The translations under genes were made by a program, and so were the position numbers. A DNA stretch of 64,000 nt from Devosia sp. Root413D1 (GTDB lineage Bacteria > Pseudomonadota > Alphaproteobacteria > Rhizobiales > Devosiaceae): contig NZ_LMEA01000008.1 of the NCBI RefSeq assembly GCF_001425235.1, positions 1 through 64,000 of the forward strand, read 5' to 3'. Below, piece after piece: positions 1 through 64,000 of this stretch. The notes below the pieces were generated by a model that was not told the origin of the DNA, did no database searches, and saw nothing but the letters and a program-made list of their open reading frames with translations. How positions within the stretch are numbered: the stretch's first letter is position 1; each line of letters starts with the position of its first letter.

Positions 1-110
1 GGTGAGGGGGTCGGCAAGACTCGCCGGCTTGGGCTCCCCCCTCCACCGCCTTCGGCGGTCCCCCTCCCCCGCCACGCGGGGGAGGATCACGGAGAGGCCG
101 GTGCGTGTCC
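1..110. repeat. Intergenic GC-rich hairpin repeat
   Basis: Two hairpins lie here. One pairs accgcc with ggcggt around position 50. The other pairs cctcccccgc with gcgggggagg around 65-90. The second hairpin and the bases after it (ggagag, ccggtgcg) recur almost exactly at 24929-24972, which marks it as a dispersed repeat and not a site-specific terminator. No gene is visible in these bases, and the left edge of the window cuts whatever lies upstream. Confidence 0.6.
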
Positions 111-120
111 CGACTGAGGG

Positions 121-1224
121 TCACGCAATCACCTGCACAGCTTGCCCGAGCACGTCCCACTTAGGCTCGATCCCCAGCCCGGGCGCATCGCTCGCCGTCA
201 TGAACCCGTTCACCCGCTTCGGCGCTCCATCGGCGATCGACACGGTGACGTAGGAGTTGAAGTCGGTCGCGGTGAAGCAGAATTTCTGCGGCGTCGAGCG
301 GGCGAGATGCGCGATGGTGGCGGTGACGATGTCGCCGCCCCAGGTGTCCTCGATGGTCATCGGGATGCCCGAGGCGACGCAGAGGTCGCGCATCTGCCGC
401 GCCTTGGTGAGGCCGCCGACCTTGCTGATCTTCAGGTTGATGACGTCGAAGGCGTCTTCGGAAATCCCCTTCACCAGATCACCGACCGTGCCGATATTCT
501 CGTCGAGGACGAAGGGCAGGCTGGTGCGGCGGCGGATCGAGACGCTCTCTTCGTAGCTCATGCAGGGCTGCTCGATATAGACATCGAGATCACGGACGGC
601 GTTCACCACCCGCGCCGCGTCGGCCATGGTCCAGCCGGTATTGGCATCGGCGACGAGGATGTCGGTCTCGGCGAGGATTTCGCGACAGGCCCGGACGCGC
701 CGGATGTCGTCATTGGCATCGCCGCCGACCTTGAGCTGGAACTTGGTGTAGCCCTCGGCGCGATAGCCGGCGATCTTCTCGGCCATGACCGCCGAGTCTT
801 CCTGGCTGATCGCCCGGTAGAGCGCGATTCTTTCCTGCTCGGCCCCGCCCAACAGCTTATAGACCGGCAGCCCCGCAACCTTCCCCAGAATGTCCCAGCA
901 GGCGATGTCGATCGGCGCCTTCACATAGGGGTGGCCGCGCAGCACCGCATCCATGTGATGGTTGAGCGGCCACAGGTCGGTCGGGTCATGCCCGATCAGC
1001 TTGGGGCCGATCTCCGCGATGCCCGCCCGCACCCCCTTGGCGTAAGAGGGGAGGTACGCCGAGCCGAGAGGGCAGCATTCGGCATAGCCGGTAATCCCCG
1101 CATCGGTCTCGACCGCCACCACGGTCGAGTCGAACACCTCCATGAAGTTGCCGCCGCTCCAGTTGTAGCGGCCTTCGCGCAGCGGCAGATCGACCTGGTA
1201 GACCTTGATAGCGGTGATTTTCAT
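121..1224 (-). CDS. Enolase-superfamily enzyme, likely cis-3-hydroxy-L-proline dehydratase or hydroxyproline-betaine 2-epimerase type
   Basis: This 367-residue protein belongs to the mandelate racemase/muconate lactonizing branch of the enolase superfamily, with an N-terminal capping domain followed by a TIM barrel. The expected Mg ligands are D193 (VADAN), E218 (YIEQP) and D241 (VLDEN). The two general acid/base lysines are K165 (FQLKVGG) and K265 (NLKISK). That pairing is known in the cis-3-hydroxyproline dehydratase and 4-hydroxyproline betaine 2-epimerase group. The first lysine motif reads QLK, not the usual KxK. It is the last gene of an operon with a two-cysteine proline-racemase homologue, a D-amino-acid dehydrogenase and an amino-acid ABC importer, which supports a hydroxyproline or betaine substrate. 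The family is certain; the exact reaction is inferred from context. Confidence 0.85.
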
Positions 1225-1262
1225 GTGTGGAGTTCCTGACGAGAGGCTGCTCGGTTCACCGG

Positions 1263-1340
1263 GTCATTCCCGCGAAAGCGGGAATCTCCGTTTGCGTGGC
1301 ACGATCGTGAAACAGAGGTTCCCGCTTTCGCGGGAATGAC
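1263..1340. repeat. 22-bp perfect inverted repeat
   Basis: Perfect 22-base arms lie at 1263-1284 and 1319-1340, built on gtcattcccgcg and its complement, around a 34-base loop. Each arm can also fold on itself (cccgc-gaaa-gcggg). It sits in the spacer between the epimerase and the enolase-family gene, so it would be transcribed inside the operon and could form a stable RNA hairpin. A more degenerate copy with the same gtcat...atgac ends lies at 54318-54425. Confidence 0.75.
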
Positions 1341-1372
1341 TCCGTGGCTGGGGCGAGCAAAAGCGCCATCGC

Positions 1373-2374
1373 TCACACCAGTGAGAAGCCGTGGGCGAAG
1401 GGGTCGCGGTCGTCGATATAGATGGCGTTGAGGCCGGTCTGGCGGGCCCAGCCGGCGATCGAGGGGACGATCCCGTCATAGTTGCCCACCTTCACCGCGC
1501 GCTCGACCCGGCCGTTGAATACCGAGCCGATGATCGACTCGTGGTTGAAGGCATCGCCGACCTTGAGCTTGCCGCGGCCATACCACTGCGCCATGCGCGC
1601 CGAGGTGCCGGTGCCGCAGGGCGAGCGGTCGATCGCCTTGTCGCCGTAGAACACGGCGTTGCGGGCGGTGTTGGCGGCATTGGTCGGCTTGCCGGTCCAC
1701 AGGATGTGGGTGCAGCCGCGAATGTTCTCGTTCTCGGGATGGATGAACTCATAGCGCTCGTTCATCGCCGTGCGCAGCGCCGGGCTCCAGCGCAGCAGGT
1801 CGCCCACCGAGACGTCGGCGATGTCGGAGAAATTCTCCTGGGCGTCGACGATGCAGTAGAAATTGCCGCCATAGGCCACGTCGACCTTGAGCTTACCCAG
1901 CCCCGGCGCATCGATCTCGAGGTCGGTGGAGTGGAGGAAGCTCGGCACGTTGGTGATACGGACCTTGTCCACATACTCGCCATCCATGGTGTACTCGGCC
2001 ACCACCTTGCCGGCCGGCACATCGAGGTTCACCACCCCCGGCGTCTTCGGCGTCATCAGCCCGTTTTCGATCGCCATGGTCACCGTGCCGATGGTGCCGT
2101 GGCCGCACATATAGAGACAGCCCGAGGTCTCGATGAACAGGATCGCGATGTCGCAATCCTCGCGGGTCGGGGGGTAGAGGATCGAGCCCGACATCACGTC
2201 GTGGCCGCGCGGCTCGAACATCAGCCCTTTGCGGATCCAATCGTGATTGGCGAGGAAATCGGCGCGCCGCTCCATCATCGTGTTGCCCTTGAGCAGCGGG
2301 CCGCCGCCGGCGACGAGGCGGACCGGGTTGCCGCAGGTGTGACCATCGATGCAGGTGAAGATATGCCGGGACAT
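1373..2374 (-). CDS. 4-hydroxyproline 2-epimerase (proline racemase family)
   Basis: This 333-residue proline-racemase-family protein keeps both catalytic cysteines, C90 in MCGHGTIG and C253 in SPCGTGTSAR. In this family a Cys/Cys pair marks proline racemases and hydroxyproline 2-epimerases, while trans-3-hydroxy-L-proline dehydratases have Thr at the second site. The neighbouring D-amino-acid dehydrogenase and enolase-type gene favour trans-4-hydroxy-L-proline to cis-4-hydroxy-D-proline epimerisation as the first catabolic step. ATG start at 2374. The upstream FAD gene ends its product only 13 bases away, so the two are probably co-transcribed. The exact substrate cannot be proven from sequence. 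Confidence 0.88.
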   Translation of the reverse strand: MSRHIFTCIDGHTCGNPVRLVAGGGPLLKGNTMMERRADFLANHDWIRKGLMFEPRGHDVMSGSILYPPTREDCDIAILFIETSGCLYMCGHGTIGTVTMAIENGLMTPKTPGVVNLDVPAGKVVAEYTMDGEYVDKVRITNVPSFLHSTDLEIDAPGLGKLKVDVAYGGNFYCIVDAQENFSDIADVSVGDLLRWSPALRTAMNERYEFIHPENENIRGCTHILWTGKPTNAANTARNAVFYGDKAIDRSPCGTGTSARMAQWYGRGKLKVGDAFNHESIIGSVFNGRVERAVKVGNYDGIVPSIAGWARQTGLNAIYIDDRDPFAHGFSLV

Positions 2375-2387
2375 GGAAAGGCTCGTT

Positions 2388-3638
2388 CTAGAAGCGTTGC
2401 GGAGAAAAGGGCGTGAGGTCGAGAGACGGCGTGGCGCCGGTGAGGAGTTCCGCCACCAGCTTGCCGGTGCCGGCCGATTGTGTCAGGCCGAGATGGCCGT
2501 GCCCGAAGGCATAGACGATGTTGCGCGATTGGCGCGAGAAGCCAATCGCCGGCAGGCTGTCGGGCAGCGACGGGCGAAACCCCATCCACTGCTTGCCGCC
2601 GGTGGTCACAAGACCGGGCATGAAGGTTGCCGCCTTCGTCAGCATGGCGTCGGCGCGCTTGAAATTGGGCGCGAGCTTCAGGCCGCCCAGTTCGACCGCA
2701 CCACCGACGCGGATGCCACTGGCGAGCGGCGTAACGACGAAGCCGTGTCCGCCGAACACCAGCTGGCGCTTGAGGTCAAAACTATAGCCAGGGAGCGTCG
2801 TGTTGTAGCCGCGCTCGGTTTCGAGCGGAATGTCGTCACCGAGAGGCGCCGTCAGCCGCTTCGACCAGGCGCCACCCGCCACCACGGCCTGCCGGGCGCG
2901 TAGTGTGCTGCCGTCACTGAGCTGGATGACCACGCCATCGCCCTCGGGGCGGAGCTGCACCACCTCGGCCTGGCGGAAGCTGGCGCCGCGCGCCATGGCC
3001 GCCTGGCCCACCGCAACCGCGTAGTCATAGGGGTCGCTGACCGTCTGCCACTTCGGAATGAAAGTGGCGCAGGTGATGCGCGGCGACAGTCCGGGTTGCA
3101 GGTCGGCCAGTTCGGCCCCCCGCACATGGTGGAACTCGATGCCTTCGGCGGATTTGGCCGCGTCGTCCCGCGCTGTCTTTTTGAGTTCGTCTTCGCTCTC
3201 GTAGAGTTCGAGCACCCCGTCGCGGCGGATCATGCCGTCGAGGCCGGCGCTGGCGACGAGCGCCTCCAGTTCGGATCGGGCAACCCGCATCATGGCGCTC
3301 TGCGCCTTGAGGCTTGCCGCCACCTTGTCGGGCCAGCCGGCGCGCCAGAAGCGCAGCAGCCAGGGTGTAATCTGCGGCAGGTACTCTGGCCGGATGGTTA
3401 ACGGGCCCAGCGGATCGCTCAGCCAGCGCGGCAGCTTGCCGAGGACGCCCGAGGTCGCCATCGGGATCACATCCGAAAAAGCGAACGCCCCGGCATTGCC
3501 GCGGCTGGTCTCCTCGGCAATGCCCTTGCGGTCGATCAGCACGGCTGTCCGCCCCGCTTCCTGCAGCTTGAAGGCGGTGGAAACGCCGATAATGCCGGCG
3601 CCGATAATGGCGACGTCGATGCTGGTCGTCGTGGTCAA
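2388..3638 (-). CDS. FAD-dependent D-amino-acid (D-hydroxyproline) dehydrogenase
   Basis: This 416-residue DAO-family flavoprotein has a Rossmann dinucleotide-binding motif at its N-terminus (GAGIIG, about residues 12-17) followed by the glycine and Glu/Asp pattern of D-amino-acid dehydrogenases (DadA-like). It ends with the conserved GxGHxGL-type FAD contact (AFGHGHLGLT). It would oxidise the D-hydroxyproline made by the adjacent epimerase to an imino acid and pass electrons to the respiratory chain. No ATG fits the start, so the protein appears to begin at TTG 3638. The preceding Shine-Dalgarno sequence is weak. Other possible substrates are D-proline or sarcosine-like amines. Confidence 0.85.
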   Translation of the reverse strand: MTTTTSIDVAIIGAGIIGVSTAFKLQEAGRTAVLIDRKGIAEETSRGNAGAFAFSDVIPMATSGVLGKLPRWLSDPLGPLTIRPEYLPQITPWLLRFWRAGWPDKVAASLKAQSAMMRVARSELEALVASAGLDGMIRRDGVLELYESEDELKKTARDDAAKSAEGIEFHHVRGAELADLQPGLSPRITCATFIPKWQTVSDPYDYAVAVGQAAMARGASFRQAEVVQLRPEGDGVVIQLSDGSTLRARQAVVAGGAWSKRLTAPLGDDIPLETERGYNTTLPGYSFDLKRQLVFGGHGFVVTPLASGIRVGGAVELGGLKLAPNFKRADAMLTKAATFMPGLVTTGGKQWMGFRPSLPDSLPAIGFSRQSRNIVYAFGHGHLGLTQSAGTGKLVAELLTGATPSLDLTPFSPQRF

Positions 3639-3684
3639 GTCAGGTGGCCTTTGGGCTTACTGTGGAGTTGCTTGGGAGGTGCAT

Positions 3685-4389
<705 letters not shown>

Positions 4390-4393
4390 CACA

Positions 4394-5173
4394 TCAGAGG
4401 TCAAGTGCGTCCTCCTCGACACCGAGATAGGCCTCGATCACCCGCTGGTTGGATTGGATCTCCTTGGGCGTGCCCTCGGCGATCATCACGCCGTGGTCGA
4501 GCACGCTGACCCGCTCGGAGAGGCGCATCACCAGCCCGGTATCGTGTTCGATCAGGAGGATGCAGATATCCCGCTCGTTGCGGATGCGGCGAATGAGCTC
4601 GATCAGCTCTTCCTTCTCGCCCGAGGTCAGCCCCGCGGCCGGCTCATCGAGCAGCAACAGCCGCGGTGTCGTCGCCAGGGCCCGCGCGATCTCGACGCGG
4701 CGCTGCCAGCCATAGGGCAGGGTGGTCGCCTCACGCTCCCAGCCCTCGGTGATGCCGACAAAGCTCAGGCACTCCTCGGCGATCCGCCGGATTTCGACTT
4801 CCTCGCGACGCTGCGAGGGCAGCCGCAGGATCGCATCGATCACCCCGGCACGGGTCCGGCTGTGCTGGCCCGACATAACGTTTTCGAGCACCGTCATCTC
4901 ACGGAACAGCCGTACGTTCTGGAAGGTGCGGGCGATGCCGAGCTGCGTCACCTGATGCGGCTTCAGCTTCAGCATCTCGGTGCCGTCGAGCCGGATCGAG
5001 CCCTGCTGCGGCTTGTAGAAGCCGGTGATGCAGTTGAACAGCGAGGTCTTGCCCGCCCCGTTCGGCCCGATCAGGCTGACGATCCGGCCGGCGGGCACAC
5101 TGAAATCGACTGCGTCGAGCACCTTCGATCCGGCAAAGCTGAGGCTGACACCCTTGAGGTCGAGGAGGCTCAT
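4394..5173 (-). CDS. Liv-type ABC transporter ATP-binding protein (LivG class)
   Basis: This 259-residue ABC ATPase has Walker A GPNGAGKTS and Walker B LLLDEPAAGL followed by the LivG-type SGEKEELIELI segment. The signature is atypical, reading LPYGWQRRVEIARAL where LSYGxQR is common. The start is ATG 5173, which overlaps the stop of the upstream permease gene (ATGA). A longer reading frame exists upstream, but it is out of register with the permease and only a shadow of it. It acts with the LivF-class partner and the two permeases that precede it. Confidence 0.92.
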   Translation of the reverse strand: MSLLDLKGVSLSFAGSKVLDAVDFSVPAGRIVSLIGPNGAGKTSLFNCITGFYKPQQGSIRLDGTEMLKLKPHQVTQLGIARTFQNVRLFREMTVLENVMSGQHSRTRAGVIDAILRLPSQRREEVEIRRIAEECLSFVGITEGWEREATTLPYGWQRRVEIARALATTPRLLLLDEPAAGLTSGEKEELIELIRRIRNERDICILLIEHDTGLVMRLSERVSVLDHGVMIAEGTPKEIQSNQRVIEAYLGVEEDALDL

Positions 5174-6141
5174 CGCTTGCTCCTCGCCGGCCAGATGCCG
5201 CTTGGCCGGAACAGCATGATCAGCAGCAGGCCCACCGCGAAGATCAGCAGCCTGAGATCGCCGAAGTCGCGCAGCAGTTCGGGCGCGAGGATGACGATGA
5301 AGGCGCCGAGGATGACGCCCGGGATCTTGCCCATGCCGCCCAGGATCACCGCCATCAGGATCAGCACCGATTGCCGGAACGAGAAGCTTTCGGGCGAGAT
5401 CGCCCCGAGATTGGCGGCAAAGAACGCTCCGCCGATCGAGCCGTAGATGGCGCCGACCACATAGGCGGCGAGCTTCACCTTCACCCGGTTGATGCCCATC
5501 GCCTCGGCTGCGTCTTCGTCGTGCCGGACATAGAGCCAGGCGCGCCCGAGCCGCGAGTTGGCGAGCCGCACCGAGGCGATGACGCCGAGGATCGCGAGTG
5601 CGCAGAACACATAGTAGAAATCGAGCGGCGTGCGGATGTGCCAGCCGAACAGCCACGGCGAGTCGATGCCGATCAGCCCGCTGGCGCCGCCGGTTTCACG
5701 CAGGTTCCGCGCCGTGATCCGCACGATCTCGCCGAAGCCCAGCGTGACGATGGCGAGATAATCGGAGCGGAGCCTGAGGGTCGGGGCCCCGATCACGATG
5801 CCGGCGACGATGGCGAGGAGGACGGCCAGCGGCAGCGCCAGCCAGAAGTTGAGCCCGAAATGCAGCGTGGTGATGCCCACCGTATAGGCGCCGACGGCGA
5901 AGAACGCCGCAAAGCCGAGGTCGAGCAGGCCAGCATAGCCGACGACGATGTTGAGCCCCAGCGCCAACAGCACATAGAGCAGCGCATTGGTGAGGATCAC
6001 CGTGCCATAGGAGCCGAAGATGTAGGGCGCCACGGCCATGGCGACGAGGATGACGGCGATCGCCGCATAGCGCTTCTGTGGCGTATCGAGCAGCGTTGCC
6101 AACCCGCCCCAGGCACTTGGTCGTTCCGGGAATTGCGCCAT
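5170..6141 (-). CDS. Liv-type ABC transporter permease (LivM class)
   Basis: This integral membrane permease has 323 residues and eight or more hydrophobic segments. It carries the LivM-typical LNIVVGYAGLLDLG block near residues 60-75 and the RNLRETGGASGLIG loop. The start ATG 6141 overlaps the last base of livH (ATGA junction), and its own stop overlaps the start of the LivG-class ATPase. These translational couplings show one operon. The central coupling-helix region (RHDEDAAEAMGIN) is intact. Confidence 0.93.
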   Translation of the reverse strand: MAQFPERPSAWGGLATLLDTPQKRYAAIAVILVAMAVAPYIFGSYGTVILTNALLYVLLALGLNIVVGYAGLLDLGFAAFFAVGAYTVGITTLHFGLNFWLALPLAVLLAIVAGIVIGAPTLRLRSDYLAIVTLGFGEIVRITARNLRETGGASGLIGIDSPWLFGWHIRTPLDFYYVFCALAILGVIASVRLANSRLGRAWLYVRHDEDAAEAMGINRVKVKLAAYVVGAIYGSIGGAFFAANLGAISPESFSFRQSVLILMAVILGGMGKIPGVILGAFIVILAPELLRDFGDLRLLIFAVGLLLIMLFRPSGIWPARSKR

Positions 6142-7055
6142 CACATGCGCTCCTGCTCGGGCTTGCCCAACAGCCCGGTCGGTTTGAACACCAAAACGAG
6201 GATGAGGACGGAGAACGAGAACACGTCCTTCCACTCGCTCCCCACCCCCGGCAGCTGTGTGCCGAAACTCTCGAGCAAGCCGAGGATCAGCCCGCCCAGC
6301 ATGGCGCCGGGGATCGAGCCGATGCCGCCGATCACCGCGGCGGTGAACGCCTTGAGCCCGATCAGAAAGCCCATGAAGTACCACAGCGACCCGTAATAGG
6401 CGCCGGCCATCGAGCCGGCCGCTGCTGCGAGCGCCGAGCCGAGGAAGAAGGTGATGGCGATCACCGCATTGACGTTGATGCCCATCAGCCGGGCCATGTC
6501 CTTGTCGACCGATACGGCGCGCATGGCGCGGCCATACTGGGTGCGCGACACGAACAGCTCGAGCGCCAGCATCAGCGCGGCGGCGACGCCGACAAGGATC
6601 ATCTGGTTGTAGCTGATGAACAGGTTGCCGAGCTTCACCCCGCCGAAGCCGAGCGCCGCGCCGAAGGGCACATACTGCCCCTTGGTCAGCGTCAGCATGC
6701 CGTTCTGCAGCACCAGCGACACCGCGAGCGCCGTGATCAGGATGGAGAGGCGCGGCGCCGACAGCATCGGCGCGTAGGCGACGCGCTCGATGACCACGCC
6801 GAGAAAACCGACGGCGATCATCGCCAGCACCAGCGACACCGCGACGCCCAGCCAGCCGGGCCCGAGATAGGGCGCGAGGAACGACAGCACCAGGAAGCCG
6901 GCAAAGCCGCCCACCATGTAGAGCTCGCCATGGGCGAAGTTTAAGAGCTTCACCACGCCGAACACCATGGTGTAGCCGAGCGCCACCAGCGCATAAAACG
7001 AACCGAGCACGATGCCGTTCAGCAACTGGTTCGTGAAGATGTCGAAGATGCTCAC
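6141..7055 (-). CDS. Liv-type ABC transporter permease (LivH class)
   Basis: This permease has 304 residues and about eight hydrophobic helices, starting MSIFDIFTNQLLNG. It has the LivH hallmarks LLNFAHGELYMVGGF near the N-terminus and the MRAVSVDKDMARLMGIN coupling-helix loop (conventionally RAxxxDxxxAxLxGI). It lies between the binding protein gene and livM and overlaps livM by one base. A short hairpin precedes it (7090-7117), probably lowering permease expression relative to the binding protein. Confidence 0.93.
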   Translation of the reverse strand: MSIFDIFTNQLLNGIVLGSFYALVALGYTMVFGVVKLLNFAHGELYMVGGFAGFLVLSFLAPYLGPGWLGVAVSLVLAMIAVGFLGVVIERVAYAPMLSAPRLSILITALAVSLVLQNGMLTLTKGQYVPFGAALGFGGVKLGNLFISYNQMILVGVAAALMLALELFVSRTQYGRAMRAVSVDKDMARLMGINVNAVIAITFFLGSALAAAAGSMAGAYYGSLWYFMGFLIGLKAFTAAVIGGIGSIPGAMLGGLILGLLESFGTQLPGVGSEWKDVFSFSVLILVLVFKPTGLLGKPEQERM

Positions 7056-7089
7056 CCGCCACCTCGCCCTTGGGTCAGTCTCGCCCTGA

Positions 7090-7117
7090 GCGGACCGGCA
7101 CCGGAGCGCCGATCCGC
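7090..7117 (-). terminator. Hairpin after binding-protein gene (likely attenuating)
   Basis: A 10-bp stem (gcggaccggc pairing with gccgatccgc, one mismatch) with an 8-base loop lies in the 77-base spacer between the binding protein gene and livH. There is no T tract. Such spacer hairpins in importer operons often stabilise the upstream mRNA or partly stop transcription. That role here is inferred. Confidence 0.5.
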
Positions 7118-7132
7118 GATTGGGTCAGGTGG

Positions 7133-8242
7133 TTACTGCGCCAGCGTCCAGGCGCCGCCCTTGCCTTCGAGCACCACGAAGTTGGAGCGCGCGAGGGTCT
7201 TTTCGGGGGTGAACGAGATCGGGCCCGAGATGGTCTCGGTGAAGTTGGCGCCCTGCAGCGTCTCGATCACCTTGGCCGAGTCGGTGGTGCCGGCGGTGTT
7301 GAGGGCCCAGGCGAGCAGCTTCATCGCGTCGTAGCTGAGCGTCGAGTAGGGGCCCGGCGCGGCGCCGAACTGCTTCTGGTAGGCCTCGGCGAACGCCTTG
7401 GCTTCCGGCAGGAACTCGGCCGTCGGGTTGGAGAAGGCGATCACGCCTTCGGCCGCCGGGCCGGCGATCTTGAACAGTTCCGGCGAGTTGGAGCCATCGC
7501 CCACCGCGATCAGCCCCTGGTAGCCGCGCTCGCGCAGCTGGCGGATCAACAGGCCACCATCGGCATAATAGGCGGTCCAGAACACCGCGTCGGGGCTGGC
7601 AGCCGTGATCGCGGTGACCACCGCCGAATAGTCCTGCTCGCCCTTGTTGGTGACTTCGAAGTTGGTGACCGTGTTGCCGGCCGCTTCCCAGTTCTTCTTG
7701 GTCAGGTCAGCCAGGTCCTGCGAATAGGCATCGCCCTGGTTGATGATGGCGATCTTCTTGATGCCCTTGGCGTTGAAGTACTCGATCGCCTTGGCCACCT
7801 GGTCATTGCCGGTCGAGTTGATCATGAAGGCGTTGCCCGGGTTCTCCGGGATCAGCTTGGTCGAGTTGGCCGCCGGAATGATCAGCGGGATCTTGGCGTC
7901 GCCGTAGATCTTGAGCGTCGGCACCGTGGCGCCCGAGCAGTAGCCGCCCACGACGCCGACCACGCCGGAGGCCGCCAGCTTGCTCGCGGCATTGACCGCC
8001 AGCTGCGCGTCGCAGCCGTCGTCGCCGATGGTCGAGGTCAGCTGCTTGCCCAATACGCCGCCCGCTGCGTTGATCTCGCCGATCGCGAGGTTCACGGCAT
8101 TGGCCATGTCCTGCCCGTAGGTGGCTTCCGATCCGGTGGTGGGGACCATGATGCCGATGGTCAGCGTATCCTGCGCCATCGCTGGTACGCCGAGCACGAT
8201 GGCGAGTGCGAGGCCTGCTGCGGTTTTCATGACATTACGCAT
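7133..8242 (-). CDS. Periplasmic amino-acid-binding protein of Liv-type ABC importer
   Basis: This 369-residue type I periplasmic binding protein (LivK/receptor family ligand-binding region) has a cleavable signal peptide. The hydrophobic run ends GVPAMAQ, so the mature protein starts near DTLTIG. The typical N-terminal pattern GxxxPxTGxxAxYG is present (IMVPTTGSEATYGQDM). Two nearby starts are possible: ATG 8242, preceded by GGGAG at about 10 bases, or ATG 8230. It is the first gene of the operon. The catabolic genes downstream suggest a hydroxyproline-like ligand, but the pocket cannot be read confidently by eye. Confidence 0.9.
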   Translation of the reverse strand: MRNVMKTAAGLALAIVLGVPAMAQDTLTIGIMVPTTGSEATYGQDMANAVNLAIGEINAAGGVLGKQLTSTIGDDGCDAQLAVNAASKLAASGVVGVVGGYCSGATVPTLKIYGDAKIPLIIPAANSTKLIPENPGNAFMINSTGNDQVAKAIEYFNAKGIKKIAIINQGDAYSQDLADLTKKNWEAAGNTVTNFEVTNKGEQDYSAVVTAITAASPDAVFWTAYYADGGLLIRQLRERGYQGLIAVGDGSNSPELFKIAGPAAEGVIAFSNPTAEFLPEAKAFAEAYQKQFGAAPGPYSTLSYDAMKLLAWALNTAGTTDSAKVIETLQGANFTETISGPISFTPEKTLARSNFVVLEGKGGAWTLAQ

Positions 8243-8267
8243 GTCGTTCCGTCTCCCTTGTCCTCAG

Positions 8268-8298
8268 ATGCATCCTTGCATGCACCTTGTCGGCACAA
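8268..8298. promoter_or_regulatory. Candidate operator region for the GntR/FCD regulator
   Basis: The 102-base divergent spacer between the importer operon and the GntR gene contains ATGCAT, TGCATGCA and an inverted TTGT-cggc-ACAA at 8287-8298. FCD-type GntR repressors commonly bind short palindromes of the TTGT/ACAA kind in such divergent spacers. The exact site is a guess from symmetry. Confidence 0.35.
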
Positions 8299-8344
8299 TG
8301 CAGCCGCGTTAACATTTCGTCAATTGGGAGCGAACAGGAGCCGG

Positions 8345-9073
8345 ATGATGAGTGGATCCGCACGCGAGACGGCCGGGTTTGCGCCGCGCGTCAAAGGCTC
8401 GGGCGTCCAGAAGGTCTATGAGCAGCTGAAGGCCTCGATCCTCGATCTGTCGCTGGAACCGGGCGCGCCGCTCGACGAGGTCTCGCTCGCCGAAACCTTC
8501 GGCATGTCCCGCACCCCGGTCCGCGAGGCGCTGGTGCGGTTGGCTGCCGAAGGGCTGGTGAGCCAGCTGCCCAACCGCAACACCATCGTTGCGCCGATCG
8601 ATTTCGGCGCCCTGCCGGTGTATTTCGAGGCGCTGACCCTAATGTATCGGGTGACCACCAGGCTCGCCGCCGGCGCCCGCACCCGCGCCCATCTCGAGGT
8701 CATGCGCGTCCACCAGGCGGCTTACGCTCGGGCGGTGCGCGAAGGCGACGTGCTCGGGATGATCGGCCACAACCGCAACTTCCACGCCACCATCGCCGAA
8801 GCCGGCGGCAATCCCTATTTCACCGGGCTGTTCACCCGCCTGCTCGATGAGGGACGCCGCATCCTCAGGCTCTACTACTACAAGAGCTTCAACGACCACC
8901 TGCCGCGCAAATATGTCGACGAGCACGATGCCCTCGTCGCGGCGATCGAAGCCGAAGACGCCGAGCTCTGCGACCGCCTGGCAGCCGAGCATGCCAGCCA
9001 GATCGTCGCGCAGATCCAGCGCTACATCGCCGTCGACCGCACCCGCGAACTGTCCCTCGCCAGCGGGGCCTAG
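8345..9073 (+). CDS. GntR-family transcriptional regulator, FCD domain
   Basis: This 242-residue FadR-type GntR regulator has an N-terminal winged helix (PLDEVSLAETFGMSRTPVREALVRLAAEGLV) followed by an all-helical FCD ligand domain. The domain contains the usual metal-site histidines (GHNRNFHATIAEAGGN, YVDEHDALVAAIE). The start lies at one of two adjacent ATGs, 8345 or 8348. AGGAG at 8336-8340 gives the better spacing to the second. It is transcribed away from the hydroxyproline-type operon, so it most likely controls that operon in response to a substrate or intermediate. Confidence 0.9.
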   Translation: MMSGSARETAGFAPRVKGSGVQKVYEQLKASILDLSLEPGAPLDEVSLAETFGMSRTPVREALVRLAAEGLVSQLPNRNTIVAPIDFGALPVYFEALTLMYRVTTRLAAGARTRAHLEVMRVHQAAYARAVREGDVLGMIGHNRNFHATIAEAGGNPYFTGLFTRLLDEGRRILRLYYYKSFNDHLPRKYVDEHDALVAAIEAEDAELCDRLAAEHASQIVAQIQRYIAVDRTRELSLASGA

Positions 9074-9151
9074 CCGAGGCCCCGGCTCCTCCAGTGTGGA
9101 ACCCTCGGCGGACCGACCCGTTACCGGGGGGAACCAAGGCGGAGTGGTCGC

Positions 9152-10066
9152 ATGACTGGATATTCGCTGAATAGACGCATGTTCGTCACGACGGGGCTTG
9201 CGGGTGTCATGGCCTCAACCCTCTCTATCGGGTCGTTGGCAGAGGAGGCGAAGTTGGAAGCGAACGAGGCAACATCAGAGGTCACTTCGAAAGACGGGAC
9301 CCGTATCGCCATCAGCCGCTCGGGCCAGGGCCCAGCCCTCATTCTGGTCGGCGGCGCGCTGAGCGACGGCTCGGGCGCGGCCCCGCTGGCGAAGCTCCTC
9401 GCCCCGCGCTTCACCACGGTCACCTTTGATCGGCGGGGCAGGGGCAAGAGCGGCGACACGCCACCCTACGCGGTGGAGCGCGAGATCGAGGATATCGACG
9501 CCATCATCGAGGCGCTGGGCGGCACGGCATTCATTCACGGCCACTCGTCGGGCGCGGTGTTGTCGCTCGAAGCCACGGCAAAGCTCACGGGCAAGGTGAC
9601 AAAGCTCTCGCTCTACGAGCCGCCCTTCATCACCGATGGCAGTCGCCCGGCACCGCCGGCTGACTTTGCGGCTCACATCGACGAGCTCATCGCCGCCAAC
9701 CGCCGCGGCGATGCAGTCGAGTATTTCCTCGTCGAGGTGGTCGGCACGCCCGCTGCGGCCATCGCCCAGATGCGATCGGCGCCGGCCTGGCCGGGGCTCG
9801 AAGCCCTGGCGCACACCCTCGCCTATGACGTTGCGGTCCTGGGCGACAGGATGTCGGGCAAGCCGCTCGCATCAGGCGCCTGGGATGGCGTCAGCATCCC
9901 GGTGCTGGTGATGGATGGTGGCGCCAGCCCCGAATGGATCCGCAACTCGGCTCGTTCGGTTGCCGGCCTGCTGCCCAGTGCCGAGCACCGCAGCCTCGAG
10001 GGCCAAACCCACAACGCTGCTCCCGAAGTCGTCGCGCCGGAGCTCGAGCGCTTCTTCCTCGGCTGA
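9152..10066 (+). CDS. Exported alpha/beta hydrolase
   Basis: This 304-residue alpha/beta-hydrolase-fold protein has a twin-arginine-type leader (NRRMFVTTG, residues 7-15) followed by a hydrophobic stretch, so export by Tat is likely. The nucleophile elbow is GHSSG with S132. The preceding FDRRGRGKSG loop is typical of the fold. A candidate acid is in LVMDGG, and the catalytic His is in the GQTHNAA segment near the C-terminus. The natural substrate is unknown. It stands alone between the regulator and the haem genes and reads towards hmuV, with no obvious partner. Confidence 0.85.
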   Translation: MTGYSLNRRMFVTTGLAGVMASTLSIGSLAEEAKLEANEATSEVTSKDGTRIAISRSGQGPALILVGGALSDGSGAAPLAKLLAPRFTTVTFDRRGRGKSGDTPPYAVEREIEDIDAIIEALGGTAFIHGHSSGAVLSLEATAKLTGKVTKLSLYEPPFITDGSRPAPPADFAAHIDELIAANRRGDAVEYFLVEVVGTPAAAIAQMRSAPAWPGLEALAHTLAYDVAVLGDRMSGKPLASGAWDGVSIPVLVMDGGASPEWIRNSARSVAGLLPSAEHRSLEGQTHNAAPEVVAPELERFFLG

Positions 10067-10070
10067 ACCG

Positions 10071-10880
10071 CTACTCCGCGGCGAGCCGCATCGCCACCTG
10101 AGGGGCGAAGAGCGGCGTGCCGTTGGAGAGCTGCAGCGTGGCGAGTTCGCAACCGAACACCTCGCGCACCAGCGCGATATCCAGCACCTCGGCCGGTGCG
10201 CCACACGCGGCGCGCCGGCCTTCGGACATCACCAGCACCTGGTCGGCATAGAGCGCCGCGAGGTTGAGGTCATGGAGGATAGCGACCACCGCGCCGCCGG
10301 CTGCCGCAAAGCCCCGCGCGATCTCCATCACCAGCAACTGGTGCTTGATGTCGAGGCTCGAGACCGGTTCATCCAGCAGCAACAGGCGTGGCAACCCCTC
10401 GAATACCGGCTGCCACACCTGGCACAGCACCCGCGCCAGTTGTACCCGCTGCTGCTCGCCGCCGGAGAGGCTCTGGTACATCCGGCCGCCGAACCCCGCG
10501 AGGTCGACTCGCCGCAGCGCCGCTTCGACCACCGCCTCGCGTTGCGCCGGCAGCACGCCGAGCCCCGCCGACAGCCCCAGCCGCACCACTTCACGCACCG
10601 TGAACGGGAAGCTCAGCACCGAGGCTTGCGGCATCACCGCCCGCATCGTCGCCGCCGCCCGTGGCGGCAGTGTACGCAGGGGCTGGCCGTTCAGCGCGAT
10701 ACCGCCCAGGTGTTCGAGCTCGCCGCTCAGCGCCTTCATCAGCGTGGTCTTGCCCGAGCCGTTCGGTCCGATGATTGCCAGCACTTCGCCGGCGCGCGCC
10801 GTGACGCTGACGCCTTCGACGATCGGCTTCCGTTCGATGGCGACGGAAACGCCACGAACTTCCAGCACCGGGCTCACCAT
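10071..10880 (-). CDS. hmuV: Haem ABC transporter ATP-binding protein HmuV
   Basis: This 269-residue FepC/HmuV-type ATPase has Walker A GPNGSGKTT, signature LSGGEQQRVQLARVL and Walker B LLLDEPVSSLD followed by the H-loop LHDLN. The start ATG 10880 (MVSPVLEV) overlaps the end of the permease gene by seven bases. A longer frame upstream would begin inside hmuU and is not supported. It energises haem import across the inner membrane as part of the hmuSTUV operon. The gene ends only four bases from the convergent hydrolase gene. Confidence 0.95.
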   Translation of the reverse strand: MVSPVLEVRGVSVAIERKPIVEGVSVTARAGEVLAIIGPNGSGKTTLMKALSGELEHLGGIALNGQPLRTLPPRAAATMRAVMPQASVLSFPFTVREVVRLGLSAGLGVLPAQREAVVEAALRRVDLAGFGGRMYQSLSGGEQQRVQLARVLCQVWQPVFEGLPRLLLLDEPVSSLDIKHQLLVMEIARGFAAAGGAVVAILHDLNLAALYADQVLVMSEGRRAACGAPAEVLDIALVREVFGCELATLQLSNGTPLFAPQVAMRLAAE

Positions 10881-11944
10881 GCCAGCTCCCGCCGCCGCAG
10901 CAGGATCCACAGGAAAAACGGCCCGCCCACCGCCGCCGTGACGATACCGATCGGCAGCTCCGCCGGCGCGACGATGGTACGCGCCACCGCGTCGGCGACG
11001 AGGAGGAAGGCGGCGCCGAGCAGCGCCGAGGCCGGCAGCAGGTACTTGTGGTCCGGCCCGATCACCAGCCGCAACAGGTGCGGCACGATGATGCCGATAA
11101 AGCCGATGCCGCCGCTGACCGCCACGGCCGCTCCGGTGGCTGCCGCCACCGCGACGATGGCGATGCGTTTGAGCCGCTGCACCGGGATGCCCAGGTGCAT
11201 CGCTGTCACTTCGCCCAGCGTCAGGGCGTTGAGCCCGCGCGTCAGCAGCATGCAGCAGAGCACCGCAATGAGGATGATCGGTCCCGACGCCTGAACCTTC
11301 TGCCAGTTCGAACCGGCGAGCGAGCCCATGCTCCAGAAGGTGAAGTCGCGCAGCTGCGAGTCGCTGGCAAGGAACACCATCACCCCCATCACCGCATTGG
11401 CCAGTGCCGCGATGGCGATGCCGGCGAGCAGCATGGTGGCGATTTGCGTCTGCGTGCCGCGCGTTGCCACCTGGTAGAGGATCAGGGTGGTGACGAGGCC
11501 CGTAACGAAGGCCGAGATCTGCAGGTTGTAAATGCCGAGGATCGCCGTCAGCGGCGCCAGCGCCGTCCCGCCCAGGACGATCATCACCACCGCGCCAAGG
11601 CTCGCGCCGGACGAAACGCCCACCAGCCCCGGGTCGGCCAGCGGGTTGCGGAACAACCCCTGCATCACCACGCCGGAGACAGCGAGGCCAGCGCCGATCA
11701 GGATGCCCAGCAGCAGCCTGGGCAGCCGGATATCGAGGAACACCAGTTGGTCGCGCAGCACCAGCGGATCGTCGGTGGCTCCGGCCATATAGGCCGATAG
11801 CAGCCGCGGCAGCGAGGCGTCCGAGGCGCCGGTCAGCAGCGCCAGCGCTGCCGCCGCAACCAGCAGCAGCACCAGCCCGACCAGCGTCAGCTGGGCCAAC
11901 CGCGTCCGGTCCCCAGCGACCGGACCGGCGAGTTCAGCCGTCAT
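10874..11944 (-). CDS. hmuU: Haem ABC transporter permease HmuU
   Basis: This FecCD-family permease is about 356 residues with roughly nine to ten hydrophobic helices. It contains the family blocks LRLPRLLLGILIGAGLAVSG, FRNPLADPGLVGVSSGA and GGIGFIGIIVPHLLR. ATG 11944 is the chosen start. A TTG at 11959 overlapping the hmuT stop (TTGA) would add five residues, and neither has a strong ribosome site. It forms the channel used with HmuV and receives haem from HmuT. Confidence 0.94.
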   Translation of the reverse strand: MTAELAGPVAGDRTRLAQLTLVGLVLLLVAAAALALLTGASDASLPRLLSAYMAGATDDPLVLRDQLVFLDIRLPRLLLGILIGAGLAVSGVVMQGLFRNPLADPGLVGVSSGASLGAVVMIVLGGTALAPLTAILGIYNLQISAFVTGLVTTLILYQVATRGTQTQIATMLLAGIAIAALANAVMGVMVFLASDSQLRDFTFWSMGSLAGSNWQKVQASGPIILIAVLCCMLLTRGLNALTLGEVTAMHLGIPVQRLKRIAIVAVAAATGAAVAVSGGIGFIGIIVPHLLRLVIGPDHKYLLPASALLGAAFLLVADAVARTIVAPAELPIGIVTAAVGGPFFLWILLRRRELAW

Positions 11945-11955
11945 TGCGGTGGTGG

Positions 11956-12837
11956 TCAAGGCTGTGGCACCCGGTCGCCGTAAAGCTCGTGCGCCAGCGT
12001 CAGGATCGCCTTGGGCGTACGTGGCCCGAAGCCCAGCATGAAGGCCCCGTCCACCTTCAACAGGCGTCCCTGCTGCAGTGCCGGCGACGCCGCGAGCGCC
12101 GGATTGGCCGCGAGGTCGGCGGAAAAGTCTCCGGCGCCGGAATTCTGCATCATCACCACATAGTCGGGGTTGGCGGTGATCAGCGCCTCATCGCTCAGCG
12201 TCTGGTAGCCGTGCATTTCGGCCAGCGGATTGATGCCACCGGCCAGCGTGATGATGCCGTTGGCCGCCGTGCCCGAGCCGGCAGCGCGGATCTTGCCCTC
12301 CTGCACCGAGATCACGAACAGCACGCGCTTGCGTTCGGCATCGGGGATCGCGCTCGTCGCCGCTTCCGCTGCCTTCAGCTCGGCATCGAGCGTCGTCGCC
12401 AGCGCCTCGGCCTTGTCGGTGACCCCGAGCGCCTCGCCGACCGCGCGCACCTTGGTGAGGATGCCCTGGTGGCTGAAGTCCTCCGGCACCGTCACATAGG
12501 GGATCGAGCCCTTGGAGAGCACGTCCAGCGCCTCCGGCGGCCCGCTGCCATCCACCACCAACAGCGCCGACGGGTTCACCGACAGTACGCCTTCCGGCGA
12601 CAGGGCCCGCATATAGCCGACATCCGGCAGCGCCATCGCCTCGGGCGGGAAGATACCGGTGGTATCGCGGGCCACCACTTTGCCTTCCTCGCCCAGCGCG
12701 TAGACGATTTCGAGCAGCGAGCCGCCGATCACCGCCACCCGAGACGGGTCGGCGAACGGCGTGATTTCAGCGGCCAGGGTGGGGCCGGCAAGCCCACCGA
12801 GCGCGGCGAGGGTCAGCAGAAAGCGGGGGAGGCGCAT
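11956..12837 (-). CDS. hmuT: Periplasmic haem-binding protein HmuT
   Basis: This 293-residue type III periplasmic binding protein has a signal peptide ending near GPTLAAE. The segment DVGYMRALSPEGVLSVNP holds the tyrosine that serves as axial haem ligand in HmuT/ShuT/PhuT proteins. A long central helix (about residues 135-170) joins the two lobes, as in this fold. It passes haem from the outer-membrane receptor to HmuUV. The gene follows hmuS after nine bases and overlaps the start of hmuU. Confidence 0.94.
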   Translation of the reverse strand: MRLPRFLLTLAALGGLAGPTLAAEITPFADPSRVAVIGGSLLEIVYALGEEGKVVARDTTGIFPPEAMALPDVGYMRALSPEGVLSVNPSALLVVDGSGPPEALDVLSKGSIPYVTVPEDFSHQGILTKVRAVGEALGVTDKAEALATTLDAELKAAEAATSAIPDAERKRVLFVISVQEGKIRAAGSGTAANGIITLAGGINPLAEMHGYQTLSDEALITANPDYVVMMQNSGAGDFSADLAANPALAASPALQQGRLLKVDGAFMLGFGPRTPKAILTLAHELYGDRVPQP

Positions 12838-12846
12838 GGGGAACCC

Positions 12847-13911
12847 TTAGGCTGCAGTGGATTGGTCGAGCTGGGGCAGGCCTTCGATCAGCGTGCGCCA
12901 GGCGGCGCGTTCATCCACCCCTTCCTGGCGCTGGCCGAAGAACTGGATGATGAGCTTGTTGTCGGCGCCGAACGCCTCGATCGAGGTGACGTGCCCATCG
13001 GCGGTGGGTTTGCGCACCGCCCATACCTCCTGGATCTGGTCGGCCCTGAGATGGAGGTGGAAGGTCTCGTCCATGACGTTGATCCACGGACCCATAGCCT
13101 GCACCTTTTGGATCGGGCCTGAGTGGATCTGGATGCAGCCGCGGCTGCCGACGAACGCCATGATCGGCAGCCCGCTGCCCGCCGCGCGCTCCAGCATGGC
13201 GCTGGCAGCGTTGGCGGCCAGCGGCCAGGCATAGTCGCGATCGATAGTCTTCAGCGCCTGGTGCCGCGACAGGTTGAGCCGCTTGAGCATCGGGAAAAAC
13301 TGGTGCGTGTCGGTCAGCCCCTGCCACGCCTCGCGCAGTTGCGCGGCGCTGGCCTGGGCCGCGGCGGTGTTCACTTCGCTGTCGTCGAGTTCCCGGATCT
13401 CGAGCGTCTGCAGCTGTTCGTCTGCCCTGAGGGTCTCGACCAGTGCCTGATAGGCGTCGAGGTTTGTCGCGGGCCGGCAATGCACCTTGTGCACTGCGGT
13501 GCCCGCCGCGTCGAAGAACTGCAGCGAGCGCCGTACCGCACCTTCCTTGTCCGACTTTTCGACGGCGTAGGCCGAGGCCCAGTGCGTCGGGAAGATGCGC
13601 AGGTCGATCTCTTCGCCCAGGACGATCGAGGCGTGCTGGCCGAAGCGGGTCTTCTCGAATACCCCGATCTTTTCGTGCACGGCGTGCTCGTTGCGCGTCA
13701 GGCACATCACCTCGCCCAGCGCCGGTGCGGCGGCGAGGAACGCCTCGACATCGGGGCGCAGCCGCACGCTGCCGGCGCCGACGAAAGCCGCCACCAGCTC
13801 CGCCTCGGAGATTTTCTGGATCCGCGCGAAATCGCGCTCCCGCATCTCGGGGTGCAGCGCACGCAGGCGGCGGATTTCTTCGGGCAAGATCTTCTGGCGG
13901 GCTTCGGGCAA
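12847..13911 (-). CDS. hmuS: Haem-degrading/haem-trafficking protein HmuS
   Basis: This 354-residue HemS/HmuS-family cytoplasmic protein is built of two tandem related halves, as usual for the family. Characteristic segments are ALGEVMCLTRNEHAVHEKIG in the first half and MAFVGSRGCIQIHSGPIQK with FHLHLR in the second. No ATG fits the start. TTG 13911, preceded by AGAGGA at about nine bases, gives an N-terminus that matches the family. It handles imported haem and may degrade it to release iron. It is the first gene of the operon and is transcribed from the iron-regulated spacer shared with hmuR. Confidence 0.94.
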   Translation of the reverse strand: MPEARQKILPEEIRRLRALHPEMRERDFARIQKISEAELVAAFVGAGSVRLRPDVEAFLAAAPALGEVMCLTRNEHAVHEKIGVFEKTRFGQHASIVLGEEIDLRIFPTHWASAYAVEKSDKEGAVRRSLQFFDAAGTAVHKVHCRPATNLDAYQALVETLRADEQLQTLEIRELDDSEVNTAAAQASAAQLREAWQGLTDTHQFFPMLKRLNLSRHQALKTIDRDYAWPLAANAASAMLERAAGSGLPIMAFVGSRGCIQIHSGPIQKVQAMGPWINVMDETFHLHLRADQIQEVWAVRKPTADGHVTSIEAFGADNKLIIQFFGQRQEGVDERAAWRTLIEGLPQLDQSTAA

Positions 13912-13971
13912 GATGCGGCGTCCTCTTTCACTGCTCTGTGGCGCCGGCTTCGTTTCGCCGCGCCTGTCACT

Positions 13972-14004
13972 TAAATCTTGACAGTCAATATCAGGATTTA
14001 TAAG
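13972..14004. promoter_or_regulatory. Iron-responsive operator (RirA-type) and hmuR promoter
   Basis: The divergent hmuS-hmuR spacer contains TGA-N9-TCA at 13979-13993, the form of the iron-responsive operator bound by RirA in rhizobia. It is nested in a larger symmetry, TAAATC (13972-13977) against GATTTA (13995-14000). TTGACA (13978-13983) followed after 15 bases by TATAAG (13999-14004) could be the hmuR promoter, so a bound repressor would cover the -35 region. The surrounding AT-rich stretch stands out from the GC-rich genome. Confidence 0.75.
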
Positions 14005-14130
14005 CCACGCAATAGTGGAGTGACGGAGTCATATTTTTGCCCGCTCTGCCGTGCCAGCCAGCATCTGCCAGCCAGTGCATGTTCCCGACGCCGGCAGCCG
14101 CCGGGCGTCCGTCATTGATTGGAGAAGGAA

Positions 14131-16251
14131 ATGGGGCTGGTGGCACGTAACGCCGCGATCTTGCTTGGCGGCGTCGCGCTGGGGGCGAGCTTTGGGGCAG
14201 GGGCTGCCATGGCGCAGTCTGGCGGGACCAACTCGCAGTTCGTCACGTTGCTTGAACGCATCGTCGTCGGCGCCGGCAAGGCCAAGGTGGCGATCGATAC
14301 GCCGCAGGCGGTAACCGTGGTCGACCAGGCCGATATCGACCAGAAGCAGGCCGGCACCATCGGCGAGATTCTCGACGACGTCCCGGGCGTCACCATGATC
14401 GGTTCCGAGCGCGTGCTCGGCGAGAGCTTCAACATCCGCGGCATCGGCGCCGCCGAGACCTCCGGCGACGAGGCACGCATCATCCTCACCGTCGACGGCG
14501 CGCGGAAATTCTACGAACAGTACCGCATGGGCTCGTTCTTCTCCGATCCCGAGCTCTACAAGGCAGCCGAAGTGCTGCGCGGCCCGGCGTCATCGACGCT
14601 CTATGGCTCCGGCGCCTTCGGCGGCGTCATCAACTTCACCACCAAGGACGCCTCCGATTTCATCAAGGACGGCAAGACCGGCGCCGTGCGCCTCAAGGGT
14701 TCCTACACCTCGAACGGCAACGGGACGCTTGTCTCTGGCATCCTGGCGCATCGCATCAACGAGACCTTCGAGGTGCTGGCCGCCGGCAACTTCCGACGCT
14801 CTGATATCGTCGACCTCGCCAATGGCAGCGAATTGCCAGGCTCTGAGTTTGCCGCCTGGTCCGGCCTTGTTAAGGGCACCATCCATCTCGATGCCGATCA
14901 GGTCGTCCGCTTGTCCTACCAGCGCTGGAACAGCGACGCCGACAAGCAGGATTATGCTCAGACCGGCACCATCCCGATCACCGAGCCGACGAATTTCGGC
15001 CTGATCGACCGCACCGTCGACGACCAGACGGCGATTATCAGCTACGAGAACGAAGCCTCGGGCAACGACATGCTCGACCTCAAGGTCCAGCTGTCCTACT
15101 CCAACACCGCAGTGAGCCAGGAGAATCCGACCTCACCGGTGCCGAGCAGCATTTTTGTCGCCGATTACGGCTACCAGACCACCCAGCTCAACGTCGAGAA
15201 CACCTCGACCTTTGCCGGCGCGGGCTGGGAGAACTTCCTCACCTATGGCGTTCAGGCGAGCCACCAGAACCGCGTCGCCGATCCACTCGTTGGCGATCTG
15301 ATCACCACCCATCCGGAAGGCACCTCGTCGAGCATCGGCGTGTTCGCCCAGAGCGAGCACACCATTAACGATACGCTGACCGTGATTGCCGGCGCCCGCG
15401 CCGATTTCTCGACCCTCACCCCCAGCGAGACCGTCGTCGGCGCCAGCCCCAGCGAGGATGTCGCCATCTCGCCCAAGCTCGCTGCGCTCTACAAGTTCAA
15501 CGAGAATTTCAGTGTCTTCGGTTCCGCCGCGCACACCGAACGCATGCCGACGCTGGACGAAATGTTCCAGTACCAGGGCACGCGTACGATGAACCCAAAC
15601 CTGACCAAGGAATACTCGGACAACTTCGAACTCGGCCTCGCCACCCAGGCGGACGACATCTTCACCGGCGGCGACAGCGTCGCCTTCAAAGCCACGGCGT
15701 TCCACAACACCATTACAGACGGCATCGCCTCCAACCCGATCCAGGCCAACGCTCCGTACTTCATCAACATCGCCGGCATGCGCATCTGGGGGCTCGAACT
15801 TGAAGGCTCTTATGACAGCGACGTGATGTTCGCCCGCCTCGCCTACACCTTCACCCGGGGCGTCTATACCGAGGATATGATCTCCTCCAATCCCACCCGC
15901 GTGCCACACATCTATGCCGGCGACGACGTGCAATCGATCCCGCAGGACAAGCTGGTGCTGACCGTCGGCGGCCGCGCCCAGGATCTCGACCTCGAATACG
16001 GCACCCGTCTGACGCTGGCCGCCAACCCGCTCACCGCGGCCACCACCGTTCCGCCGACGCCGATGCCGGAAGGCTGGGCCACGGTGGACGTGTTCGCCAC
16101 CTGGAAGCCGCAGAGCGGCCAGTTCGAGGGCATGGAAGCGACCTTCGGCATCGACAACCTGTTCAACGCCGACTACCGCGAGAACCTGTCGATGGACCGC
16201 TCGAAGGGCCGCACCTTCAAGCTCACGCTGGCCAAGCAGTTCGACTACTGA
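14131..16251 (+). CDS. hmuR: TonB-dependent outer-membrane haem receptor HmuR
   Basis: This 706-residue outer-membrane receptor has a signal peptide ending near GAAMAQ, a TonB-box-like segment (LERIVVGAG), a plug domain and a 22-strand-type barrel. The plug reads VTVVDQADIDQ and DVPGVTMIGSER, with a VLRGPASSTLYGSGAFGGVINFTTKD block. The NPNL motif of haem receptors is present (TMNPNLTKEYS), preceded by an ERMPTLDE form of the FRAP region. The C-terminus ends with the aromatic residue pattern of barrel proteins (KQFDY). The start is ATG 14131, six bases after GGAG at 14121. An upstream in-frame TTG (14119) is less likely. It is probably induced by iron limitation through the box upstream. Confidence 0.95.
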   Translation: MGLVARNAAILLGGVALGASFGAGAAMAQSGGTNSQFVTLLERIVVGAGKAKVAIDTPQAVTVVDQADIDQKQAGTIGEILDDVPGVTMIGSERVLGESFNIRGIGAAETSGDEARIILTVDGARKFYEQYRMGSFFSDPELYKAAEVLRGPASSTLYGSGAFGGVINFTTKDASDFIKDGKTGAVRLKGSYTSNGNGTLVSGILAHRINETFEVLAAGNFRRSDIVDLANGSELPGSEFAAWSGLVKGTIHLDADQVVRLSYQRWNSDADKQDYAQTGTIPITEPTNFGLIDRTVDDQTAIISYENEASGNDMLDLKVQLSYSNTAVSQENPTSPVPSSIFVADYGYQTTQLNVENTSTFAGAGWENFLTYGVQASHQNRVADPLVGDLITTHPEGTSSSIGVFAQSEHTINDTLTVIAGARADFSTLTPSETVVGASPSEDVAISPKLAALYKFNENFSVFGSAAHTERMPTLDEMFQYQGTRTMNPNLTKEYSDNFELGLATQADDIFTGGDSVAFKATAFHNTITDGIASNPIQANAPYFINIAGMRIWGLELEGSYDSDVMFARLAYTFTRGVYTEDMISSNPTRVPHIYAGDDVQSIPQDKLVLTVGGRAQDLDLEYGTRLTLAANPLTAATTVPPTPMPEGWATVDVFATWKPQSGQFEGMEATFGIDNLFNADYRENLSMDRSKGRTFKLTLAKQFDY

Positions 16252-16258
16252 CGACAAT

Positions 16259-16285
16259 GGGGTTCCGCCAACCTGGCGGAACCCC
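16259..16285 (+). terminator. Rho-independent-like hairpin after hmuR
   Basis: A perfect 11-bp stem (ggggttccgcc with ggcggaacccc) and a 5-base loop begin eight bases after the hmuR stop. There is no clear T tract, but the stem is strong and well placed to end the hmuR transcript. Confidence 0.7.
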
Positions 16286-16370
16286 TCGCACCTGAATTCA
16301 GTGCTGGTATGCGGTCGTATCCGGCCGCTTGTTGCGCGCCAGCACTGCGATCAATGTTGCGCTGAAACTG

Positions 16371-16551
16371 GCAGTCGGCGGCCCTCTCCCGCTTGCGGGG
16401 GAGGGGGAACCACGCGAAAGCGTGGTGGGAGGGGGTGCCCCACGCACTGACGGTGAGCGGCTGGGGCAGGGCCGGCGTTTGCGGCACCCCCCTCCCACCA
16501 GCATTTCGGCTGGTCCCCCCTCCCCGCAAGCGGGAGAGGGCCGCCGACTGC
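16371..16551. repeat. Large inverted repeat element, 30-bp perfect arms
   Basis: Arms of 30 bases match perfectly at 16371-16400 and 16522-16551. The shared family core is ccctctcccgcttgcgggg. The outer nine bases (gcagtcggc) are unique to this site yet still complementary. Inside are further short hairpins (accacgc-gaaa-gcgtggt; accagc...gctggt). With the hairpin after hmuR it fills the 328-base gap between hmuR and the convergent GntR gene. I see no gene in the gap. Confidence 0.8.
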
Positions 16552-16579
16552 ACGTTCCGCGAGGGGCCGCTAGCCCGAC

Positions 16580-17341
16580 CTACCGCGCGCGACTATTCCG
16601 CGAATCCTGGTCCAGCCGCAACGGATAGCGCGTCGGGTGATGCGTCGAGAGCGTCAGGTTGAGCGGGCGCTCGTTGACGTCGAACGCCATCTGCTCGACC
16701 CCCAGCACCGCCGCCGGCGGTGGCAGCTCCAGCAGCTGGCTCTCCTCGGCATCGGCCAGCCGGGCCGAAAGAATGGTATGGCCGCGTTGCGGCAGCAGCC
16801 CGTAGCGTCCGGCGAGCTCGGCGTAGAGCGAGCTGTTCGGCACGGTCCAATCGAGTTCGAGAATGTCCGGCACGATCGCGGCAGGCATCCAGTCATGCGC
16901 GATGGCCACCGGCTGGTCGTCGATCAGGCGCAGGCGGCGCAGCGAGATCACCTGTTCACCCGCCGCCAGTTGCAGCGCCCGCGCCACCTGCTCTGGAGCG
17001 CTGACCTGCGCCGCTATCAGCAGCCGGCTGCCCGGCCGGCGGCCATGCGCCACGGCCGTGGCGGTGAAGCTGCGCAGCAGTTCGAGCTCGTACACCCCCT
17101 TGGGGCGGCCGGTTGGGTAGAACCCCTTGCCCGGATGGCTGCGCAGGTGCCCCTCGAGCACCAACTCGGTCATCGCCTGCCGGATGGTGATGCGGCTGAC
17201 GCCGTAGAGCTCCACCAGCTCGCGTTCCGAGGCGAGCTTGGCGCGGGGCGGAATGGTGCCGTCATCGAGCGCCCGCAGCAGGCGTTCCTTCACCTGCTTG
17301 TAGAGCGGTAGGGGATCGTCGCGCGTCACGCCGTTGGCCAT
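16580..17341 (-). CDS. GntR-family regulator, UTRA domain
   Basis: This 253-residue HutC-subfamily GntR protein has an N-terminal winged helix (PLYKQVKERLLRALDDG; LASERELVELYGVSRITIRQAMTELVLEG) and a C-terminal UTRA effector domain starting near residue 95. It is divergent from the glycosidase gene, so it probably represses the sugar locus downstream and senses a sugar phosphate, as UTRA regulators commonly do. The 135-base spacer contains an AT-rich segment around 17437-17456 (tatgac and tatgatc half-sites) that could be its operator. ATG start at 17341. Confidence 0.9.
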   Translation of the reverse strand: MANGVTRDDPLPLYKQVKERLLRALDDGTIPPRAKLASERELVELYGVSRITIRQAMTELVLEGHLRSHPGKGFYPTGRPKGVYELELLRSFTATAVAHGRRPGSRLLIAAQVSAPEQVARALQLAAGEQVISLRRLRLIDDQPVAIAHDWMPAAIVPDILELDWTVPNSSLYAELAGRYGLLPQRGHTILSARLADAEESQLLELPPPAAVLGVEQMAFDVNERPLNLTLSTHHPTRYPLRLDQDSRNSRAR

Positions 17342-17476
17342 GGCTTTGGGGTAACCGAACTGATTGCGCTTTGGAAGCGGGCGCCGCGCCCGCCGACGAA
17401 ACTTAGCCGTACGATTCCATCTTGCCTACCTATTATGACTGGATATGATCAGTTGCGCTGAACGGGGGACGTCAGG

Positions 17477-18829
17477 GTGAAACTGGTCGTTGTCGGAGGG
17501 GGAGGGCTACGCGCCCCACTGTTCGTCGACTCGGCATTGCGCCGCGCCGCGCGGACCGGCCTCACCGAAATCTGCCTGATGGATGTCGACGCAGCGCAGC
17601 TAGAGCTGATCGGCGCTCTCGCCACTGAGCTGGCGCGGCGCGCTGGCGGAGCTGTGACCATTTCCACCACCACCGATGCCGAAACTGCCTTTGCCGGCGC
17701 CAGTTATGTGGTGACCACGGTGCGCCCCGGCGGCATCGATGGCCGCATTGCCGACGAGCGCATCGCGCTGTCGCATGGCGTGCTCGGGCAGGAGACCACC
17801 GGGGCCGCCGGCTTCGCCATGGCGCTGCGCAGCATCCCCACAATCCTGAGCTATGCCGAGACGCTGGCCCGGGTCAGTCCTGAGGCCTGGCTGTTCAATT
17901 TCACCAATCCGGCCGGGCTCGTCACCCAGGCGCTGCGCGACTCGGGCTACAGCCGCAGCGTCGGCATCTGCGACAGCGCCAATGGCGCGCAGACCGCCGT
18001 CGCCAGATGGTTGCGGCTGCCCGAGCGCTCGGTGCGGGCCGAGGTGTTCGGCCTCAACCACCTGTCCTTCACCCGCCGCGCCGAAGTGGCCGGGCGCGAC
18101 GTGTTGCCGGACGCGCTGGCTGATGACCGTTTCCTCGCCGGCACGGTGCAGCGGGTGTTCGCGCCCCATGTGGTGCGCCGCCACGGTGTGTGGCTCAACG
18201 AATACCTCTATTACTATTACTACGCCGACGAGGCGGTGGCGGCCGGCGCCGCCGGCCCGACCCGTGGTGAAGAGATCCGCGCCCTCAACCAGCGGCTGTT
18301 GCCACGCTTGCGCCAAGCCGAGCTGCTAGCCGACCCGGGGCAGGCGCTCGATGTCTATTTCGCCTACGAGCGCGAGCGCAGTGCAACCTACATGCAGCAT
18401 ACCCATGACGACGCCGAGCCGGTCGCTGCGGTGGCGCAAAGCCATGATGGTGAAGGCTATGCCGGAGTGGCGCTCGACCTGATCGAAGCGCTGCAGGGCG
18501 GCACGCCGATCCGCACCGGGCTCAACGTCCCCAATGAGGGCGCCATCGCGGGCTTGCGCGACAGCGACGTGGTCGAGGTCAGTTGCGTGGTCGATCACCA
18601 CGGCATCCGGCCGCAGCCGATCGGCGCCATGCCCGATGCGCAGGGCTACCTGGTGAACTCGGTGAAGCACTATGAGCGGCTCACTGTGCAAGCCGTGGCT
18701 GAACGGAGCCGCGCCCTCGCCGTGGAAGCGCTGGTGGCGCACCCGCTGGTGCTGTCCTACTCGCGGGCCGAGCCGCTGGTTGAGAAATTCCTCGCCGCGC
18801 ACGCGGCCCATGTCGGGGAGTGGTTGTGA
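17477..18829 (+). CDS. Glycoside hydrolase family 4 enzyme (6-phospho-glycosidase or related)
   Basis: This 450-residue GH4 enzyme uses an NAD-dependent redox-elimination mechanism in its family. The N-terminal Rossmann strand reads KLVVVGGGGLRAPLF. The Mn ligands expected for the family are C165 (GICDSANG) and H195 (GLNHLSF). NFTNPAG around 141-147 is also conserved. The sequence after the cysteine (DSANGAQ) differs from the motifs I know for alpha-glucosidases, alpha-galactosidases and 6-phospho-beta-glucosidases, so the substrate is open. GTG start at 17477. It is coupled to a PfkB kinase (TGATG overlap) and an ABC importer. GH4 enzymes acting on phospho-sugars usually work with PTS import, so the pairing with an ABC system and a kinase is notable. 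Confidence 0.88.
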   Translation: MKLVVVGGGGLRAPLFVDSALRRAARTGLTEICLMDVDAAQLELIGALATELARRAGGAVTISTTTDAETAFAGASYVVTTVRPGGIDGRIADERIALSHGVLGQETTGAAGFAMALRSIPTILSYAETLARVSPEAWLFNFTNPAGLVTQALRDSGYSRSVGICDSANGAQTAVARWLRLPERSVRAEVFGLNHLSFTRRAEVAGRDVLPDALADDRFLAGTVQRVFAPHVVRRHGVWLNEYLYYYYYADEAVAAGAAGPTRGEEIRALNQRLLPRLRQAELLADPGQALDVYFAYERERSATYMQHTHDDAEPVAAVAQSHDGEGYAGVALDLIEALQGGTPIRTGLNVPNEGAIAGLRDSDVVEVSCVVDHHGIRPQPIGAMPDAQGYLVNSVKHYERLTVQAVAERSRALAVEALVAHPLVLSYSRAEPLVEKFLAAHAAHVGEWL

Positions 18830-19761
18830 TGCGCTCCGCCGATGTGCTGTTGACCGGCGAATACTATTGCGACCTGATCTTCGCCGGCCTGCCCGGCGTG
18901 CCGAGGCTCGGCGCGGAGCTGGTGGCGAGTGACCTCGCCGTATTGCCCGGCGGCACCTACAACATCGCCCTGGCGCTGACCCGGCTCGGGCTCGATACCC
19001 ACTGGGCCGTGGACTTCGGCTCCGACCTGTTCAGCGGCCTAGTGCTGGAGCAGGCGGCGCGCGACGGGCTGAGCCCGTCGCTGTTCAACCGCCTCGACCA
19101 GCCGCTGCGCCGCGTCACCTCGGTGTTCTCGTCCGGCGGCGATCGCGGCTTCCTCACCTATGGCGATGGCGCCATCGTACCGCCGCCTGCCGGTACGCTC
19201 GATAAGGTCCGCCCCACCTGGCTGCTGCAGACCTTCCGCTTCGAGCCGGAATGGCTGGCTTTTATGCGCGCTGCCAAGGAGCGCGGAGCAAAGCTCTTCG
19301 CTGATTGCCGCGGCGGCGATTTCACCCTCGAAACCCCCGGAGTGCGCGAGTTCCTGAGCCTGCTCGATGTGTTCTCGCCCAATGAGGGCGAAGCCATGGC
19401 GCTGACCGGCATGCACCATCCGGCGAAAGCCGCGGCGCAGCTTGCCGAACTGGTGCCGATCGTCGCCATCAAGCGTGGCGCCGCCGGCGCGCTGGTCAGC
19501 GACCGCGGCCGCTGGATCAAGGTCGCGGCCCCCGAAGTGGTGGTGAAGGACACCACCGGGGCCGGCGACACTTTCAATGGCGGGTTCCTCCTCGGGCTGT
19601 GCTCGGGGCGCTGCACCGAGGAGGCGGCCGAGCTCGCCGTGCTCGCCGGCTCGCTGTCGGTCACCGATTACGGCGCCTTGGCGGCCCCCACGCTGAACGC
19701 GCTCAAAAAATTCGCCGCTGAGCACGGCAGGGGAAAGATGTTTCTCGAAACAGCCTCGTAA
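18829..19761 (+). CDS. PfkB-family sugar/nucleoside kinase
   Basis: This 310-residue ribokinase-like carbohydrate kinase has the N-terminal substrate side with PGGTYNIALALTRLG and the C-terminal signature DTTGAGDTFNGGFLLG, including the catalytic Asp of GAGD. The start ATG 18829 overlaps the stop of the GH4 gene, so the two are translationally coupled. An upstream GTG frame is a minor alternative. It probably phosphorylates the sugar brought in by the adjacent ABC importer or released by GH4. Ribose, fructose, tagatose and nucleoside substrates are all possible for this family. Confidence 0.88.
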   Translation: MRSADVLLTGEYYCDLIFAGLPGVPRLGAELVASDLAVLPGGTYNIALALTRLGLDTHWAVDFGSDLFSGLVLEQAARDGLSPSLFNRLDQPLRRVTSVFSSGGDRGFLTYGDGAIVPPPAGTLDKVRPTWLLQTFRFEPEWLAFMRAAKERGAKLFADCRGGDFTLETPGVREFLSLLDVFSPNEGEAMALTGMHHPAKAAAQLAELVPIVAIKRGAAGALVSDRGRWIKVAAPEVVVKDTTGAGDTFNGGFLLGLCSGRCTEEAAELAVLAGSLSVTDYGALAAPTLNALKKFAAEHGRGKMFLETAS

Positions 19762-19838
19762 GCTCGGCGCTATCTTAGTAGTGATTGTCTATAGGATTTG
19801 TAGAGAATAAACACAGACCACAGACAAGGGAGTCCGAG

Positions 19839-21071
19839 ATGACTAAGAAGTGGCTTGCCTACGCCGTCGCTGCTTTGGGATTAGTGTCTCCTGCGCTTGC
19901 GCAGTCGACGATTAGTTTTGGATATTGGGGCGACCCGCCGGAGCTGCCGCCATTCGAGGAGATCGTCTCGAAATACCAGGCGGCCCATCCGGATGTGAAG
20001 ATCGAGATCCAGCACGCGCCATGGTCGGGATACTTCACCCGGCTCGATTCACAGCTCGCCGCCGGGGCCGGCCCCGACGTGTTCTTCATCACCAATGTGC
20101 CGAGCTACGCCTCGCGCGGCGCACTGGCTCCGCTGGACGACCTGATCAAGGCCAGCAACTTCCCGATCGACCAGTATGTACCGAGCTCGCTCCTCACCCA
20201 CAGTTTTGAGGGCAAGCTCTATTCCATCCCGCGCGACAGCGCCCCGAGCGCCCTCTACTACAATTCCGATGCGTTCGATGCGGTCGGCGTCGCCTATCCG
20301 AACGCCGACTGGAAGTGGGCGGATCTGCGCGATGCGGCGATCAAGCTGACCACCACCGAGGGCGGCCGCATCACCCGCTATGGCCTGGCGCTCGAATCCA
20401 ATGACTGGGCCACCTGGGTGCAGCAGAACGGCGGCAAGGTGTTCGACGATCCGCTGAAGCCGACCACCTTCCTGTTGGCCGAGCCGGCAGCGGTCGAGGC
20501 GATCCAGTATATCGGCGACCTGATCAACAAGGATAAGGTCACCCCGAACTTCCTCGAGGCCGAGCAGGCCGGCGGCACCGCCCAGCTGTTTTCCAGTGGC
20601 CAGGCGGCCATGGTGATCACCAACCCGTCGCGCCTCGGCACCTTCGCTGACGTGCCGTTCAAGTGGGCCGTCGCCAACCTGCCTGGCGGGCCGACCGGCA
20701 TCCATTCCAACCGCACCGGCGGCGCCGGCTTTGCCATCAACGCCAACAGCAAGAACCCGGAAGCGGCCTGGGCCTTCCTGCAATATCTCGCCGGACCCGA
20801 GGGCCAGTCGATCTTTGCCGGCGCCAAGGCGGCGGCGGTGCCGGCGATGACCGGCAACGAGACGGTACGGGCCGCCTTCAAGGCGCCGTTCGGCGACGTC
20901 TTCCTCAAGGAGGCCGATGTCGGCGAGCAGTTCCCGCAGTTCCCGCGCTTCGTCGATCTCTCCAACCTCTATATCCAGCCGGCGCTGGATCTGGTGTGGA
21001 ACGGCGAGAGCACTGCAGCCGACGCGATCGGCGGCATCAAGGACAAGGTCAACGCCGAACTGGCCAAGTAG
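19839..21071 (+). CDS. Sugar ABC transporter substrate-binding protein
   Basis: This 410-residue family 1 extracellular solute-binding protein has a signal peptide ending LVSPALAQ. The start ATG 19839 is preceded by AAGGGA (19826-19831). An upstream in-frame ATG (19785) lies in the promoter region and is unlikely. Typical features are YWGDPPE near the mature N-terminus, AAHPDVKIE, and the GGAGFAINANSKNPEAAWAFLQYL segment. It delivers a sugar or oligosaccharide to the two permeases encoded after the amidohydrolase. The ligand is unknown. Confidence 0.92.
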   Translation: MTKKWLAYAVAALGLVSPALAQSTISFGYWGDPPELPPFEEIVSKYQAAHPDVKIEIQHAPWSGYFTRLDSQLAAGAGPDVFFITNVPSYASRGALAPLDDLIKASNFPIDQYVPSSLLTHSFEGKLYSIPRDSAPSALYYNSDAFDAVGVAYPNADWKWADLRDAAIKLTTTEGGRITRYGLALESNDWATWVQQNGGKVFDDPLKPTTFLLAEPAAVEAIQYIGDLINKDKVTPNFLEAEQAGGTAQLFSSGQAAMVITNPSRLGTFADVPFKWAVANLPGGPTGIHSNRTGGAGFAINANSKNPEAAWAFLQYLAGPEGQSIFAGAKAAAVPAMTGNETVRAAFKAPFGDVFLKEADVGEQFPQFPRFVDLSNLYIQPALDLVWNGESTAADAIGGIKDKVNAELAK

Positions 21072-21094
21072 TCGAAACAGCAGGCCACTCTGCT

Positions 21095-21122
21095 GGCCGG
21101 GACGCGATTGGGCGCCCCGGCC
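21095..21122 (+). terminator. Hairpin after sugar-binding-protein gene
   Basis: An 11-bp stem with one mismatch (ggccgggacgc with gcgccccggcc) around a 6-base loop is followed by gttctcta. It sits 24 bases after the binding-protein stop and 27 bases before the amidohydrolase start. This fits partial termination or mRNA stabilisation that leaves the binding protein more abundant than downstream products. Confidence 0.6.
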
Positions 21123-21148
21123 GTTCTCTAGCAAAATGGATCTGACCT

Positions 21149-22024
21149 ATGCGCGTCTTCGATGCACACGTTCACTACGGCTTCTGGGACAAGCTGTTCT
21201 CGCGCGGCGCCGAGATCGGCTTTCTCGAGGCCCTGTCCGATACCTGCGAGGCATCGGGGATCGAGAAAGTCGCGCTCCTCGCCAACCCTGGCCGCGGCAA
21301 TGACGCGCTGGCCGGCGCGCTGGAGCGGCGGCCCGACCTGATCGTCGCCCTCGGTCGGCTCGAGCTCGACAAGGACCCGGTGACGCTGGTCGAGGATTTC
21401 TACCAGCGCGGCTTTCACGGCATCAAGGTGACCGGCGTCTCGCGCAACTACGATGATCCGGCCTATTACCCGTTCTACGAGGCGGCCCAGGCGCGTGGCC
21501 TCCGCATCCTGTTCCACACCGGCATCCTCGGGGGACCGGTCGATTACCTCGAAGGCGGCAAGGAGGATGCCTGGAAGGCCATCCCGGAAGGCGCCGACGA
21601 GGAAGCGCTGGTCACCCGACTGTCGCGCGGCATCAAGCGCGAGCGCTATGGCTTCTCCAGCGCCCGCATGCAGCCGATCTACCTCGATACCATCGCCTTC
21701 TATTTCCCCGAGCTGTTCATCATCGGCGCCCATCTGGGCTGGCCCGATTACCGCACCGCCTGCGCCATCGCGCGCTGGCGCCCGCGGCTCTATTTCGACA
21801 TCAGCGGCGGCGACGTGGTGCACAACCACATCGTCGAAGGCGGCTATATCGGCAAGGAAATCTCGCCGCGCAAACTCGTCTACGGCTCGGATTCGGACCT
21901 CCGCCGGGTGAAGGGCGATATCGAGCGCTGGAAGGCCGCCTTCGACACCATGGGCCTCAGCGCCGACGACCAGGATCGGATCTTCTACCGCAACGCCGCC
22001 TATATCTACGGGCTCGACAAATAG
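21149..22024 (+). CDS. Amidohydrolase-2 family TIM-barrel metal-dependent hydrolase
   Basis: This 291-residue protein has the PF04909-type metal-site pattern: DAHVHYG at residues 5-11, a barrel His in LFHTG, a His in IGAHLGWPDY, and the late Asp in YGSDSD. Enzymes of this family hydrolyse lactones or amides or decarboxylate small acids. Set between the binding protein and permease genes of a sugar importer, it may open a sugar lactone or act on a sugar derivative, but that is inference. Its stop overlaps the GTG start chosen for the next permease. Confidence 0.8.
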   Translation: MRVFDAHVHYGFWDKLFSRGAEIGFLEALSDTCEASGIEKVALLANPGRGNDALAGALERRPDLIVALGRLELDKDPVTLVEDFYQRGFHGIKVTGVSRNYDDPAYYPFYEAAQARGLRILFHTGILGGPVDYLEGGKEDAWKAIPEGADEEALVTRLSRGIKRERYGFSSARMQPIYLDTIAFYFPELFIIGAHLGWPDYRTACAIARWRPRLYFDISGGDVVHNHIVEGGYIGKEISPRKLVYGSDSDLRRVKGDIERWKAAFDTMGLSADDQDRIFYRNAAYIYGLDK

Positions 22025-22941
22025 TGGCCCCAAGTCTAGTGGCCCCAACTCGGGTCAAGCTGACGCGGGTGGCGCGCGCCGAGGAACGCGCCGCCTGGCT
22101 GTTCCTGGCGCCGAGCCTCGTGCTGTTCGCCATCTTCACCGCCATTCCGGTGATCTCGGCCTTCTTCATCTCCTTCACCCAGTGGAACCTCTTCAACGAG
22201 GTGACCTGGGTGGGCCTGGGCAATTACCTGGCCCTCGCCGGCGACGAGATTTTCGCCAAGGTGCTCGGCAACACCGCCTATTTCGTGCTGGTCTCTGTGC
22301 CGGTACAGATCGTCCTGGCGCTGCTCTGCGCGCTGGTGCTCAATCGCGGCATCAAGGGCCAGACCTTCTTCCGGGTCGTCTATTTCCTGCCGGTGGTCAC
22401 CAGCACCATCGCCGCAGCGCTCGTCTGGGCCTGGCTGTTCAACTCCAATTTCGGCCTGATCAACGCCGCCCTCAGCCTTGTCGGCGTCACTGACCTGCCC
22501 AAGTGGATGGGTTCCACCCGCTGGGCCATGCCCGCCATCATCATCGTCTCGATCTGGCAGAACCTCGGCTATGCCATGGTGCTGTTCCTCGCCGGGCTGC
22601 AGAACATCGGCAAGGATGTGCACGATGCGGCCGCGCTCGATGGCGCCACCGGCTGGGACCGGTTCTGGCACATCACCCTGCCGCTGCTCTCGCCCACCAC
22701 CTTCTTTGTGCTGGTGATCTCGATCATCGGCAGTTTCCAGGTGTTCGAGCTGGTGCTGGTGATGACCAAGGCCGGCCCCGCCAACGCCACCAACACACTG
22801 GTCTACTACATCTACCAGAACGGCTTTCAGTTCTATCAGATGGGCTATGCCAGTGCCGCGGCGATGGTGCTGTTCCTGATCGTCCTCGCCTTCACCCTGG
22901 TGCAGTACAAGCTGCAGCGCCGCTGGGTGCACTATGGGTAA
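22024..22941 (+). CDS. Sugar ABC transporter permease (MalF class)
   Basis: This permease is about 305 residues with six hydrophobic helices and the EAA-type loop DVHDAAALDGATGWDRFWHITLP. The start is uncertain. GTG 22024 overlaps the previous stop, and another in-frame GTG follows at 22039. The two lie inside a 12-base direct repeat (tagtggccccaa and tagtggccccaa, starting at 22022 and 22037), so one copy looks like a recent duplication of the start region. No clear Shine-Dalgarno sequence precedes either. It partners with the next permease. Confidence 0.88.
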   Translation: MAPSLVAPTRVKLTRVARAEERAAWLFLAPSLVLFAIFTAIPVISAFFISFTQWNLFNEVTWVGLGNYLALAGDEIFAKVLGNTAYFVLVSVPVQIVLALLCALVLNRGIKGQTFFRVVYFLPVVTSTIAAALVWAWLFNSNFGLINAALSLVGVTDLPKWMGSTRWAMPAIIIVSIWQNLGYAMVLFLAGLQNIGKDVHDAAALDGATGWDRFWHITLPLLSPTTFFVLVISIIGSFQVFELVLVMTKAGPANATNTLVYYIYQNGFQFYQMGYASAAAMVLFLIVLAFTLVQYKLQRRWVHYG

Positions 22942-23758
22942 GACCGCCACCGACTGGGTGCTGTTCGTGGTCCTGCTGATCGGCGCGCTGCTGATGAGCG
23001 GCCCGTTCGTCTGGATGATCGCGACCTCGTTCAAGCCGGCGGCCGACGTGTTCCAGTTCCCGCCGACCTTGTTCACTGCTGACCCGCAGGTCGAGAACTA
23101 CGTCCGCATCTTCTCGACCATCCCGTTCGGCCGGGCCATGGCCAACAGCCTCGTGGTCTCAGTGCTGGTGACGCTGCTGCAGCTCATCACCTGCTCGATG
23201 GCCGCCTATGCCTTTGCCTGCCTCAGGTTCCGCGGCCGCGAAGTGCTGTTCCTCATCTACCTCGCGGCGCTGATGGTGCCCTCGCAGGTGACGCTGATCC
23301 CCAATTTCATCCTGATCAAGTCGCTCGGATGGATCGACACCTATCAGGGGCTGATCCTGCCCTACGCCTTCTCCAGCTTCGGCACCTTCCTCCTGCGACA
23401 GTACCTCAAGTCGATCCCGGCCGAGCTGCTCGAGGCTGCGCGGATCGACGGCGCCTCGCACGCCCAGATCTACCTCACCATCGTCCTGCCGCTGGCCAAG
23501 CCCGCGCTCGGGGCGCTCGCCATCTTCACCTTCGTGGCGCAGTGGAACAACTTCCTCTGGCCGCTGATCACCACCACCAAGCCCGACATGCAGGTGGCGA
23601 TCGTGGCGCTGGCGACGCTGCAGGGCCAGTACAACACCGATTGGCCGCTGCTGATGACCGGCAGCGTCATCGCTATCGTGCCCGTGCTGCTGGTCTTCGT
23701 TTTCGGCAACCGCGCCTTCATTGCCGGCCTCACCACCGGAGCCTTTGGCGGGCGCTGA
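22934..23758 (+). CDS. Sugar ABC transporter permease (MalG class)
   Basis: This 274-residue inner-membrane permease has six helices and the MalG-type EAA loop (ELLEAARIDGASHAQIYLTIVLP). The ATG at 22934 overlaps the end of the upstream permease gene by eight bases. No ATP-binding subunit follows. The locus therefore needs an ATPase from elsewhere, for example the MsmK/UgpC-like protein encoded at 37280 or another chromosomal copy. ATPase sharing is known for this transporter family. Confidence 0.93.
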   Translation: MGKTATDWVLFVVLLIGALLMSGPFVWMIATSFKPAADVFQFPPTLFTADPQVENYVRIFSTIPFGRAMANSLVVSVLVTLLQLITCSMAAYAFACLRFRGREVLFLIYLAALMVPSQVTLIPNFILIKSLGWIDTYQGLILPYAFSSFGTFLLRQYLKSIPAELLEAARIDGASHAQIYLTIVLPLAKPALGALAIFTFVAQWNNFLWPLITTTKPDMQVAIVALATLQGQYNTDWPLLMTGSVIAIVPVLLVFVFGNRAFIAGLTTGAFGGR

Positions 23759-23851
23759 CGCGGGTGGTTGAAAAGCCGCAATCGTGCTTCGATTTCGGCA
23801 CGCGCTTCGGTTACGGCTTCAGCATTGCCGCGCTGGGACCCCTCCCCAATC

Positions 23852-24898
23852 ATGCTGACCTATCTTGCTGATCTCCTGACCCCGATCTGGGGTCCCGCCC
23901 GCCTGTTGTCGTCCTTCGTGATCCTCGCCACCGTCGGCTCGCTCGTCTCGGCGCTGGCAACGCTGTTCCTCCTGCCCAAACTTTGGGATCGGCTGCCGCG
24001 CGACCGGGGCAGGGCCCATGCGGTGGGCGCCGCCGACAGCGTCGGCAAACCCGTCGGCGTCGGGCTCATCATGATCCTGATCCTCCTCGCGGTCGTCGCA
24101 CTGTTCTCGCCGATAGATCCGCACATCTATTTCGCCATGGGCGCGGTGCTGCTCGCCTCCGGCGTCGGCTTCATCGACGATCGCACCGGGGGCTTAAGCG
24201 AGCTGACGCTGGGCCTGACCGACCTGCTGGTGGCGCTGTTCGTCTGCGTCGTGCTGCTCTGGGGGCAGGACACCAGGCTGTGGCTGCCGTTCGCCCCGAT
24301 GGTGTTCGACATCCCGTTCTGGCTTGGGCTCCTGATCTACACGCCGGTGGTCTGGCTCTGCATCAACGCGGTCAACTGCAACGATGGCGTCGACGGCGTG
24401 TCGGGCTCGCTCTCGGCAGTGACCATCGCCGCGCTTGGTTTCATCCTCTACATGGTGGTCGGCGACGCGGGCAACGCTAAGTACCTGTTGATCCCGTTCC
24501 GCGAGGATGCTGCCAACTGGGCCATCGTCGCCGCCATCTTCTGCGGCGTCATCGTCGGCTACCTCTGGCACAACGCGCCGCCCAGCGCGGCCCTGATGGG
24601 CGACGCCGGCTCACGCCCGATCGGGCTGTTCGTCGGCATCTGCATCGTGGTCTCGGGCAATCCGGCGATGATCTTTTTCGTCGCCCCGCTCATGCTGTTC
24701 AACGGCGCCACCGGCCTCGCCAAGGTGGCGCTGATCCGGGTGTTCGGCTTGCGGATTCTGAGCTCAATCCGCTTCCCGTTCCACGATCACGCCCGCAAGA
24801 ACCTCAACTGGTCCAACTCCCAGGTGCTGCTGCGCTTCCTGCTGATCCACCTCGCGAGCCTGTGGTTCCTCGTGATCATCTTGCTGAAGGTGCGGTGA
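23852..24898 (+). CDS. MraY-like phospho-sugar-polyprenyl transferase (stand-alone paralogue)
   Basis: This 348-residue polytopic membrane protein has about ten hydrophobic segments. It carries MraY/WecA superfamily motifs in order: FIDDRTGGLSE (DDxx site), INAVNCNDGVDGVSG, ALMGDAGSRPIG, and a C-terminal FPFHDHARKNLNW that mirrors the MraY PxHHHxE loop. These point to MraY over WecA. However, no mur, fts or other dcw-cluster gene is nearby. ATG 23852 gives the typical short N-terminus. The longer upstream frame (from 23768) is low-complexity and unlikely. It may be a second, specialised phospho-MurNAc-pentapeptide transferase or act on a different nucleotide sugar. Confidence 0.8.
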   Translation: MLTYLADLLTPIWGPARLLSSFVILATVGSLVSALATLFLLPKLWDRLPRDRGRAHAVGAADSVGKPVGVGLIMILILLAVVALFSPIDPHIYFAMGAVLLASGVGFIDDRTGGLSELTLGLTDLLVALFVCVVLLWGQDTRLWLPFAPMVFDIPFWLGLLIYTPVVWLCINAVNCNDGVDGVSGSLSAVTIAALGFILYMVVGDAGNAKYLLIPFREDAANWAIVAAIFCGVIVGYLWHNAPPSAALMGDAGSRPIGLFVGICIVVSGNPAMIFFVAPLMLFNGATGLAKVALIRVFGLRILSSIRFPFHDHARKNLNWSNSQVLLRFLLIHLASLWFLVIILLKVR

Positions 24899-24904
24899 AC
24901 TGGG

Positions 24905-24972
24905 GGTAGCGCACGGACCTCGCGGTAATCCTCCCCCGCCACGCGGGGGAGGATTAGGAGAGTCCGGTGCGC
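24905..24972. repeat. Intergenic hairpin repeat
   Basis: A hairpin pairs aatcctcccccgc with gcgggggaggatt around an acg loop region (24926-24956). It is followed by ggagagtccggtgcgcg. The same unit occurs at 65-110. It lies between the convergent MraY-like and ABC ATPase genes and could end both transcripts. Confidence 0.65.
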
Positions 24973-24975
24973 GGC

Positions 24976-25695
24976 TCAAGCCGCCGCGATCAGCGCCTTG
25001 GTGTAATCCTCGACGATAGCCCCCGAGCGCAGCTGCTCGCGGGTCAGCGTTTCCACCGGCTGGGCGTTGCGCATCACCATCAGCCGCTCGCACATGTAGC
25101 TGATCACTGCCAGGTCGTGGCTGACGATGACGAAGGTGAGGCCGAGCTCTTTGCGGAGCCGGTTGAGCAGGTTGAGGATTTCCGCCTGGATCGAGACATC
25201 GAGCGCCGAGGTGGGCTCGTCGAGCAGCAGGAGCTTCGGGCTGAGCGCCAGGGCGCGGGCGATAGCGACGCGCTGGCGCTGGCCGCCACTGAGCTCATGC
25301 GGGAAGCGGAACTGGAATTTTGCGCCGAGCCCGATCAGCTCCAGCAGCTCCGCCGTGCGGCGCTCCGGGTTGGCGATGCCGTTGATCTTCATCGGTTCGG
25401 CGATCTGCTGGCCGATGACATAGCGCGGATGGAGCGATGAGTAGGGGTCCTGGAACACCATCTGGACCACCTTGGCCAGTTGTTTCCGCGGCGTCTTCCG
25501 GACATCGGTGCCGTCGACGGTGATGCTGCCGTTCCAGGTGGCGTTGAGCCCCATGACGGTCCGAAGAATGGTGGATTTGCCCGAGCCGGATTCGCCGACG
25601 AGCCCAAAACTCTCGCCCGGCTGCACCGCAAAGCTGGTGTCGCGCACCGCCAGCTTGCCGGAGAATTCTACGTTGAGGTTGCCGATTGCCAGCAT
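24976..25695 (-). CDS. Peptide/opine-type ABC transporter ATP-binding protein (DppF class)
   Basis: This 239-residue ABC ATPase has Walker A GESGSGKST, signature LSGGQRQRVAIARAL, Walker B LLLDEPTSALD and an H-loop in VSHDLAV. It is shorter than most oligopeptide-importer ATPases because the C-terminal oligopeptide/dipeptide HPY extension is largely missing. The start ATG 25695 overlaps the stop of the upstream DppD-class gene (ATGA). It is the last gene of a five-component importer operon. Confidence 0.92.
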   Translation of the reverse strand: MLAIGNLNVEFSGKLAVRDTSFAVQPGESFGLVGESGSGKSTILRTVMGLNATWNGSITVDGTDVRKTPRKQLAKVVQMVFQDPYSSLHPRYVIGQQIAEPMKINGIANPERRTAELLELIGLGAKFQFRFPHELSGGQRQRVAIARALALSPKLLLLDEPTSALDVSIQAEILNLLNRLRKELGLTFVIVSHDLAVISYMCERLMVMRNAQPVETLTREQLRSGAIVEDYTKALIAAA

Positions 25696-26540
25696 CAGGC
25701 GGCTCCCGCCCAGCTGGCTTCGCGGTTGAGCACCGGCAGCGGCTCCAGCGAGCCATCGATCTGCGGCAGGCACGACAGCAGCCCCCGCGTGTAGGGATGC
25801 GTCGCCTCGTGCAATCGGCTTGCTTCGATGCTTTCGACGATCCGGCCGGCATACATGACGATCACCCGATCACAGAACTTCGACACCAGGTTGAGGTCGT
25901 GGCTGATGAAGATCAGCCCCATGCCGCGACGCGTCACCAGCTCGTCGAGGATCGACAGCACCTGGGTGCGCACCGTCACGTCGAGCGCCGAGGTGGGCTC
26001 GTCGGCGATCAAGAGGTCCGGTTCGCGCACCACCATCATGCCGATCATCACGCGCTGCCCCATGCCGCCCGAAAGCTCATGCGGGTAGAGCGAAAACACC
26101 CGCTCCGGCTCGCGGATATGCACGGCTTCGAGGATGCCCAGCGCCTTCTTCTTCGCGTCGCTACCGGGGATGCGGCGGTCGCCGATGCGTATCGCTTCGA
26201 CGATCTGCTTGCCGACGGTCATCACCGGGTTCAGCGAGAATTTTGGATCCTGCAGGATCATCCCCATGCGGCCGCCGCGCAGCGAGCGGCGGAGCTTGGG
26301 CGAGGCCGACTTGAGGTCGATGCCGTCGAAGGCCATTGTGTCGACGCTGATCCGCGCATAGGGCGGCAGCACGCCGAGCAGGGCGCGGCCGGTGAGGCTC
26401 TTGCCCGAGCCGCTTTCGCCGACAATGCCGAGCTTCTCGCGCCCCAATGTCAGCGATACGCCGCGCACCGCATCATTGTAGCCGCCATCATCGTTGCGGA
26501 AGGCGACATGCAGGTTTTCGATCTGGACGAGGTCGCTCAT
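25695..26540 (-). CDS. Peptide/opine-type ABC transporter ATP-binding protein (DppD class)
   Basis: This 281-residue ATPase has Walker A GESGSGKSL, the Q-loop ILQDPKFSLNP, Walker B LLIADEPTSALD and a C-terminal ATHPYTRGLLSCLP segment typical of the DppD/OppD class. The signature reads SGGMGQRVMIGMM, with Gly where Arg or Gln usually precedes QR (GGMRQR). Start and stop both overlap neighbouring genes by four bases, so the operon is tightly coupled. Confidence 0.92.
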   Translation of the reverse strand: MSDLVQIENLHVAFRNDDGGYNDAVRGVSLTLGREKLGIVGESGSGKSLTGRALLGVLPPYARISVDTMAFDGIDLKSASPKLRRSLRGGRMGMILQDPKFSLNPVMTVGKQIVEAIRIGDRRIPGSDAKKKALGILEAVHIREPERVFSLYPHELSGGMGQRVMIGMMVVREPDLLIADEPTSALDVTVRTQVLSILDELVTRRGMGLIFISHDLNLVSKFCDRVIVMYAGRIVESIEASRLHEATHPYTRGLLSCLPQIDGSLEPLPVLNREASWAGAA

Positions 26541-27439
26541 TTGCGCTGCCTCAGATGCGGATCGAGCAGGTCGCGCAAGGCGTCACCCAACAGGTTAAAG
26601 CCGAGCGACACGGTGAAGATCGCGATGCCAGGCACTGTTGCCACCCACCACTGGTCGAAGATGAACTTGCGGCCGGTGGAGATCATGGCGCCCCACTCGG
26701 GCAGTGGCGGCTGCGCCCCGAGCCCGATAAAGCCGAGGCCGGCGGCGGTGAGGATGATGCCTGCCATGTCGAAGGTCATGCGCACGATCACCGAACTCAG
26801 GCACATCGGGATGACGTGGAACACAATGATGCGGAACTCGCTGGCTCCGGCCAGCCGCACTGCGTTGACATAGTCCGAGTTGCGCACAATCAGCGCCTCG
26901 GCCCGCGCGAGGCGCGCATAGGGCGGCCAGGCGGTGAGCGTGATGGCGAGCGCTGCGTTGGTGATGCCGGGCCCGAGTGCCGCAACGAAGGCCAGCGCCA
27001 GCAGCAGCTTGGGGATGGCGAGGAACACGTCGGTGATGCGCATGAAGATCACGTCGACCCAGCCGCCCACCGTGCCGGAGACCGCGCCGATGATCAGCCC
27101 GATCGGCGCCGAGGTGACGATCACCAGCCCGACGATCAGCAGTGTCAGTTGCGAGCCGTAGAGAATGCGTGAGTAGATGTCGCGGCCGAGCTCATCGGCG
27201 CCCAGCCAATAGGTCGCACTCGGCGCGGCAAGGCGGTCGGTCAGGCTCGGCAAGTACGGGTCATGCGTCGCCAAGAGCGGCGCGAAAGCAGCGCAGAACA
27301 GCAGCACCACGACGATGACCAGCCCGACCAGGCCGAGCGGGTTGCGCATGAAGCGGCGGGTAAAGACCTTGAACTCGGCCCAGCGGGCGGCGCGCACCGC
27401 GCGCTTCGGATCGGCGACGAGATCGGGGGTGACGCTCAT
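26537..27439 (-). CDS. Peptide/opine-type ABC transporter permease (DppC class)
   Basis: This 300-residue permease has an N-terminal cytoplasmic stretch, the DppC-type RFMRNPLGLVGLVIV opening, TDRLAAPSATYWLGADELGRDIYSRILYG split across residues 65-95, and the EAA loop EALIVRNSDYVNAVRLAGAS. ATG 27439 is chosen. A longer frame reaching 27877 is a shadow of the upstream permease gene. Its start overlaps the DppB-class stop (ATGA). Confidence 0.93.
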   Translation of the reverse strand: MSVTPDLVADPKRAVRAARWAEFKVFTRRFMRNPLGLVGLVIVVVLLFCAAFAPLLATHDPYLPSLTDRLAAPSATYWLGADELGRDIYSRILYGSQLTLLIVGLVIVTSAPIGLIIGAVSGTVGGWVDVIFMRITDVFLAIPKLLLALAFVAALGPGITNAALAITLTAWPPYARLARAEALIVRNSDYVNAVRLAGASEFRIIVFHVIPMCLSSVIVRMTFDMAGIILTAAGLGFIGLGAQPPLPEWGAMISTGRKFIFDQWWVATVPGIAIFTVSLGFNLLGDALRDLLDPHLRQRK

Positions 27440-28470
27440 TTGGCGAACTCCCGTGAGCGCGGATCGAGTGCGCGGTACAGCACGTCGCTCAGCATGTTGA
27501 GAAGGATGAACACCACCCCGACCAGCAGCGTGCCACCCAGCACGGCGTTCATGTCGGCGGCGAACAGCGAAGAGTAGATGTAGTTGCCGATACCCGGCCA
27601 CGAGAAGATCGTCTCGATCAGCACCGAGCCCTCGAGCAGCCCGCCATAGCTCAGCGCGATGACAGTGACGAGCGGGATCGCCGCGTTGCGCAGCGCATGT
27701 CCGGCCACGGCGCGAAACTCGCTGGCGCCCTTCAGCCGGGCAGTCAGCACATATTCGCGGCTCAACTGGTCGAGCATCACCGAGCGCGTCATGCGCGAGA
27801 TATAGGCGAGGCTGTAATAGCCGAGCAGCAGCGCCGGCAGGATCATGTGGCTGATGGCGTTGAAGAAGATCTCCCACTCACCGGCGATGGCGCTGTCGAT
27901 CAGGATCGAGCCGGTGATGCGGTCGACCACGCCGACAAAGAACACATCGAGCTGGCCCGGGCCCGAGACCCAGCCGAGCAGGTAGTAAAAGACGAAGAGG
28001 CCGACGAGGCCGAGCCAGAACACCGGCACCGAATAGCCGACGAGGCCGACGACACGCAGCAGGTGGTCGGGCCACTTCTCATGCCAGTAGGCCGAGGCGA
28101 CACCCATCGGGACGCCCAGCACGACGCCGATGATCAACCCGATAGTGGAGAGCTCGAGCGTCGCGGGGAAGAAATTCAAGAGGTCGGTCAGAACCGGCCG
28201 GGAGGTCGAGAACGAGGTGCCGAAGTCGCCGCGCAGCAGCTTGCCGAGATATTCGATGAACTGTTGCCAGATCGGTTTGTCGAGCCCGAGCTCGAGATAG
28301 ACCTTCTGGTACACCTCCGGCGTCGCCTTCTCACCCACGATCGAGAGCACCGGATCGATCGGCAGCACCCGGCCGATGAAGAAGGTGAGGGCAGCGAGGC
28401 CAATAAGCGTGATCGCCACCGTGATCAGCCATGAGCCGATATCGATGAACAGGCGGAGGGGGCGGTTCAT
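27436..28470 (-). CDS. Peptide/opine-type ABC transporter permease (DppB class)
   Basis: This 344-residue permease has six hydrophobic helices and the DppB hallmarks LIGLAALTFFIGRVLPIDP near the N-terminus, LGLDKPIWQQFIEYLGKLLRGDFG and the late EAA loop (SREYVLTARLKGASEFRAV). The start is ATG 28470 (MNRPLRL). The in-frame extension to 28521 runs into repeat sequence. It forms the channel with the DppC-class subunit. Confidence 0.93.
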   Translation of the reverse strand: MNRPLRLFIDIGSWLITVAITLIGLAALTFFIGRVLPIDPVLSIVGEKATPEVYQKVYLELGLDKPIWQQFIEYLGKLLRGDFGTSFSTSRPVLTDLLNFFPATLELSTIGLIIGVVLGVPMGVASAYWHEKWPDHLLRVVGLVGYSVPVFWLGLVGLFVFYYLLGWVSGPGQLDVFFVGVVDRITGSILIDSAIAGEWEIFFNAISHMILPALLLGYYSLAYISRMTRSVMLDQLSREYVLTARLKGASEFRAVAGHALRNAAIPLVTVIALSYGGLLEGSVLIETIFSWPGIGNYIYSSLFAADMNAVLGGTLLVGVVFILLNMLSDVLYRALDPRSREFAK

Positions 28471-28500
28471 TGGGTTGCCCCGGTGACGCTGGCTGGGACG

Positions 28501-28643
28501 CCGGCGAGGGCTGACCCCCACCCCTGTCCCCTCCCCGAGACCCTCTCGAACAGCCTTCGTTTCTCCGACGACCGAGTCAGCGGCTCCTTCGTCTCCCTCC
28601 CCCTTGCGGGGAGGGGACAGGGGTGGGGGTCAGCCCTCGCCGG
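28501..28643. repeat. Inverted repeat element with 37-bp perfect arms
   Basis: Arms at 28501-28537 and 28607-28643 are perfectly complementary over 37 bases. The inner part (cccccacccctgtcccctcccc) is the core shared with copies at 43259, 52339 and 58886. The outer part (ccggcgagggctga) is specific to this locus. The element separates the binding protein gene from the permease genes of the peptide operon, and in RNA it would form a very stable hairpin. Confidence 0.85.
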
Positions 28644-28730
28644 GATTTCAGTCTGCGTCAAATGAGGCTCGTTCGTTCTGATGGTCAGTAGGTAGATAGA
28701 AGGCCGGAGGCGGACCTCCGGCCTGGTAGT

Positions 28731-30341
28731 TCATTCCTTCGTCACCGCGCCATAGCGGTCGTCGGAGAAGGTGATGCCGAGCACCACGCCCTTGACGTTC
28801 TTGCGCATGGCAACCTTGCGGCTGTCCTGGAACATGAACACGAACGGCGAGGTGTCGGTGTGCAGCCTCTGGGCCTCGTCGTAGAGCGCCTTGCGCTTTT
28901 CGACATCCTGCTCCTGCACGGCCTGGTTCACCAGCTCGGAGACCTTGCCCGAATCCCAGCCGAAGCGGTCGGCAAGGTTGCCCTTGGTGCCATCGGGATC
29001 GGTCGCATCGTGGTTGCCGAACGCCTTGGCGTTCGAGTGCGGATCGGGATAATCCGGACCCCACAGGCCGAACCAGATGTCGAGATCGTGCGAGCGATAG
29101 CGGTCGAGCCACGGGCCGCCATCCACCACCTGCAGGTCGAGATCGACGCCGATCTGGCTGAGCGTGGCCTGCACGGCCTGCGCGTAGTCAGGGTAGGGCG
29201 GCACGTTCCAGACGACGGTTGCGAGCTTGATCGGCGTTGCGACGCCGGACTCGGCGATCAGCGCCTTGGCCTTCTCGATATCGAGCGAGTAGGGGTTGTA
29301 GTTGATGCCGCCACCAAGGAACCCGTCCGGGATCATGGTCTGGTGCACCTTGATGGTGCCCTTGCCGATGGTATCGGCGATGCCCTGGTAGTCGACGCCA
29401 TACTTGATGGCTTCGACGACCTTCGGGTTGCTCAGCGCCGCGTTACGCGTGTTGAGGCCGAAATAGTACATCGTCGAGGACACGCCCTCGAGGATCTGCA
29501 CATCGGGGTTGGCGGAGACCGCGCCGATATCGTCGGGGCCGAGCTTGTTGGCGATATCGATGTCGCCCTTTTCGAGCGCCAGGCGCTGCGTCGCCGATTC
29601 CGGCATGTGCTGCAGGAAGACGCGATCGACGCCCGGGGCGGTGCCCCAGTAGTTCTCGTTGCGGCTGAGCAGGATCGAGACCTTGGGGTCCCACTTGGTC
29701 AGCACATAGGGGCCCGAGCCGGCCGAATTCTCGGACTTCAGCCAGGCATTGCCATAGTCGTTGCCGCCATCGGCGAGCTTGCCCTCATGCTGCTTGACGA
29801 TAGCAGAGTCGACGATGCCGCCGGTGAACGACGACAGCACGTAGAGCACGAAGCTCGGCGCATATTTCTGGTCGACTTCGAACTGCAGGGTCGAAGCATC
29901 GAGCGCCTTCACCTTGGCTTCGACGTTCTCCTTGGTCAGGCCGAACTGCGCGAAGATGAAGCTGATGCGGCTGTCGATCAGGATGACGCGGCGGATCGAA
30001 TATTCGGCGTCGGCAGCCGTCACCGGATTGCCCGAGGCGAACTTGGCGTTCGGGTTCATCTTGAACGTGAAGGTCTTGCCGTCTTCCGACACCGTCCAGC
30101 TCTCGGCGAGCACGCCGGTGATCTTGGTCGGGTCGGCCGGGTCGAAGCTGACCAGCGGCTGGTAGATCTGCTGGCTGGCGAGCACGCCGCCGACTTCCGA
30201 CACTTCCGCCGGATCGAGCGTGATGATGTCGTCGATCGCATCGGCGATGACGAGGGTATTCTTGGGCGTTTCGGCGATCGCTCCGGACGCGGTCATCACC
30301 GCGCCGACGGCAACCGCCATAAGCGTCTTGAACAAACGCAT
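28731..30341 (-). CDS. Peptide/opine-type ABC transporter substrate-binding protein
   Basis: This 536-residue family 5 extracellular solute-binding protein has a signal peptide ending TASGAIAE and the family opening (LVIADAIDDIITLDPAEVSE). It contains LAESWTVSEDGKTFTFKM and the PYPDYAQAVQATLSQIGVDL segment that is typical of DppA/OppA/nickel-type receptors. The start ATG 30341 gives a normal leader. The longer frame to 30407 is unlikely. The ligand may be a peptide, opine or other nitrogenous compound. The upstream XRE-cupin regulator hints at an amino-acid or polyamine-like nutrient. Confidence 0.92.
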   Translation of the reverse strand: MRLFKTLMAVAVGAVMTASGAIAETPKNTLVIADAIDDIITLDPAEVSEVGGVLASQQIYQPLVSFDPADPTKITGVLAESWTVSEDGKTFTFKMNPNAKFASGNPVTAADAEYSIRRVILIDSRISFIFAQFGLTKENVEAKVKALDASTLQFEVDQKYAPSFVLYVLSSFTGGIVDSAIVKQHEGKLADGGNDYGNAWLKSENSAGSGPYVLTKWDPKVSILLSRNENYWGTAPGVDRVFLQHMPESATQRLALEKGDIDIANKLGPDDIGAVSANPDVQILEGVSSTMYYFGLNTRNAALSNPKVVEAIKYGVDYQGIADTIGKGTIKVHQTMIPDGFLGGGINYNPYSLDIEKAKALIAESGVATPIKLATVVWNVPPYPDYAQAVQATLSQIGVDLDLQVVDGGPWLDRYRSHDLDIWFGLWGPDYPDPHSNAKAFGNHDATDPDGTKGNLADRFGWDSGKVSELVNQAVQEQDVEKRKALYDEAQRLHTDTSPFVFMFQDSRKVAMRKNVKGVVLGITFSDDRYGAVTKE

Positions 30342-30403
30342 GACAGTCTCCCTGGTTGAAGGCGTTAGTCTCCGGCTGATGAGGCCGTTTATCGTCGTAG
30401 GCG

Positions 30404-30919
30404 TCATCTCCTGCTGATCCCCAGGGGCGGGTTACCGATCCCCTCGAAAGTGAAGGTCAGCGCAGCGATGGGTAGAAGGGTATCGATCTGGGCCAGCACA
30501 GCCCGGGTGAAGATGCCGGCATCGCCGAGCAGCGCCACCACGCCGCGGGTTTCGCCCGCGATCACGATCGGGAAGCACGAGCAGGCGCCATAGCCCATGG
30601 CGACCAGCCCGTCGGTCTCGGGCAGGAAGGCCGCCATGCCGGCGACGCTGTCGCCGATGACCGGCTTCATCTCGCCGAGGATAGTGTTGTTCCAGACGTC
30701 ATCGCCCACCGGATCGACATTGCCGACCGGGAAATCGACCGGGTTGGACGTGCCGATGCGATGGGTCACCGATTTGTCCGGCGCCGTCGCAATGAAGGTC
30801 GCCGTGCGCACCCCCGGAATGCCGGTGAAGAGCTCCGCCAACACGGCGAAGAGCTGCGTCGGTCCGGCCGCCAGGGCGGTGCCGAGCTTCCACGCGATGG
30901 CAGGGTCGATCACTGTCAT
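30404..30919 (-). CDS. GAF-domain protein
   Basis: This 171-residue protein appears to consist of a single GAF-like sensory domain. Recognisable elements are AELFTGIPGVRTATFIA and ACSCFPIVIAGETRGVVALLGD, the latter a typical GAF strand-turn-strand, followed by a C-terminal helix. It has no membrane segment or output domain. The start ATG 30919 overlaps the stop of the XRE-cupin gene, and the importer binding protein follows 62 bases later. It probably senses the imported compound or a metabolite and works with that regulator, but its exact role is unknown. Confidence 0.7.
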   Translation of the reverse strand: MTVIDPAIAWKLGTALAAGPTQLFAVLAELFTGIPGVRTATFIATAPDKSVTHRIGTSNPVDFPVGNVDPVGDDVWNNTILGEMKPVIGDSVAGMAAFLPETDGLVAMGYGACSCFPIVIAGETRGVVALLGDAGIFTRAVLAQIDTLLPIAALTFTFEGIGNPPLGISRR

Positions 30920-31524
30920 TCCGGGAACAGCTGCATGGTCCCGACCCACAGTTCGAGCGCCGTGCCGGGGCCGATATTGGTGCCGCGATGCGGCCGGCGG
31001 CTGTCGAAATGCAGCGTGTCGCCGGGGCCGAGCCGATACTCGACGCCGTCGACCTCGTAGAGCATCTCGCCCGAGACCAGATAGACGAAATCCTCGCCCT
31101 CGTGGCTCATCATCTCGGAGGCATGGCCGGGCGGCACGTGCGACAGGCAGGCATTGAGCTTGGCGTCGGGGAAGCCGCGCTCGAGGAATTCGTAGAAGCG
31201 CGAGGTGCCGCCGACCTTGTAGGTCTGGCGCTGGCCCGAATGGCTGACCACGCTGTGCTGGCGCGCCGGGGCGGCGGACACGAACTGGTCCACCGTGCTC
31301 TCGAGCGCCTTGGCGACATTATACAGCGAGGCCAGCGACGGTGTGGAGATGCCGCGCTCGATCTGCGAGATGAAGCCGACGGTCAGCGATGCCTCTTCGG
31401 CCACCTGCTGCTGCGTCTTGCCCAGTTCCTTGCGGCGGTCGCGCAGACGCTGCCCAAGGCTGGGGTCGATCGGAGTCGATTGCTCGACCGGATCGGAACG
31501 CTTTTCAAACTTCAAGACTGGCAC
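30916..31524 (-). CDS. XRE-family regulator with C-terminal cupin domain
   Basis: This 202-residue regulator has a helix-turn-helix at about residues 24-80 (LRDRRKELGKTQQQVAEEA, VGFISQIERGISTPSLASL) and a small beta-barrel cupin at about 125-195. The cupin has HVPPGHASEMMSHEGEDFVYLVSGE followed by the closing PGDTLHFDSRRPH motif. This is the PuuR-like layout used for control of amino-acid and polyamine use. Translation begins at GTG 31524, since no ATG is available. It is first in the operon with the GAF protein and the peptide-type importer, so it most likely controls its own operon through the palindrome just upstream. Confidence 0.92.
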   Translation of the reverse strand: MPVLKFEKRSDPVEQSTPIDPSLGQRLRDRRKELGKTQQQVAEEASLTVGFISQIERGISTPSLASLYNVAKALESTVDQFVSAAPARQHSVVSHSGQRQTYKVGGTSRFYEFLERGFPDAKLNACLSHVPPGHASEMMSHEGEDFVYLVSGEMLYEVDGVEYRLGPGDTLHFDSRRPHRGTNIGPGTALELWVGTMQLFPE

Positions 31525-31539
31525 GGGCGCCCTCGCGAT

Positions 31540-31554
31540 TTTAGTGACACTAAA
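31540..31554. promoter_or_regulatory. Perfect palindrome TTTAGTG-A-CACTAAA, likely XRE-cupin operator
   Basis: A perfect 7-1-7 palindrome lies 15 bases upstream of the GTG start of the XRE-cupin gene. It is AT-rich against a GC-rich background and placed where a repressor would block transcription or early elongation. Binding by the adjacent regulator is inferred from position. Confidence 0.7.
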
Positions 31555-31617
31555 GTAGCGCGCGCCCGAGTCAATCCCACCCCAGATTATGCCCGGCTGA
31601 TCCTCGTGTTGTGGAAG

Positions 31618-32586
31618 CTAGCCCTGGCTCAGCTCCCACTCGATGGTGCGGCGCAGCGCCTGCTCTTCGGGAACGATCTCAGTGTAGCCGAGTTCGGCCC
31701 GAATACGAGCGGAATCGAGCGTCAGTGGATAGCTGAGGTCGCTGCTGTCGGCGCGATCGGCAAGCACGCCGCCGGCATCGGCGTCGACCAGCACGATCTC
31801 GCTGTCGACACCCATCAGCGTCAGCACGGTGCGGGCCCAGTCGGCCTGGGTACGGACGAAGGGCTGCGCCACGTTGTACACCCGACCCTCGGCCTCGGGC
31901 AGGGTGGCCGCCAGCGCCAGCGCCTCGGCCACATCGTCGATATAGGCGTAGGAATTGAGCCAGCCCGCGCCGCGCCGATCGAGCCGGAACGGTTCACCCG
32001 CCTTGGCGCTCTTGATCGCCCAGGCGAAGCGATGCTGCTTGTCGTCGGGTCCGAAGATCATCGGCAGCCGCAGCACCGTCGCCTGCGGCGCGCCGGCCGC
32101 CATGGCGAACTCCTCGATCGGGATCTTGTCGTATTCCTCGAACAGGTCGTCCTCGATCCCCTTGGGCCGGCGCTCGTTCTGCCGATAGGGGTAGCGCAAA
32201 GTCCTCAGCGGCGAATCCTCGGTGGCCGGCTCCGGCCGGATCGCCGGGCTTTCCTTCTTCAACAGGCCCCCATAGTTCGAGTAGACGTCGGTGGAACTCA
32301 CCAGCACATAGCGCGCTCCAGCCTTGCCCGCCGCCTCGATCACCGGCTGCGTGTTGCGCAGGCTGATGGTGAAAATATCGATGACGGCGGTGACGCCGCT
32401 ATCCTTCAACAGCTTCGTCAGCGTCTCGCCGTCCATGCGGTCGGCCTGCTCGAACCGCACGCCGTCAGGCAGTTTCACCTCGTGCTGGCCGCGCGCCACC
32501 ACCAGCACGTCATGGCCACGTTCTTTGAGCCGTTTCGCCGTGGCGGTGCCGAGAAAGCCCGTCCCTCCGATGATTGCGATGGTCAT
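31618..32586 (-). CDS. NAD-dependent epimerase/dehydratase family protein
   Basis: This 322-residue extended short-chain dehydrogenase/reductase-like protein has the N-terminal NAD(P) motif IGGTGFLG (about residues 5-12) and a VSSTDVYSNYGG strand. The catalytic-type Tyr/Lys pair is not a clean YxxxK at the expected place; the region reads LRYPYRQNERRPKG. Some atypical SDRs of this kind are binding or regulatory proteins, not oxidoreductases. ATG 32586 follows AAGGAG at a good distance. A longer frame upstream enters repeat sequence. It is not clearly linked to either neighbour. Confidence 0.78.
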   Translation of the reverse strand: MTIAIIGGTGFLGTATAKRLKERGHDVLVVARGQHEVKLPDGVRFEQADRMDGETLTKLLKDSGVTAVIDIFTISLRNTQPVIEAAGKAGARYVLVSSTDVYSNYGGLLKKESPAIRPEPATEDSPLRTLRYPYRQNERRPKGIEDDLFEEYDKIPIEEFAMAAGAPQATVLRLPMIFGPDDKQHRFAWAIKSAKAGEPFRLDRRGAGWLNSYAYIDDVAEALALAATLPEAEGRVYNVAQPFVRTQADWARTVLTLMGVDSEIVLVDADAGGVLADRADSSDLSYPLTLDSARIRAELGYTEIVPEEQALRRTIEWELSQG

Positions 32587-32678
32587 GCCGCGCGACTCCT
32601 TTTTGCGAGAGAGGCGGGAGGGTGTTCGAGACCGCGGCGAGGAGCAAGGCGTAAGATTGCCGCTCTGGTTCACTAGCC

Positions 32679-32715
32679 CTCCCTTCCCCCGCGTCCGCTG
32701 GGGGAGGGGGCGAAA
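32679..32715. repeat. GC-rich hairpin in spacer
   Basis: The stem pairs ccctcccttcccccg with a gggggaggggg run around a short loop (cgtccgct). It resembles the stems of the larger repeat families but has no second arm. It lies between the ROK repressor gene stop and the start of the epimerase-like gene and may end the ROK transcript. Confidence 0.45.
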
Positions 32716-32728
32716 AGCCACAACAGCG

Positions 32729-33928
32729 TTAGTTCACCAACCGCCCATGGTGACGCAGCACCAGGCCGACAGCGCCCATGCAGGCGCCGTTGTCGGAGAA
32801 TTGGCTGGGCCTGAGGATGGTGCGGGCCACGTCGGGAACGTCAACATGCTTGACCAGGGTGAAGCGCTCGAAGCTCTCGGCCAGGGGCTTCATCAGGATG
32901 TCGCCGGCCATCGCCAGGCGCCCGCTCACCACCACCAGCGTCGGGTTGAACACCGAGCCGATCAGCCCCAGGCCGTGCCCGCCCGCCTCTCCGGTCCGGG
33001 CAATGAGGGAGCGGCAGAGGGCGTCCCCGCCCAGCGCCATTTCGACCACGTCGGTCAGCCGCAGCGCGCGGCCGAAATGTCGCTCCGCCTCGGCCATTGG
33101 CGCGCGGAAACTGGCATAGACCTCGATGCAGCCGCGATTGCCGCAGCGGCAGAGCGGTCCCTGCGGATCGATCACCACATGACCGAACTCGCCTGCGCCG
33201 CCGGCAATGCCGCGCAGCACCCGGCCACCAGCGACGATCGCGCCGCCGATACCGAGGTCGAGCGTATAGACCACGAAATCATCGTGCCCCTGCGCCGCGC
33301 CCCAGGTCATTTCGGCAATGGCCGAGCAGTTGGATTCGTTGTCGCAGAAGATCGGCACGTCGGGGAAAATCGGCCCGAACAGCTCGCGCATGTCGACGCC
33401 GGCCCAGGTCGGCATGCCACCGGCACGGAGTACCGTACCGGTCACCGGATTGACCGGGCCGCCCACCGCGATGCCGACGCCCAACAGGCCGTCCTGCCGT
33501 TGCCACTTCCCCTCATAGGCCTCGGTGATCAGCCGCCGCACATGCTGGATCGCCGTTTGCGGCGAATAGTCGATCTCAAGATTGATGGTCTTGTCCGACA
33601 ATACGGTATGCGCCACATCGGCGAGGATCACCTGGATCTCGGTCGAGCCGATCAGGATGCCGATGCAGGTGCCGGCCCGCGGGTTGAGGGTCAGCGCGGT
33701 CGCCGGCCGACCGACGCCGCCGGCCGACTCGCTGCCGATTTCCACAACCATCTGCGAGCGCCGGAGCTCGGTGAGGGCCGTTGAGATCGTGGACTTGGCC
33801 AGCCCGGTGAGCCGCGAAAGTTGTGTTGCGCTCAGTGCACCACGCTCGCTCAGGGCGCGCACAATCCGCCCCGCCGGTGTGGCTAAAGCACTGTCAGCAA
33901 GTAGAGATTTGAGCTCGATCCGGTTCAC
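32729..33928 (-). CDS. ROK-family transcriptional repressor
   Basis: This 399-residue ROK repressor has an N-terminal winged helix (GALSATQLSRLTGLAKSTISTALTELRRSQ) followed by a sugar-kinase-like domain. It keeps the zinc-type motif CRCGNRGCIEVYAS and the phosphate loop LDLGIGGAIVAGG. Translation starts at GTG 33928 after a strong GGAGG. It is divergent from the sugar ABC operon that begins at 34095. It very likely represses that operon until the imported sugar or a product binds. The spacer holds a matching inverted repeat (33961-33984). Confidence 0.92.
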   Translation of the reverse strand: MNRIELKSLLADSALATPAGRIVRALSERGALSATQLSRLTGLAKSTISTALTELRRSQMVVEIGSESAGGVGRPATALTLNPRAGTCIGILIGSTEIQVILADVAHTVLSDKTINLEIDYSPQTAIQHVRRLITEAYEGKWQRQDGLLGVGIAVGGPVNPVTGTVLRAGGMPTWAGVDMRELFGPIFPDVPIFCDNESNCSAIAEMTWGAAQGHDDFVVYTLDLGIGGAIVAGGRVLRGIAGGAGEFGHVVIDPQGPLCRCGNRGCIEVYASFRAPMAEAERHFGRALRLTDVVEMALGGDALCRSLIARTGEAGGHGLGLIGSVFNPTLVVVSGRLAMAGDILMKPLAESFERFTLVKHVDVPDVARTILRPSQFSDNGACMGAVGLVLRHHGRLVN

Positions 33929-33949
33929 GCTCCTCCCTCCCCAAGCGCG

Positions 33950-33984
33950 TTGACAAGCCGAATAAGTTCACCATAGAACTAATA
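33950..33984. promoter_or_regulatory. Promoter with ROK-type operator
   Basis: A TTGACA at 33950-33955 is followed by an imperfect inverted repeat, aataagttc-accata-gaactaata (33961-33984). ROK repressors commonly bind AT-rich repeats of the TTAGTTC/GAACTAA type. The repeat overlaps the expected -10 region of the promoter for the sugar ABC operon, so binding would block transcription. The promoter assignment is by eye. Confidence 0.65.
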
Positions 33985-34094
33985 CGACGGTGCGCAGGAG
34001 GATGTGCACCGCCGGGAGAAAAGCGCAAGTAGCCACAGGAGCCGGCCGGGTGAGCCGGGGTGGGGACGGGCGCTTTCAAGGGAGAGAGACAATT

Positions 34095-35369
34095 ATGACC
34101 TTCACGACCAAGGTCGCGGCCGCCGCGACCACGATGCTTGCTGCCGCGCTGCTTTCGGGCACCGCGATGGCCGCCCCCAAAGTGCTGATGCTGCACCAGT
34201 GGGCATCCGGCAACGACGCTGCCTCCATTGCCAAGCTCGGTGAGATGTTCACCGCTGCCGGCGGCACCTGGGAGCAGACCGCCATTGCCGGTCATACAGC
34301 CAATACCCTGGCCAAGCTCCGCGCCGATGTCGTCGCCGGCAACGCCCCCGCTGCGGTGCAGCTGAAGGGCCCGGAAATCGCCGAGTGGAACGCCACTGGC
34401 GGCACCGCCGACATGGACGAGCTGGCCACCGCCGAGGGCTGGGACAAGGTCGTCGCCCCCGAGCTGCTGCCGGTGATGAAGCCGGAAGGCAAGTGGGTCG
34501 CCGCCCCGATGAACATCCACCGGATCAACTGGATCTGGGGCAACAAGGCCGCCATGGAGGGCGTCGGTGTCACCGAGCTTCCCAAGACCTGGGCCGATTT
34601 CAACGCTGCCTGCGACAAGGCCATCGCTGGTGGCAAGATCTGTCTCGCGCACCTCTCGGCCGACTGGACCGACGCGACCACGTTCGAGACCATCGTCTAC
34701 GGCATGGACAAAGACCTCTACACCAAGGCCTTCGTCGAAGCCGACGTCGAGTCGCTGCGCTCGGAAGGTATGATCAAGGCCTTCGATCAGATGCGCCTGA
34801 TGGTTACCAAGTACATGGACCCGGCCATCGCCGGCCGTGACTACGACACCGCCTCCAACATGATGGTCAACGGCGACGCGCTGTTCTTCATCATGGGCGA
34901 CTGGGAACTGGGAACCATCAAGTCGGTGGGCAAGGAACCGGGTGTCGACATCCTGTGCGGCCAGTCCCCGACCGATTGGGGCAAGCCGGGCTTTATCCTG
35001 AACTCCGACTCGGTCGTGTTCTTCAACCAGAAGGACCCGGATTTCCAGGAGGGCCAGAAGCTCCTCGCTTCGACCATCCTGAGCCCGGAATTCCAGACCA
35101 TCTTCAACATCTCGAAGGGCTCGATTCCGGCTCGCCTGGACGTCGACCTGTCGCAGGGTTTTAACGTCTGCCAGCAGGACAGCCAGGCTGCGCTGAAGGC
35201 TTCGATTACCGAAGGCACCCTGGTTCGGTCGATGGCTCACAACATGACCGTGCTGCAGAAGTACCGCGGCGCCATGATGGACACCATCACCGAGTTCGTG
35301 AACACGCCTGAGATGACCTCGGAAGAAGCGGCCAACATCATGGCCGACGCCGTCGAAGCTCAAATGTAA
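34095..35369 (+). CDS. Sugar ABC transporter substrate-binding protein
   Basis: This 424-residue family 1 solute-binding protein has a signal peptide ending SGTAMAAPK. It has the opening LMLHQWASGNDAASIAKLGEMF split around residues 31-52 and the NIHRINWIWGNKAAM segment seen in glucose/mannose-type receptors (GtsA-like). ATG 34095 is preceded by GGGAGAGAG. It is the first gene of a seven-gene operon and delivers sugar to the two permeases. Codon use is strongly biased to favoured C-ending codons, fitting high expression. Confidence 0.93.
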   Translation: MTFTTKVAAAATTMLAAALLSGTAMAAPKVLMLHQWASGNDAASIAKLGEMFTAAGGTWEQTAIAGHTANTLAKLRADVVAGNAPAAVQLKGPEIAEWNATGGTADMDELATAEGWDKVVAPELLPVMKPEGKWVAAPMNIHRINWIWGNKAAMEGVGVTELPKTWADFNAACDKAIAGGKICLAHLSADWTDATTFETIVYGMDKDLYTKAFVEADVESLRSEGMIKAFDQMRLMVTKYMDPAIAGRDYDTASNMMVNGDALFFIMGDWELGTIKSVGKEPGVDILCGQSPTDWGKPGFILNSDSVVFFNQKDPDFQEGQKLLASTILSPEFQTIFNISKGSIPARLDVDLSQGFNVCQQDSQAALKASITEGTLVRSMAHNMTVLQKYRGAMMDTITEFVNTPEMTSEEAANIMADAVEAQM

Positions 35370-35388
35370 CTTCTGACCAGAATTGTCG

Positions 35389-35415
35389 GCCGCGGTGCTC
35401 CCCGAGCGTCGCGGC
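35389..35415 (+). terminator. Hairpin after sugar-binding-protein gene
   Basis: A 10-bp stem including two G-U type pairs (gccgcggtgc with gcgtcgcggc) and a 7-base loop lies 20 bases after the binding protein stop, before the first permease. No T tract follows, so partial termination or mRNA protection is more likely than a full stop. Confidence 0.5.
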
Positions 35416-35451
35416 TGGCTCCTTTGGCCGCCGGTTTTGGAGGATAGTCCG

Positions 35452-36378
35452 TTGGCAATGACAGGTCAGTCCGTCTCGACTGGCACGAGTACGTGGGACC
35501 GCATCAAGAAGTGGACGCCCATATTCATAATCGCGCCTTCAATCGTTGCGTCGTTTGTCTACGTCTTCGTCTTTGCCGGCTGGACGTTCTACATCTCGCT
35601 CAGTGACTCGACGCTGCTGCCGAGTTACGGCTTCAAGGGGCTTGAGAACTACATCTCGCTCTGGACCAACCGCCGCTGGAGCGTCGCCTACACCAACCTG
35701 CTGTACTTCTCGCTCTTCTATGTGACGATCTCGATGGCGTTCGGCTTGCTGCTGGCCATCCTCATCGACCAGAGGATACGCGCCGAGTCGTTCTGGCGGA
35801 CGATCTTCCTCTACCCGCTGGCGGTAAGCTTCATCGCTACCGGTACGGTCTGGCAGTGGCTCTACAATCCCTCGAGCGGTATCCAGTTCCTGGTCAACGC
35901 GATGGGCTGGACCGACTTTCAGTTTGCTCTCACGTCGGATCGCAAGAACGCCATCTGGGCGATCATCATCACAGGCATCTGGGGCTCCGCCGGCTTCTCG
36001 ATGGCGCTGTTCCTCGCCGGCCTCCGGTCGGTCGATCCAGACATCATCAAGGCCGCCCAGATCGACGGCGCCGGCTGGTTCCGCACCTATCGTAAGGTGG
36101 TCCTGCCAACCATCGGGCCGATCTTCATCGCTGTCGCGGTAGTGCTGCTGCAGTTCGCCATCAAGACGTTCGACCTTGCCGTCGCGCTGACCAATTCCGG
36201 TCCTGGCATCTCGACCACTTTCCCCGCCACCTACGTCTACGACTTCATGTTCCAGCGCGGCGAGATCGGCGAGGGCGCCGCGGCCGCGATGATGGTGCTG
36301 GCGGCGCTTGCAATCGTCCTGGTGCCCTACTCACTCTATCTGGTCTGGCGCAAGCGCAGGGAGGCGAACAATGGCTGA
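35452..36378 (+). CDS. Sugar ABC transporter permease (MalF/UgpA class)
   Basis: This permease is about 308 residues with six helices and the EAA loop PDIIKAAQIDGAGWFRTYRK. GGAGG at 35439-35443 is eight bases before TTG 35452 and fourteen before ATG 35458, so the TTG is the better start. The protein differs by two residues between them. The gene overlaps the next permease by eight bases. It is part of the ROK-controlled sugar operon. Confidence 0.92.
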   Translation: MAMTGQSVSTGTSTWDRIKKWTPIFIIAPSIVASFVYVFVFAGWTFYISLSDSTLLPSYGFKGLENYISLWTNRRWSVAYTNLLYFSLFYVTISMAFGLLLAILIDQRIRAESFWRTIFLYPLAVSFIATGTVWQWLYNPSSGIQFLVNAMGWTDFQFALTSDRKNAIWAIIITGIWGSAGFSMALFLAGLRSVDPDIIKAAQIDGAGWFRTYRKVVLPTIGPIFIAVAVVLLQFAIKTFDLAVALTNSGPGISTTFPATYVYDFMFQRGEIGEGAAAAMMVLAALAIVLVPYSLYLVWRKRREANNG

Positions 36379-37279
36379 TGCAGTCCTTACCGCTGCCGGC
36401 GTCGAAGACAGGGAAGCGGCAATCGCGAGCCGCCGGCGGCTGATTTCGCGGATCGTGATCTATGGCCTGCTCGGCCTGATCTCGATCATCTACATCGTGC
36501 CGTTCCTTGTGGTGTTCCTCAACTCGTTCCGCACCAATGAGGAGATCGGCCAGCTCGGCCTGATTTCGCTGCCGCGCAGCTTCCGGCTCGATGCCTGGCC
36601 GACGGCCTGGAGCGACTTTTGTATCGGTGGCCAATGCGATGGCGTTGCCAGGTACTTCTGGAACTCCGTCGCCATGGTCATCCCGGCGACGATCATCTCG
36701 ACTGCACTCGGTGCCATCAACGGCTACATCCTGTCGAAGTGGAAATTCCCCGGTTCGGAGATCGTCTTCGGCTTCATGCTGCTCGGCGTGTTCATGCCGG
36801 GGCAGATCGCGCTGCTGCCCTGGGCCTTCACGCTCGGCCAGCTCGGCCTCGCCAACTCGGTCTACGGCCTGATCCTGGTGCACTGCATCCAGGGCCTCAG
36901 CTTCACCACTCTGTTCTTCCGCAACTATTATGTGAGCGTGCCGGACGACCTGCTGAAGGCCGCCCGCATCGACGGTGCCGGCTTCTGGCGGATCTTCTGG
37001 AAGATCATGATCCCGCTGTCCCCGCCGATCATCATCGTCACCGTGATCTGGCAGTTCACCGGTATCTGGAACGAGTACCTGTTCGGCGTGGTGCTGAACT
37101 CGGGCTCCAACCAGCCCATCACCGCGGCCCTGGTCGCACTTTCGATGAGCGGAACGTCCGTTCGAACCTATGACGTGATGAGTGCAGCCGTGCTGATCGG
37201 CGCCCTGCCTCCCCTCCTCGTCTATTTCTTCGGCGGCAAGTATTTCGTCCGCGGCCTTACCCAGGGAGCAATCAAGTAA
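36371..37279 (+). CDS. Sugar ABC transporter permease (MalG/UgpE class)
   Basis: This 302-residue permease starts at ATG 36371 inside the end of the previous gene. It has six hydrophobic helices and the EAA loop DDLLKAARIDGAGFWRIFWK. A cysteine-containing periplasmic insert (SDFCIGGQCDGVARYF) after the first helix is also seen in glucose-type permeases. Its stop codon directly abuts the ATPase start. Confidence 0.93.
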   Translation: MADAVLTAAGVEDREAAIASRRRLISRIVIYGLLGLISIIYIVPFLVVFLNSFRTNEEIGQLGLISLPRSFRLDAWPTAWSDFCIGGQCDGVARYFWNSVAMVIPATIISTALGAINGYILSKWKFPGSEIVFGFMLLGVFMPGQIALLPWAFTLGQLGLANSVYGLILVHCIQGLSFTTLFFRNYYVSVPDDLLKAARIDGAGFWRIFWKIMIPLSPPIIIVTVIWQFTGIWNEYLFGVVLNSGSNQPITAALVALSMSGTSVRTYDVMSAAVLIGALPPLLVYFFGGKYFVRGLTQGAIK

Positions 37280-38386
<1,107 letters not shown>

Positions 38387-38398
38387 GGGTCTGAGGAA

Positions 38399-39151
38399 AT
38401 TACCGAGTTCGCCAACTATCCCAGCCTCGCCGGCCGGGTCGTGTTCGTCACCGGCGGCGCCAGCGGCATCGGCGCCGATGTCGTCCGGGCCTTCGCGCGC
38501 TGTGGCGCCAAGGTCGCCTTCGTCGATATCCTCGAGGCCGAGGGCCGGGAGCTGGTCACCGAGACCGGCGCCACCTTCCTCGTCTGCGACATCACCGACA
38601 TCACGGGCCTGCGTGCCGCGATCGATGTGGTCAAGAACCGCCTCGGTCCCATCGGGGTCCTCGTCAACAACGCGGCCAACGACGATCGCCACGCCATTGA
38701 CGACGTCACCGAGGAATACTGGGACCGTTCGACCGATATCAACCTGAAGCCGCAATTCTTCGCGGCGCAGGCGGTGCGCTCGCACATGCAGGAACTGGGT
38801 GGCGGTTCGATCATCAACTTCTCGTCGATCGCCTGGCGCGGCGGCGCCGACAATATGCCGGTCTACGCCACCGCCAAGGCCGCCGTGCTCGGCCTGACCC
38901 GTGCGCTCGGCCGCGGCTTCGGCAAGGACAATATCCGGGTGAACGCCATCGAGCCTGGCGCCGTAATCACCGAGCGGCAGAAGCGGCTGTGGTTCCCAAC
39001 CCAGGAATCGATCGATGCAGTGGTGTCGCGCCAGGCGCTGAAGCACGTTCTGCTCGGCGAGGAGATCGCCCGCATGGTGCTGTTCCTCGCCTCCGATGAC
39101 AGCCGCATGATCACCAAGCAATCCATCACCGTGGACGGGGGATTGCGGTAA
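38399..39151 (+). CDS. Short-chain dehydrogenase (XylB-type sugar dehydrogenase), apparent ATT start
   Basis: This classical SDR of about 250 residues has the NAD motif TGGASGIG, then VLVNNAANDDRH, the catalytic Ser in INFSSIAW and YATAK. The NDDRH stretch and the opening YPSLAGR resemble Caulobacter-type D-xylose/sugar dehydrogenases as I recall them. The only canonical start in frame, GTG 38441, would cut off the first beta strand. In-frame codons before it read I-T-E-F-A-N-Y-P from ATT 38399, which lies nine bases after AGGGG. ATT is therefore the likely, rare start, unless the base is a sequencing or assembly error for ATG. It probably oxidises the sugar imported by the operon. Confidence 0.85.
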   Translation: MTEFANYPSLAGRVVFVTGGASGIGADVVRAFARCGAKVAFVDILEAEGRELVTETGATFLVCDITDITGLRAAIDVVKNRLGPIGVLVNNAANDDRHAIDDVTEEYWDRSTDINLKPQFFAAQAVRSHMQELGGGSIINFSSIAWRGGADNMPVYATAKAAVLGLTRALGRGFGKDNIRVNAIEPGAVITERQKRLWFPTQESIDAVVSRQALKHVLLGEEIARMVLFLASDDSRMITKQSITVDGGLR

Positions 39152-39162
39152 TACGAATTGAT

Positions 39163-39205
39163 AGGGACGACCCCCTCCCATCCTCCCCATAATGGGGAGA
39201 CGCCG
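39163..39205. repeat. Partial copy of the agacggccccctccc repeat family
   Basis: The sequence gggacgaccccctcccatcctccccataatgggga is the left half of the element found complete at 47289-47414. The right arm is absent. It lies in the spacer between the SDR and the TIM-barrel gene. Confidence 0.55.
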
Positions 39206-39264
39206 TGTCCACTTCCTGGAGTCGGCGGCCCATTCAGCCAGGCTTTCGCACCAACGGTACTCCG

Positions 39265-40248
39265 ATGAAACTTACGACCGGCCTCAACCCCTATGGCCTC
39301 ACCTATTATCTCGGCCTGCAGGGCTCCGGCACGCCGCGCCACAACCCTGATGGCGTCGGCCTCGAGGGCTTCATCAAGCTGACCGAGGAATTGGGCGGTA
39401 AGGCCATCGAGCTGTGGGACGGCTGGCTGAAGGACAAGTCCGATGGCGAGCTCGCCGCGCTGAAGCAGCGCCTCGACACCCTGGGCTGGAAGCGCGTCGT
39501 GAGTTCCGGCCTGCAGCACGGCGACATGGACCAGCTGATCCGCTGCGCCAAGGCGCTCGATGCCCAATATATCCGCGTCGCCATGACCCCGATCCTCTGC
39601 GGTGACCGCGCCGCCGCTGGCCAGAAATGGCACGATCTCGTCGCTTCGGTGCACGAGAAACTCCAGGCCGCGGTGCCCAAGCTGACCGCCGCCGGCGTAG
39701 TGCTGCTGATCGAGAACCACCAGGATTTCACCTCGCGCGAGCTGGTCAATTTCTGCGACGAGTACGGCCCCAGCGTCCGTATCGTCTTCGATATGGCCAA
39801 CACCTTCCCGGTGGCCGAGTCGCCGCTCGATTTCACCCGGGTGATCGCCCCTTACGTGCGCCACTGCCACGTCAAGGACTATCGCGCCGTGATCGAGCCC
39901 GATGGCTTCCGCCTGGTGCGCTGCCCCTCGGGTGACGGCTGCGTGCCGCACAAGCAGATGTTCGACATCCTCGCCGAGCACAATGACGAGATGGTCGCCT
40001 GCATCGAGATCGGTGCGCTCGATGACCGGCACGTCAAGCTGTTTACCCCCGAGTGGTGGCACGGCTATGCGCCCAAGCAGGCCGAAGATCTCGCCGCGTG
40101 CCTCTTCGCCGTACAGAAGAACCGCTTCGAAGTGGGCGAAGAGTGGCGCACCCCGTGGCAGCGCAACGCCGACCACGAACTGATCGATTACGAGCTGTCG
40201 CAGTACCGCAAGAGTGCTGCGAACCTGAAGGCTCAAGGACTTATGTGA
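39265..40248 (+). CDS. Sugar phosphate isomerase/epimerase-like TIM-barrel protein
   Basis: This 327-residue AP-endonuclease-2-fold protein has metal-ligand candidates in LLIENHQD, IVFDMANTF, RHCHVKDY and ACIEIGAL, in the order expected for xylose-isomerase-like barrels. ATG 39265 is chosen. The 20 upstream in-frame codons run through the partial repeat and look non-coding. It is placed between two dehydrogenases in a sugar operon. It may isomerise, epimerise or dehydrate a sugar acid or ketose intermediate; the reaction is unknown. Confidence 0.82.
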   Translation: MKLTTGLNPYGLTYYLGLQGSGTPRHNPDGVGLEGFIKLTEELGGKAIELWDGWLKDKSDGELAALKQRLDTLGWKRVVSSGLQHGDMDQLIRCAKALDAQYIRVAMTPILCGDRAAAGQKWHDLVASVHEKLQAAVPKLTAAGVVLLIENHQDFTSRELVNFCDEYGPSVRIVFDMANTFPVAESPLDFTRVIAPYVRHCHVKDYRAVIEPDGFRLVRCPSGDGCVPHKQMFDILAEHNDEMVACIEIGALDDRHVKLFTPEWWHGYAPKQAEDLAACLFAVQKNRFEVGEEWRTPWQRNADHELIDYELSQYRKSAANLKAQGLM

Positions 40249-40260
40249 TTGGAGGCCGTT

Positions 40261-41073
40261 GTGGCAGGAAAAGATCTCTCTGGAAAAATCGCTTTCGTGA
40301 CCGGCTCGGGCCGCGGCCTCGGCAGCGTCATGGCGAAGAAGCTGGCGGCGCGCGGCGCCGATGTGGTGGTGCATGACCTGACCTGGGACGCTGCCGCCAA
40401 ATACGGCGAGGCGGATAACCTTGGCGCGATGATCAAGACCATCGAGGGGCTCGGTGTCCGCTCGATGGGCGTCACCGGCAATATCGGCGACCGCGACGCG
40501 GTCAACAATATGAAGAAAGAGATCGAGGAGAAGTTCGGCCCCGTCGAAATCCTCGTCAACTGCGCCGGCGGCGATATCGGTGCGGCGGGCGGCAAGCCGG
40601 TGCCCAACAACATCCTCGGCATCACTTATGACGACCTGATCACGCTGACCAACAACAACCTGATCGGCACCATGCTGGTGACCCAGGCCTTCGTGCCGCA
40701 GATGGTCGAACGCCAGCACGGCATCGTCGTCAACATCGCCTCGGTCGCCGCCCATATCGGGGTGAGCGGCGGCGGCATCTACGCGACGCTGAAGGCCGCG
40801 GTGACCCACTATACCCGCTGCCTCGCCGACGAGGTCCGCGAGCACGGCGTGCGCGTCAACGTGGTGAGCCCGGGACCGTCGAAGACCGCGCGCTTCCAGG
40901 CGACCCGCACGGTCGATCCGGACAAGATGAACTCCAACAAGGTCTCGATGGACCGCTACGCCGAACCCGAGGAAATCGCCGACGCGGTGGTGTTCCTCTG
41001 CTCGCCGGAAGCCAAGTTCATCCACGGCCAGCTGCTCCGCGTCGACGGCGGCCTGCAGCTTTACGCGGGCTGA
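40261..41073 (+). CDS. Short-chain dehydrogenase/reductase
   Basis: This classical SDR is about 270 residues, with TGSGRGLG for NAD(P), VNCAGGD, the catalytic Ser in NIASVAAH and YATLK as the YxxxK. The C-terminal HGQLLRVDGGLQ matches the family end. GTG 40261 has GGAGG five bases upstream and is preferred over the earlier TTG 40249, which would overlap that ribosome site. It follows the TIM-barrel gene closely and likely does a second oxidation or reduction in the same sugar pathway. Confidence 0.9.
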   Translation: MAGKDLSGKIAFVTGSGRGLGSVMAKKLAARGADVVVHDLTWDAAAKYGEADNLGAMIKTIEGLGVRSMGVTGNIGDRDAVNNMKKEIEEKFGPVEILVNCAGGDIGAAGGKPVPNNILGITYDDLITLTNNNLIGTMLVTQAFVPQMVERQHGIVVNIASVAAHIGVSGGGIYATLKAAVTHYTRCLADEVREHGVRVNVVSPGPSKTARFQATRTVDPDKMNSNKVSMDRYAEPEEIADAVVFLCSPEAKFIHGQLLRVDGGLQLYAG

Positions 41074-41090
41074 TTGTCGCCGACTGATAG

Positions 41091-41293
41091 AGACGGCCCC
41101 CTCCTTTGCCATTCGAGCGTAGCTCTCATGGCCTTCTCCCCTCAAATCGCTCCACTGGAGCGATTTGCCCTTCGGGACGGCTCGAAGTCCCCCATGAAGG
41201 GGGAGGTGCCTCGCCGGTGCGTTTGGCACGATCCAGCCACAGCCTCGACTCTTCACCTCCCCCTTTGAGGGGGAGGCCGGGAGGGGGCCGTCT
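41091..41293. repeat. Inverted repeat element (agacggccccctcc family)
   Basis: Outer arms agacggccccctcc (41091-41104) and ggagggggccgtct (41280-41293) are complementary, with inner stems ctcccc...ggggag. The loop contains gcgtttggcacgatc and gcctcgactcttcacctcccc. Both recur in the loop of the copy at 47289-47414, so the loop as well as the arms is conserved. A separate small hairpin (aaatcgctcca/tggagcgattt) lies near 41149-41171. No gene is visible in this 288-base gap. Confidence 0.7.
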
Positions 41294-41361
41294 GCCGGCG
41301 TTGAGCCTTGTCGCCGCTCATCGCCGAAGCTAACGGTAGGCTCCCACCACCCGGAGCGCCC

Positions 41362-42399
41362 ATGCCCACTCTCGGCCTTGCCATTGCTGCCACCGCGGCG
41401 CTCGTCTCATTTCTCACCGCGTGGTTCATCATGCGCCGGGGCGCCAAGCTCGGGCTGATGCAGCAGCCCAATGGCCGCTCTTCGCACGTCGTGCCCACCC
41501 CGGGCGGCGGCGGTGTCGGTATCGTCGCCGGCGGCTCGATTGCCGGGCTGCTGATGGCGCTGCTGCTGCCCTGGCTGGGCGTGCCGGTGATCATGGCCGG
41601 CATCCTCCTCGCTTTCATCGGCTATGCCGACGACAAGCGCCCGATCGCCGCGCGCTGGCGGCTCGGCGCGCAGGTGCTGCTGATGGGCGCCATCGTCGCA
41701 GTGCTGCCGATCGACCAGCTCGGCCTGCCGGTGCCGGAATCCGTGCTGCTGGTGATCCTCACGCTGGGCGGTGCGCTGTGGATCAACCTGTTCAACTTCA
41801 TGGACGGCATCGATGGCCTTGCGGCATCGGAGGCGATTTTCCTCCTCGTCGGCGCGGCGCTGCTCGCCTACCTGTTCGAGCCCGGCATCATCGATGATCC
41901 CAGGCTCTGGTGGATGCTCGGCCTTGCCGCCGCGTGCCTCGGCTTCCTGCTGCTCAACTGGCCGCCGGCAAAGATCTTCATGGGCGATGCCGGCAGCACT
42001 TATCTCGGGCTGATGCTAGCGTTCTTCGCCTTCACCACCATGCTCAGCTTCTGGCTGAGCCTCTGGCAGTGGCTGATCCTGGGTGGTCTGTTCCTCGCCG
42101 ACAGCCTCACCACCTTGGTTCGCCGCATACTGCGCCGCGAACGTTTCTGGGAAGGCCACAAGCGTCACGCCTACCAGGCGCTGCAGCGCCGCTTCGGCTC
42201 GCACCTCAAGGCGACACTGCTCTATATCGGCATCAATGTGATTGTGCTGCTGCCGCTCGCCTATGTGGCTGGCGCCTACCGCGATTGGGGTTTTGCGATT
42301 GCCGCGCTGACCTATGTCGCGCTGGTGGCCGCGGCTATCTGGGCCGGGGCAGGGGCAGAACTACAGCAAGAGGCTGAGGAAGAAGGCGCCGGCGCCTAG
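41362..42399 (+). CDS. WecA-type undecaprenyl-phosphate sugar-1-phosphate transferase
   Basis: This 345-residue membrane glycosyltransferase of the MraY/WecA superfamily has about ten to eleven hydrophobic helices. Motifs in order are GYADDKRPI, NLFNFMDGIDGLAAS, IFMGDAGSTYLG and the WecA-class loop GHKRHAYQALQRRFGSH. It transfers a UDP-N-acetyl-sugar phosphate to the lipid carrier to begin O-antigen, capsule or exopolysaccharide units. ATG 41362 is chosen. The preceding in-frame codons come from repeat sequence. No other polysaccharide gene is adjacent. Confidence 0.88.
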   Translation: MPTLGLAIAATAALVSFLTAWFIMRRGAKLGLMQQPNGRSSHVVPTPGGGGVGIVAGGSIAGLLMALLLPWLGVPVIMAGILLAFIGYADDKRPIAARWRLGAQVLLMGAIVAVLPIDQLGLPVPESVLLVILTLGGALWINLFNFMDGIDGLAASEAIFLLVGAALLAYLFEPGIIDDPRLWWMLGLAAACLGFLLLNWPPAKIFMGDAGSTYLGLMLAFFAFTTMLSFWLSLWQWLILGGLFLADSLTTLVRRILRRERFWEGHKRHAYQALQRRFGSHLKATLLYIGINVIVLLPLAYVAGAYRDWGFAIAALTYVALVAAAIWAGAGAELQQEAEEEGAGA

Positions 42400-42519
42400 G
42401 ATCGTCAGCGATGCGGCGCTCGCCGCAAACAGCATGTTGCGGGCGAAATCGGTGTGTCGCGCCAGCTCGTGCCGGGTCATGGCGCGGACGTCGAAATGTT
42501 CGAATTCCTGGTCGAGCAT
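42361..42519 (-). CDS. Small single-pass membrane protein (hypothetical)
   Basis: This 52-residue reading frame is hydrophilic at first (MLDQEFEHFDVRAMTRHELARHTDF) and ends with one clear transmembrane helix (ASAASLTILGAGAFFLSLLL). The composition change is what a real tail-anchored small protein would show. It overlaps the 3' end of the convergent WecA-type gene by 39 bases. There is no known function. Confidence 0.45.
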   Translation of the reverse strand: MLDQEFEHFDVRAMTRHELARHTDFARNMLFAASAASLTILGAGAFFLSLLL

Positions 42520-42722
42520 GATGCGAGCCCCCCGAGCTGCAGGCAAAGGGTGCGCGCATGTCTTCGGGTCAGCCAGCGCTTTGCAAAATCATGCTTAATT
42601 AGAGTCAAATGCCTTGTAGTTCGCTCCGGCTCGCGCAACCGTGTGATCGAGGGCAGTCAAACGCCATTTCAACGCCATGATTGGCGCGCTTCTGCCGCCG
42701 CCTCGCACTGGAACACTCGCCT

Positions 42723-43244
42723 ATGACGCTTCTGCGCAGCGGTCTTCTCCTTCTCGCCACCCTTTCATTGCTCGCCGCCTGCACCTCGGTGGTCCCGCCG
42801 GCCAAGCCGCCGGGGAGCACCAGCAGCGTCGCGCCGATCCAGCTGACCCAGGGCGGCATCATGGCGGCGATCAACGGCACCCGCGCCGCCGCCGGCAAGC
42901 CACCGCTGCGCTACAACATCCAGCTCGAGAACGCCGCCCGCTCGCAGGCCAACCTGATGGCCGCCAAGGACACGCTGTCGCACGATCTCGGCGTCACCCT
43001 CCGCCAGCGCGTCACCACTGCCGGCTATGACGGCGCCGTGGGCGAGAACGTCGCCGGCGGCCAGTCGACCCTCGACCAGGCGATCAACGGCTGGCTGGCC
43101 TCGCCCGCGCACCGCGACACGCTGCTCTCCACCAAGTTCCAGGAATTCGGGCTGGCGGTGGCGACGGTGCCGGCGAACCGGACGAGCAAGTACCGGACGT
43201 ATTGGGCGTTCATCGCGGGTGGGCCGTTCGAGGCCTGGCGGTAG
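42723..43244 (+). CDS. CAP/SCP-domain lipoprotein (YkwD-like)
   Basis: This 173-residue secreted protein has a lipobox (LSLLAAC) at the end of its signal peptide, so the mature form is a lipid-anchored protein. The CAP domain shows LSHDLG, VGENVAGG and GWLASPAHRDTLLSTKFQEFGLAVA, with the usual His/Glu positions of bacterial CAP proteins. The function of these proteins is poorly known; roles in envelope interactions or spore-related processes have been proposed. ATG 42723 is chosen over 42681. Confidence 0.88.
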   Translation: MTLLRSGLLLLATLSLLAACTSVVPPAKPPGSTSSVAPIQLTQGGIMAAINGTRAAAGKPPLRYNIQLENAARSQANLMAAKDTLSHDLGVTLRQRVTTAGYDGAVGENVAGGQSTLDQAINGWLASPAHRDTLLSTKFQEFGLAVATVPANRTSKYRTYWAFIAGGPFEAWR

Positions 43245-43258
43245 GCGACATGCAGCCG

Positions 43259-43388
43259 CCGGTGGCTGTGGACCCCCACCCCTGTCCCCTCCCCGCAAGG
43301 GGCAGGGAGACCCAAACACTGGCATCGGGTTGATCGTCTCCCTCCCCCTTGCGGGGAGGGATTAAGGGTGGGGGGCAGCCCGCACCGG
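43259..43388. repeat. Inverted repeat element (cccccacccctgtcccctcccc family)
   Basis: Left arm gacccccacccctgtcccctcccc and right arm ggggagggattaagggtgggggg are imperfectly complementary. Short outer arms ccggtg (43259-43264) and caccgg (43383-43388) flank it. Inner stems gtctccctccccc/ggggcagggagac recur in other copies. It sits between the convergent CAP-protein and glpK genes. Confidence 0.7.
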
Positions 43389-43410
43389 CCTATCGGGCAC
43401 CGCCGGCGCG

Positions 43411-44901
43411 CTACGAACTGCTCAGCGTCCGCCGCACCGCGTCGCGCCAACCCTTCAGCTTCCGTGTCCGCTCGTCCTCGTCCATCCGCGGCGTGAATTG
43501 CCGGTCGAGCGCCCAGCGTTCGGCAAAGCCCTGCTGGTCCGGCCATACGCCTGCCTTCCAGCCGGCGAGCCAGGCGGCGCCGAGCGCCGTGGTCTCGAGG
43601 ATGGTCGGCCGGTCGACGGGTGTGTTCAGCATGTCGGCGAGGAACTGCATGGTGAAATCCGAGGCGACCATGCCGCCATCCACCCGCAGCACCGTGTCGT
43701 GTGCACCCTTCCAGTCCTTGCGCATGGCGTCGATCAGGTCGCGCGTCTGGTAGCTGACCGACTCGAGCGCCGCCCGCGCCAGCTCCGCCGGCCCGGTATT
43801 GCGGGTCAGCCCGGTGAGCGAACCGCGCGCCGCCGAATCCCACCACGGTGCGCCCAGCCCGACGAAGGCCGGCACCAGGTAGACGTTCTGTGTCGGGTCG
43901 GCCTTGGCCGCCAGCACCCCGGCATCGCCGCTCTTTTCGATGATTTTCAGCATGTCGCGCATCCACTGCACCGAGGCGCCGGCGATGAAGATGGCGCCTT
44001 CGAGTGCGTAGGTGGTCTCGCCGTTGAGCCGGTAGGCGACGGTGGTCAAGAGCCGGTTCTTCGAGCGCACCATGTCGGTGCCGGTGTTGAGCAGCGCAAA
44101 GCACCCGGTGCCGTAGGTGGATTTCAGCATCCCCGGGCTGAAGCAGGCCTGCCCGATGGTCGCCGCCTGCTGGTCCCCGGCCGCGCCATAGATTGGCAGC
44201 GCCACGCCGAACACTTCGGGGTCGGTCATGCCGAAATCATCGGCATTGTCCTTCACTTCCGGCAGGATGGCGCGCGGGATACGGAACAGTTTCAGCAGCT
44301 CGTCATCCCACTCGCCGGTCTTGATGTTGAGCAGCAGGGTGCGGCAGGCATTGGTGATGTCGGTGGCGTGGCTCTTGCCGCCGGTCAGCCGCCAGATCAG
44401 GTAGCTGTCGACGGTGCCGAAGGCGAGTTCCCCCTTCTCGGCGCGCTTGCGCGCACCCGGCACGTTGTCGAGAATCCAGGCGAGCTTGGTGGCGGTGAAA
44501 TAGGGGTCGAGCAGCAGCCCGGTCTTCTTGCTCACCAGCTTCTCGTGCCCTGCCTTTTTCAGCTTTTCGCAGAGCTTGGTGGTGCGCCGGTCCTGCCAGA
44601 CGATGGCGTTGTAGATCGCCTTGCCGGTCTGCCGATCCCAGACGATCGTCGTCTCGCGCTGGTTGGTAATGCCGATCGCCGCGATCTCGCTGGCCTTGAT
44701 CCCGGCCTTCTTGATCGCCGTCTTGGCGCTCCACAACGCCGTCGCCCAGATCTCCTCGGGCACATGCTCGACCCAGCCATCCCTTGGGAAATGCTGGGTG
44801 AACTCCATCTTGCCGAGCCCGGCGATCTTCTGGTGTTCGTCGAACACGATCGCCCGGCTGGAGGTGGTGCCCTGGTCGATCGCGAGAATGTTGCCGCTCA
44901 T
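43411..44901 (-). CDS. glpK: Glycerol kinase
   Basis: This 496-residue FGGY-family kinase phosphorylates glycerol to sn-glycerol 3-phosphate. Diagnostic segments are [13 protein letters not shown] at the N-terminus, [30 protein letters not shown] and the C-terminal [19 protein letters not shown]. The start ATG 44901 overlaps the glpD stop (ATGA). The product feeds GlpD directly. It is the last gene of the glpR-glpD-glpK operon. Confidence 0.97.
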
Positions 44902-46418
44902 TGTCTCTTCCCCATCTCGGCGAGGCGTTCGGCCATGTACCTGGCCAGTTCCGCCTTCCCGTTTGCTTTGAATTTCAGGCCCTGCTTCGAGCGACGCCAT
45001 AACACGTCGTCGGCGGTCCGCGCCCATTCCCGATCCATCAGGTAATCGACCTCGCGCGCATAAAGCGTTGTGCCGAAATGCTGCCCCAGCTCGGCCGGGC
45101 TCTGTGCCTCGCCCAGCACATCGGCAGCCAGCGTGCCATAGGCCCGCACCAGCCGGCGGACGAAGGCCGGATCGAGGTTCGCCTTTTTCGCCGCGAGCTT
45201 CCGCACCTCGGCCTCGAAGGCGGTGGGCGGAAAGTTGCCGCCCGGCAGGTGTGCGCCCTTGGTCCAGCGTTGCCCCTTCTTGTCGAGCAACCCGTCGATC
45301 TTGTCGACCACCTGCTCGCTGAGCCGCCGATGGGTGGTCAGCTTGCCGCCGAAAACGTTGATCAGCGGCCCGTTGCCGGCCTCGCCCTCGGTCTTCAGCA
45401 CATAATCGCGCGTCGCTTCCTGCGCCGCGCTGGCGCCATCGTCGAACAGCGGCCGCACCCCGGCATAGGTCCAGACGATCTCTTCGCGCGTCACCGGCTT
45501 GATGAAATACTCGCTCGCCGCGGCGCAGAGATAGTCGGTCTCCGCGTCGCTGATCTTGACCCCGGTCGGGTCGCCCTCGAAGTCCTGGTCAGTGGTGCCG
45601 ATCAGCGTGTAGTCGCCCTCGTAGGGAATGGCGAAGAAGATGCGGCCGTCGGCGTTCTGGAAGAAGTAGCAGCGGTCATGGTCGAAGAGTTTTCGGACCA
45701 CGATGTGGCTGCCTTTGACCAGTCGCACATGGTGCGCCTCGTTCCGACCGACCGTCTCGCGGATCACCTGGTCGACCCACGGCCCGCCGGCATTCACCAG
45801 CAGCCGCGCCGAAACCGTCTCGTTACCTGCCGGGCCGACCAGCTCGATCCGCCACAGGTTGTTCTCGCGGCGTGCCGAGACGACCTTGGTCTGCGTCACC
45901 ACCCGGGCGCCCTTGTCGGCGGCGTCGCGGGCGTTGAGCGCCACCAGTCGGGCGTCGTCGACCCAGCCGTCCGAATACTCGAACGCCACCTTGTGTCCCG
46001 GCTTCAGCGGTCGCCCGGCAGGGTCCTTGGTGAGGTCCAGCGTCTTGGTCCCCGGTAGCAGTTTTCGCCCGCCCAGGTGGTCGTAGACAAAGAGGCCGAG
46101 GCGCAGCAGCCAGGCCGGCCTGAGGTTCTTCTCGTAGGGCAACACGAACCGCAGCGGCCAGATGATGTGCGGCGCCGAGGCCCACAGCACTTCACGCTCG
46201 GCCAGCGACTCGTGCACCAGCCGGAACTCGTAGTGCTCGAGATAGCGCAGGCCCCCATGCACCAGCTTGGTCGCCGCAGACGAAGTGCCTGAAGCGAGGT
46301 CATGCATCTCGGCCAGCATCACCGAATAGCCGCGCCCCACTGCATCGCGGGCAATGCCGGTGCCGTTCACCCCGCCGCCGATGACGAACACATCGAACGC
46401 GTCTGCTGCGTCACTCAT
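44898..46418 (-). CDS. glpD: Aerobic glycerol-3-phosphate dehydrogenase
   Basis: This 506-residue flavoprotein oxidises glycerol 3-phosphate to dihydroxyacetone phosphate and passes electrons to quinone. The FAD motif is [19 protein letters not shown] at the N-terminus. [21 protein letters not shown] and YTYAGVRPL-like segments ([13 protein letters not shown]) are typical. A C-terminal DAO_C domain follows. Start and stop overlap its neighbours by four bases each. Confidence 0.97.
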
Positions 46419-47197
46419 CTGGGGGGGAGTCCTTCGCTGGCAATATGGAGCTCGACGCCTGATGCCGCGCAGATCGCGGCGATGGCGGGGGAGGGGGCGA
46501 CGTCGGTGACGAAGACGTCGATCTGCTCGAGGTGGCCGATGCGCACCGGCGCGGTGCGTTCGAACTTCATCGCGTCGGCGACGAGGATGGTCTTGCGCGC
46601 CGTCTCGATGATCGCCTGCGCCACCTTCACTTCGCGAAAATCGAAATCCAGCAGCGTGCCGTCGGCATCGATCGCCGAGGCTCCGATCACCGCATAATCG
46701 ACCCGGAACTGCCGGATGAAATCCACTGCCGCCTCGCCCACCACGCCGCCATCGGCATGCCGCACCACGCCGCCCGCGATCACCACTTCGGCGCTCGGCA
46801 CCTCGCGCAGGATGTTGGCGGCATTGATGTTATTGGTCACCACCAGCAAGCCCGTGTGACGGCGCAACGCCATCGCCACCTGCTCGGTGGTGGTGCCGAT
46901 ATTGAGGATCAGCGAGGACTCGTCGGGGATCAGCGCCGCTGCAACGAGCCCGATCCGGCGTTTGCTCTCCGCCGCCAGCATCCGCCGCGCCTCGTAGGCA
47001 TAGTTCGAAACGCCCGAGGGGTAAGCGGCGCCGCCATGCAGGCGGTTGAGCAGCTTGCGGTCACAGAGTTCGTTCAGGTCCTTGCGGATGGTCTGCGGCG
47101 TCACTGCGAACTGCAGCGCCAGGGTGTCGACATCCACGCGCCCGTGCTGCCGGGCCAGCGCCATGATGTCATCCTGCCGCTGCGTCAGCGCATCCAA
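46415..47197 (-). CDS. glpR: DeoR-family glycerol-3-phosphate regulon repressor
   Basis: This 260-residue DeoR-type repressor has an N-terminal helix-turn-helix (RQDDIMALARQHGRVDVDTLALQF, TPQTIRKDLNELCD) and a phosphosugar isomerase-like sensor domain (LNIGTTTEQVA, VTNNINAANIL). Translation appears to start at TTG 47197, six bases after GGAGG; no ATG is in frame. As the first gene of the operon it would regulate itself with glpD and glpK, being released by glycerol 3-phosphate. A matching operator lies upstream. Confidence 0.92.
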   Translation of the reverse strand: MDALTQRQDDIMALARQHGRVDVDTLALQFAVTPQTIRKDLNELCDRKLLNRLHGGAAYPSGVSNYAYEARRMLAAESKRRIGLVAAALIPDESSLILNIGTTTEQVAMALRRHTGLLVVTNNINAANILREVPSAEVVIAGGVVRHADGGVVGEAAVDFIRQFRVDYAVIGASAIDADGTLLDFDFREVKVAQAIIETARKTILVADAMKFERTAPVRIGHLEQIDVFVTDVAPSPAIAAICAASGVELHIASEGLPPR

Positions 47198-47242
47198 TCC
47201 ATCCTCCGGGAGGTTGGTTCACCTATACGCGGATCAGGTTCG

Positions 47243-47256
47243 TTTCGATAGCGAAA
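47243..47256. promoter_or_regulatory. Candidate GlpR operator TTTCG-atag-CGAAA
   Basis: The inverted TTTCG/CGAAA pair with a 4-base centre lies about 46 bases upstream of the glpR start. Further ttcg copies follow (47260 and near 47271). GlpR operators are built from TTCG/CGAA half-sites, so autoregulation is likely. Confidence 0.65.
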
Positions 47257-47288
47257 TGTTCGGATGAGTTTCGTAATGGAGCCGAAGC

Positions 47289-47414
47289 AGACGGCCCCCT
47301 CCCATCCTCCCCCATGATGGGGGAGGTGCCCTGCTGGTGCGTTTGGCACAATCGAAGACCGGGCCTCGACTCTTCACCTCCCCCCTTGTGGGGGAGGCCG
47401 GGAGGGGGCCGTCT
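47289..47414. repeat. Inverted repeat element (agacggccccctccc family)
   Basis: Perfect outer arms of 15 bases lie at 47289-47303 and 47400-47414. Inner hairpins are ctcccccatgatgggggag and cctccccccttgtgggggagg. The loop carries gtgcgtttggcacaatc and gcctcgactcttcacctcccc, shared with 41091-41293. It lies between the divergent glpR and AEC transporter genes, so it is in the promoter region and not in a 3' end. Confidence 0.75.
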
Positions 47415-47484
47415 CTATCAGTCAGGTCATTGACCCCCGCCTGCATCCCGTGCATCAGGAAACACCTCTCCCGACCGGCCGACC

Positions 47485-48420
47485 ATGCTCGCCATTCTCA
47501 ACGTCATCCTGCCGGTTTTCGCCATGCTCGCGCTGGGCTATGGCGCGGTGCGGCTCAGGCTGTTCCCGTCCGAGGGGGTGCGTGGGCTGGTGGTGTTCGT
47601 GAACAACTTCGCGACCCCGTGCCTGCTGTTCAACGCCATGCTCAACACCGACTTCGCGACGACCTTCAACTGGGGCGTCATCGTGCCGTTCTATATCGGG
47701 GCGATCGTGGTGTTCATCGTCGGCATCGTCATCTCGGCCAAGCTGTTCCGCAACAAGCCGGGCGAGGCCGTCGCTTCGGGCTTTTCGGCCACCTTCACCA
47801 ACACCGTGCTGGTCGGCATTCCCGTGGTGCAGCGCGCCTATGGCGATCAAGCGCTGGCCACCGCCTTCTCGATCATCGCCTTCCATGCCCCGGTGCTGAT
47901 CACCGCCGGCATGATCACCATGGAGCTGCTGCGTCGCGATGGCGCGCCACTGCACAAGACGCTCGGCGTGGCGCTGATGCGGGTGGTTGCCAATCCGCTG
48001 CTCTGGGGCATCGCGCTCGGCGCCGCCGCCAACCTGATGAACGTGACCCTGGTCGAGCCGGCCGAAGCCTTCATCACCATGATGGCCGCCGCCGTCACGC
48101 CTGCTGCATTGTTCGGCCTTGGCGGGGCGCTGAACGACTATAAGCTCAGCGACAGCTGGGGCCAGTCGCTCACCATGTCGCTGCTGAAGCTGCTGCTGCA
48201 GCCGGCCATCGCCTGGGTGATCATGGTGCCGATCCTCCACATCGACCACGATCTCGCCCGCTACGGCGTGCTGCTCGCCGCCATGCCGGCCGGCATCAAC
48301 GTCTATGTCTTCGCCACCTACTACAACCGCTCCGTCCACATCGCCGCCAACAGCATCCTGATCTCGACGGTGCTGAGCCTGCTGACGGTGAGTGGGTGGT
48401 TGTATCTGCTGGGGCTGTAG
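47485..48420 (+). CDS. AEC-family transporter (auxin efflux carrier superfamily)
   Basis: This 311-residue integral membrane protein has about ten hydrophobic helices. Family features are LPVFAMLALGYGAVRL at the N-terminus, a helix break at VNNFATPCLLFNAML, and the second half beginning VVANPLLWGIALG with ALFGLGGAL. Bacterial members export or import malonate, malate and other small carboxylates. The substrate here is not predictable. It is divergent from the glycerol regulon and probably unrelated to it. Confidence 0.88.
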   Translation: MLAILNVILPVFAMLALGYGAVRLRLFPSEGVRGLVVFVNNFATPCLLFNAMLNTDFATTFNWGVIVPFYIGAIVVFIVGIVISAKLFRNKPGEAVASGFSATFTNTVLVGIPVVQRAYGDQALATAFSIIAFHAPVLITAGMITMELLRRDGAPLHKTLGVALMRVVANPLLWGIALGAAANLMNVTLVEPAEAFITMMAAAVTPAALFGLGGALNDYKLSDSWGQSLTMSLLKLLLQPAIAWVIMVPILHIDHDLARYGVLLAAMPAGINVYVFATYYNRSVHIAANSILISTVLSLLTVSGWLYLLGL

Positions 48421-48504
48421 GCCAATCTTCCCTTGCCCCGGTCGTCAGCAATAAGCATGTCGGTGCCGAGTGGCGTGGCATGGTATTCCCATGGGGAGGC
48501 AGAG

Positions 48505-49047
48505 ATGAAGCAGCGAGGCGCGAGGCTAGCTAGCCGCCTTGTGCTTTCCGTGCTGGCGCTGGCCACGATGCTCGGGCCGGTCGATGCGGTGACCGTTGTC
48601 GCCTGCCTGCGAGACGCGTCCGAGATCACGTTTCGGGGCGAGCATGTCGAGACCGTCGCGGCAGGTGTGTTCGATAGTCGGAAGAATCGCATAGTTGCGT
48701 CGTCAGACGGAGATGAAGTCTTCATCGTCGCCAAGGTGAGAGTGTTGGAGCTCGGCGATGTTCCACCCGATGTCCAACCGCCGGCAATCGGTGAGGTCGT
48801 GGGCGTCCTTCAGAGATTGGTGTGCACCCGTTGCGACGCCTCCCGCACCGCGCAACGAGGTGGATACAGCCAGGTGGGGGAGGTTTTGTGGTTCAAGGCA
48901 TCGATAGGCCAGCTCGGCGGTAACGCCGAGTATAAGGACCAGTTCGCCGCAGCGTTGCTTCGCACCGCTGTTAGTTACCAGTTCGCACTCTCGTCCTGGT
49001 GCGACGCATCCACGAAACGCAATTGGAAGTTATGGCAACCGCGCTGA
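48505..49047 (+). CDS. Secreted hypothetical protein
   Basis: This 180-residue protein has a basic N-terminus and hydrophobic core (LASRLVLSVLALATMLGPVDA) that fits a signal peptide. The mature part holds several cysteines, including a CTRC pair near residue 116 and a late C, which could form disulfides. ATG 48505 follows GGGGAGG. I do not recognise a family. Its base composition is less GC-rich and its codon choice less biased than its neighbours, suggesting a lineage-specific or transferred gene. Confidence 0.65.
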   Translation: MKQRGARLASRLVLSVLALATMLGPVDAVTVVACLRDASEITFRGEHVETVAAGVFDSRKNRIVASSDGDEVFIVAKVRVLELGDVPPDVQPPAIGEVVGVLQRLVCTRCDASRTAQRGGYSQVGEVLWFKASIGQLGGNAEYKDQFAAALLRTAVSYQFALSSWCDASTKRNWKLWQPR

Positions 49048-49074
49048 GCCTCGACTGGCGATGACTGGAGCGGC

Positions 49075-49878
49075 CTACTGCGCCGCCTCAACGCTCATCG
49101 CCAGCACCTGCGGCTCGCCGGAGACCGGGATCGAGCGGACCGGCATGGTCGAGGTGGCGTCGAGGCCGACCGCGACACGGACATGCTTGTCGGTCGGGCA
49201 GAGCAGCAGCATCGCGTCGAACCCGATCCAGCCCAGCCCATCATCCCAGGCCTCGGCCCAGGCGTGCAGCGCCGGCTGATCACTGTCGGAGCCGTGGAGA
49301 TAGCCGGTGACATAGCGCGCCGGGATCTCCAGTGCTCGCGCCGCCCCGATAAAGGCATGCGCGTAGTCGCTGGCCGGCGGATGGACGGCAGCTGCCTGCG
49401 ATTGGCTCTGGCTCTGCCCGTCCTGCATCTGCGTCTGCTCACTCCCGCCTACCACTTCGGCGACCCGCGCCATCAGCGCGTGCAGCAAGGCGATGCGGTC
49501 CTGCCCGGTCTTCGGCGCTGCGCGGAATTTCGAGGTAATCGCCCCCGCCGCCTTGGTGGCCGGGGTAGGGCGGCGATAGAGCGCCGGCGGAATGTCGCCC
49601 TGTACCCGGCCGATCACCCCATTGCGGTCGATGGTCTCGACGATCCCGGCGACGGTGATCAGCAGTTCCGGGTCGGGCTTGATCTGGCTCACCAGCTGCG
49701 CCCGGTTGCCGAAGGCATCGACAAAGCTCGCCGCCCTGTCGAAGCCGGGCATCTCGATCGCCCACTCGCGCACCGTCTGTGTCGGCCCGCTCACCGGCGT
49801 CAGCAGCACGTGCTGCACCCCGCGGGCCACGCCGGCGCCAAGTCCAAGGCTCATCGAATGTCGGATAGCGATCTTCAT
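49075..49878 (-). CDS. Transglutaminase-like protein lacking the catalytic cysteine
   Basis: This 267-residue protein has the layout of bacterial transglutaminase-core proteins: an N-terminal beta domain, then the core. The core helix normally reading GxCxDxAH is PPASDYAHAFIGAAR here, so the nucleophilic Cys is Ala169. The His in LHAWAEAW (H205) and Asp in WIGFDA (D221) are kept, as is the following CPTDKHVRVAVGLD segment. A Gln/Ser-rich insert (residues 148-162) precedes the helix. It is the last gene of an operon with alpha-E and circularly permuted ATP-grasp genes, a common set in proteobacteria. It is likely a binding or scaffold form and not an active protease or amidase. Confidence 0.85.
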   Translation of the reverse strand: MKIAIRHSMSLGLGAGVARGVQHVLLTPVSGPTQTVREWAIEMPGFDRAASFVDAFGNRAQLVSQIKPDPELLITVAGIVETIDRNGVIGRVQGDIPPALYRRPTPATKAAGAITSKFRAAPKTGQDRIALLHALMARVAEVVGGSEQTQMQDGQSQSQSQAAAVHPPASDYAHAFIGAARALEIPARYVTGYLHGSDSDQPALHAWAEAWDDGLGWIGFDAMLLLCPTDKHVRVAVGLDATSTMPVRSIPVSGEPQVLAMSVEAAQ

Positions 49879-50822
49879 CAGTAGAAATTGTAGCTTTCGG
49901 CGAGGGCGTCCGTCATCCGGTTGTTGCGGTCGATGAACTCGGTCAGGAACTCGTGCAGGCCATGCTCGAAGATCTTGTCGACACTGGCGTCCATCACCAG
50001 CGCCGTCACCGCATCGGCGGCATCATGCCCGGCCGTGCGTTCGCCATAGATTTCCTCGAGCATATCGATGGTGCGGTTGATCCACTGCACGCAGAAGATC
50101 AGCGAACGCGGCATTTCCGGCCTGAGGATCAGGTAGTCGGCGATGTTCCAGGCCTTGTAGCGGTCGTGGTAGACGTGCCGATAGCTGCGATGTGCCGAGG
50201 CGGCCCTGAGGATCATCGTCCATTGCTGGATATCGACATCGCCGCCCACCATGGTGGCGCGCGGCAGCAGCACATAATATTTCATGTCGAGAATGCGCGC
50301 CGTATTGTCGGCCCGCTCGACGAAGTTGCCGATCTGGCTGAAGGCGTAGCCGGCATCGCGGAGGAAGGTCGAGAGCAGGGCGCCGCGATAGCGATGACTC
50401 ACCTGCTTGACCCAGAACAGCAGCTCCTGGAGCTTGGCCCCCGAGATATCGCGCGGGCGGATGGCCGAGAACTCCAGCCACGCCGCGTTGATCGATTCCC
50501 ACATCTCGGTGGTCAGCGCCGTGCGCACCGACCGCGCATTGGTGCGCGCCGCGAGGAGGCACGACTTAACCGAGGAATAGTTCTCCTCGTCGAACAGCAT
50601 GTAATGCGCGACGCTCGCGACGTCGGCCTGCTTGTGCTTGAGGTTGAACCCCTCATCGGCCTCTGCCGCCTGCAGCATCGACACCAGGTGCTCCGAAGCG
50701 CCCCCCTCGCGCCGCGAGGTGAGGCTCATCCGGTAGCCCACCTCGAACATTCGGGCCATGTTTTCGGCCCGCTCGATATAGCGGCTGAGCCAGAAGAGAT
50801 TCTGTGCGGTGCGTCCGAGCAT
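49878..50822 (-). CDS. Alpha-E domain protein
   Basis: This 314-residue, almost wholly helical protein has the alpha-E family opening MLGRTAQNLFWLSRYIERAE and the repeated FVERADNTARILDMKYY block. The family is found next to ATP-grasp and transglutaminase genes and is thought to belong to an uncharacterised peptide-forming system. The start ATG 50822 is two bases after the upstream stop codon, and its own stop overlaps the next start by one base. The molecular role is unknown. Confidence 0.9.
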   Translation of the reverse strand: MLGRTAQNLFWLSRYIERAENMARMFEVGYRMSLTSRREGGASEHLVSMLQAAEADEGFNLKHKQADVASVAHYMLFDEENYSSVKSCLLAARTNARSVRTALTTEMWESINAAWLEFSAIRPRDISGAKLQELLFWVKQVSHRYRGALLSTFLRDAGYAFSQIGNFVERADNTARILDMKYYVLLPRATMVGGDVDIQQWTMILRAASAHRSYRHVYHDRYKAWNIADYLILRPEMPRSLIFCVQWINRTIDMLEEIYGERTAGHDAADAVTALVMDASVDKIFEHGLHEFLTEFIDRNNRMTDALAESYNFY

Positions 50823-50824
50823 GG

Positions 50825-52243
50825 TCAGTCCTCCAGCACCCAGGTGTCCTTGGTCCCGCCGCCCTGCGACGAGTTCACCACCAACGAGCCCTTCTTCAGC
50901 GCCACGCGCGTCAGCCCACCAGGGGTGATCCGGATATCGTCGCCGCACAGCACATAGGGCCGCAGGTCCACATGCCGCGGCGCGATCCCCTTGTCGACAA
51001 AGGTCGGGCAGGTCGAGAGCGCCAGCGTCGGCTGCACGATGTAATTGTCGGGGTGGGCGAGGATCTTCTTTCGGAATTCCTCGCGCATCGCCTTGGTCGA
51101 GGCCGGCCCGACCAGCATGCCGTAGCCGCCCGAGCCGTGCACTTCCTTCACCACCAGTTCCTCGAGATGCTCGAGCACATAAGCCCGCTCATCGTCATTG
51201 GTGCAGTTGTAGGTGGGGACGTTTTTGAGCAGTGCCTTCTCACCGAGATAGAACTCGATGATCTCCGGCACGTAGACATAGACCGCCTTGTCGTCGGCAA
51301 TGCCGGTGCCCGGCGCATTGACCAGCGTCACGTTCCCGGCCCGATAGGCATCGAACAGCCCCGGCACGCCCAGCATCGAGTCCGGCCGGAAGGTCAGCGG
51401 GTCGAGGAAATCGTCGTCGATGCGGCGGTAGATCACGTCGACCCGCTCGGGGCCCTTGGTGGTCCGCATGTAGACTTTGCCGCCATCGACGAACAGGTCC
51501 TGCCCTTCGCAGAGTTCGGCCCCCATCTGGTCGGCGAGGAACGAATGCTCGAAATAGGCGGAGTTATGGATGCCCGGCGTCAGCACCACGAGGTTGGGTG
51601 AGCCATGCACGCCCCCCGGCGCCACGCTCTCCATCGTCCGGCGCAGCGTTTCGGGGTAGGTCTCGACCGGCGCCACCTTGTAACGCTGGAACAATTCCGG
51701 GGCGAGCTGCAGCATCGCCTCGCGGTTCTCCAGCATGTAGCTGACGCCCGAGGGGGTGCGGAGATTATCCTCCAGCACGTAGAAATCGTCCGGGCCGGTC
51801 CTGACGATGTCGACGCCGATAATGTGCGAATAGACTCCGCGCGCCGGATCTAGCCCCATCATTTCCGGGCAGAACGCCGAGTTGTTGAGGATCAGCTTTT
51901 CCGGCACCCGCCCGGCCTTCAGGATCTCCTGGCGGTGGTAGATGTCGTAGAGGAAAGCATTGAGCGCCCGTACCCGCTGCTCGATGCCCTTCGAAAGCCG
52001 CCGCCACTCCATCGCCGAGATGATGCGCGGGATGATGTCGAACGGGATGAGCTTTTCGGTGCCTTCATTGCTGCCGTAGACGGCGAAGGTAATGCCGAGG
52101 CGTCGGAACAGGGCTTCGGCGTCAGCCGACATCAGACCCAGGGCTTGCGGAGGCTGCTCTTTCAGCCACTCTTCCAGGATGTGGTAGGGCGCGCGGACAG
52201 AGGCATCCGCATTGGTCATTTCGTCAAACGGCGTTGCGGACAT
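50825..52243 (-). CDS. Circularly permuted ATP-grasp protein
   Basis: This 472-residue member of the circularly permuted ATP-grasp family (former DUF404/DUF407) has these typical stretches: FDIIPRIISAMEWRRLSKGI, YVLEDNLRTPSGVSYMLENR, VNAPGTGIADDKAVYVYVPE and VKEVHGSGGYGMLVGP. ATP-grasp enzymes join a carboxylate to an amine or thiol using ATP, and this group is predicted to build small peptides. ATG 52243 is used; a TTG precedes it. It heads the three-gene operon with the alpha-E and transglutaminase-like genes. Confidence 0.92.
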   Translation of the reverse strand: MSATPFDEMTNADASVRAPYHILEEWLKEQPPQALGLMSADAEALFRRLGITFAVYGSNEGTEKLIPFDIIPRIISAMEWRRLSKGIEQRVRALNAFLYDIYHRQEILKAGRVPEKLILNNSAFCPEMMGLDPARGVYSHIIGVDIVRTGPDDFYVLEDNLRTPSGVSYMLENREAMLQLAPELFQRYKVAPVETYPETLRRTMESVAPGGVHGSPNLVVLTPGIHNSAYFEHSFLADQMGAELCEGQDLFVDGGKVYMRTTKGPERVDVIYRRIDDDFLDPLTFRPDSMLGVPGLFDAYRAGNVTLVNAPGTGIADDKAVYVYVPEIIEFYLGEKALLKNVPTYNCTNDDERAYVLEHLEELVVKEVHGSGGYGMLVGPASTKAMREEFRKKILAHPDNYIVQPTLALSTCPTFVDKGIAPRHVDLRPYVLCGDDIRITPGGLTRVALKKGSLVVNSSQGGGTKDTWVLED

Positions 52244-52338
52244 CAACTCCCAAGGGCTTGCGGCCTATCCCACTCGGGACTCATTGGTACACTTTTGCTG
52301 AAAGGCCACAAGCCGGGTTCGGCGTGAATGTCTCGCAC

Positions 52339-52467
52339 CCGGTGCGAGCTGACCCCCACCCCTGTCCCCTCCGCAAGGGGGAGGGAGACGCTTTCATTGG
52401 CGTCAGTGTTTTGGTGTTCCCTCCCCCTTGCGGGGAGGGGACAGGGGTGGGGGGCCACAGCCACCGG
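52339..52467. repeat. Inverted repeat element (cccccacccctgtcccctcc family)
   Basis: Left arm cccccacccctgtcccctcc and right arm ggggaggggacaggggtggggg are complementary. Short outer arms ccggtg and caccgg match those at 43259-43388. The inner stem is caagggggagggaga/tccctcccccttg. It lies in the 313-base spacer between the divergent ATP-grasp and hydroxyacid dehydrogenase genes, with no gene visible there. Confidence 0.75.
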
Positions 52468-52556
52468 CCGACCGACATGATCCTACCCCCACCAACGTCG
52501 CCTTCACCCTCGCGCAAAACTGCCATACAACCTTGCGCCGATAAGGGATGGGACCA

Positions 52557-53486
52557 ATGCCGGAAGAGATTCTCCAGACTCACAAGCTGCTCGATCGCTG
52601 CGAGAAGGCGCTCGCCGAACGCTACACCGTGCACAAACTGCACGAGGCGGCGGACAAGGAGGCGCTGATCAAGTCGGTGGCCGGCAAGATCCGGGCTATC
52701 GCCGGCGGTAATGTCGATGGTGCGCTGATGGACAAGCTCCCCAAGCTCGAGATCATCGCCAATTTCGGCGTCGGCTACGACTCGATCGATACCAAGGCGG
52801 CCAAACAGCGGAACATCCGCGTCACCAATACGCCGAACGTCCTCAACGATGCGGTCGCTGAGCTCACCCTTGGCCTGATGATCGGGCTCGCCCGTCGCAT
52901 CCCGCAGGGCGACCAGTTTGTCCGCCAGGGCAAGTGGCCGAACTCGGGCTTCCCGCTGCTCACCGAGCTCAACGGCAAGACCGTCGGCATCCTCGGGCTC
53001 GGACGCATCGGCAAGGAGATCGCCACCCGCTGCCAGGCTATGAAAATGCGCGTCGTCTATCACGGTCGCAGCCGCCAGCATGACGAGCCCTACATCTTCT
53101 ACGACAAGCTCATCGACATGGCGCGCGACAGCGACTGGCTGGTGATCATTGCGCCGGGTGGCAAGGGCACCGAGAAGATCGTCTCGCGCGACGTGCTCGA
53201 GGCGCTCGGCCCCGAGGGCTTCATCGTCAACGTCGCCCGCGGCACGCTGATCGACGAAGCGGCGATGCTGGAACTGCTGCAATCGAAAAAGCTCGGCGGC
53301 GCGGCGCTCGACGTGTTCGAGAAGGAGCCGCAGGTGCCCGAGGGCTTTTTCGCCCTCGACAATGTCGTGCTGTCGCCGCACCAGGGCAGCGCTACACACC
53401 AGACACGCAACAAAATGGGCGATCTCGTCGTTGCCAATATCGTCGCGCACTTCGCCGGCGAACCCCTGCTCAGCGCGGTGGTCTGA
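52557..53486 (+). CDS. D-isomer 2-hydroxyacid dehydrogenase (hydroxypyruvate/glyoxylate reductase-like)
   Basis: This protein is about 309 residues. It has an NAD(P) motif GLGRIG in the central Rossmann domain. The catalytic set is Arg in NVARGTLID, Glu in FEKEPQVPE and His in SPHQGSAT. IIANFGVGYDSIDT in the substrate domain is typical of glyoxylate/hydroxypyruvate reductases. ATG 52557 is favoured by AAGGGA eight bases upstream over ATG 52548. The next gene starts three bases after its stop, so they form an operon with a dehydrogenase partner. Confidence 0.92.
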   Translation: MPEEILQTHKLLDRCEKALAERYTVHKLHEAADKEALIKSVAGKIRAIAGGNVDGALMDKLPKLEIIANFGVGYDSIDTKAAKQRNIRVTNTPNVLNDAVAELTLGLMIGLARRIPQGDQFVRQGKWPNSGFPLLTELNGKTVGILGLGRIGKEIATRCQAMKMRVVYHGRSRQHDEPYIFYDKLIDMARDSDWLVIIAPGGKGTEKIVSRDVLEALGPEGFIVNVARGTLIDEAAMLELLQSKKLGGAALDVFEKEPQVPEGFFALDNVVLSPHQGSATHQTRNKMGDLVVANIVAHFAGEPLLSAVV

Positions 53487-53488
53487 TC

Positions 53489-54271
53489 ATGCTGATTGAT
53501 CTCAAAGGCAAAGTTGCCATCGTCACCGGCGCCGGTCGAGGCATCGGCCGCGTCATCGCACGGACCCTCGCCACCGAAGGCGTCACCGTCGCGATCATCG
53601 ACTTCCGCCAGGATCTGCTCGACGATGCCGCGATGGAGTGGACCGAGGCCGGTTGGCCCGGCCTCCGTATCCTCTGCGACGTGCGCGAGGCGGCCCAGGT
53701 CAACGCCGCGGTGAGCGCCGTGGACGAGGCGTTCGGCCGGGTCGATATCCTCGTCAACAATGCCGGCGTTGCCAGCGGGGCGCGCGTCGACAAGCTGGCC
53801 GAGGCGGTATGGGACGCCAATTTCGATACCAACACCAAGGGCACCTTCCTGATGTGCCAGGCGGTGGCCCCGATCATGCAGCGCCAGGCCTCGGGGCGTA
53901 TCCTCAACGCGGCCTCATTCGCCGCCATCATCCCCTCGATCGGCAGCGCCGCCTATGCGGCGTCGAAATCGGCGGTGGTGCAGTTCACCCGCGTGCTGGC
54001 GGGCGAGCTCGGCCCGTTCAATGTCACGGTGAACTCCTACTCGCCGGGGATGATCCCGACCGAGATGAACGGCTTCGCCAAGCTGCCCGACGCCCGCCAG
54101 CAGCGACTGCTCGACACCCTGACGCTGCGCCAGTGGGGCGATGCCCAGGACGTCGCCAACCTCATCTGCTTCCTCGCATCCGACCAGGCCCACTACATCA
54201 CTGGCGCTTCGATCGACTGCTCGGGCGGCAAGTACGCCACGCAGTTCCCAGCGGCGGCTTACGAGAGCTGA
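53489..54271 (+). CDS. Short-chain dehydrogenase/reductase
   Basis: This classical 260-residue SDR has TGAGRGIG for NAD(P), VNNAGVA, the catalytic Ser in LNAASFAA and YAASK, closing with TGASIDCSGG. It is translated two bases after the hydroxyacid dehydrogenase stop. Together they may interconvert a hydroxy/keto acid pair, or oxidise a sugar or polyol whose product is handled by the first enzyme. The substrate is unknown. Confidence 0.9.
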   Translation: MLIDLKGKVAIVTGAGRGIGRVIARTLATEGVTVAIIDFRQDLLDDAAMEWTEAGWPGLRILCDVREAAQVNAAVSAVDEAFGRVDILVNNAGVASGARVDKLAEAVWDANFDTNTKGTFLMCQAVAPIMQRQASGRILNAASFAAIIPSIGSAAYAASKSAVVQFTRVLAGELGPFNVTVNSYSPGMIPTEMNGFAKLPDARQQRLLDTLTLRQWGDAQDVANLICFLASDQAHYITGASIDCSGGKYATQFPAAAYES

Positions 54272-54317
54272 GACACGGGTGGCGGGGCCGGCCTGGCCCC
54301 GCACTCTCCCAACACTG

Positions 54318-54425
54318 GATGTCATCCCTGCAAAAGCAGGGACCCAACTCGGCACCTGAGCCAGCCGATGCCGGACGAGGGCGGAGCCCCCGCCGAGGGG
54401 GCCCAGCTTTCGCTGGCATGACATC
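54318..54425. repeat. Degenerate inverted repeat gatgtcat...atgacatc
   Basis: Left arm gatgtcatccctgcaaaagcagggac and right arm cccagctttcgctggcatgacatc are related by inverted symmetry with several mismatches. Each arm can also form its own small hairpin. It resembles the repeat at 1263-1340. Inner ccggacgagggcggagccccc sequence also folds. It follows the SDR stop codon and may terminate that operon. The 261 bases between the SDR and the next gene hold nothing else clear. Confidence 0.55.
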
Positions 54426-54532
54426 GCGTGGCAGATGCAACGACCGGCCGAAGTGCCTACCTACCAACCACGTTGACCCCGCAAACAGACGGGTATTTGC
54501 TTGTCTGGAGATTTCCGTCGGAGTTGGCGCCA

Positions 54533-54940
54533 ATGGAAATAGTCGAGCTGCTGCAGCAGACACCGCTGTTTCACGAGCTGAACGCAGCGGACCTAGAGGA
54601 ACTGATCCCGTCGACGCGCCTCGAAACCTACGAGCCGGGGCGGGTCATTCTCCGGGAGGGACGCGTCGGCGCCGCATTCTTCCTTATTGTTTCTGGCAGC
54701 GTCGAAGTTATCAAGGCGCTCGGCAAACCGGAGGAAAAGCTCGTCAACAAGCTGGGAGCCGGCGACTTTTTCGGTGAGATCGCCAACATGAAGCACACGA
54801 CGCGGATCGCCAGCGTCAGGGCGATCAGCGAGACCAAGTGCCTGATGATCCAGCGGCTGCATCTCGATTCCTACATCGAGCGGTTTCCCGCTGTCCTTGC
54901 CAAGGTGGAACAGGCGGTTGCCGTCCGCGGCGACGAGTGA
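54533..54940 (+). CDS. Stand-alone cyclic-nucleotide-binding domain protein
   Basis: This 135-residue protein consists of one cNMP-binding domain. It opens with a helix (IVELLQQTPLFHELNAADLEELI), then the beta roll (GRVILREGRVGAAFFLIVSGSVEV) and the phosphate-binding cassette GDFFGEIANMKHTTRIASVRA with the conserved Glu and Arg. It has no DNA-binding or kinase domain, so it could be a small cAMP/cGMP sensor acting through a partner. ATG 54533 fits the domain border. An in-frame start at 54428 would add residues with no domain character. Confidence 0.82.
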   Translation: MEIVELLQQTPLFHELNAADLEELIPSTRLETYEPGRVILREGRVGAAFFLIVSGSVEVIKALGKPEEKLVNKLGAGDFFGEIANMKHTTRIASVRAISETKCLMIQRLHLDSYIERFPAVLAKVEQAVAVRGDE

Positions 54941-54943
54941 CAG

Positions 54944-55771
54944 TCAGCCCCGTACCGCCCGCGCATACTCGGTTGGCGCCCGCCCGACGATGCGGCGGAA
55001 ATCATTGCTGAAATGCGCCTGGTCCGCGTAGCCCAGCTCATGCGCCACCTCCGTCCAGTTCGGCGCCGCTTCGGCCGTGGCGCGTCCCGCCGCTTCGATC
55101 AGCCGGTAGAGCCGGATCACCCATTTCGGCCCCACCCCGACATAGTGCTGGAACAGATGCTGCAATGTCCGCTCGTTCACCGCCGCCCGCCGCGCCAAGG
55201 TGGCGACGCTGACGATCTCCCGATCGGTCCGCGCCAACTCGACGATGTCAGCCGCCAGCTCCGTGTTCGGGTCCATCGCCGGTAACCCGCCGCCTGCCAG
55301 CATCGCTTCCACCGCGGCGATCATCTGCTGCCGGTCGGGCTCCGCCATCAGCTTGAGCCGCGCCGCTTCCGTCGCCCCCGGAAACACCTCCACTGCATTG
55401 AGCGTCTGGTCCATCAACTCCGCCACCGCCCGCCCATAGAACGGCCGGAACCCGCCGGGGCGGAACATCACGCCCAGCACCGCGCCGGAACCCTTGACCT
55501 CATAATCGTAGCGTCCCGTCGTCACGCCGGTGATCCAGCCGCGCTCGCGGGTGAAGGCGACGTTGAGGTTGGGATGCGGCAGCACCTCCGCCGGATAGGA
55601 TGTTCCCTCCGGCAACTGCCAGCTCACCACCCAATAGTGCTCAACGAACGGCGCCAAGGCCGCCGACGGGCGGTAGCGGCTCAGCCCATAGCTCTGCGCC
55701 GAGCCGGCCGGATCGAGGATGCCGGCGAAGTCGTCCGGTTTTTCTTCGAACGGCTTTGCGGGTTTTTGCAA
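54944..55771 (-). CDS. AraC-family transcriptional regulator
   Basis: This 275-residue regulator has an N-terminal sensor region (FVEHYWVVSWQLPEG and PHPNLNVAFTRE, a pattern common in this AraC subgroup) and a C-terminal double helix-turn-helix. In the C-terminal part VSVATLARRAAVNERTLQHLFQHYVGVGPK and ELGYADQAHFSNDFRRIVGRAPTEYARA match the family signature. Translation begins at TTG 55771 with GGGAG six to seven bases upstream. It is divergent from the START-like gene at 55830, which it may regulate. Confidence 0.9.
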   Translation of the reverse strand: MQKPAKPFEEKPDDFAGILDPAGSAQSYGLSRYRPSAALAPFVEHYWVVSWQLPEGTSYPAEVLPHPNLNVAFTRERGWITGVTTGRYDYEVKGSGAVLGVMFRPGGFRPFYGRAVAELMDQTLNAVEVFPGATEAARLKLMAEPDRQQMIAAVEAMLAGGGLPAMDPNTELAADIVELARTDREIVSVATLARRAAVNERTLQHLFQHYVGVGPKWVIRLYRLIEAAGRATAEAAPNWTEVAHELGYADQAHFSNDFRRIVGRAPTEYARAVRG

Positions 55772-55829
55772 GCGCGTCTCCCGGCCTCGTCCCTAGGCTC
55801 TCCCAGACCATCAACCAGGGAGACCTAAC

Positions 55830-56258
55830 ATGTCCGCAACTTTCACGGCCACCACCAGCCTCGAGCTATCGACGCCGCCGACCCGAGTCTGGGCAGCGCT
55901 CACCGATCCGGCGATGATCAGGCAATACATGTTCGGTGCCGAACTCACCGGCGACTGGCGCCAGGGCGGCACCGTAACCTATCGCGGCGAATGGGACGGC
56001 ACGCCGTTCGAGGACAAAGGCGACATCCTCGAGATCGATCCGCCGCGCCTGCTCAAGGTCAACTATTACAGCGCCATGAGCGGCCAGCCCGACACGCCGG
56101 AGAACCGGCAGTTGATCACCTACGCCCTCGTCCCATCAGGCACCGGCACGCGGCTCACGGTCTCCCAATCCAACAACCCCACTCAGCAAGCCTCCACCGC
56201 CGCGGAAGGCAACTGGGCGATGACGCTCGATGCGCTGAAAGGACTGCTGAGCCCCTAG
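55830..56258 (+). CDS. SRPBCC/AHSA1-type START-like domain protein
   Basis: This 142-residue protein of the Bet v 1-like superfamily has the AHSA1 pattern TPPTRVWAALTDPAMIRQYMFGAE, then GDILEIDPPRLLKV, and a closing helix (GNWAMTLDALKGLLSP). Proteins of this type bind hydrophobic ligands; many are paired with small regulators. It is divergent from the AraC gene with a 58-base spacer, so shared control is plausible. Its function is unknown. Confidence 0.85.
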   Translation: MSATFTATTSLELSTPPTRVWAALTDPAMIRQYMFGAELTGDWRQGGTVTYRGEWDGTPFEDKGDILEIDPPRLLKVNYYSAMSGQPDTPENRQLITYALVPSGTGTRLTVSQSNNPTQQASTAAEGNWAMTLDALKGLLSP

Positions 56259-56266
56259 CATCACAC

Positions 56267-56644
56267 CTAGCGCTTCTGGTTTGCGGAGATTGTTCCGAAG
56301 GCAAGCAACCACCCGATCGTTGCACCCAAGGCACCCAGCGACGCGCCAACGGCAAGATGAGTTGCCGTCTCTTGCCACCCCGCAATCGCCCGGAGGAGAA
56401 GCGCAATGAGAGCGAAAAGGACTGCGCCCAGGAACACTGCCCGCCAAAGGTGCAATCGTCCATTGCGAGCGAGCCATAGCAGCGCAAAGCCAGCGGTGAG
56501 GAGTGGCAGCAGCCCAAACCAACCGGTCACGATCAGGGCCAAAGGCCATGCCGGCCCGGCCCACCAGACCGACCATCCCAGTAGTGGCAGGAGAACTCCC
56601 GCCACTACGCCCGTTGCCATCCGCCAGCCGCTTCCAACTCTCAC
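56267..56644 (-). CDS. Small membrane protein (hypothetical)
   Basis: This protein is about 125 residues with four hydrophobic helices (VVAGVLLPLLGWSVWW, PLALIVTGWFGLLPLLTAG, LWRAVFLGAVLFALIALLL and GASLGALGATIGWLLAFG). GTG 56644 is the first plausible start after the upstream gene, with ATG 56620 as an alternative. Frames running further upstream overlap the DUF1761 gene and are not real. It reads in the same direction as that gene, 20 bases downstream, so they may form a pair. I recognise no family. Confidence 0.65.
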   Translation of the reverse strand: MRVGSGWRMATGVVAGVLLPLLGWSVWWAGPAWPLALIVTGWFGLLPLLTAGFALLWLARNGRLHLWRAVFLGAVLFALIALLLRAIAGWQETATHLAVGASLGALGATIGWLLAFGTISANQKR

Positions 56645-56664
56645 AGCAGACCGCCAGGCCGCCA

Positions 56665-57066
56665 CTACCGCCAAACCGCCAGCAGCGCCCCCATCAGCAC
56701 CAGCGCAATCAGGTTGTTGCCGAGGTTGATGGCGATCAGCTTCAGCGAGCGGTTCTCGTAACCCCAGAGCGACACCAGCAGCGTCGCCATGAAGCCGAGC
56801 CAGACCCAGAAGCCGGCCAGCGCGCCATTGAGCCAGTCGGTGATACCAGCCCCGACGATGATGTTGGCGAGCGCGAACGACATGATCAGCGAGGCGATGA
56901 CATCGACCACCATCGCCTTGCCGAGCCCCGCCTTCATCGTCTCCGGCGTCACCCCGGTGAGCGCCTGCCACGGCTTCAGCAGCAGCGGCGGCGAATACCA
57001 GGCAAAGCCCACGGCCATGCGGATGATCGCGGCGACAAGCACGGCCAACCAGTTGATCGGCAGCAT
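56665..57066 (-). CDS. DUF1761-family membrane protein
   Basis: This 133-residue protein has four hydrophobic segments and the DUF1761 opening INWLAVLVAAIIRMAVGFAWYSPPLL, followed by a polar loop with GVTPETMKAGLGKA and the helix VDVIASLIMSFALANII. The ATG at 57066 is the start. The function of the family is unknown. It probably forms an operon with the downstream small membrane protein. Confidence 0.8.
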   Translation of the reverse strand: MLPINWLAVLVAAIIRMAVGFAWYSPPLLLKPWQALTGVTPETMKAGLGKAMVVDVIASLIMSFALANIIVGAGITDWLNGALAGFWVWLGFMATLLVSLWGYENRSLKLIAINLGNNLIALVLMGALLAVWR

Positions 57067-57220
57067 TGTTTGAACTCCCCAGGGCGCCCCTCGCGCCCGG
57101 ATAAATTCTACCGCCGAAGCAAACTGCGCCGCAATCGACGCGGAACCCCCATGCCGTCAAAGCGATTGCCTTTCCGGTGGCCCCTCGCGACACTGCAAAT
57201 ACGAAACGGCGGAGACTTCG

Positions 57221-58864
57221 ATGACGGATTGGTGGCGCGGCGCGGTGATCTATCAGGTCTACCCACGCTCGTTTCAGGACAGCAACGGCGACGGCATTGG
57301 TGACCTGCCCGGCATCATGCGCCGGCTCGATCACATCGCCAGCCTCGGCGTCGATTGCATCTGGCTCTCGCCGATCAACCAGTCACCGCAGCGCGACATG
57401 GGCTACGACGTTTCCGACTACAAGGAAGTCGACCGCCTGTTCGGCAGCCTCGAAGACTTCGACGACCTGATCAAGCGCGCCCACGCGCTGAGCCTCAAGG
57501 TGATCATCGATCAGGTGCTGAGCCATTCCTCGGACATGCATCCGTGGTTTCGCGAGAGCCGGCTCAACCGCACCAATGCCAAGGCCGATTGGTATGTCTG
57601 GGCCGACCCCAAGCGCGACGGCTCGCCGCCCAATAATTGGCCATCGGTGTTCGGCGGCCGCGCCTGGGAGTGGAATCCCAGCCGCGGGCAGTACTACTTC
57701 CACAATTTCCTGATCGAGCAGCCCGACCTCAACTTCCATAACCCCGACGTGCAGGATGCAGTGCTCGACGTCATGCGCTTCTGGCTCGAGCGCGGCGTCG
57801 ACGGTTTCAGGCTCGACACGGTGAACTACTATTTTCAGGACAAGCTGCTCAGGAACAACCCGCCGGCGCGGCGGCCCAAACACCTGCCTTATGCCGTCAA
57901 CCCATACGACATGCAGGACCACAAGTTCGGCAAGAGCCAGCCCGAAAACGTCGGCTTCCTGAAGCGGGTGCGCAAGCTCCTCGATCAGTATCCGGGCACC
58001 ACCACGGTCGGCGAAGTCGGCGACAGCCATCGCGGCCTGCAGCTGATGGAGGAATATACCTCCGGCGGCGACAAGCTGCACATGGCCTATACCTTCGACA
58101 TGCTCGGCCCCGAGTTCACCGCCGAACATTTCCGCACCAAGATGGCGAAGTTCTTCGCCGGCGCGCCGAATGGCTGGCCGTGCTGGAGCTTTTCCAACCA
58201 CGACGTCAACCGCCACATGACCCGCTGGGCGCCGTATTCACGGAACCCGGCCGATCTCGCCCGCCAGGCGGCGGCGATGCTGCTGAGCTTCAAGGGTTCG
58301 GTCTGTCTCTATCAGGGCGAAGAGCTCGGTCTGCCCGAAGCCGATATCCTGTTCGAGGAATTGACCGATCCGCCGGGCATCCGCTTCTGGCCCGAATACA
58401 AGGGGCGCGACGGCGCCCGCACGCCCATGCCATGGGAGGAGGGCGAGCCCCCCAACGGTTTCTCCAGCGCCAAGCCGTGGTTGCCGGTGAAGCCGAACCA
58501 CTCGGCTCTGAACGTCGCCGCCCAGAACGCTGATCCGGACTCGACGCTCAGCTTCTATCGCAAGGCGCTGGCTTTCCGCCGCGCCCACCCGGTCTTTGCC
58601 TCAGGCGATATCGAGTTCCTGAAAGCCGCCGAGCCGCTGCTTGCCTTCCGCCGCACCGGTAAGGACGGCGCCATCACCTGCCTCTTCAACCTCTCCGCCG
58701 ACCCGCTCACCGTGACGCTCGACGGTGGCGAGGGGCTCGAGCCGTTGGAGCTCTCGCACGGCGCCGAGCGCCGAAAGAGCAAGCTGAAGCTCGAAGCCAA
58801 CGGCTTCGCCTTCTTTGCGACATCGGAGATGAAGCTGGCGTTCGGCGGCAGAAGGAAGCGCTGA
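57221..58864 (+). CDS. Alpha-glucosidase (glycoside hydrolase family 13)
   Basis: This 547-residue GH13 enzyme has all catalytic residues: nucleophile D199 (GFRLDTVN), acid/base E265 (TVGEVGD) and D328 (SFSNHDVN). Region I reads KVIIDQVLSHSS. The opening DWWRGAVIYQVYPRSFQDSN and the FGGRAWEWNP segment are typical of alpha-glucosidases that split maltose, sucrose-like or other short alpha-glucosides in the cytoplasm. No signal peptide is present. ATG 57221 follows GGAG. No transporter is adjacent, although the sugar importers elsewhere in the window could supply substrate. Confidence 0.93.
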   Translation: MTDWWRGAVIYQVYPRSFQDSNGDGIGDLPGIMRRLDHIASLGVDCIWLSPINQSPQRDMGYDVSDYKEVDRLFGSLEDFDDLIKRAHALSLKVIIDQVLSHSSDMHPWFRESRLNRTNAKADWYVWADPKRDGSPPNNWPSVFGGRAWEWNPSRGQYYFHNFLIEQPDLNFHNPDVQDAVLDVMRFWLERGVDGFRLDTVNYYFQDKLLRNNPPARRPKHLPYAVNPYDMQDHKFGKSQPENVGFLKRVRKLLDQYPGTTTVGEVGDSHRGLQLMEEYTSGGDKLHMAYTFDMLGPEFTAEHFRTKMAKFFAGAPNGWPCWSFSNHDVNRHMTRWAPYSRNPADLARQAAAMLLSFKGSVCLYQGEELGLPEADILFEELTDPPGIRFWPEYKGRDGARTPMPWEEGEPPNGFSSAKPWLPVKPNHSALNVAAQNADPDSTLSFYRKALAFRRAHPVFASGDIEFLKAAEPLLAFRRTGKDGAITCLFNLSADPLTVTLDGGEGLEPLELSHGAERRKSKLKLEANGFAFFATSEMKLAFGGRRKR

Positions 58865-58885
58865 TCGGCTGAGAGACCGGTGCGG

Positions 58886-59023
58886 GAAGAGTACCCCCCA
58901 CCCTGTCCCTCCCCCGCAAGGGGGGAGGTGACCTGCGCTCACGAGTCTTCGTATTCGCACCGGCAGGAGTGTTGGCGTCTCCCTCCCCCTTGCGGGGAGG
59001 GGACAGGGGTGGGGGTACTCTTC
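58886..59023. repeat. Inverted repeat element (cccaccctgtccctcccc family)
   Basis: Outer arms gaagagtacccc and ggggtactcttc are complementary. They continue into the shared core (ggggaggggacaggggtggggg on the right, a slightly altered copy on the left). The gaagagtac part is unique to this locus. It separates the GH13 gene from the convergent small secreted protein gene. Confidence 0.8.
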
Positions 59024-59051
59024 GCGCGCTGACGTGCGTGACGACGAAGCT

Positions 59052-59372
59052 TCAGTCCACCTGTTCCCAGGTATCGGGATCATAATAGTCGCTGTGCCAG
59101 GTACCATCGGGGTACTGCACGAAGGCCTCGACGCAGCCGTCCGACGCCAAGCTCACCGAGCGGGCGTCGACGCCGCGCCGGCGCAGTTCCATCTTCACGA
59201 CCTCCTGGTCGAAGCTGTCGCCGTCGCCGCCCGACTTGCCACCCACCGAGAAGCCGAACTCGATTTTCAGCCCCGGCAGGTTGTCGTTGAGGTTGCAGTT
59301 TTCGCGCGCCATCGCCGGGCCGGCTGCGAACAGGGTGGCGGCAACGATGGTGAGGACAAGCGGACGCAGCAT
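59052..59372 (-). CDS. Small secreted protein of PepSY-like type
   Basis: This 106-residue protein has a clear signal peptide (VLTIVAATLFAAGPAMARE). The mature domain contains EVVKMELRRRGVDARSVSLASDGCVEAFVQYPDGTWHSDYYDPDTWEQ. That is a helix-strand-strand layout like the PepSY-related domain of small periplasmic proteins. Two cysteines could form one disulfide. The assignment is weak. ATG 59372 is the start. Confidence 0.65.
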   Translation of the reverse strand: MLRPLVLTIVAATLFAAGPAMARENCNLNDNLPGLKIEFGFSVGGKSGGDGDSFDQEVVKMELRRRGVDARSVSLASDGCVEAFVQYPDGTWHSDYYDPDTWEQVD

Positions 59373-59428
59373 CTGAGTCTCCAATGGACCGGGAGGCATG
59401 TGCCGGAGGATTTGGGCAGGCTTGCGGC

Positions 59429-60481
59429 CTACGGCAAGTCCTTGTCGCGAATAAGCATTGCAACCACCGGGATGGCGAAGGTGAGCATCAGCAGCCGGCT
59501 CACATGGTGCGCCGCGATGAACGCCGTATCGAACCCCAGCGCGATGCCGAGTGCGCCCATCCCCTCGAGCGCTCCCGGCGACAGCCCGAGCCAGATCTGC
59601 CCGAACGGCATGTCGACGAACGGCGCCACCGCCAGCGTCACCCCCGTGGCGATGGCGACGGTCAGCGCTGTGCCGGCCAGCCCGCCGATCGCTGCCTGCT
59701 TGAACTCGGCGCGGGTGATGCCGTTGAAGCGCGAACCGATCAGTCCGCCGATCAGGATGAAGGTCGCGATCAGCAATGGCTGCGGCATTGACCCCTCGAA
59801 CAGCCCGGCGAACTTGGCGCAGATCGCCACCGCCATGGCGCCGAGCACATAGCCGGCCGGAGCGCGGAGCTTGGTCAGGATGAACCCCGCGATAGCGCAG
59901 GCGATGGCCACCGGCAGCAGCGTCTCGAACCCCATCGGATCCTGCACCGGCGCGCCTTCGTAGTGCCCGATCGGCAGGAACAGCGCTCCGATCGGCACGC
60001 AGATGGTGAGGATCAGGATGCGGATCACCTGGATGATGATGATCTGCCGGGTATCGCCAACGCCCGCTGCCGCAATCGACATCACGAAGCTCAGATGCCC
60101 GGGGAACGAGCTGAGATAGGCGGTGCCGCGGTCGAGCCCGAACAGTTTGCGCAACAGGAACCCGGTGAGCGTGATGATCAGGATCAGCTCCACCGCCAGC
60201 GCCGCCAGCGTCACCGGCCATTGCACGATCAGCGCCAGCGAATCGCGCGCCACTGCCGCGCCCATCGACAATCCGGTCAGCACGAAGGTCGCGTCGCGCA
60301 GCCAGGTCGGCAGCATCACCTTGACGCCCAGCAGCGCCGCGATCGCCACCGCGAGCGCCCCACCCATCAGCCACGCGGCGGGCAGATTGACCAGCGCCGC
60401 CAATCCGCCACCGGCCGCCGAGATCAGCAATGTGACGAGTGTCCGGCGGACAATGGTGCCGGCGGGCAGGGGGGAGGTCAT
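59429..60481 (-). CDS. AbrB-family membrane transporter
   Basis: This 350-residue protein has about ten hydrophobic helices in two similar halves (COG3180, AbrB duplication family). LPAAWLMGGALAVAIAALLG and LTGLSMGAAVARDSL in the first half mirror LRAPAGYVLGAMAVAICAKF and LIGGLIGSRFNGITRAEF in the second. Members are putative ammonia-monooxygenase regulators or transporters, and the name is historical; substrates are mostly unknown. The start is ATG 60481. It reads in the same direction as the small secreted gene downstream, but they are probably independent. Confidence 0.88.
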   Translation of the reverse strand: MTSPLPAGTIVRRTLVTLLISAAGGGLAALVNLPAAWLMGGALAVAIAALLGVKVMLPTWLRDATFVLTGLSMGAAVARDSLALIVQWPVTLAALAVELILIITLTGFLLRKLFGLDRGTAYLSSFPGHLSFVMSIAAAGVGDTRQIIIIQVIRILILTICVPIGALFLPIGHYEGAPVQDPMGFETLLPVAIACAIAGFILTKLRAPAGYVLGAMAVAICAKFAGLFEGSMPQPLLIATFILIGGLIGSRFNGITRAEFKQAAIGGLAGTALTVAIATGVTLAVAPFVDMPFGQIWLGLSPGALEGMGALGIALGFDTAFIAAHHVSRLLMLTFAIPVVAMLIRDKDLP

Positions 60482-60576
60482 TTGGCGGAACGAGTCGAGA
60501 TGGCTAGGACGCTAACTATCGACGAGTTTGCGCTGCGGGGGAAGCGGGCCGTTGGGCGAATATCGAGTGCTTGGCG

Positions 60577-60703
60577 CCCCTCACCCTAACCCTCTCCCCA
60601 GAGGGGCGAGGGGACGCGTGTGGCACCGCCGGTGAGCCCATCGCCCCCTCGCCCCTCCAAGGGGCGCAATAAGCGCTCCCGGGGAGAGGGCCGGGGTGAG
60701 GGG
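60577..60703. repeat. Inverted repeat element (cccctcaccctaaccctctcccc family)
   Basis: Left arm cccctcaccctaaccctctcccc (60577-60599) and right arm ggggagagggccggggtgagggg (60681-60703) pair with few mismatches. Inner stems are ccagaggggcgagggg and gccccctcgcccctcc. It lies between the AbrB gene and the M20 gene, both of which read left, so it would sit between the M20 stop and the AbrB promoter. Confidence 0.7.
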
Positions 60704-60718
60704 TAGCCCCACGCACTG

Positions 60719-61879
60719 CTATCTCTGCGAAGCACCCTCGACCAGCTTCACGAAAAAACTCACCCCAACCGGGATGATCTCGTCGTTGAAGTTGTAGGTG
60801 TCCGAGTGCAGTTCGGAGCTCGGCCCGTTGCCGAGGAATACGTAAGCGCCCGGCCGCGCCTGCAGCATGTAGGAAAAATCCTCGCCGCCCATCTTGGGGT
60901 CGACATTGGCGTCCACCCGGTCCTCGCCCACCACAGTCGCGGCGATGGCCGCGGCATAGGCCGTTTCGTCCGGCGTGTTTTCCACCACCGGATAGCCGCG
61001 GCGATAGTTCACCTCGGCCTTGCCGCCGAAGGTTTCGACGATGCCCTTGGTCACCGCCTTGAGCCGCTCTTCCATCAGGTCGCGCACTTCGTCGTTCAGC
61101 GAGCGCACCGTGCCGGTGAGCTTCACCTTCTGCGGGATGATGTTGAACGCCTCGCCGCCCTGCATCATCGTCACCGACAATACTGCCGAGCGGATCGGAT
61201 CGATATCGCGCGAGACGATGGTGTGCAGCGCCGTGATCAGCTGCGCCGCGATCATCACCGGGTCCACCGTGTTCTGCGGCCAGGCGGCGTGTCCGCCCTG
61301 GCCTTCGATCACGATGTTGAACTCATCGCTCGCCGCCATCAGGCCGCCGACCCGCATGGCGATGCTGCCGGCTTCCTGGCCGGGCATGTTGTGCAGCCCA
61401 TAGACCTCATCGACGCCGAAGCGATCCATGATGCCGGCTTCCACCATGGCGCGCCCGCCGGCGCCGCCTTCTTCGGCCGGTTGAAAGATCAGCACGGCGT
61501 TGCCGTCGAAATTGCGCGTCTCGGCCAGGTATTTCGCGGTACCGAGCAGGATCGAGGTGTGGCCGTCATGCCCGCAGGCGTGCATGCGGCCGGGCGTCTG
61601 GCTGGCATAGTCGAGGCCGGTGCGCTCGAGGATCGGCAACGCATCCATGTCGGCGCGGATGCCGATATTCTTGCCCGGTCCACGCCCCTTGATCACCGCC
61701 ACCACGCCGCTCTGGGCGATGCCGGTAACCACTTCGTCGACGCCGAACGAGCGCAGCAGCTCGGCCACTTTCCCCGATGTGCGGGGCAGTTCGTACTGAA
61801 GTTCGGGGTGCACATGGAAGTCGCGGCGCCATTCGGCGACCTCGTCGGCGAATTCCGCGATACGATTGATAACGGGCAT
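60719..61879 (-). CDS. M20-family amidohydrolase (HipO/AbgB-like)
   Basis: This 386-residue M20D metallopeptidase-type enzyme contains the metal sites HACGHDGH, FQPAEEGGAGG and the late His of ASSEL-type loops (SSELHSDTYNF). The catalytic Asp lies in ADMDALPI. GGHAAWPQNTVDPV in the lid domain dimer region is conserved in hippurate and N-acyl amino-acid hydrolases. ATG 61879 gives the family N-terminus. The frame to 61951 is not supported. It likely deacylates an N-acyl amino acid or opens an amide. The substrate is not predictable. Confidence 0.92.
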   Translation of the reverse strand: MPVINRIAEFADEVAEWRRDFHVHPELQYELPRTSGKVAELLRSFGVDEVVTGIAQSGVVAVIKGRGPGKNIGIRADMDALPILERTGLDYASQTPGRMHACGHDGHTSILLGTAKYLAETRNFDGNAVLIFQPAEEGGAGGRAMVEAGIMDRFGVDEVYGLHNMPGQEAGSIAMRVGGLMAASDEFNIVIEGQGGHAAWPQNTVDPVMIAAQLITALHTIVSRDIDPIRSAVLSVTMMQGGEAFNIIPQKVKLTGTVRSLNDEVRDLMEERLKAVTKGIVETFGGKAEVNYRRGYPVVENTPDETAYAAAIAATVVGEDRVDANVDPKMGGEDFSYMLQARPGAYVFLGNGPSSELHSDTYNFNDEIIPVGVSFFVKLVEGASQR

Positions 61880-62046
61880 GAAAGACCTGAACGCTAGTAA
61901 GCGCGCACTGTGCGGGGACGAGGGTAGGGCGTCAACCCGTAGGCACGCCATTCTCCCTAACGCCTTCGATGTAGTCAGAAATTCCCCGCTCGAACTTGCT
62001 CCTCCTCGTCATATTTGCCAAACACCCGGCAACACTGGAGGAACCG

Positions 62047-62805
62047 ATGAAAATCCTCGTTGCCGTCAAGCGCGTCGTCGATCACGCGGTGCGCGTCCGT
62101 GTCCGTTCCGATGGCTCGGGCGTCGAGACCGAGAACGTGCGCATGTCGATGAACCCCTTCGACAAGCACGCTGTCGAGGCCGCGGTGCAGCTCAGTGAAG
62201 CCGGCCACGCCACCGAGATTGTCGTCGTCTCGATCGGGCCCAAGCAGAGCAACGACGTCATCCTCACCGCCCTCGCCATGGGCGCGCATCGTGGCATTCT
62301 GATCGAGGCCGATGGCCGCGTCGAAACCCTGGCGGTGGCCAAGCTCCTCAAGGCCGTCGTTGCCGAGGAACAGCCCGATCTGGTGCTGCTCGGCAAGCAA
62401 GCCGTCGACGACGACTCCAACCAGGTCGGCCAGATGCTGGCCGGCCTGCTCGACTGGCCGCAGGCGACCTTCGCTTCGGAGATCAAGGTCACGGGCGACG
62501 GACTCGAAGTTACCCGCGAGGTCGACTACGGCCGCGCCACGGTTGGTGTCTCGCTGCCCGCCATCGTCACGGCCGACCTCCGCCTCAACACCCCGCGCAA
62601 CGCCGCGCTGCCCATGGTGATGAAGGCGCGTTCGAAGCCGCTGGCCGTGCGCCCTGCCGCCGAGTTTGGGGTCGATCTCACGCCGCGGCTCAAGCTCGAG
62701 AAGGTGAGCCCGCCGGCCGAGCGCATGGCCGGGCGCCGGGTCGCCGATGCTGCCGAACTGACCGCAGCAATTCAGTCTGAACTTTCCGAGCTGGAGGCGC
62801 TCTGA
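62047..62805 (+). CDS. etfB: Electron transfer flavoprotein beta subunit
   Basis: This 252-residue small subunit of the electron transfer flavoprotein has the family signature region VKRVVDHAVRVRVRSDGSGVE near the N-terminus. It is followed by MSMNPFDKHAVEAAVQL and the AMP-binding-site stretch GKQAVDDDSNQVGQMLAGLLDWPQ split over about residues 117-140. It passes electrons from acyl-CoA and other dehydrogenases to the quinone pool through ETF-quinone oxidoreductase. ATG 62047 is chosen; its stop overlaps the etfA start (TGATG). Confidence 0.97.
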   Translation: MKILVAVKRVVDHAVRVRVRSDGSGVETENVRMSMNPFDKHAVEAAVQLSEAGHATEIVVVSIGPKQSNDVILTALAMGAHRGILIEADGRVETLAVAKLLKAVVAEEQPDLVLLGKQAVDDDSNQVGQMLAGLLDWPQATFASEIKVTGDGLEVTREVDYGRATVGVSLPAIVTADLRLNTPRNAALPMVMKARSKPLAVRPAAEFGVDLTPRLKLEKVSPPAERMAGRRVADAAELTAAIQSELSELEAL

Positions 62806-63731
62806 TGGCCGTCCTCGTTCTCGCCGAACACGATCTCGGCGTGCTCTCCGCCGCCACGGCCCGTATCGTCGCTGCCGCCGAAACGCTTGGCCCGGTCGAT
62901 CTGCTGGTCGCGGGACAGGACGTCTCGGCCGTTGCCGCCGAAGCCGCAAAGCTTGCCGGCGTTGAGAAGGTGCTCGTTGCCGACAGCGCCGCGCTTGCCA
63001 ACCAATCGGCAGAGGCCGTCGCCGCGCTGCTCGCCCGCCTCGCCGAGCCCTACACCCATATCGTTGCCGCCGCTGCCGCCACCGGTCGCGACGCCATCCC
63101 GCGCCTCGCCGCGCGGCTCGACCTGATGCCGGTGACCGATGTCGTCGCCATCCACGGCCCGACCCGCTTCGATCGGCCGATCTACGCCGGCAATGCCATC
63201 GAGACGGTATCTTCGGGGCAGAGCAAACAGTTGCTGACCATCCGTGCCTCGGCCTTCCGCCCGGCGGCGACAGGCAACAATGCCCCTGCCCATTCCGTCG
63301 ATGCCGACGTGGCGGCGGTCGCCCGTTTCCTCGCGGCGCACCGCACCGAGAGCGATCTGCCGGAACTCTCGACCGCCCAGGTCGTCGTCGCCGGTGGTGT
63401 TTCCTTCGGCTCGGCCGAAAAGTTCGCGCTGGTCTCCGACCTTGCCAAAGTCCTCGGCGCTGCTGTCGGCGCCACCCGCGCTGCGGTCGATGCCGGCTAC
63501 GCCCCCAATGACTGGCAGGTCGGCCAGACCGGCAAGATCATCGCGCCCGACCTCTACATCGCCATCGGCATCTCCGGCGCGCTGCAGCACCTCGCCGGTA
63601 TCCAGGGCGCCAAGAAGATCATCGCCATCAACAAAGACCCCGAGGCGCCGCTAATGAAGATCGCCGATATCGCGCTGGTCGGGGACCTATTCGAAGTGGT
63701 GCCGCAGCTGATTGCGGGGTTGAAACGGTAG
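62805..63731 (+). CDS. etfA: Electron transfer flavoprotein alpha subunit
   Basis: This 308-residue large ETF subunit has the N-terminal Rossmann-like domain (LVLAEHDLGVLS) and the C-terminal FAD domain. The FAD domain carries the signature YIAIGISGALQHLAGIQGAK and ending with NKDPEAPLMKIADIALVGDLFEVVPQL. It forms a heterodimer with EtfB, encoded just upstream with a one-base overlap. Both are required for fatty-acid and amino-acid oxidation. Confidence 0.97.
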   Translation: MAVLVLAEHDLGVLSAATARIVAAAETLGPVDLLVAGQDVSAVAAEAAKLAGVEKVLVADSAALANQSAEAVAALLARLAEPYTHIVAAAAATGRDAIPRLAARLDLMPVTDVVAIHGPTRFDRPIYAGNAIETVSSGQSKQLLTIRASAFRPAATGNNAPAHSVDADVAAVARFLAAHRTESDLPELSTAQVVVAGGVSFGSAEKFALVSDLAKVLGAAVGATRAAVDAGYAPNDWQVGQTGKIIAPDLYIAIGISGALQHLAGIQGAKKIIAINKDPEAPLMKIADIALVGDLFEVVPQLIAGLKR

Positions 63732-63735
63732 GGCT

Positions 63736-63900
63736 GGTGTCTGTGGCCCACCCCCACCCTTGATCCCTTCCCCACAAGGGGGAGGGAGACGCTCACGGCA
63801 GCGTCGGCTCTTGCCTCTCCCTCCCCTTCAAGGGGAGGGTAGCGCAGCTTGGTCCGTAAGGACCGTAGCGGAGCTTGGTGGGGTGGGGCCACATGCACCA
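63736..63900. repeat. Imperfect inverted repeat element
   Basis: Outer ggtgtctgtggccc and ggggccacatgcacc are near-complementary. Inner pairs include cccaccc with gggtggg, plus inner stems of the caagggggaggga/tccctccccttcaagg type. A second small hairpin (ggtccgtaaggacc) lies near 63851-63864. It follows the etfA stop and fills most of the 248-base spacer to the next start codon. Confidence 0.6.
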
Positions 63901-63979
63901 ACCCAGACTATCCGCCCCGTTGCAATTCCCCCGCCACCGCCTATAAACACCCCGCTCTCGTTTTCCCCGGACAGACCTG

Positions 63980-64000
63980 ATGTTTGAGACCCTGAAGAAG
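63980..64000 (+). CDS. Possible start of a gene cut by the window edge
   Basis: An ATG at 63980 opens seven codons (MFETLKK) that run off the window. There is only a weak ribosome site upstream. Too little is visible to name it; another fatty-acid or phosphatase-type gene could follow etfBA, but I cannot tell. Confidence 0.25.

What the first reader, a model, noticed from the sequence alone, without database searches (positions are those of the whole stretch)
16371..63900. Dispersed inverted repeats whose arms extend into locus-specific sequence
Seen: elements at 16371, 28501, 41091, 43259, 47289, 52339, 58886, 60577 and 63736 share GC-rich cores. In at least three copies (16371: gcagtcggc; 28501: ccggcgagggctga; 58886: gaagagtac) the perfect pairing continues outward into bases not shared with other copies. 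A simple insertion of a fixed palindrome would not give site-specific complementary flanks. Inference: insertion into existing hairpins, inverted duplication of target bases, or template-switch repair that keeps the arms matched.
Basis: partly seen in the sequence, partly recalled or inferred. Interest (0 to 1): 0.7.

Follow-up and report, generated by a model that had tools for sequence, protein, structure and literature searches.

The report
Dispersed palindromes with shared family ends
The paired outer arms that looked unique to each site are shared end sequences of several repeated palindrome families scattered between genes of a Devosia bacterium, although one sister copy elsewhere in the genome does seem to have had a neighbouring gene end copied in reverse across the palindrome.

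Summary
The nine inverted repeats are real, but they are not one element: they belong to at least four families of palindromes scattered through a Devosia genome. In the main family (A, 68 copies read) three end types occur, two of which mix freely, so outer arms match no better within an element than between elements (n=52, shuffle p=0.65). Beyond the ends, pairing is at chance. Six of seven empty orthologous sites show no hairpin above the random 95th percentile (the seventh keeps a leftover end), and flanks show no target duplication. Family A resembles CGTC-type REPs in head-to-head pairs; like them it has no known transposase (no RAYT domain in this genome or in 19 of 19 relatives searched). 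Two window copies mark the ends of a 9-kb inversion between species. The template-switch idea holds at one place outside the window: a sister copy of element 16371 carries a perfect 47-nt inverted copy of the neighbouring gene's end, replacing sequence kept by 6 of 7 relatives. Ordinary overall, with one instructive exception.

The parts
16366..16556 (.).
   Evidence: Arms I1/I8; copies L002-L008; gene calls and Pfam
28497..28647 (.). Family A element, R-type end on both sides, with a divergent left inner half
   Evidence: left half differs in alignment
41091..41293 (.). Family B element with an extra palindromic stretch inside one arm (the same extra stretch occurs in own C10 and at the 47289 slot of G003)
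43256..43391 (.). Family A element, G end left and R end right; convergent gap; left end of a 9-kb segment inverted in G011 and G014
47289..47414 (.). Family B element, in a divergent gap
52336..52470 (.). Family A element, R end left and G end right; divergent gap; right end of the inverted segment
58876..59031 (.). Family A element of the K subfamily (GAAGAGTAC ends), convergent gap
60577..60703 (.). Family D element, absent from G011 at the orthologous site
   Evidence: two other copies in held own DNA
63733..63839 (.). Variant of family A with a different right end (grouped apart as 'fam 3')

Best explanation
The repeats are copies of at least four families of dispersed, non-coding palindromes of the REP/MITE kind. 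A family-A element is two half units facing each other. Each half is a short hairpin with a CGTC or GGTC tag towards the centre and a conserved outward tail that finishes in one of three end types. Because the halves are inverted, the element pairs with itself as far as its two ends belong to one type and stops where they differ; that is why pairing reaches further out in some copies (shown). Copies lie between genes, most often in convergent gaps (shown), and were spread by an enzyme acting in trans that I could not identify (inferred; a RAYT is not found). As hairpin-forming DNA they then provoke occasional errors: at L002 a replication template switch copied 47 nt of one flank onto the other side (pattern shown, mechanism inferred), and recombination at the copies at 43.3 and 52.3 kb may have made a 9-kb inversion (coincidence shown, cause inferred).
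For: Ends fall into types R 85, G 31, K 18 of 136, 2 unclassified, with no conserved sequence further out. R and G combine as chance predicts: 23 RR, 27 GR, 2 GG against 25.6, 21.8, 4.6 expected. No arm co-variation in these 52. Inner hairpin in 128 of 136 half units; tag CGTC 61 and GGTC 41 of 113 readable. 0 of 24 own family-A copies lie in called genes; repeat-bearing slots are 21 of 45 convergent, 36 of 276 tandem and 4 of 53 divergent gaps conserved with G014. No Y1 transposase in G000 or in 19 of 19 genus or family genomes. L002. Inversion.
Against: The enzyme is unknown. Loop types of the two halves do match (54 of 58), so some arm repair cannot be excluded. The 68 copies were picked by an exact core on one side, from 92 of the 100 listed exact places, so diverged copies are under-represented. 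In G011 and G014 the inversion joints carry no family-A element. L002 is one case and no reads were seen.
Confidence: 0.78

Rival explanations
1. Template switching at the hairpins routinely copies flanking DNA and keeps arms matched at most copies.
For: L002; one clearly inverted spacer, L009, of 32 readable; matched inner loops 54 of 58.
Against: No co-variation of outer arms in 52 elements, flank pairing at chance in 68, spacer orientation kept in 30 of 32, and of 106 inverted-repeat pairs in own DNA held 7 have private outer arms, L002 alone being long.
Confidence: 0.08
2. The elements are MITEs moved by a DDE transposase whose ends they share.
For: About 130-160 bp, inverted ends, no coding capacity. 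A family-C-like element nested in another repeat in G014 seems to be flanked by a direct repeat of 8-10 nt (read by eye).
Against: No target duplication in family A: 2 of 68, shuffled rate 3.2%. No autonomous element was seen, but no transposase family other than Y1 was searched.
Confidence: 0.3
3. Insertion into existing hairpins: the locus-specific outer arms are the older hairpin of the site.
For: Nested palindromes exist: an extra hairpin in inner loops of a few family-A copies, a stretch inside family B at 41091 and a nested element in G014.
Against: Six of seven empty slots have no hairpin above chance, and the outer arms are family ends.
Confidence: 0.04
4. The L002 extension is an assembly error at a palindrome and not a real rearrangement.
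For: Palindromes are prone to fold-back errors (general knowledge); the reads are not available.
Against: It is a replacement, not an added copy: sequence conserved in 6 of 7 relatives is missing, with CGGCG at the joint.
Confidence: 0.2

Closest known systems
CGTC-tagged REPs (PMC3733652; abstract and passages seen)
   Same: CGTC-type tag beside a short stem with a 4-5 nt loop, mostly head-to-head dimers, most in alpha-Proteobacteria, not associated with transposase genes. Family E at 1257 has the stem ATTCCCGC/GCGGGAAT with loop GAAA; I recall this as like the Neisseria dRS3 repeat, which the paper puts in CGTC-1.
   Different: Family A stems begin with T, not AT, and its conserved tails are about 35 nt and pair with each other, where the paper describes tails of about 3 nt. 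Devosia does not occur in the paper's main text.
REPINs with RAYT transposases (PMC3116915; abstract and passages seen)
   Same: Two inverted REP-like units with a spacer that fold into a hairpin, between genes.
   Different: No RAYT domain in G000 or in 19 of 19 genus or family genomes.
Rhizobium intergenic mosaic elements (RIME; recalled, only the 1995 title seen in a reference list)
   Same: Intergenic mosaic elements of the same order of bacteria, as far as I recall.
   Different: Sequences were not compared.
Quasipalindrome template-switch mutations (PMC7202029: start of abstract in a listing; PMC8794818: abstract and outline)
   Same: A reverse-complement copy that makes a perfect stem in one event, as at L002.
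   Different: At L002 the copy starts from a dispersed repeat, runs 47 nt past its end and takes in a gene end.

Membership tests
CGTC-tagged REP | Terminal CGTC tag (variants known) | tested here: met
   CGTC 61 and GGTC 41 of 113 readable half units
CGTC-tagged REP | Stem of 8-9 bp, loop of 4-5 nt | tested here: met
   Inner hairpin in 128 of 136 half units; loops of GCAA type in most, longer AT-type or inserted loops in others
CGTC-tagged REP | AT at the first two stem positions, almost invariably | tested here: not met
   Family A stem is TCCCTCCCC
CGTC-tagged REP | Short unpaired tail, mostly CCA | tested here: not met
   Conserved tails of about 35 nt that pair
CGTC-tagged REP | Mostly head-to-head dimers | tested here: met
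   68 paired elements read, tags facing the centre; 40 unpaired end matches, chance ones included, were set aside
REPIN | Inverted doublet that folds into a hairpin, extragenic | tested here: met
REPIN | Associated RAYT (Y1_Tnp) gene in the genome | tested here: not met
   0 of 1 own; 0 of 19 genus or family genomes, 1 of 7 others of the order; 5 of 14 control genomes ring
MITE | Target-site duplication | tested here: not met
   Family A: 2 of 68 with 6 nt or more, shuffled rate 3.2%; not tested by script for families B-E
MITE | Autonomous relative with the same ends | not tested
   No transposase family other than Y1 was searched

The most novel reading that the evidence does not exclude
Dispersed palindromes that have no transposase act as repeated substrates of replication errors: stalled synthesis at the hairpin rewrites neighbouring gene edges as inverted copies (L002), now and then turns spacers round (L009) and seeds inversions (43-52 kb), so that the families reshape gene boundaries and may even change end type or spread by template switching and recombination and not by transposition.
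Probability: 0.1. Interest if true: 0.65.

Novelty: new member of a known kind. Interest (0 to 1): 0.33.

Why it matters
It replaces a claim of site-specific arm matching by a simple rule: arms pair as far as the two end types agree. It adds Devosia families to the REP-like repeats without a known transposase, whose way of spreading is an open question in print (PMC3733652, passages). The L002 locus, if reads confirm it, is a natural case of a bacterial hairpin copying the end of a neighbouring gene, with sister genomes that show what was replaced.

Tried and rejected
Insertion into existing hairpins: six of seven empty slots show none above chance, the seventh looks like a leftover end. Inverted duplication of target bases in general: flank pairing outside family ends equals shuffles. 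RAYT: not found. Rfam: 0 matches in the window at gathering scores.

Slot swapping as a sign that one family replaces another: 26 of 61 repeat-bearing own slots are also repeat-bearing in G014 against 23 of 313 others (Fisher p 8e-11), and 13 of 63 against 7 of 312 in G011 (p 8e-7). In 12 of the 26 and 7 of the 13 the family differs. In convergent slots alone there is no significant effect (p 0.11 and 0.64); in tandem slots there is (p 6e-7 and 4e-7), where many gaps are too tight to hold an element. I take limited room as the simplest reading; the data do not prove it.

Lack of the SbcCD hairpin nuclease as the cause of so many palindromes: no SbcD or SbcC over the curated cut-off in 19 of 19 Devosia genomes, but only 13 of 121 genomes of the order have SbcD over it, and the SbcC cut-off is passed by 1 of 14 controls, so it does not set Devosia apart.

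A strict end scan found 7 family-A elements in 483 kb; the profile found 19 there and was used. The ORF list was too noisy; codon-scored gene calls of my own are approximate. Searches on Devosia repeats and Rhizobiales palindromes were seen as listings; in those nothing named these families. A search joining SbcCD, palindrome and Alphaproteobacteria held 0 papers. Searches were seen as listings.

Full report
A scan of named genomes with a window protein returns Devosia records as the nearest, among them D. insulae and Devosia sp. 66-14.

What is there. All nine listed places hold inverted repeats, but not of one family. Copies were collected in own DNA and grouped: family A at 28501, 43259, 52339, 58886 and as a variant at 63736; B at 41091 and 47289; C at 16371; D at 60577. 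Another family, E, lies at 1257. Family A is abundant. Its 21-nt core has at least 100 exact places (the list stops there); at 3 mismatches it has 118 forward and 116 reverse places, but the reversed control pattern has 63 and 73, so the loose count is not specific. A covariance model gives 150 matches over both strands in G000, which is the scoring cap. A profile finds 24 copies in 623 kb of own DNA, 15 hits in 620 kb of G014 and 5 in 620 kb of G011.

The outer arms. I read 68 family-A elements with flanks. They come from loci chosen by an exact core on at least one side (92 of the 100 listed exact places were fetched) and from the window; 40 unpaired end matches were set aside. The 136 ends fall into types R (CCGGTGCGGGCTGA, 85), G (CCGGTGGCTGTGGA, 31) and K (CGGTGCGGGAAGAGTA, 18), with 2 unclassified, and conservation stops about 17 nt outside the common anchor. 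A second classification gives 23 RR, 27 GR, 2 GG, 10 KK and 6 with an unclassified end. R and G combine as chance predicts. Identity of the two outer arms is 0.514 within elements against 0.525 for shuffled partners in the 52 elements with R or G ends only (p 0.65). Over all 68 it is 0.519 against 0.457 (p 0.007), an excess not seen in those 52. At 16-34 nt outside it is 0.286 against 0.280, and a local search in the next 40 nt gives 4.18 against 4.19. So pairing runs further out where both ends happen to be of one type.

Anatomy. Half units carry a short hairpin, TCCCTCCCC-loop-GGGGAGGGA or one pair shorter, in 128 of 136 cases, with a CGTC (61) or GGTC (41) tag of 113 readable, facing the centre. 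Loops are of two main kinds and match between the halves in 54 of 58 elements where both were called; 10 of 68 had an unclassified loop or an inserted hairpin. The central spacer keeps its orientation relative to the asymmetric arms in 30 of 32 readable elements; L009 is clearly inverted and L031 is a near tie. Folding: z -9.6 for 52339 as DNA, z -8.1 for 43259 as RNA.

Place and age. By my approximate gene calls none of the 24 own copies has its midpoint in a gene; 1 of 12 hits in one G014 segment has. Of the nine window elements three lie in convergent gaps, four in tandem and two in divergent gaps. Among gaps conserved with G014, repeat-bearing ones are 21 of 45 convergent, 36 of 276 tandem and 4 of 53 divergent. 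Relatives often lack the element or carry another family at the same gap. Seven slots with 30 nt or less in place of the element have inverted-repeat scores of 5 to 9 (mean 6.4) against 6.3 for random 100-mers with a 95th percentile of 8; the one that scores 9 reads like a leftover R end. Family-A flanks show no target duplication (2 of 68, shuffled rate 3.2%). At E 1e-12 the covariance model matches 12 of 19 genomes of the genus, own included, and 6 of 120 other genomes drawn from the order under stricter filters, at 71-86 bits against up to 149 in G000.

Movement. Y1_Tnp (PF01797), the RAYT domain, is not found in G000 nor in 19 of 19 genus or family genomes; 1 of 7 others of the order has it. 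No other transposase family was searched. Described CGTC REPs lack a dedicated transposase, mostly reside in alpha-Proteobacteria and mostly form head-to-head dimers (PMC3733652, abstract and passages). Family A shares these features but fails two others, AT at the stem start and 3-nt tails, so I call it CGTC-REP-like and do not file it as a member.

The exception. L002 (G000:C11, match at 573188) is a family-C copy. Its arms (L002:1460-1578 and 1623-1741) pair perfectly for 47 nt beyond the family end; the arm score is 101 against 45 for the next pair, and the outer sequence is found only in its own two arms in the DNA held. It folds with z -24. Thirty of the 47 nt are the last nine codons and stop of a DAHP-synthase gene. 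In 6 of 7 relatives the stretch before the next gene, a CDP-alcohol phosphatidyltransferase, reads CCTTGACC.CGCCACG.CGATAGCGTC, where the dots vary; G015 has diverged. In G000 what precedes CGGCGATAGCG is replaced by the inverted copy of the left flank, and that copy also ends in CGGCG; 4 of the 7 relatives have CGGCG there and two have CGCCG. G003 and G011 carry other palindromes at this slot and G014 differs; the other four were not read in full. A switch to the other strand at the hairpin with rejoining at CGGCG explains this in one event. That is my inference, and an assembly error is not excluded. Of 106 inverted-repeat pairs in own DNA held, 7 have private outer arms and this one alone is long. 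A wider scan of 2.76 Mb that includes relatives and distant genomes lists 12 nearly private pairs, L002 the strongest.

Rearrangement. From about 25 to 442 kb of contig C8, alignments of 400 bp or more with G014 and G011 are collinear except for one inversion of 43.4-52.3 kb, whose ends fall at the family-A elements 43256 and 52336. G015 and G001 have the window's order, as has G013 at the 52.3-kb side, with a near-empty slot. The joints in G011 and G014 carry no family-A element. Recombination between the elements is possible but not shown; it is one case.

Verdict. The template-switch idea survives at one locus. I rate this a new member of a known kind, of modest interest.

Noticed in passing
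L002:1460-1741 (G000:C11, about 573147-573428): Family-C copy whose arms run 47 nt into private sequence, including the 3' end of a DAHP-synthase gene, replacing sequence conserved in 6 of 7 relatives.
   Followed up: yes
window 43420-52313: Segment inverted in G011 and G014, both ends at family-A elements; the joints there carry no such element.
   Followed up: partly
orthologous gaps in own, G014, G011: The same gap between genes often carries a different palindrome family in a sister species (12 of 26 gaps occupied in both with G014, 7 of 13 with G011).
   Followed up: partly
L009:1418-1521: Family-A copy with its central spacer inverted relative to its arms, against 30 of 32 in the usual orientation.
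   Followed up: no
L057, L058, L059, L063, L018, L033, L078: Inner hairpin loops of some family-A copies are replaced or extended by a further small hairpin.
   Followed up: no
G014 slot orthologous to window 41091 (L086 about 7946-8401): A family-C-like element nested in another repeat, apparently flanked by a direct repeat of 8-10 nt (by eye).
   Followed up: no
L096 start and L097 end (G003 contigs C35, C79): Draft contigs of the closest relative begin or end inside a palindrome, so copy counts in drafts are low.
   Followed up: no
window 1250-1352: Family E, stem ATTCCCGC with loop GAAA, many copies in own DNA; I recall it as like dRS3/CGTC-1.
   Followed up: partly
genus genomes G000-G018: No SbcD or SbcC over the curated cut-offs in 19 of 19; G002 and G010 have weak SbcD-like and SbcC-like matches next to each other.
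   Followed up: partly
g14b slot orthologous to own C10 about 312984: G014 has short tandem copies of the family-C end motif GCAGTCGGC, again in inverted orientation, where own has a family-A copy.
   Followed up: no
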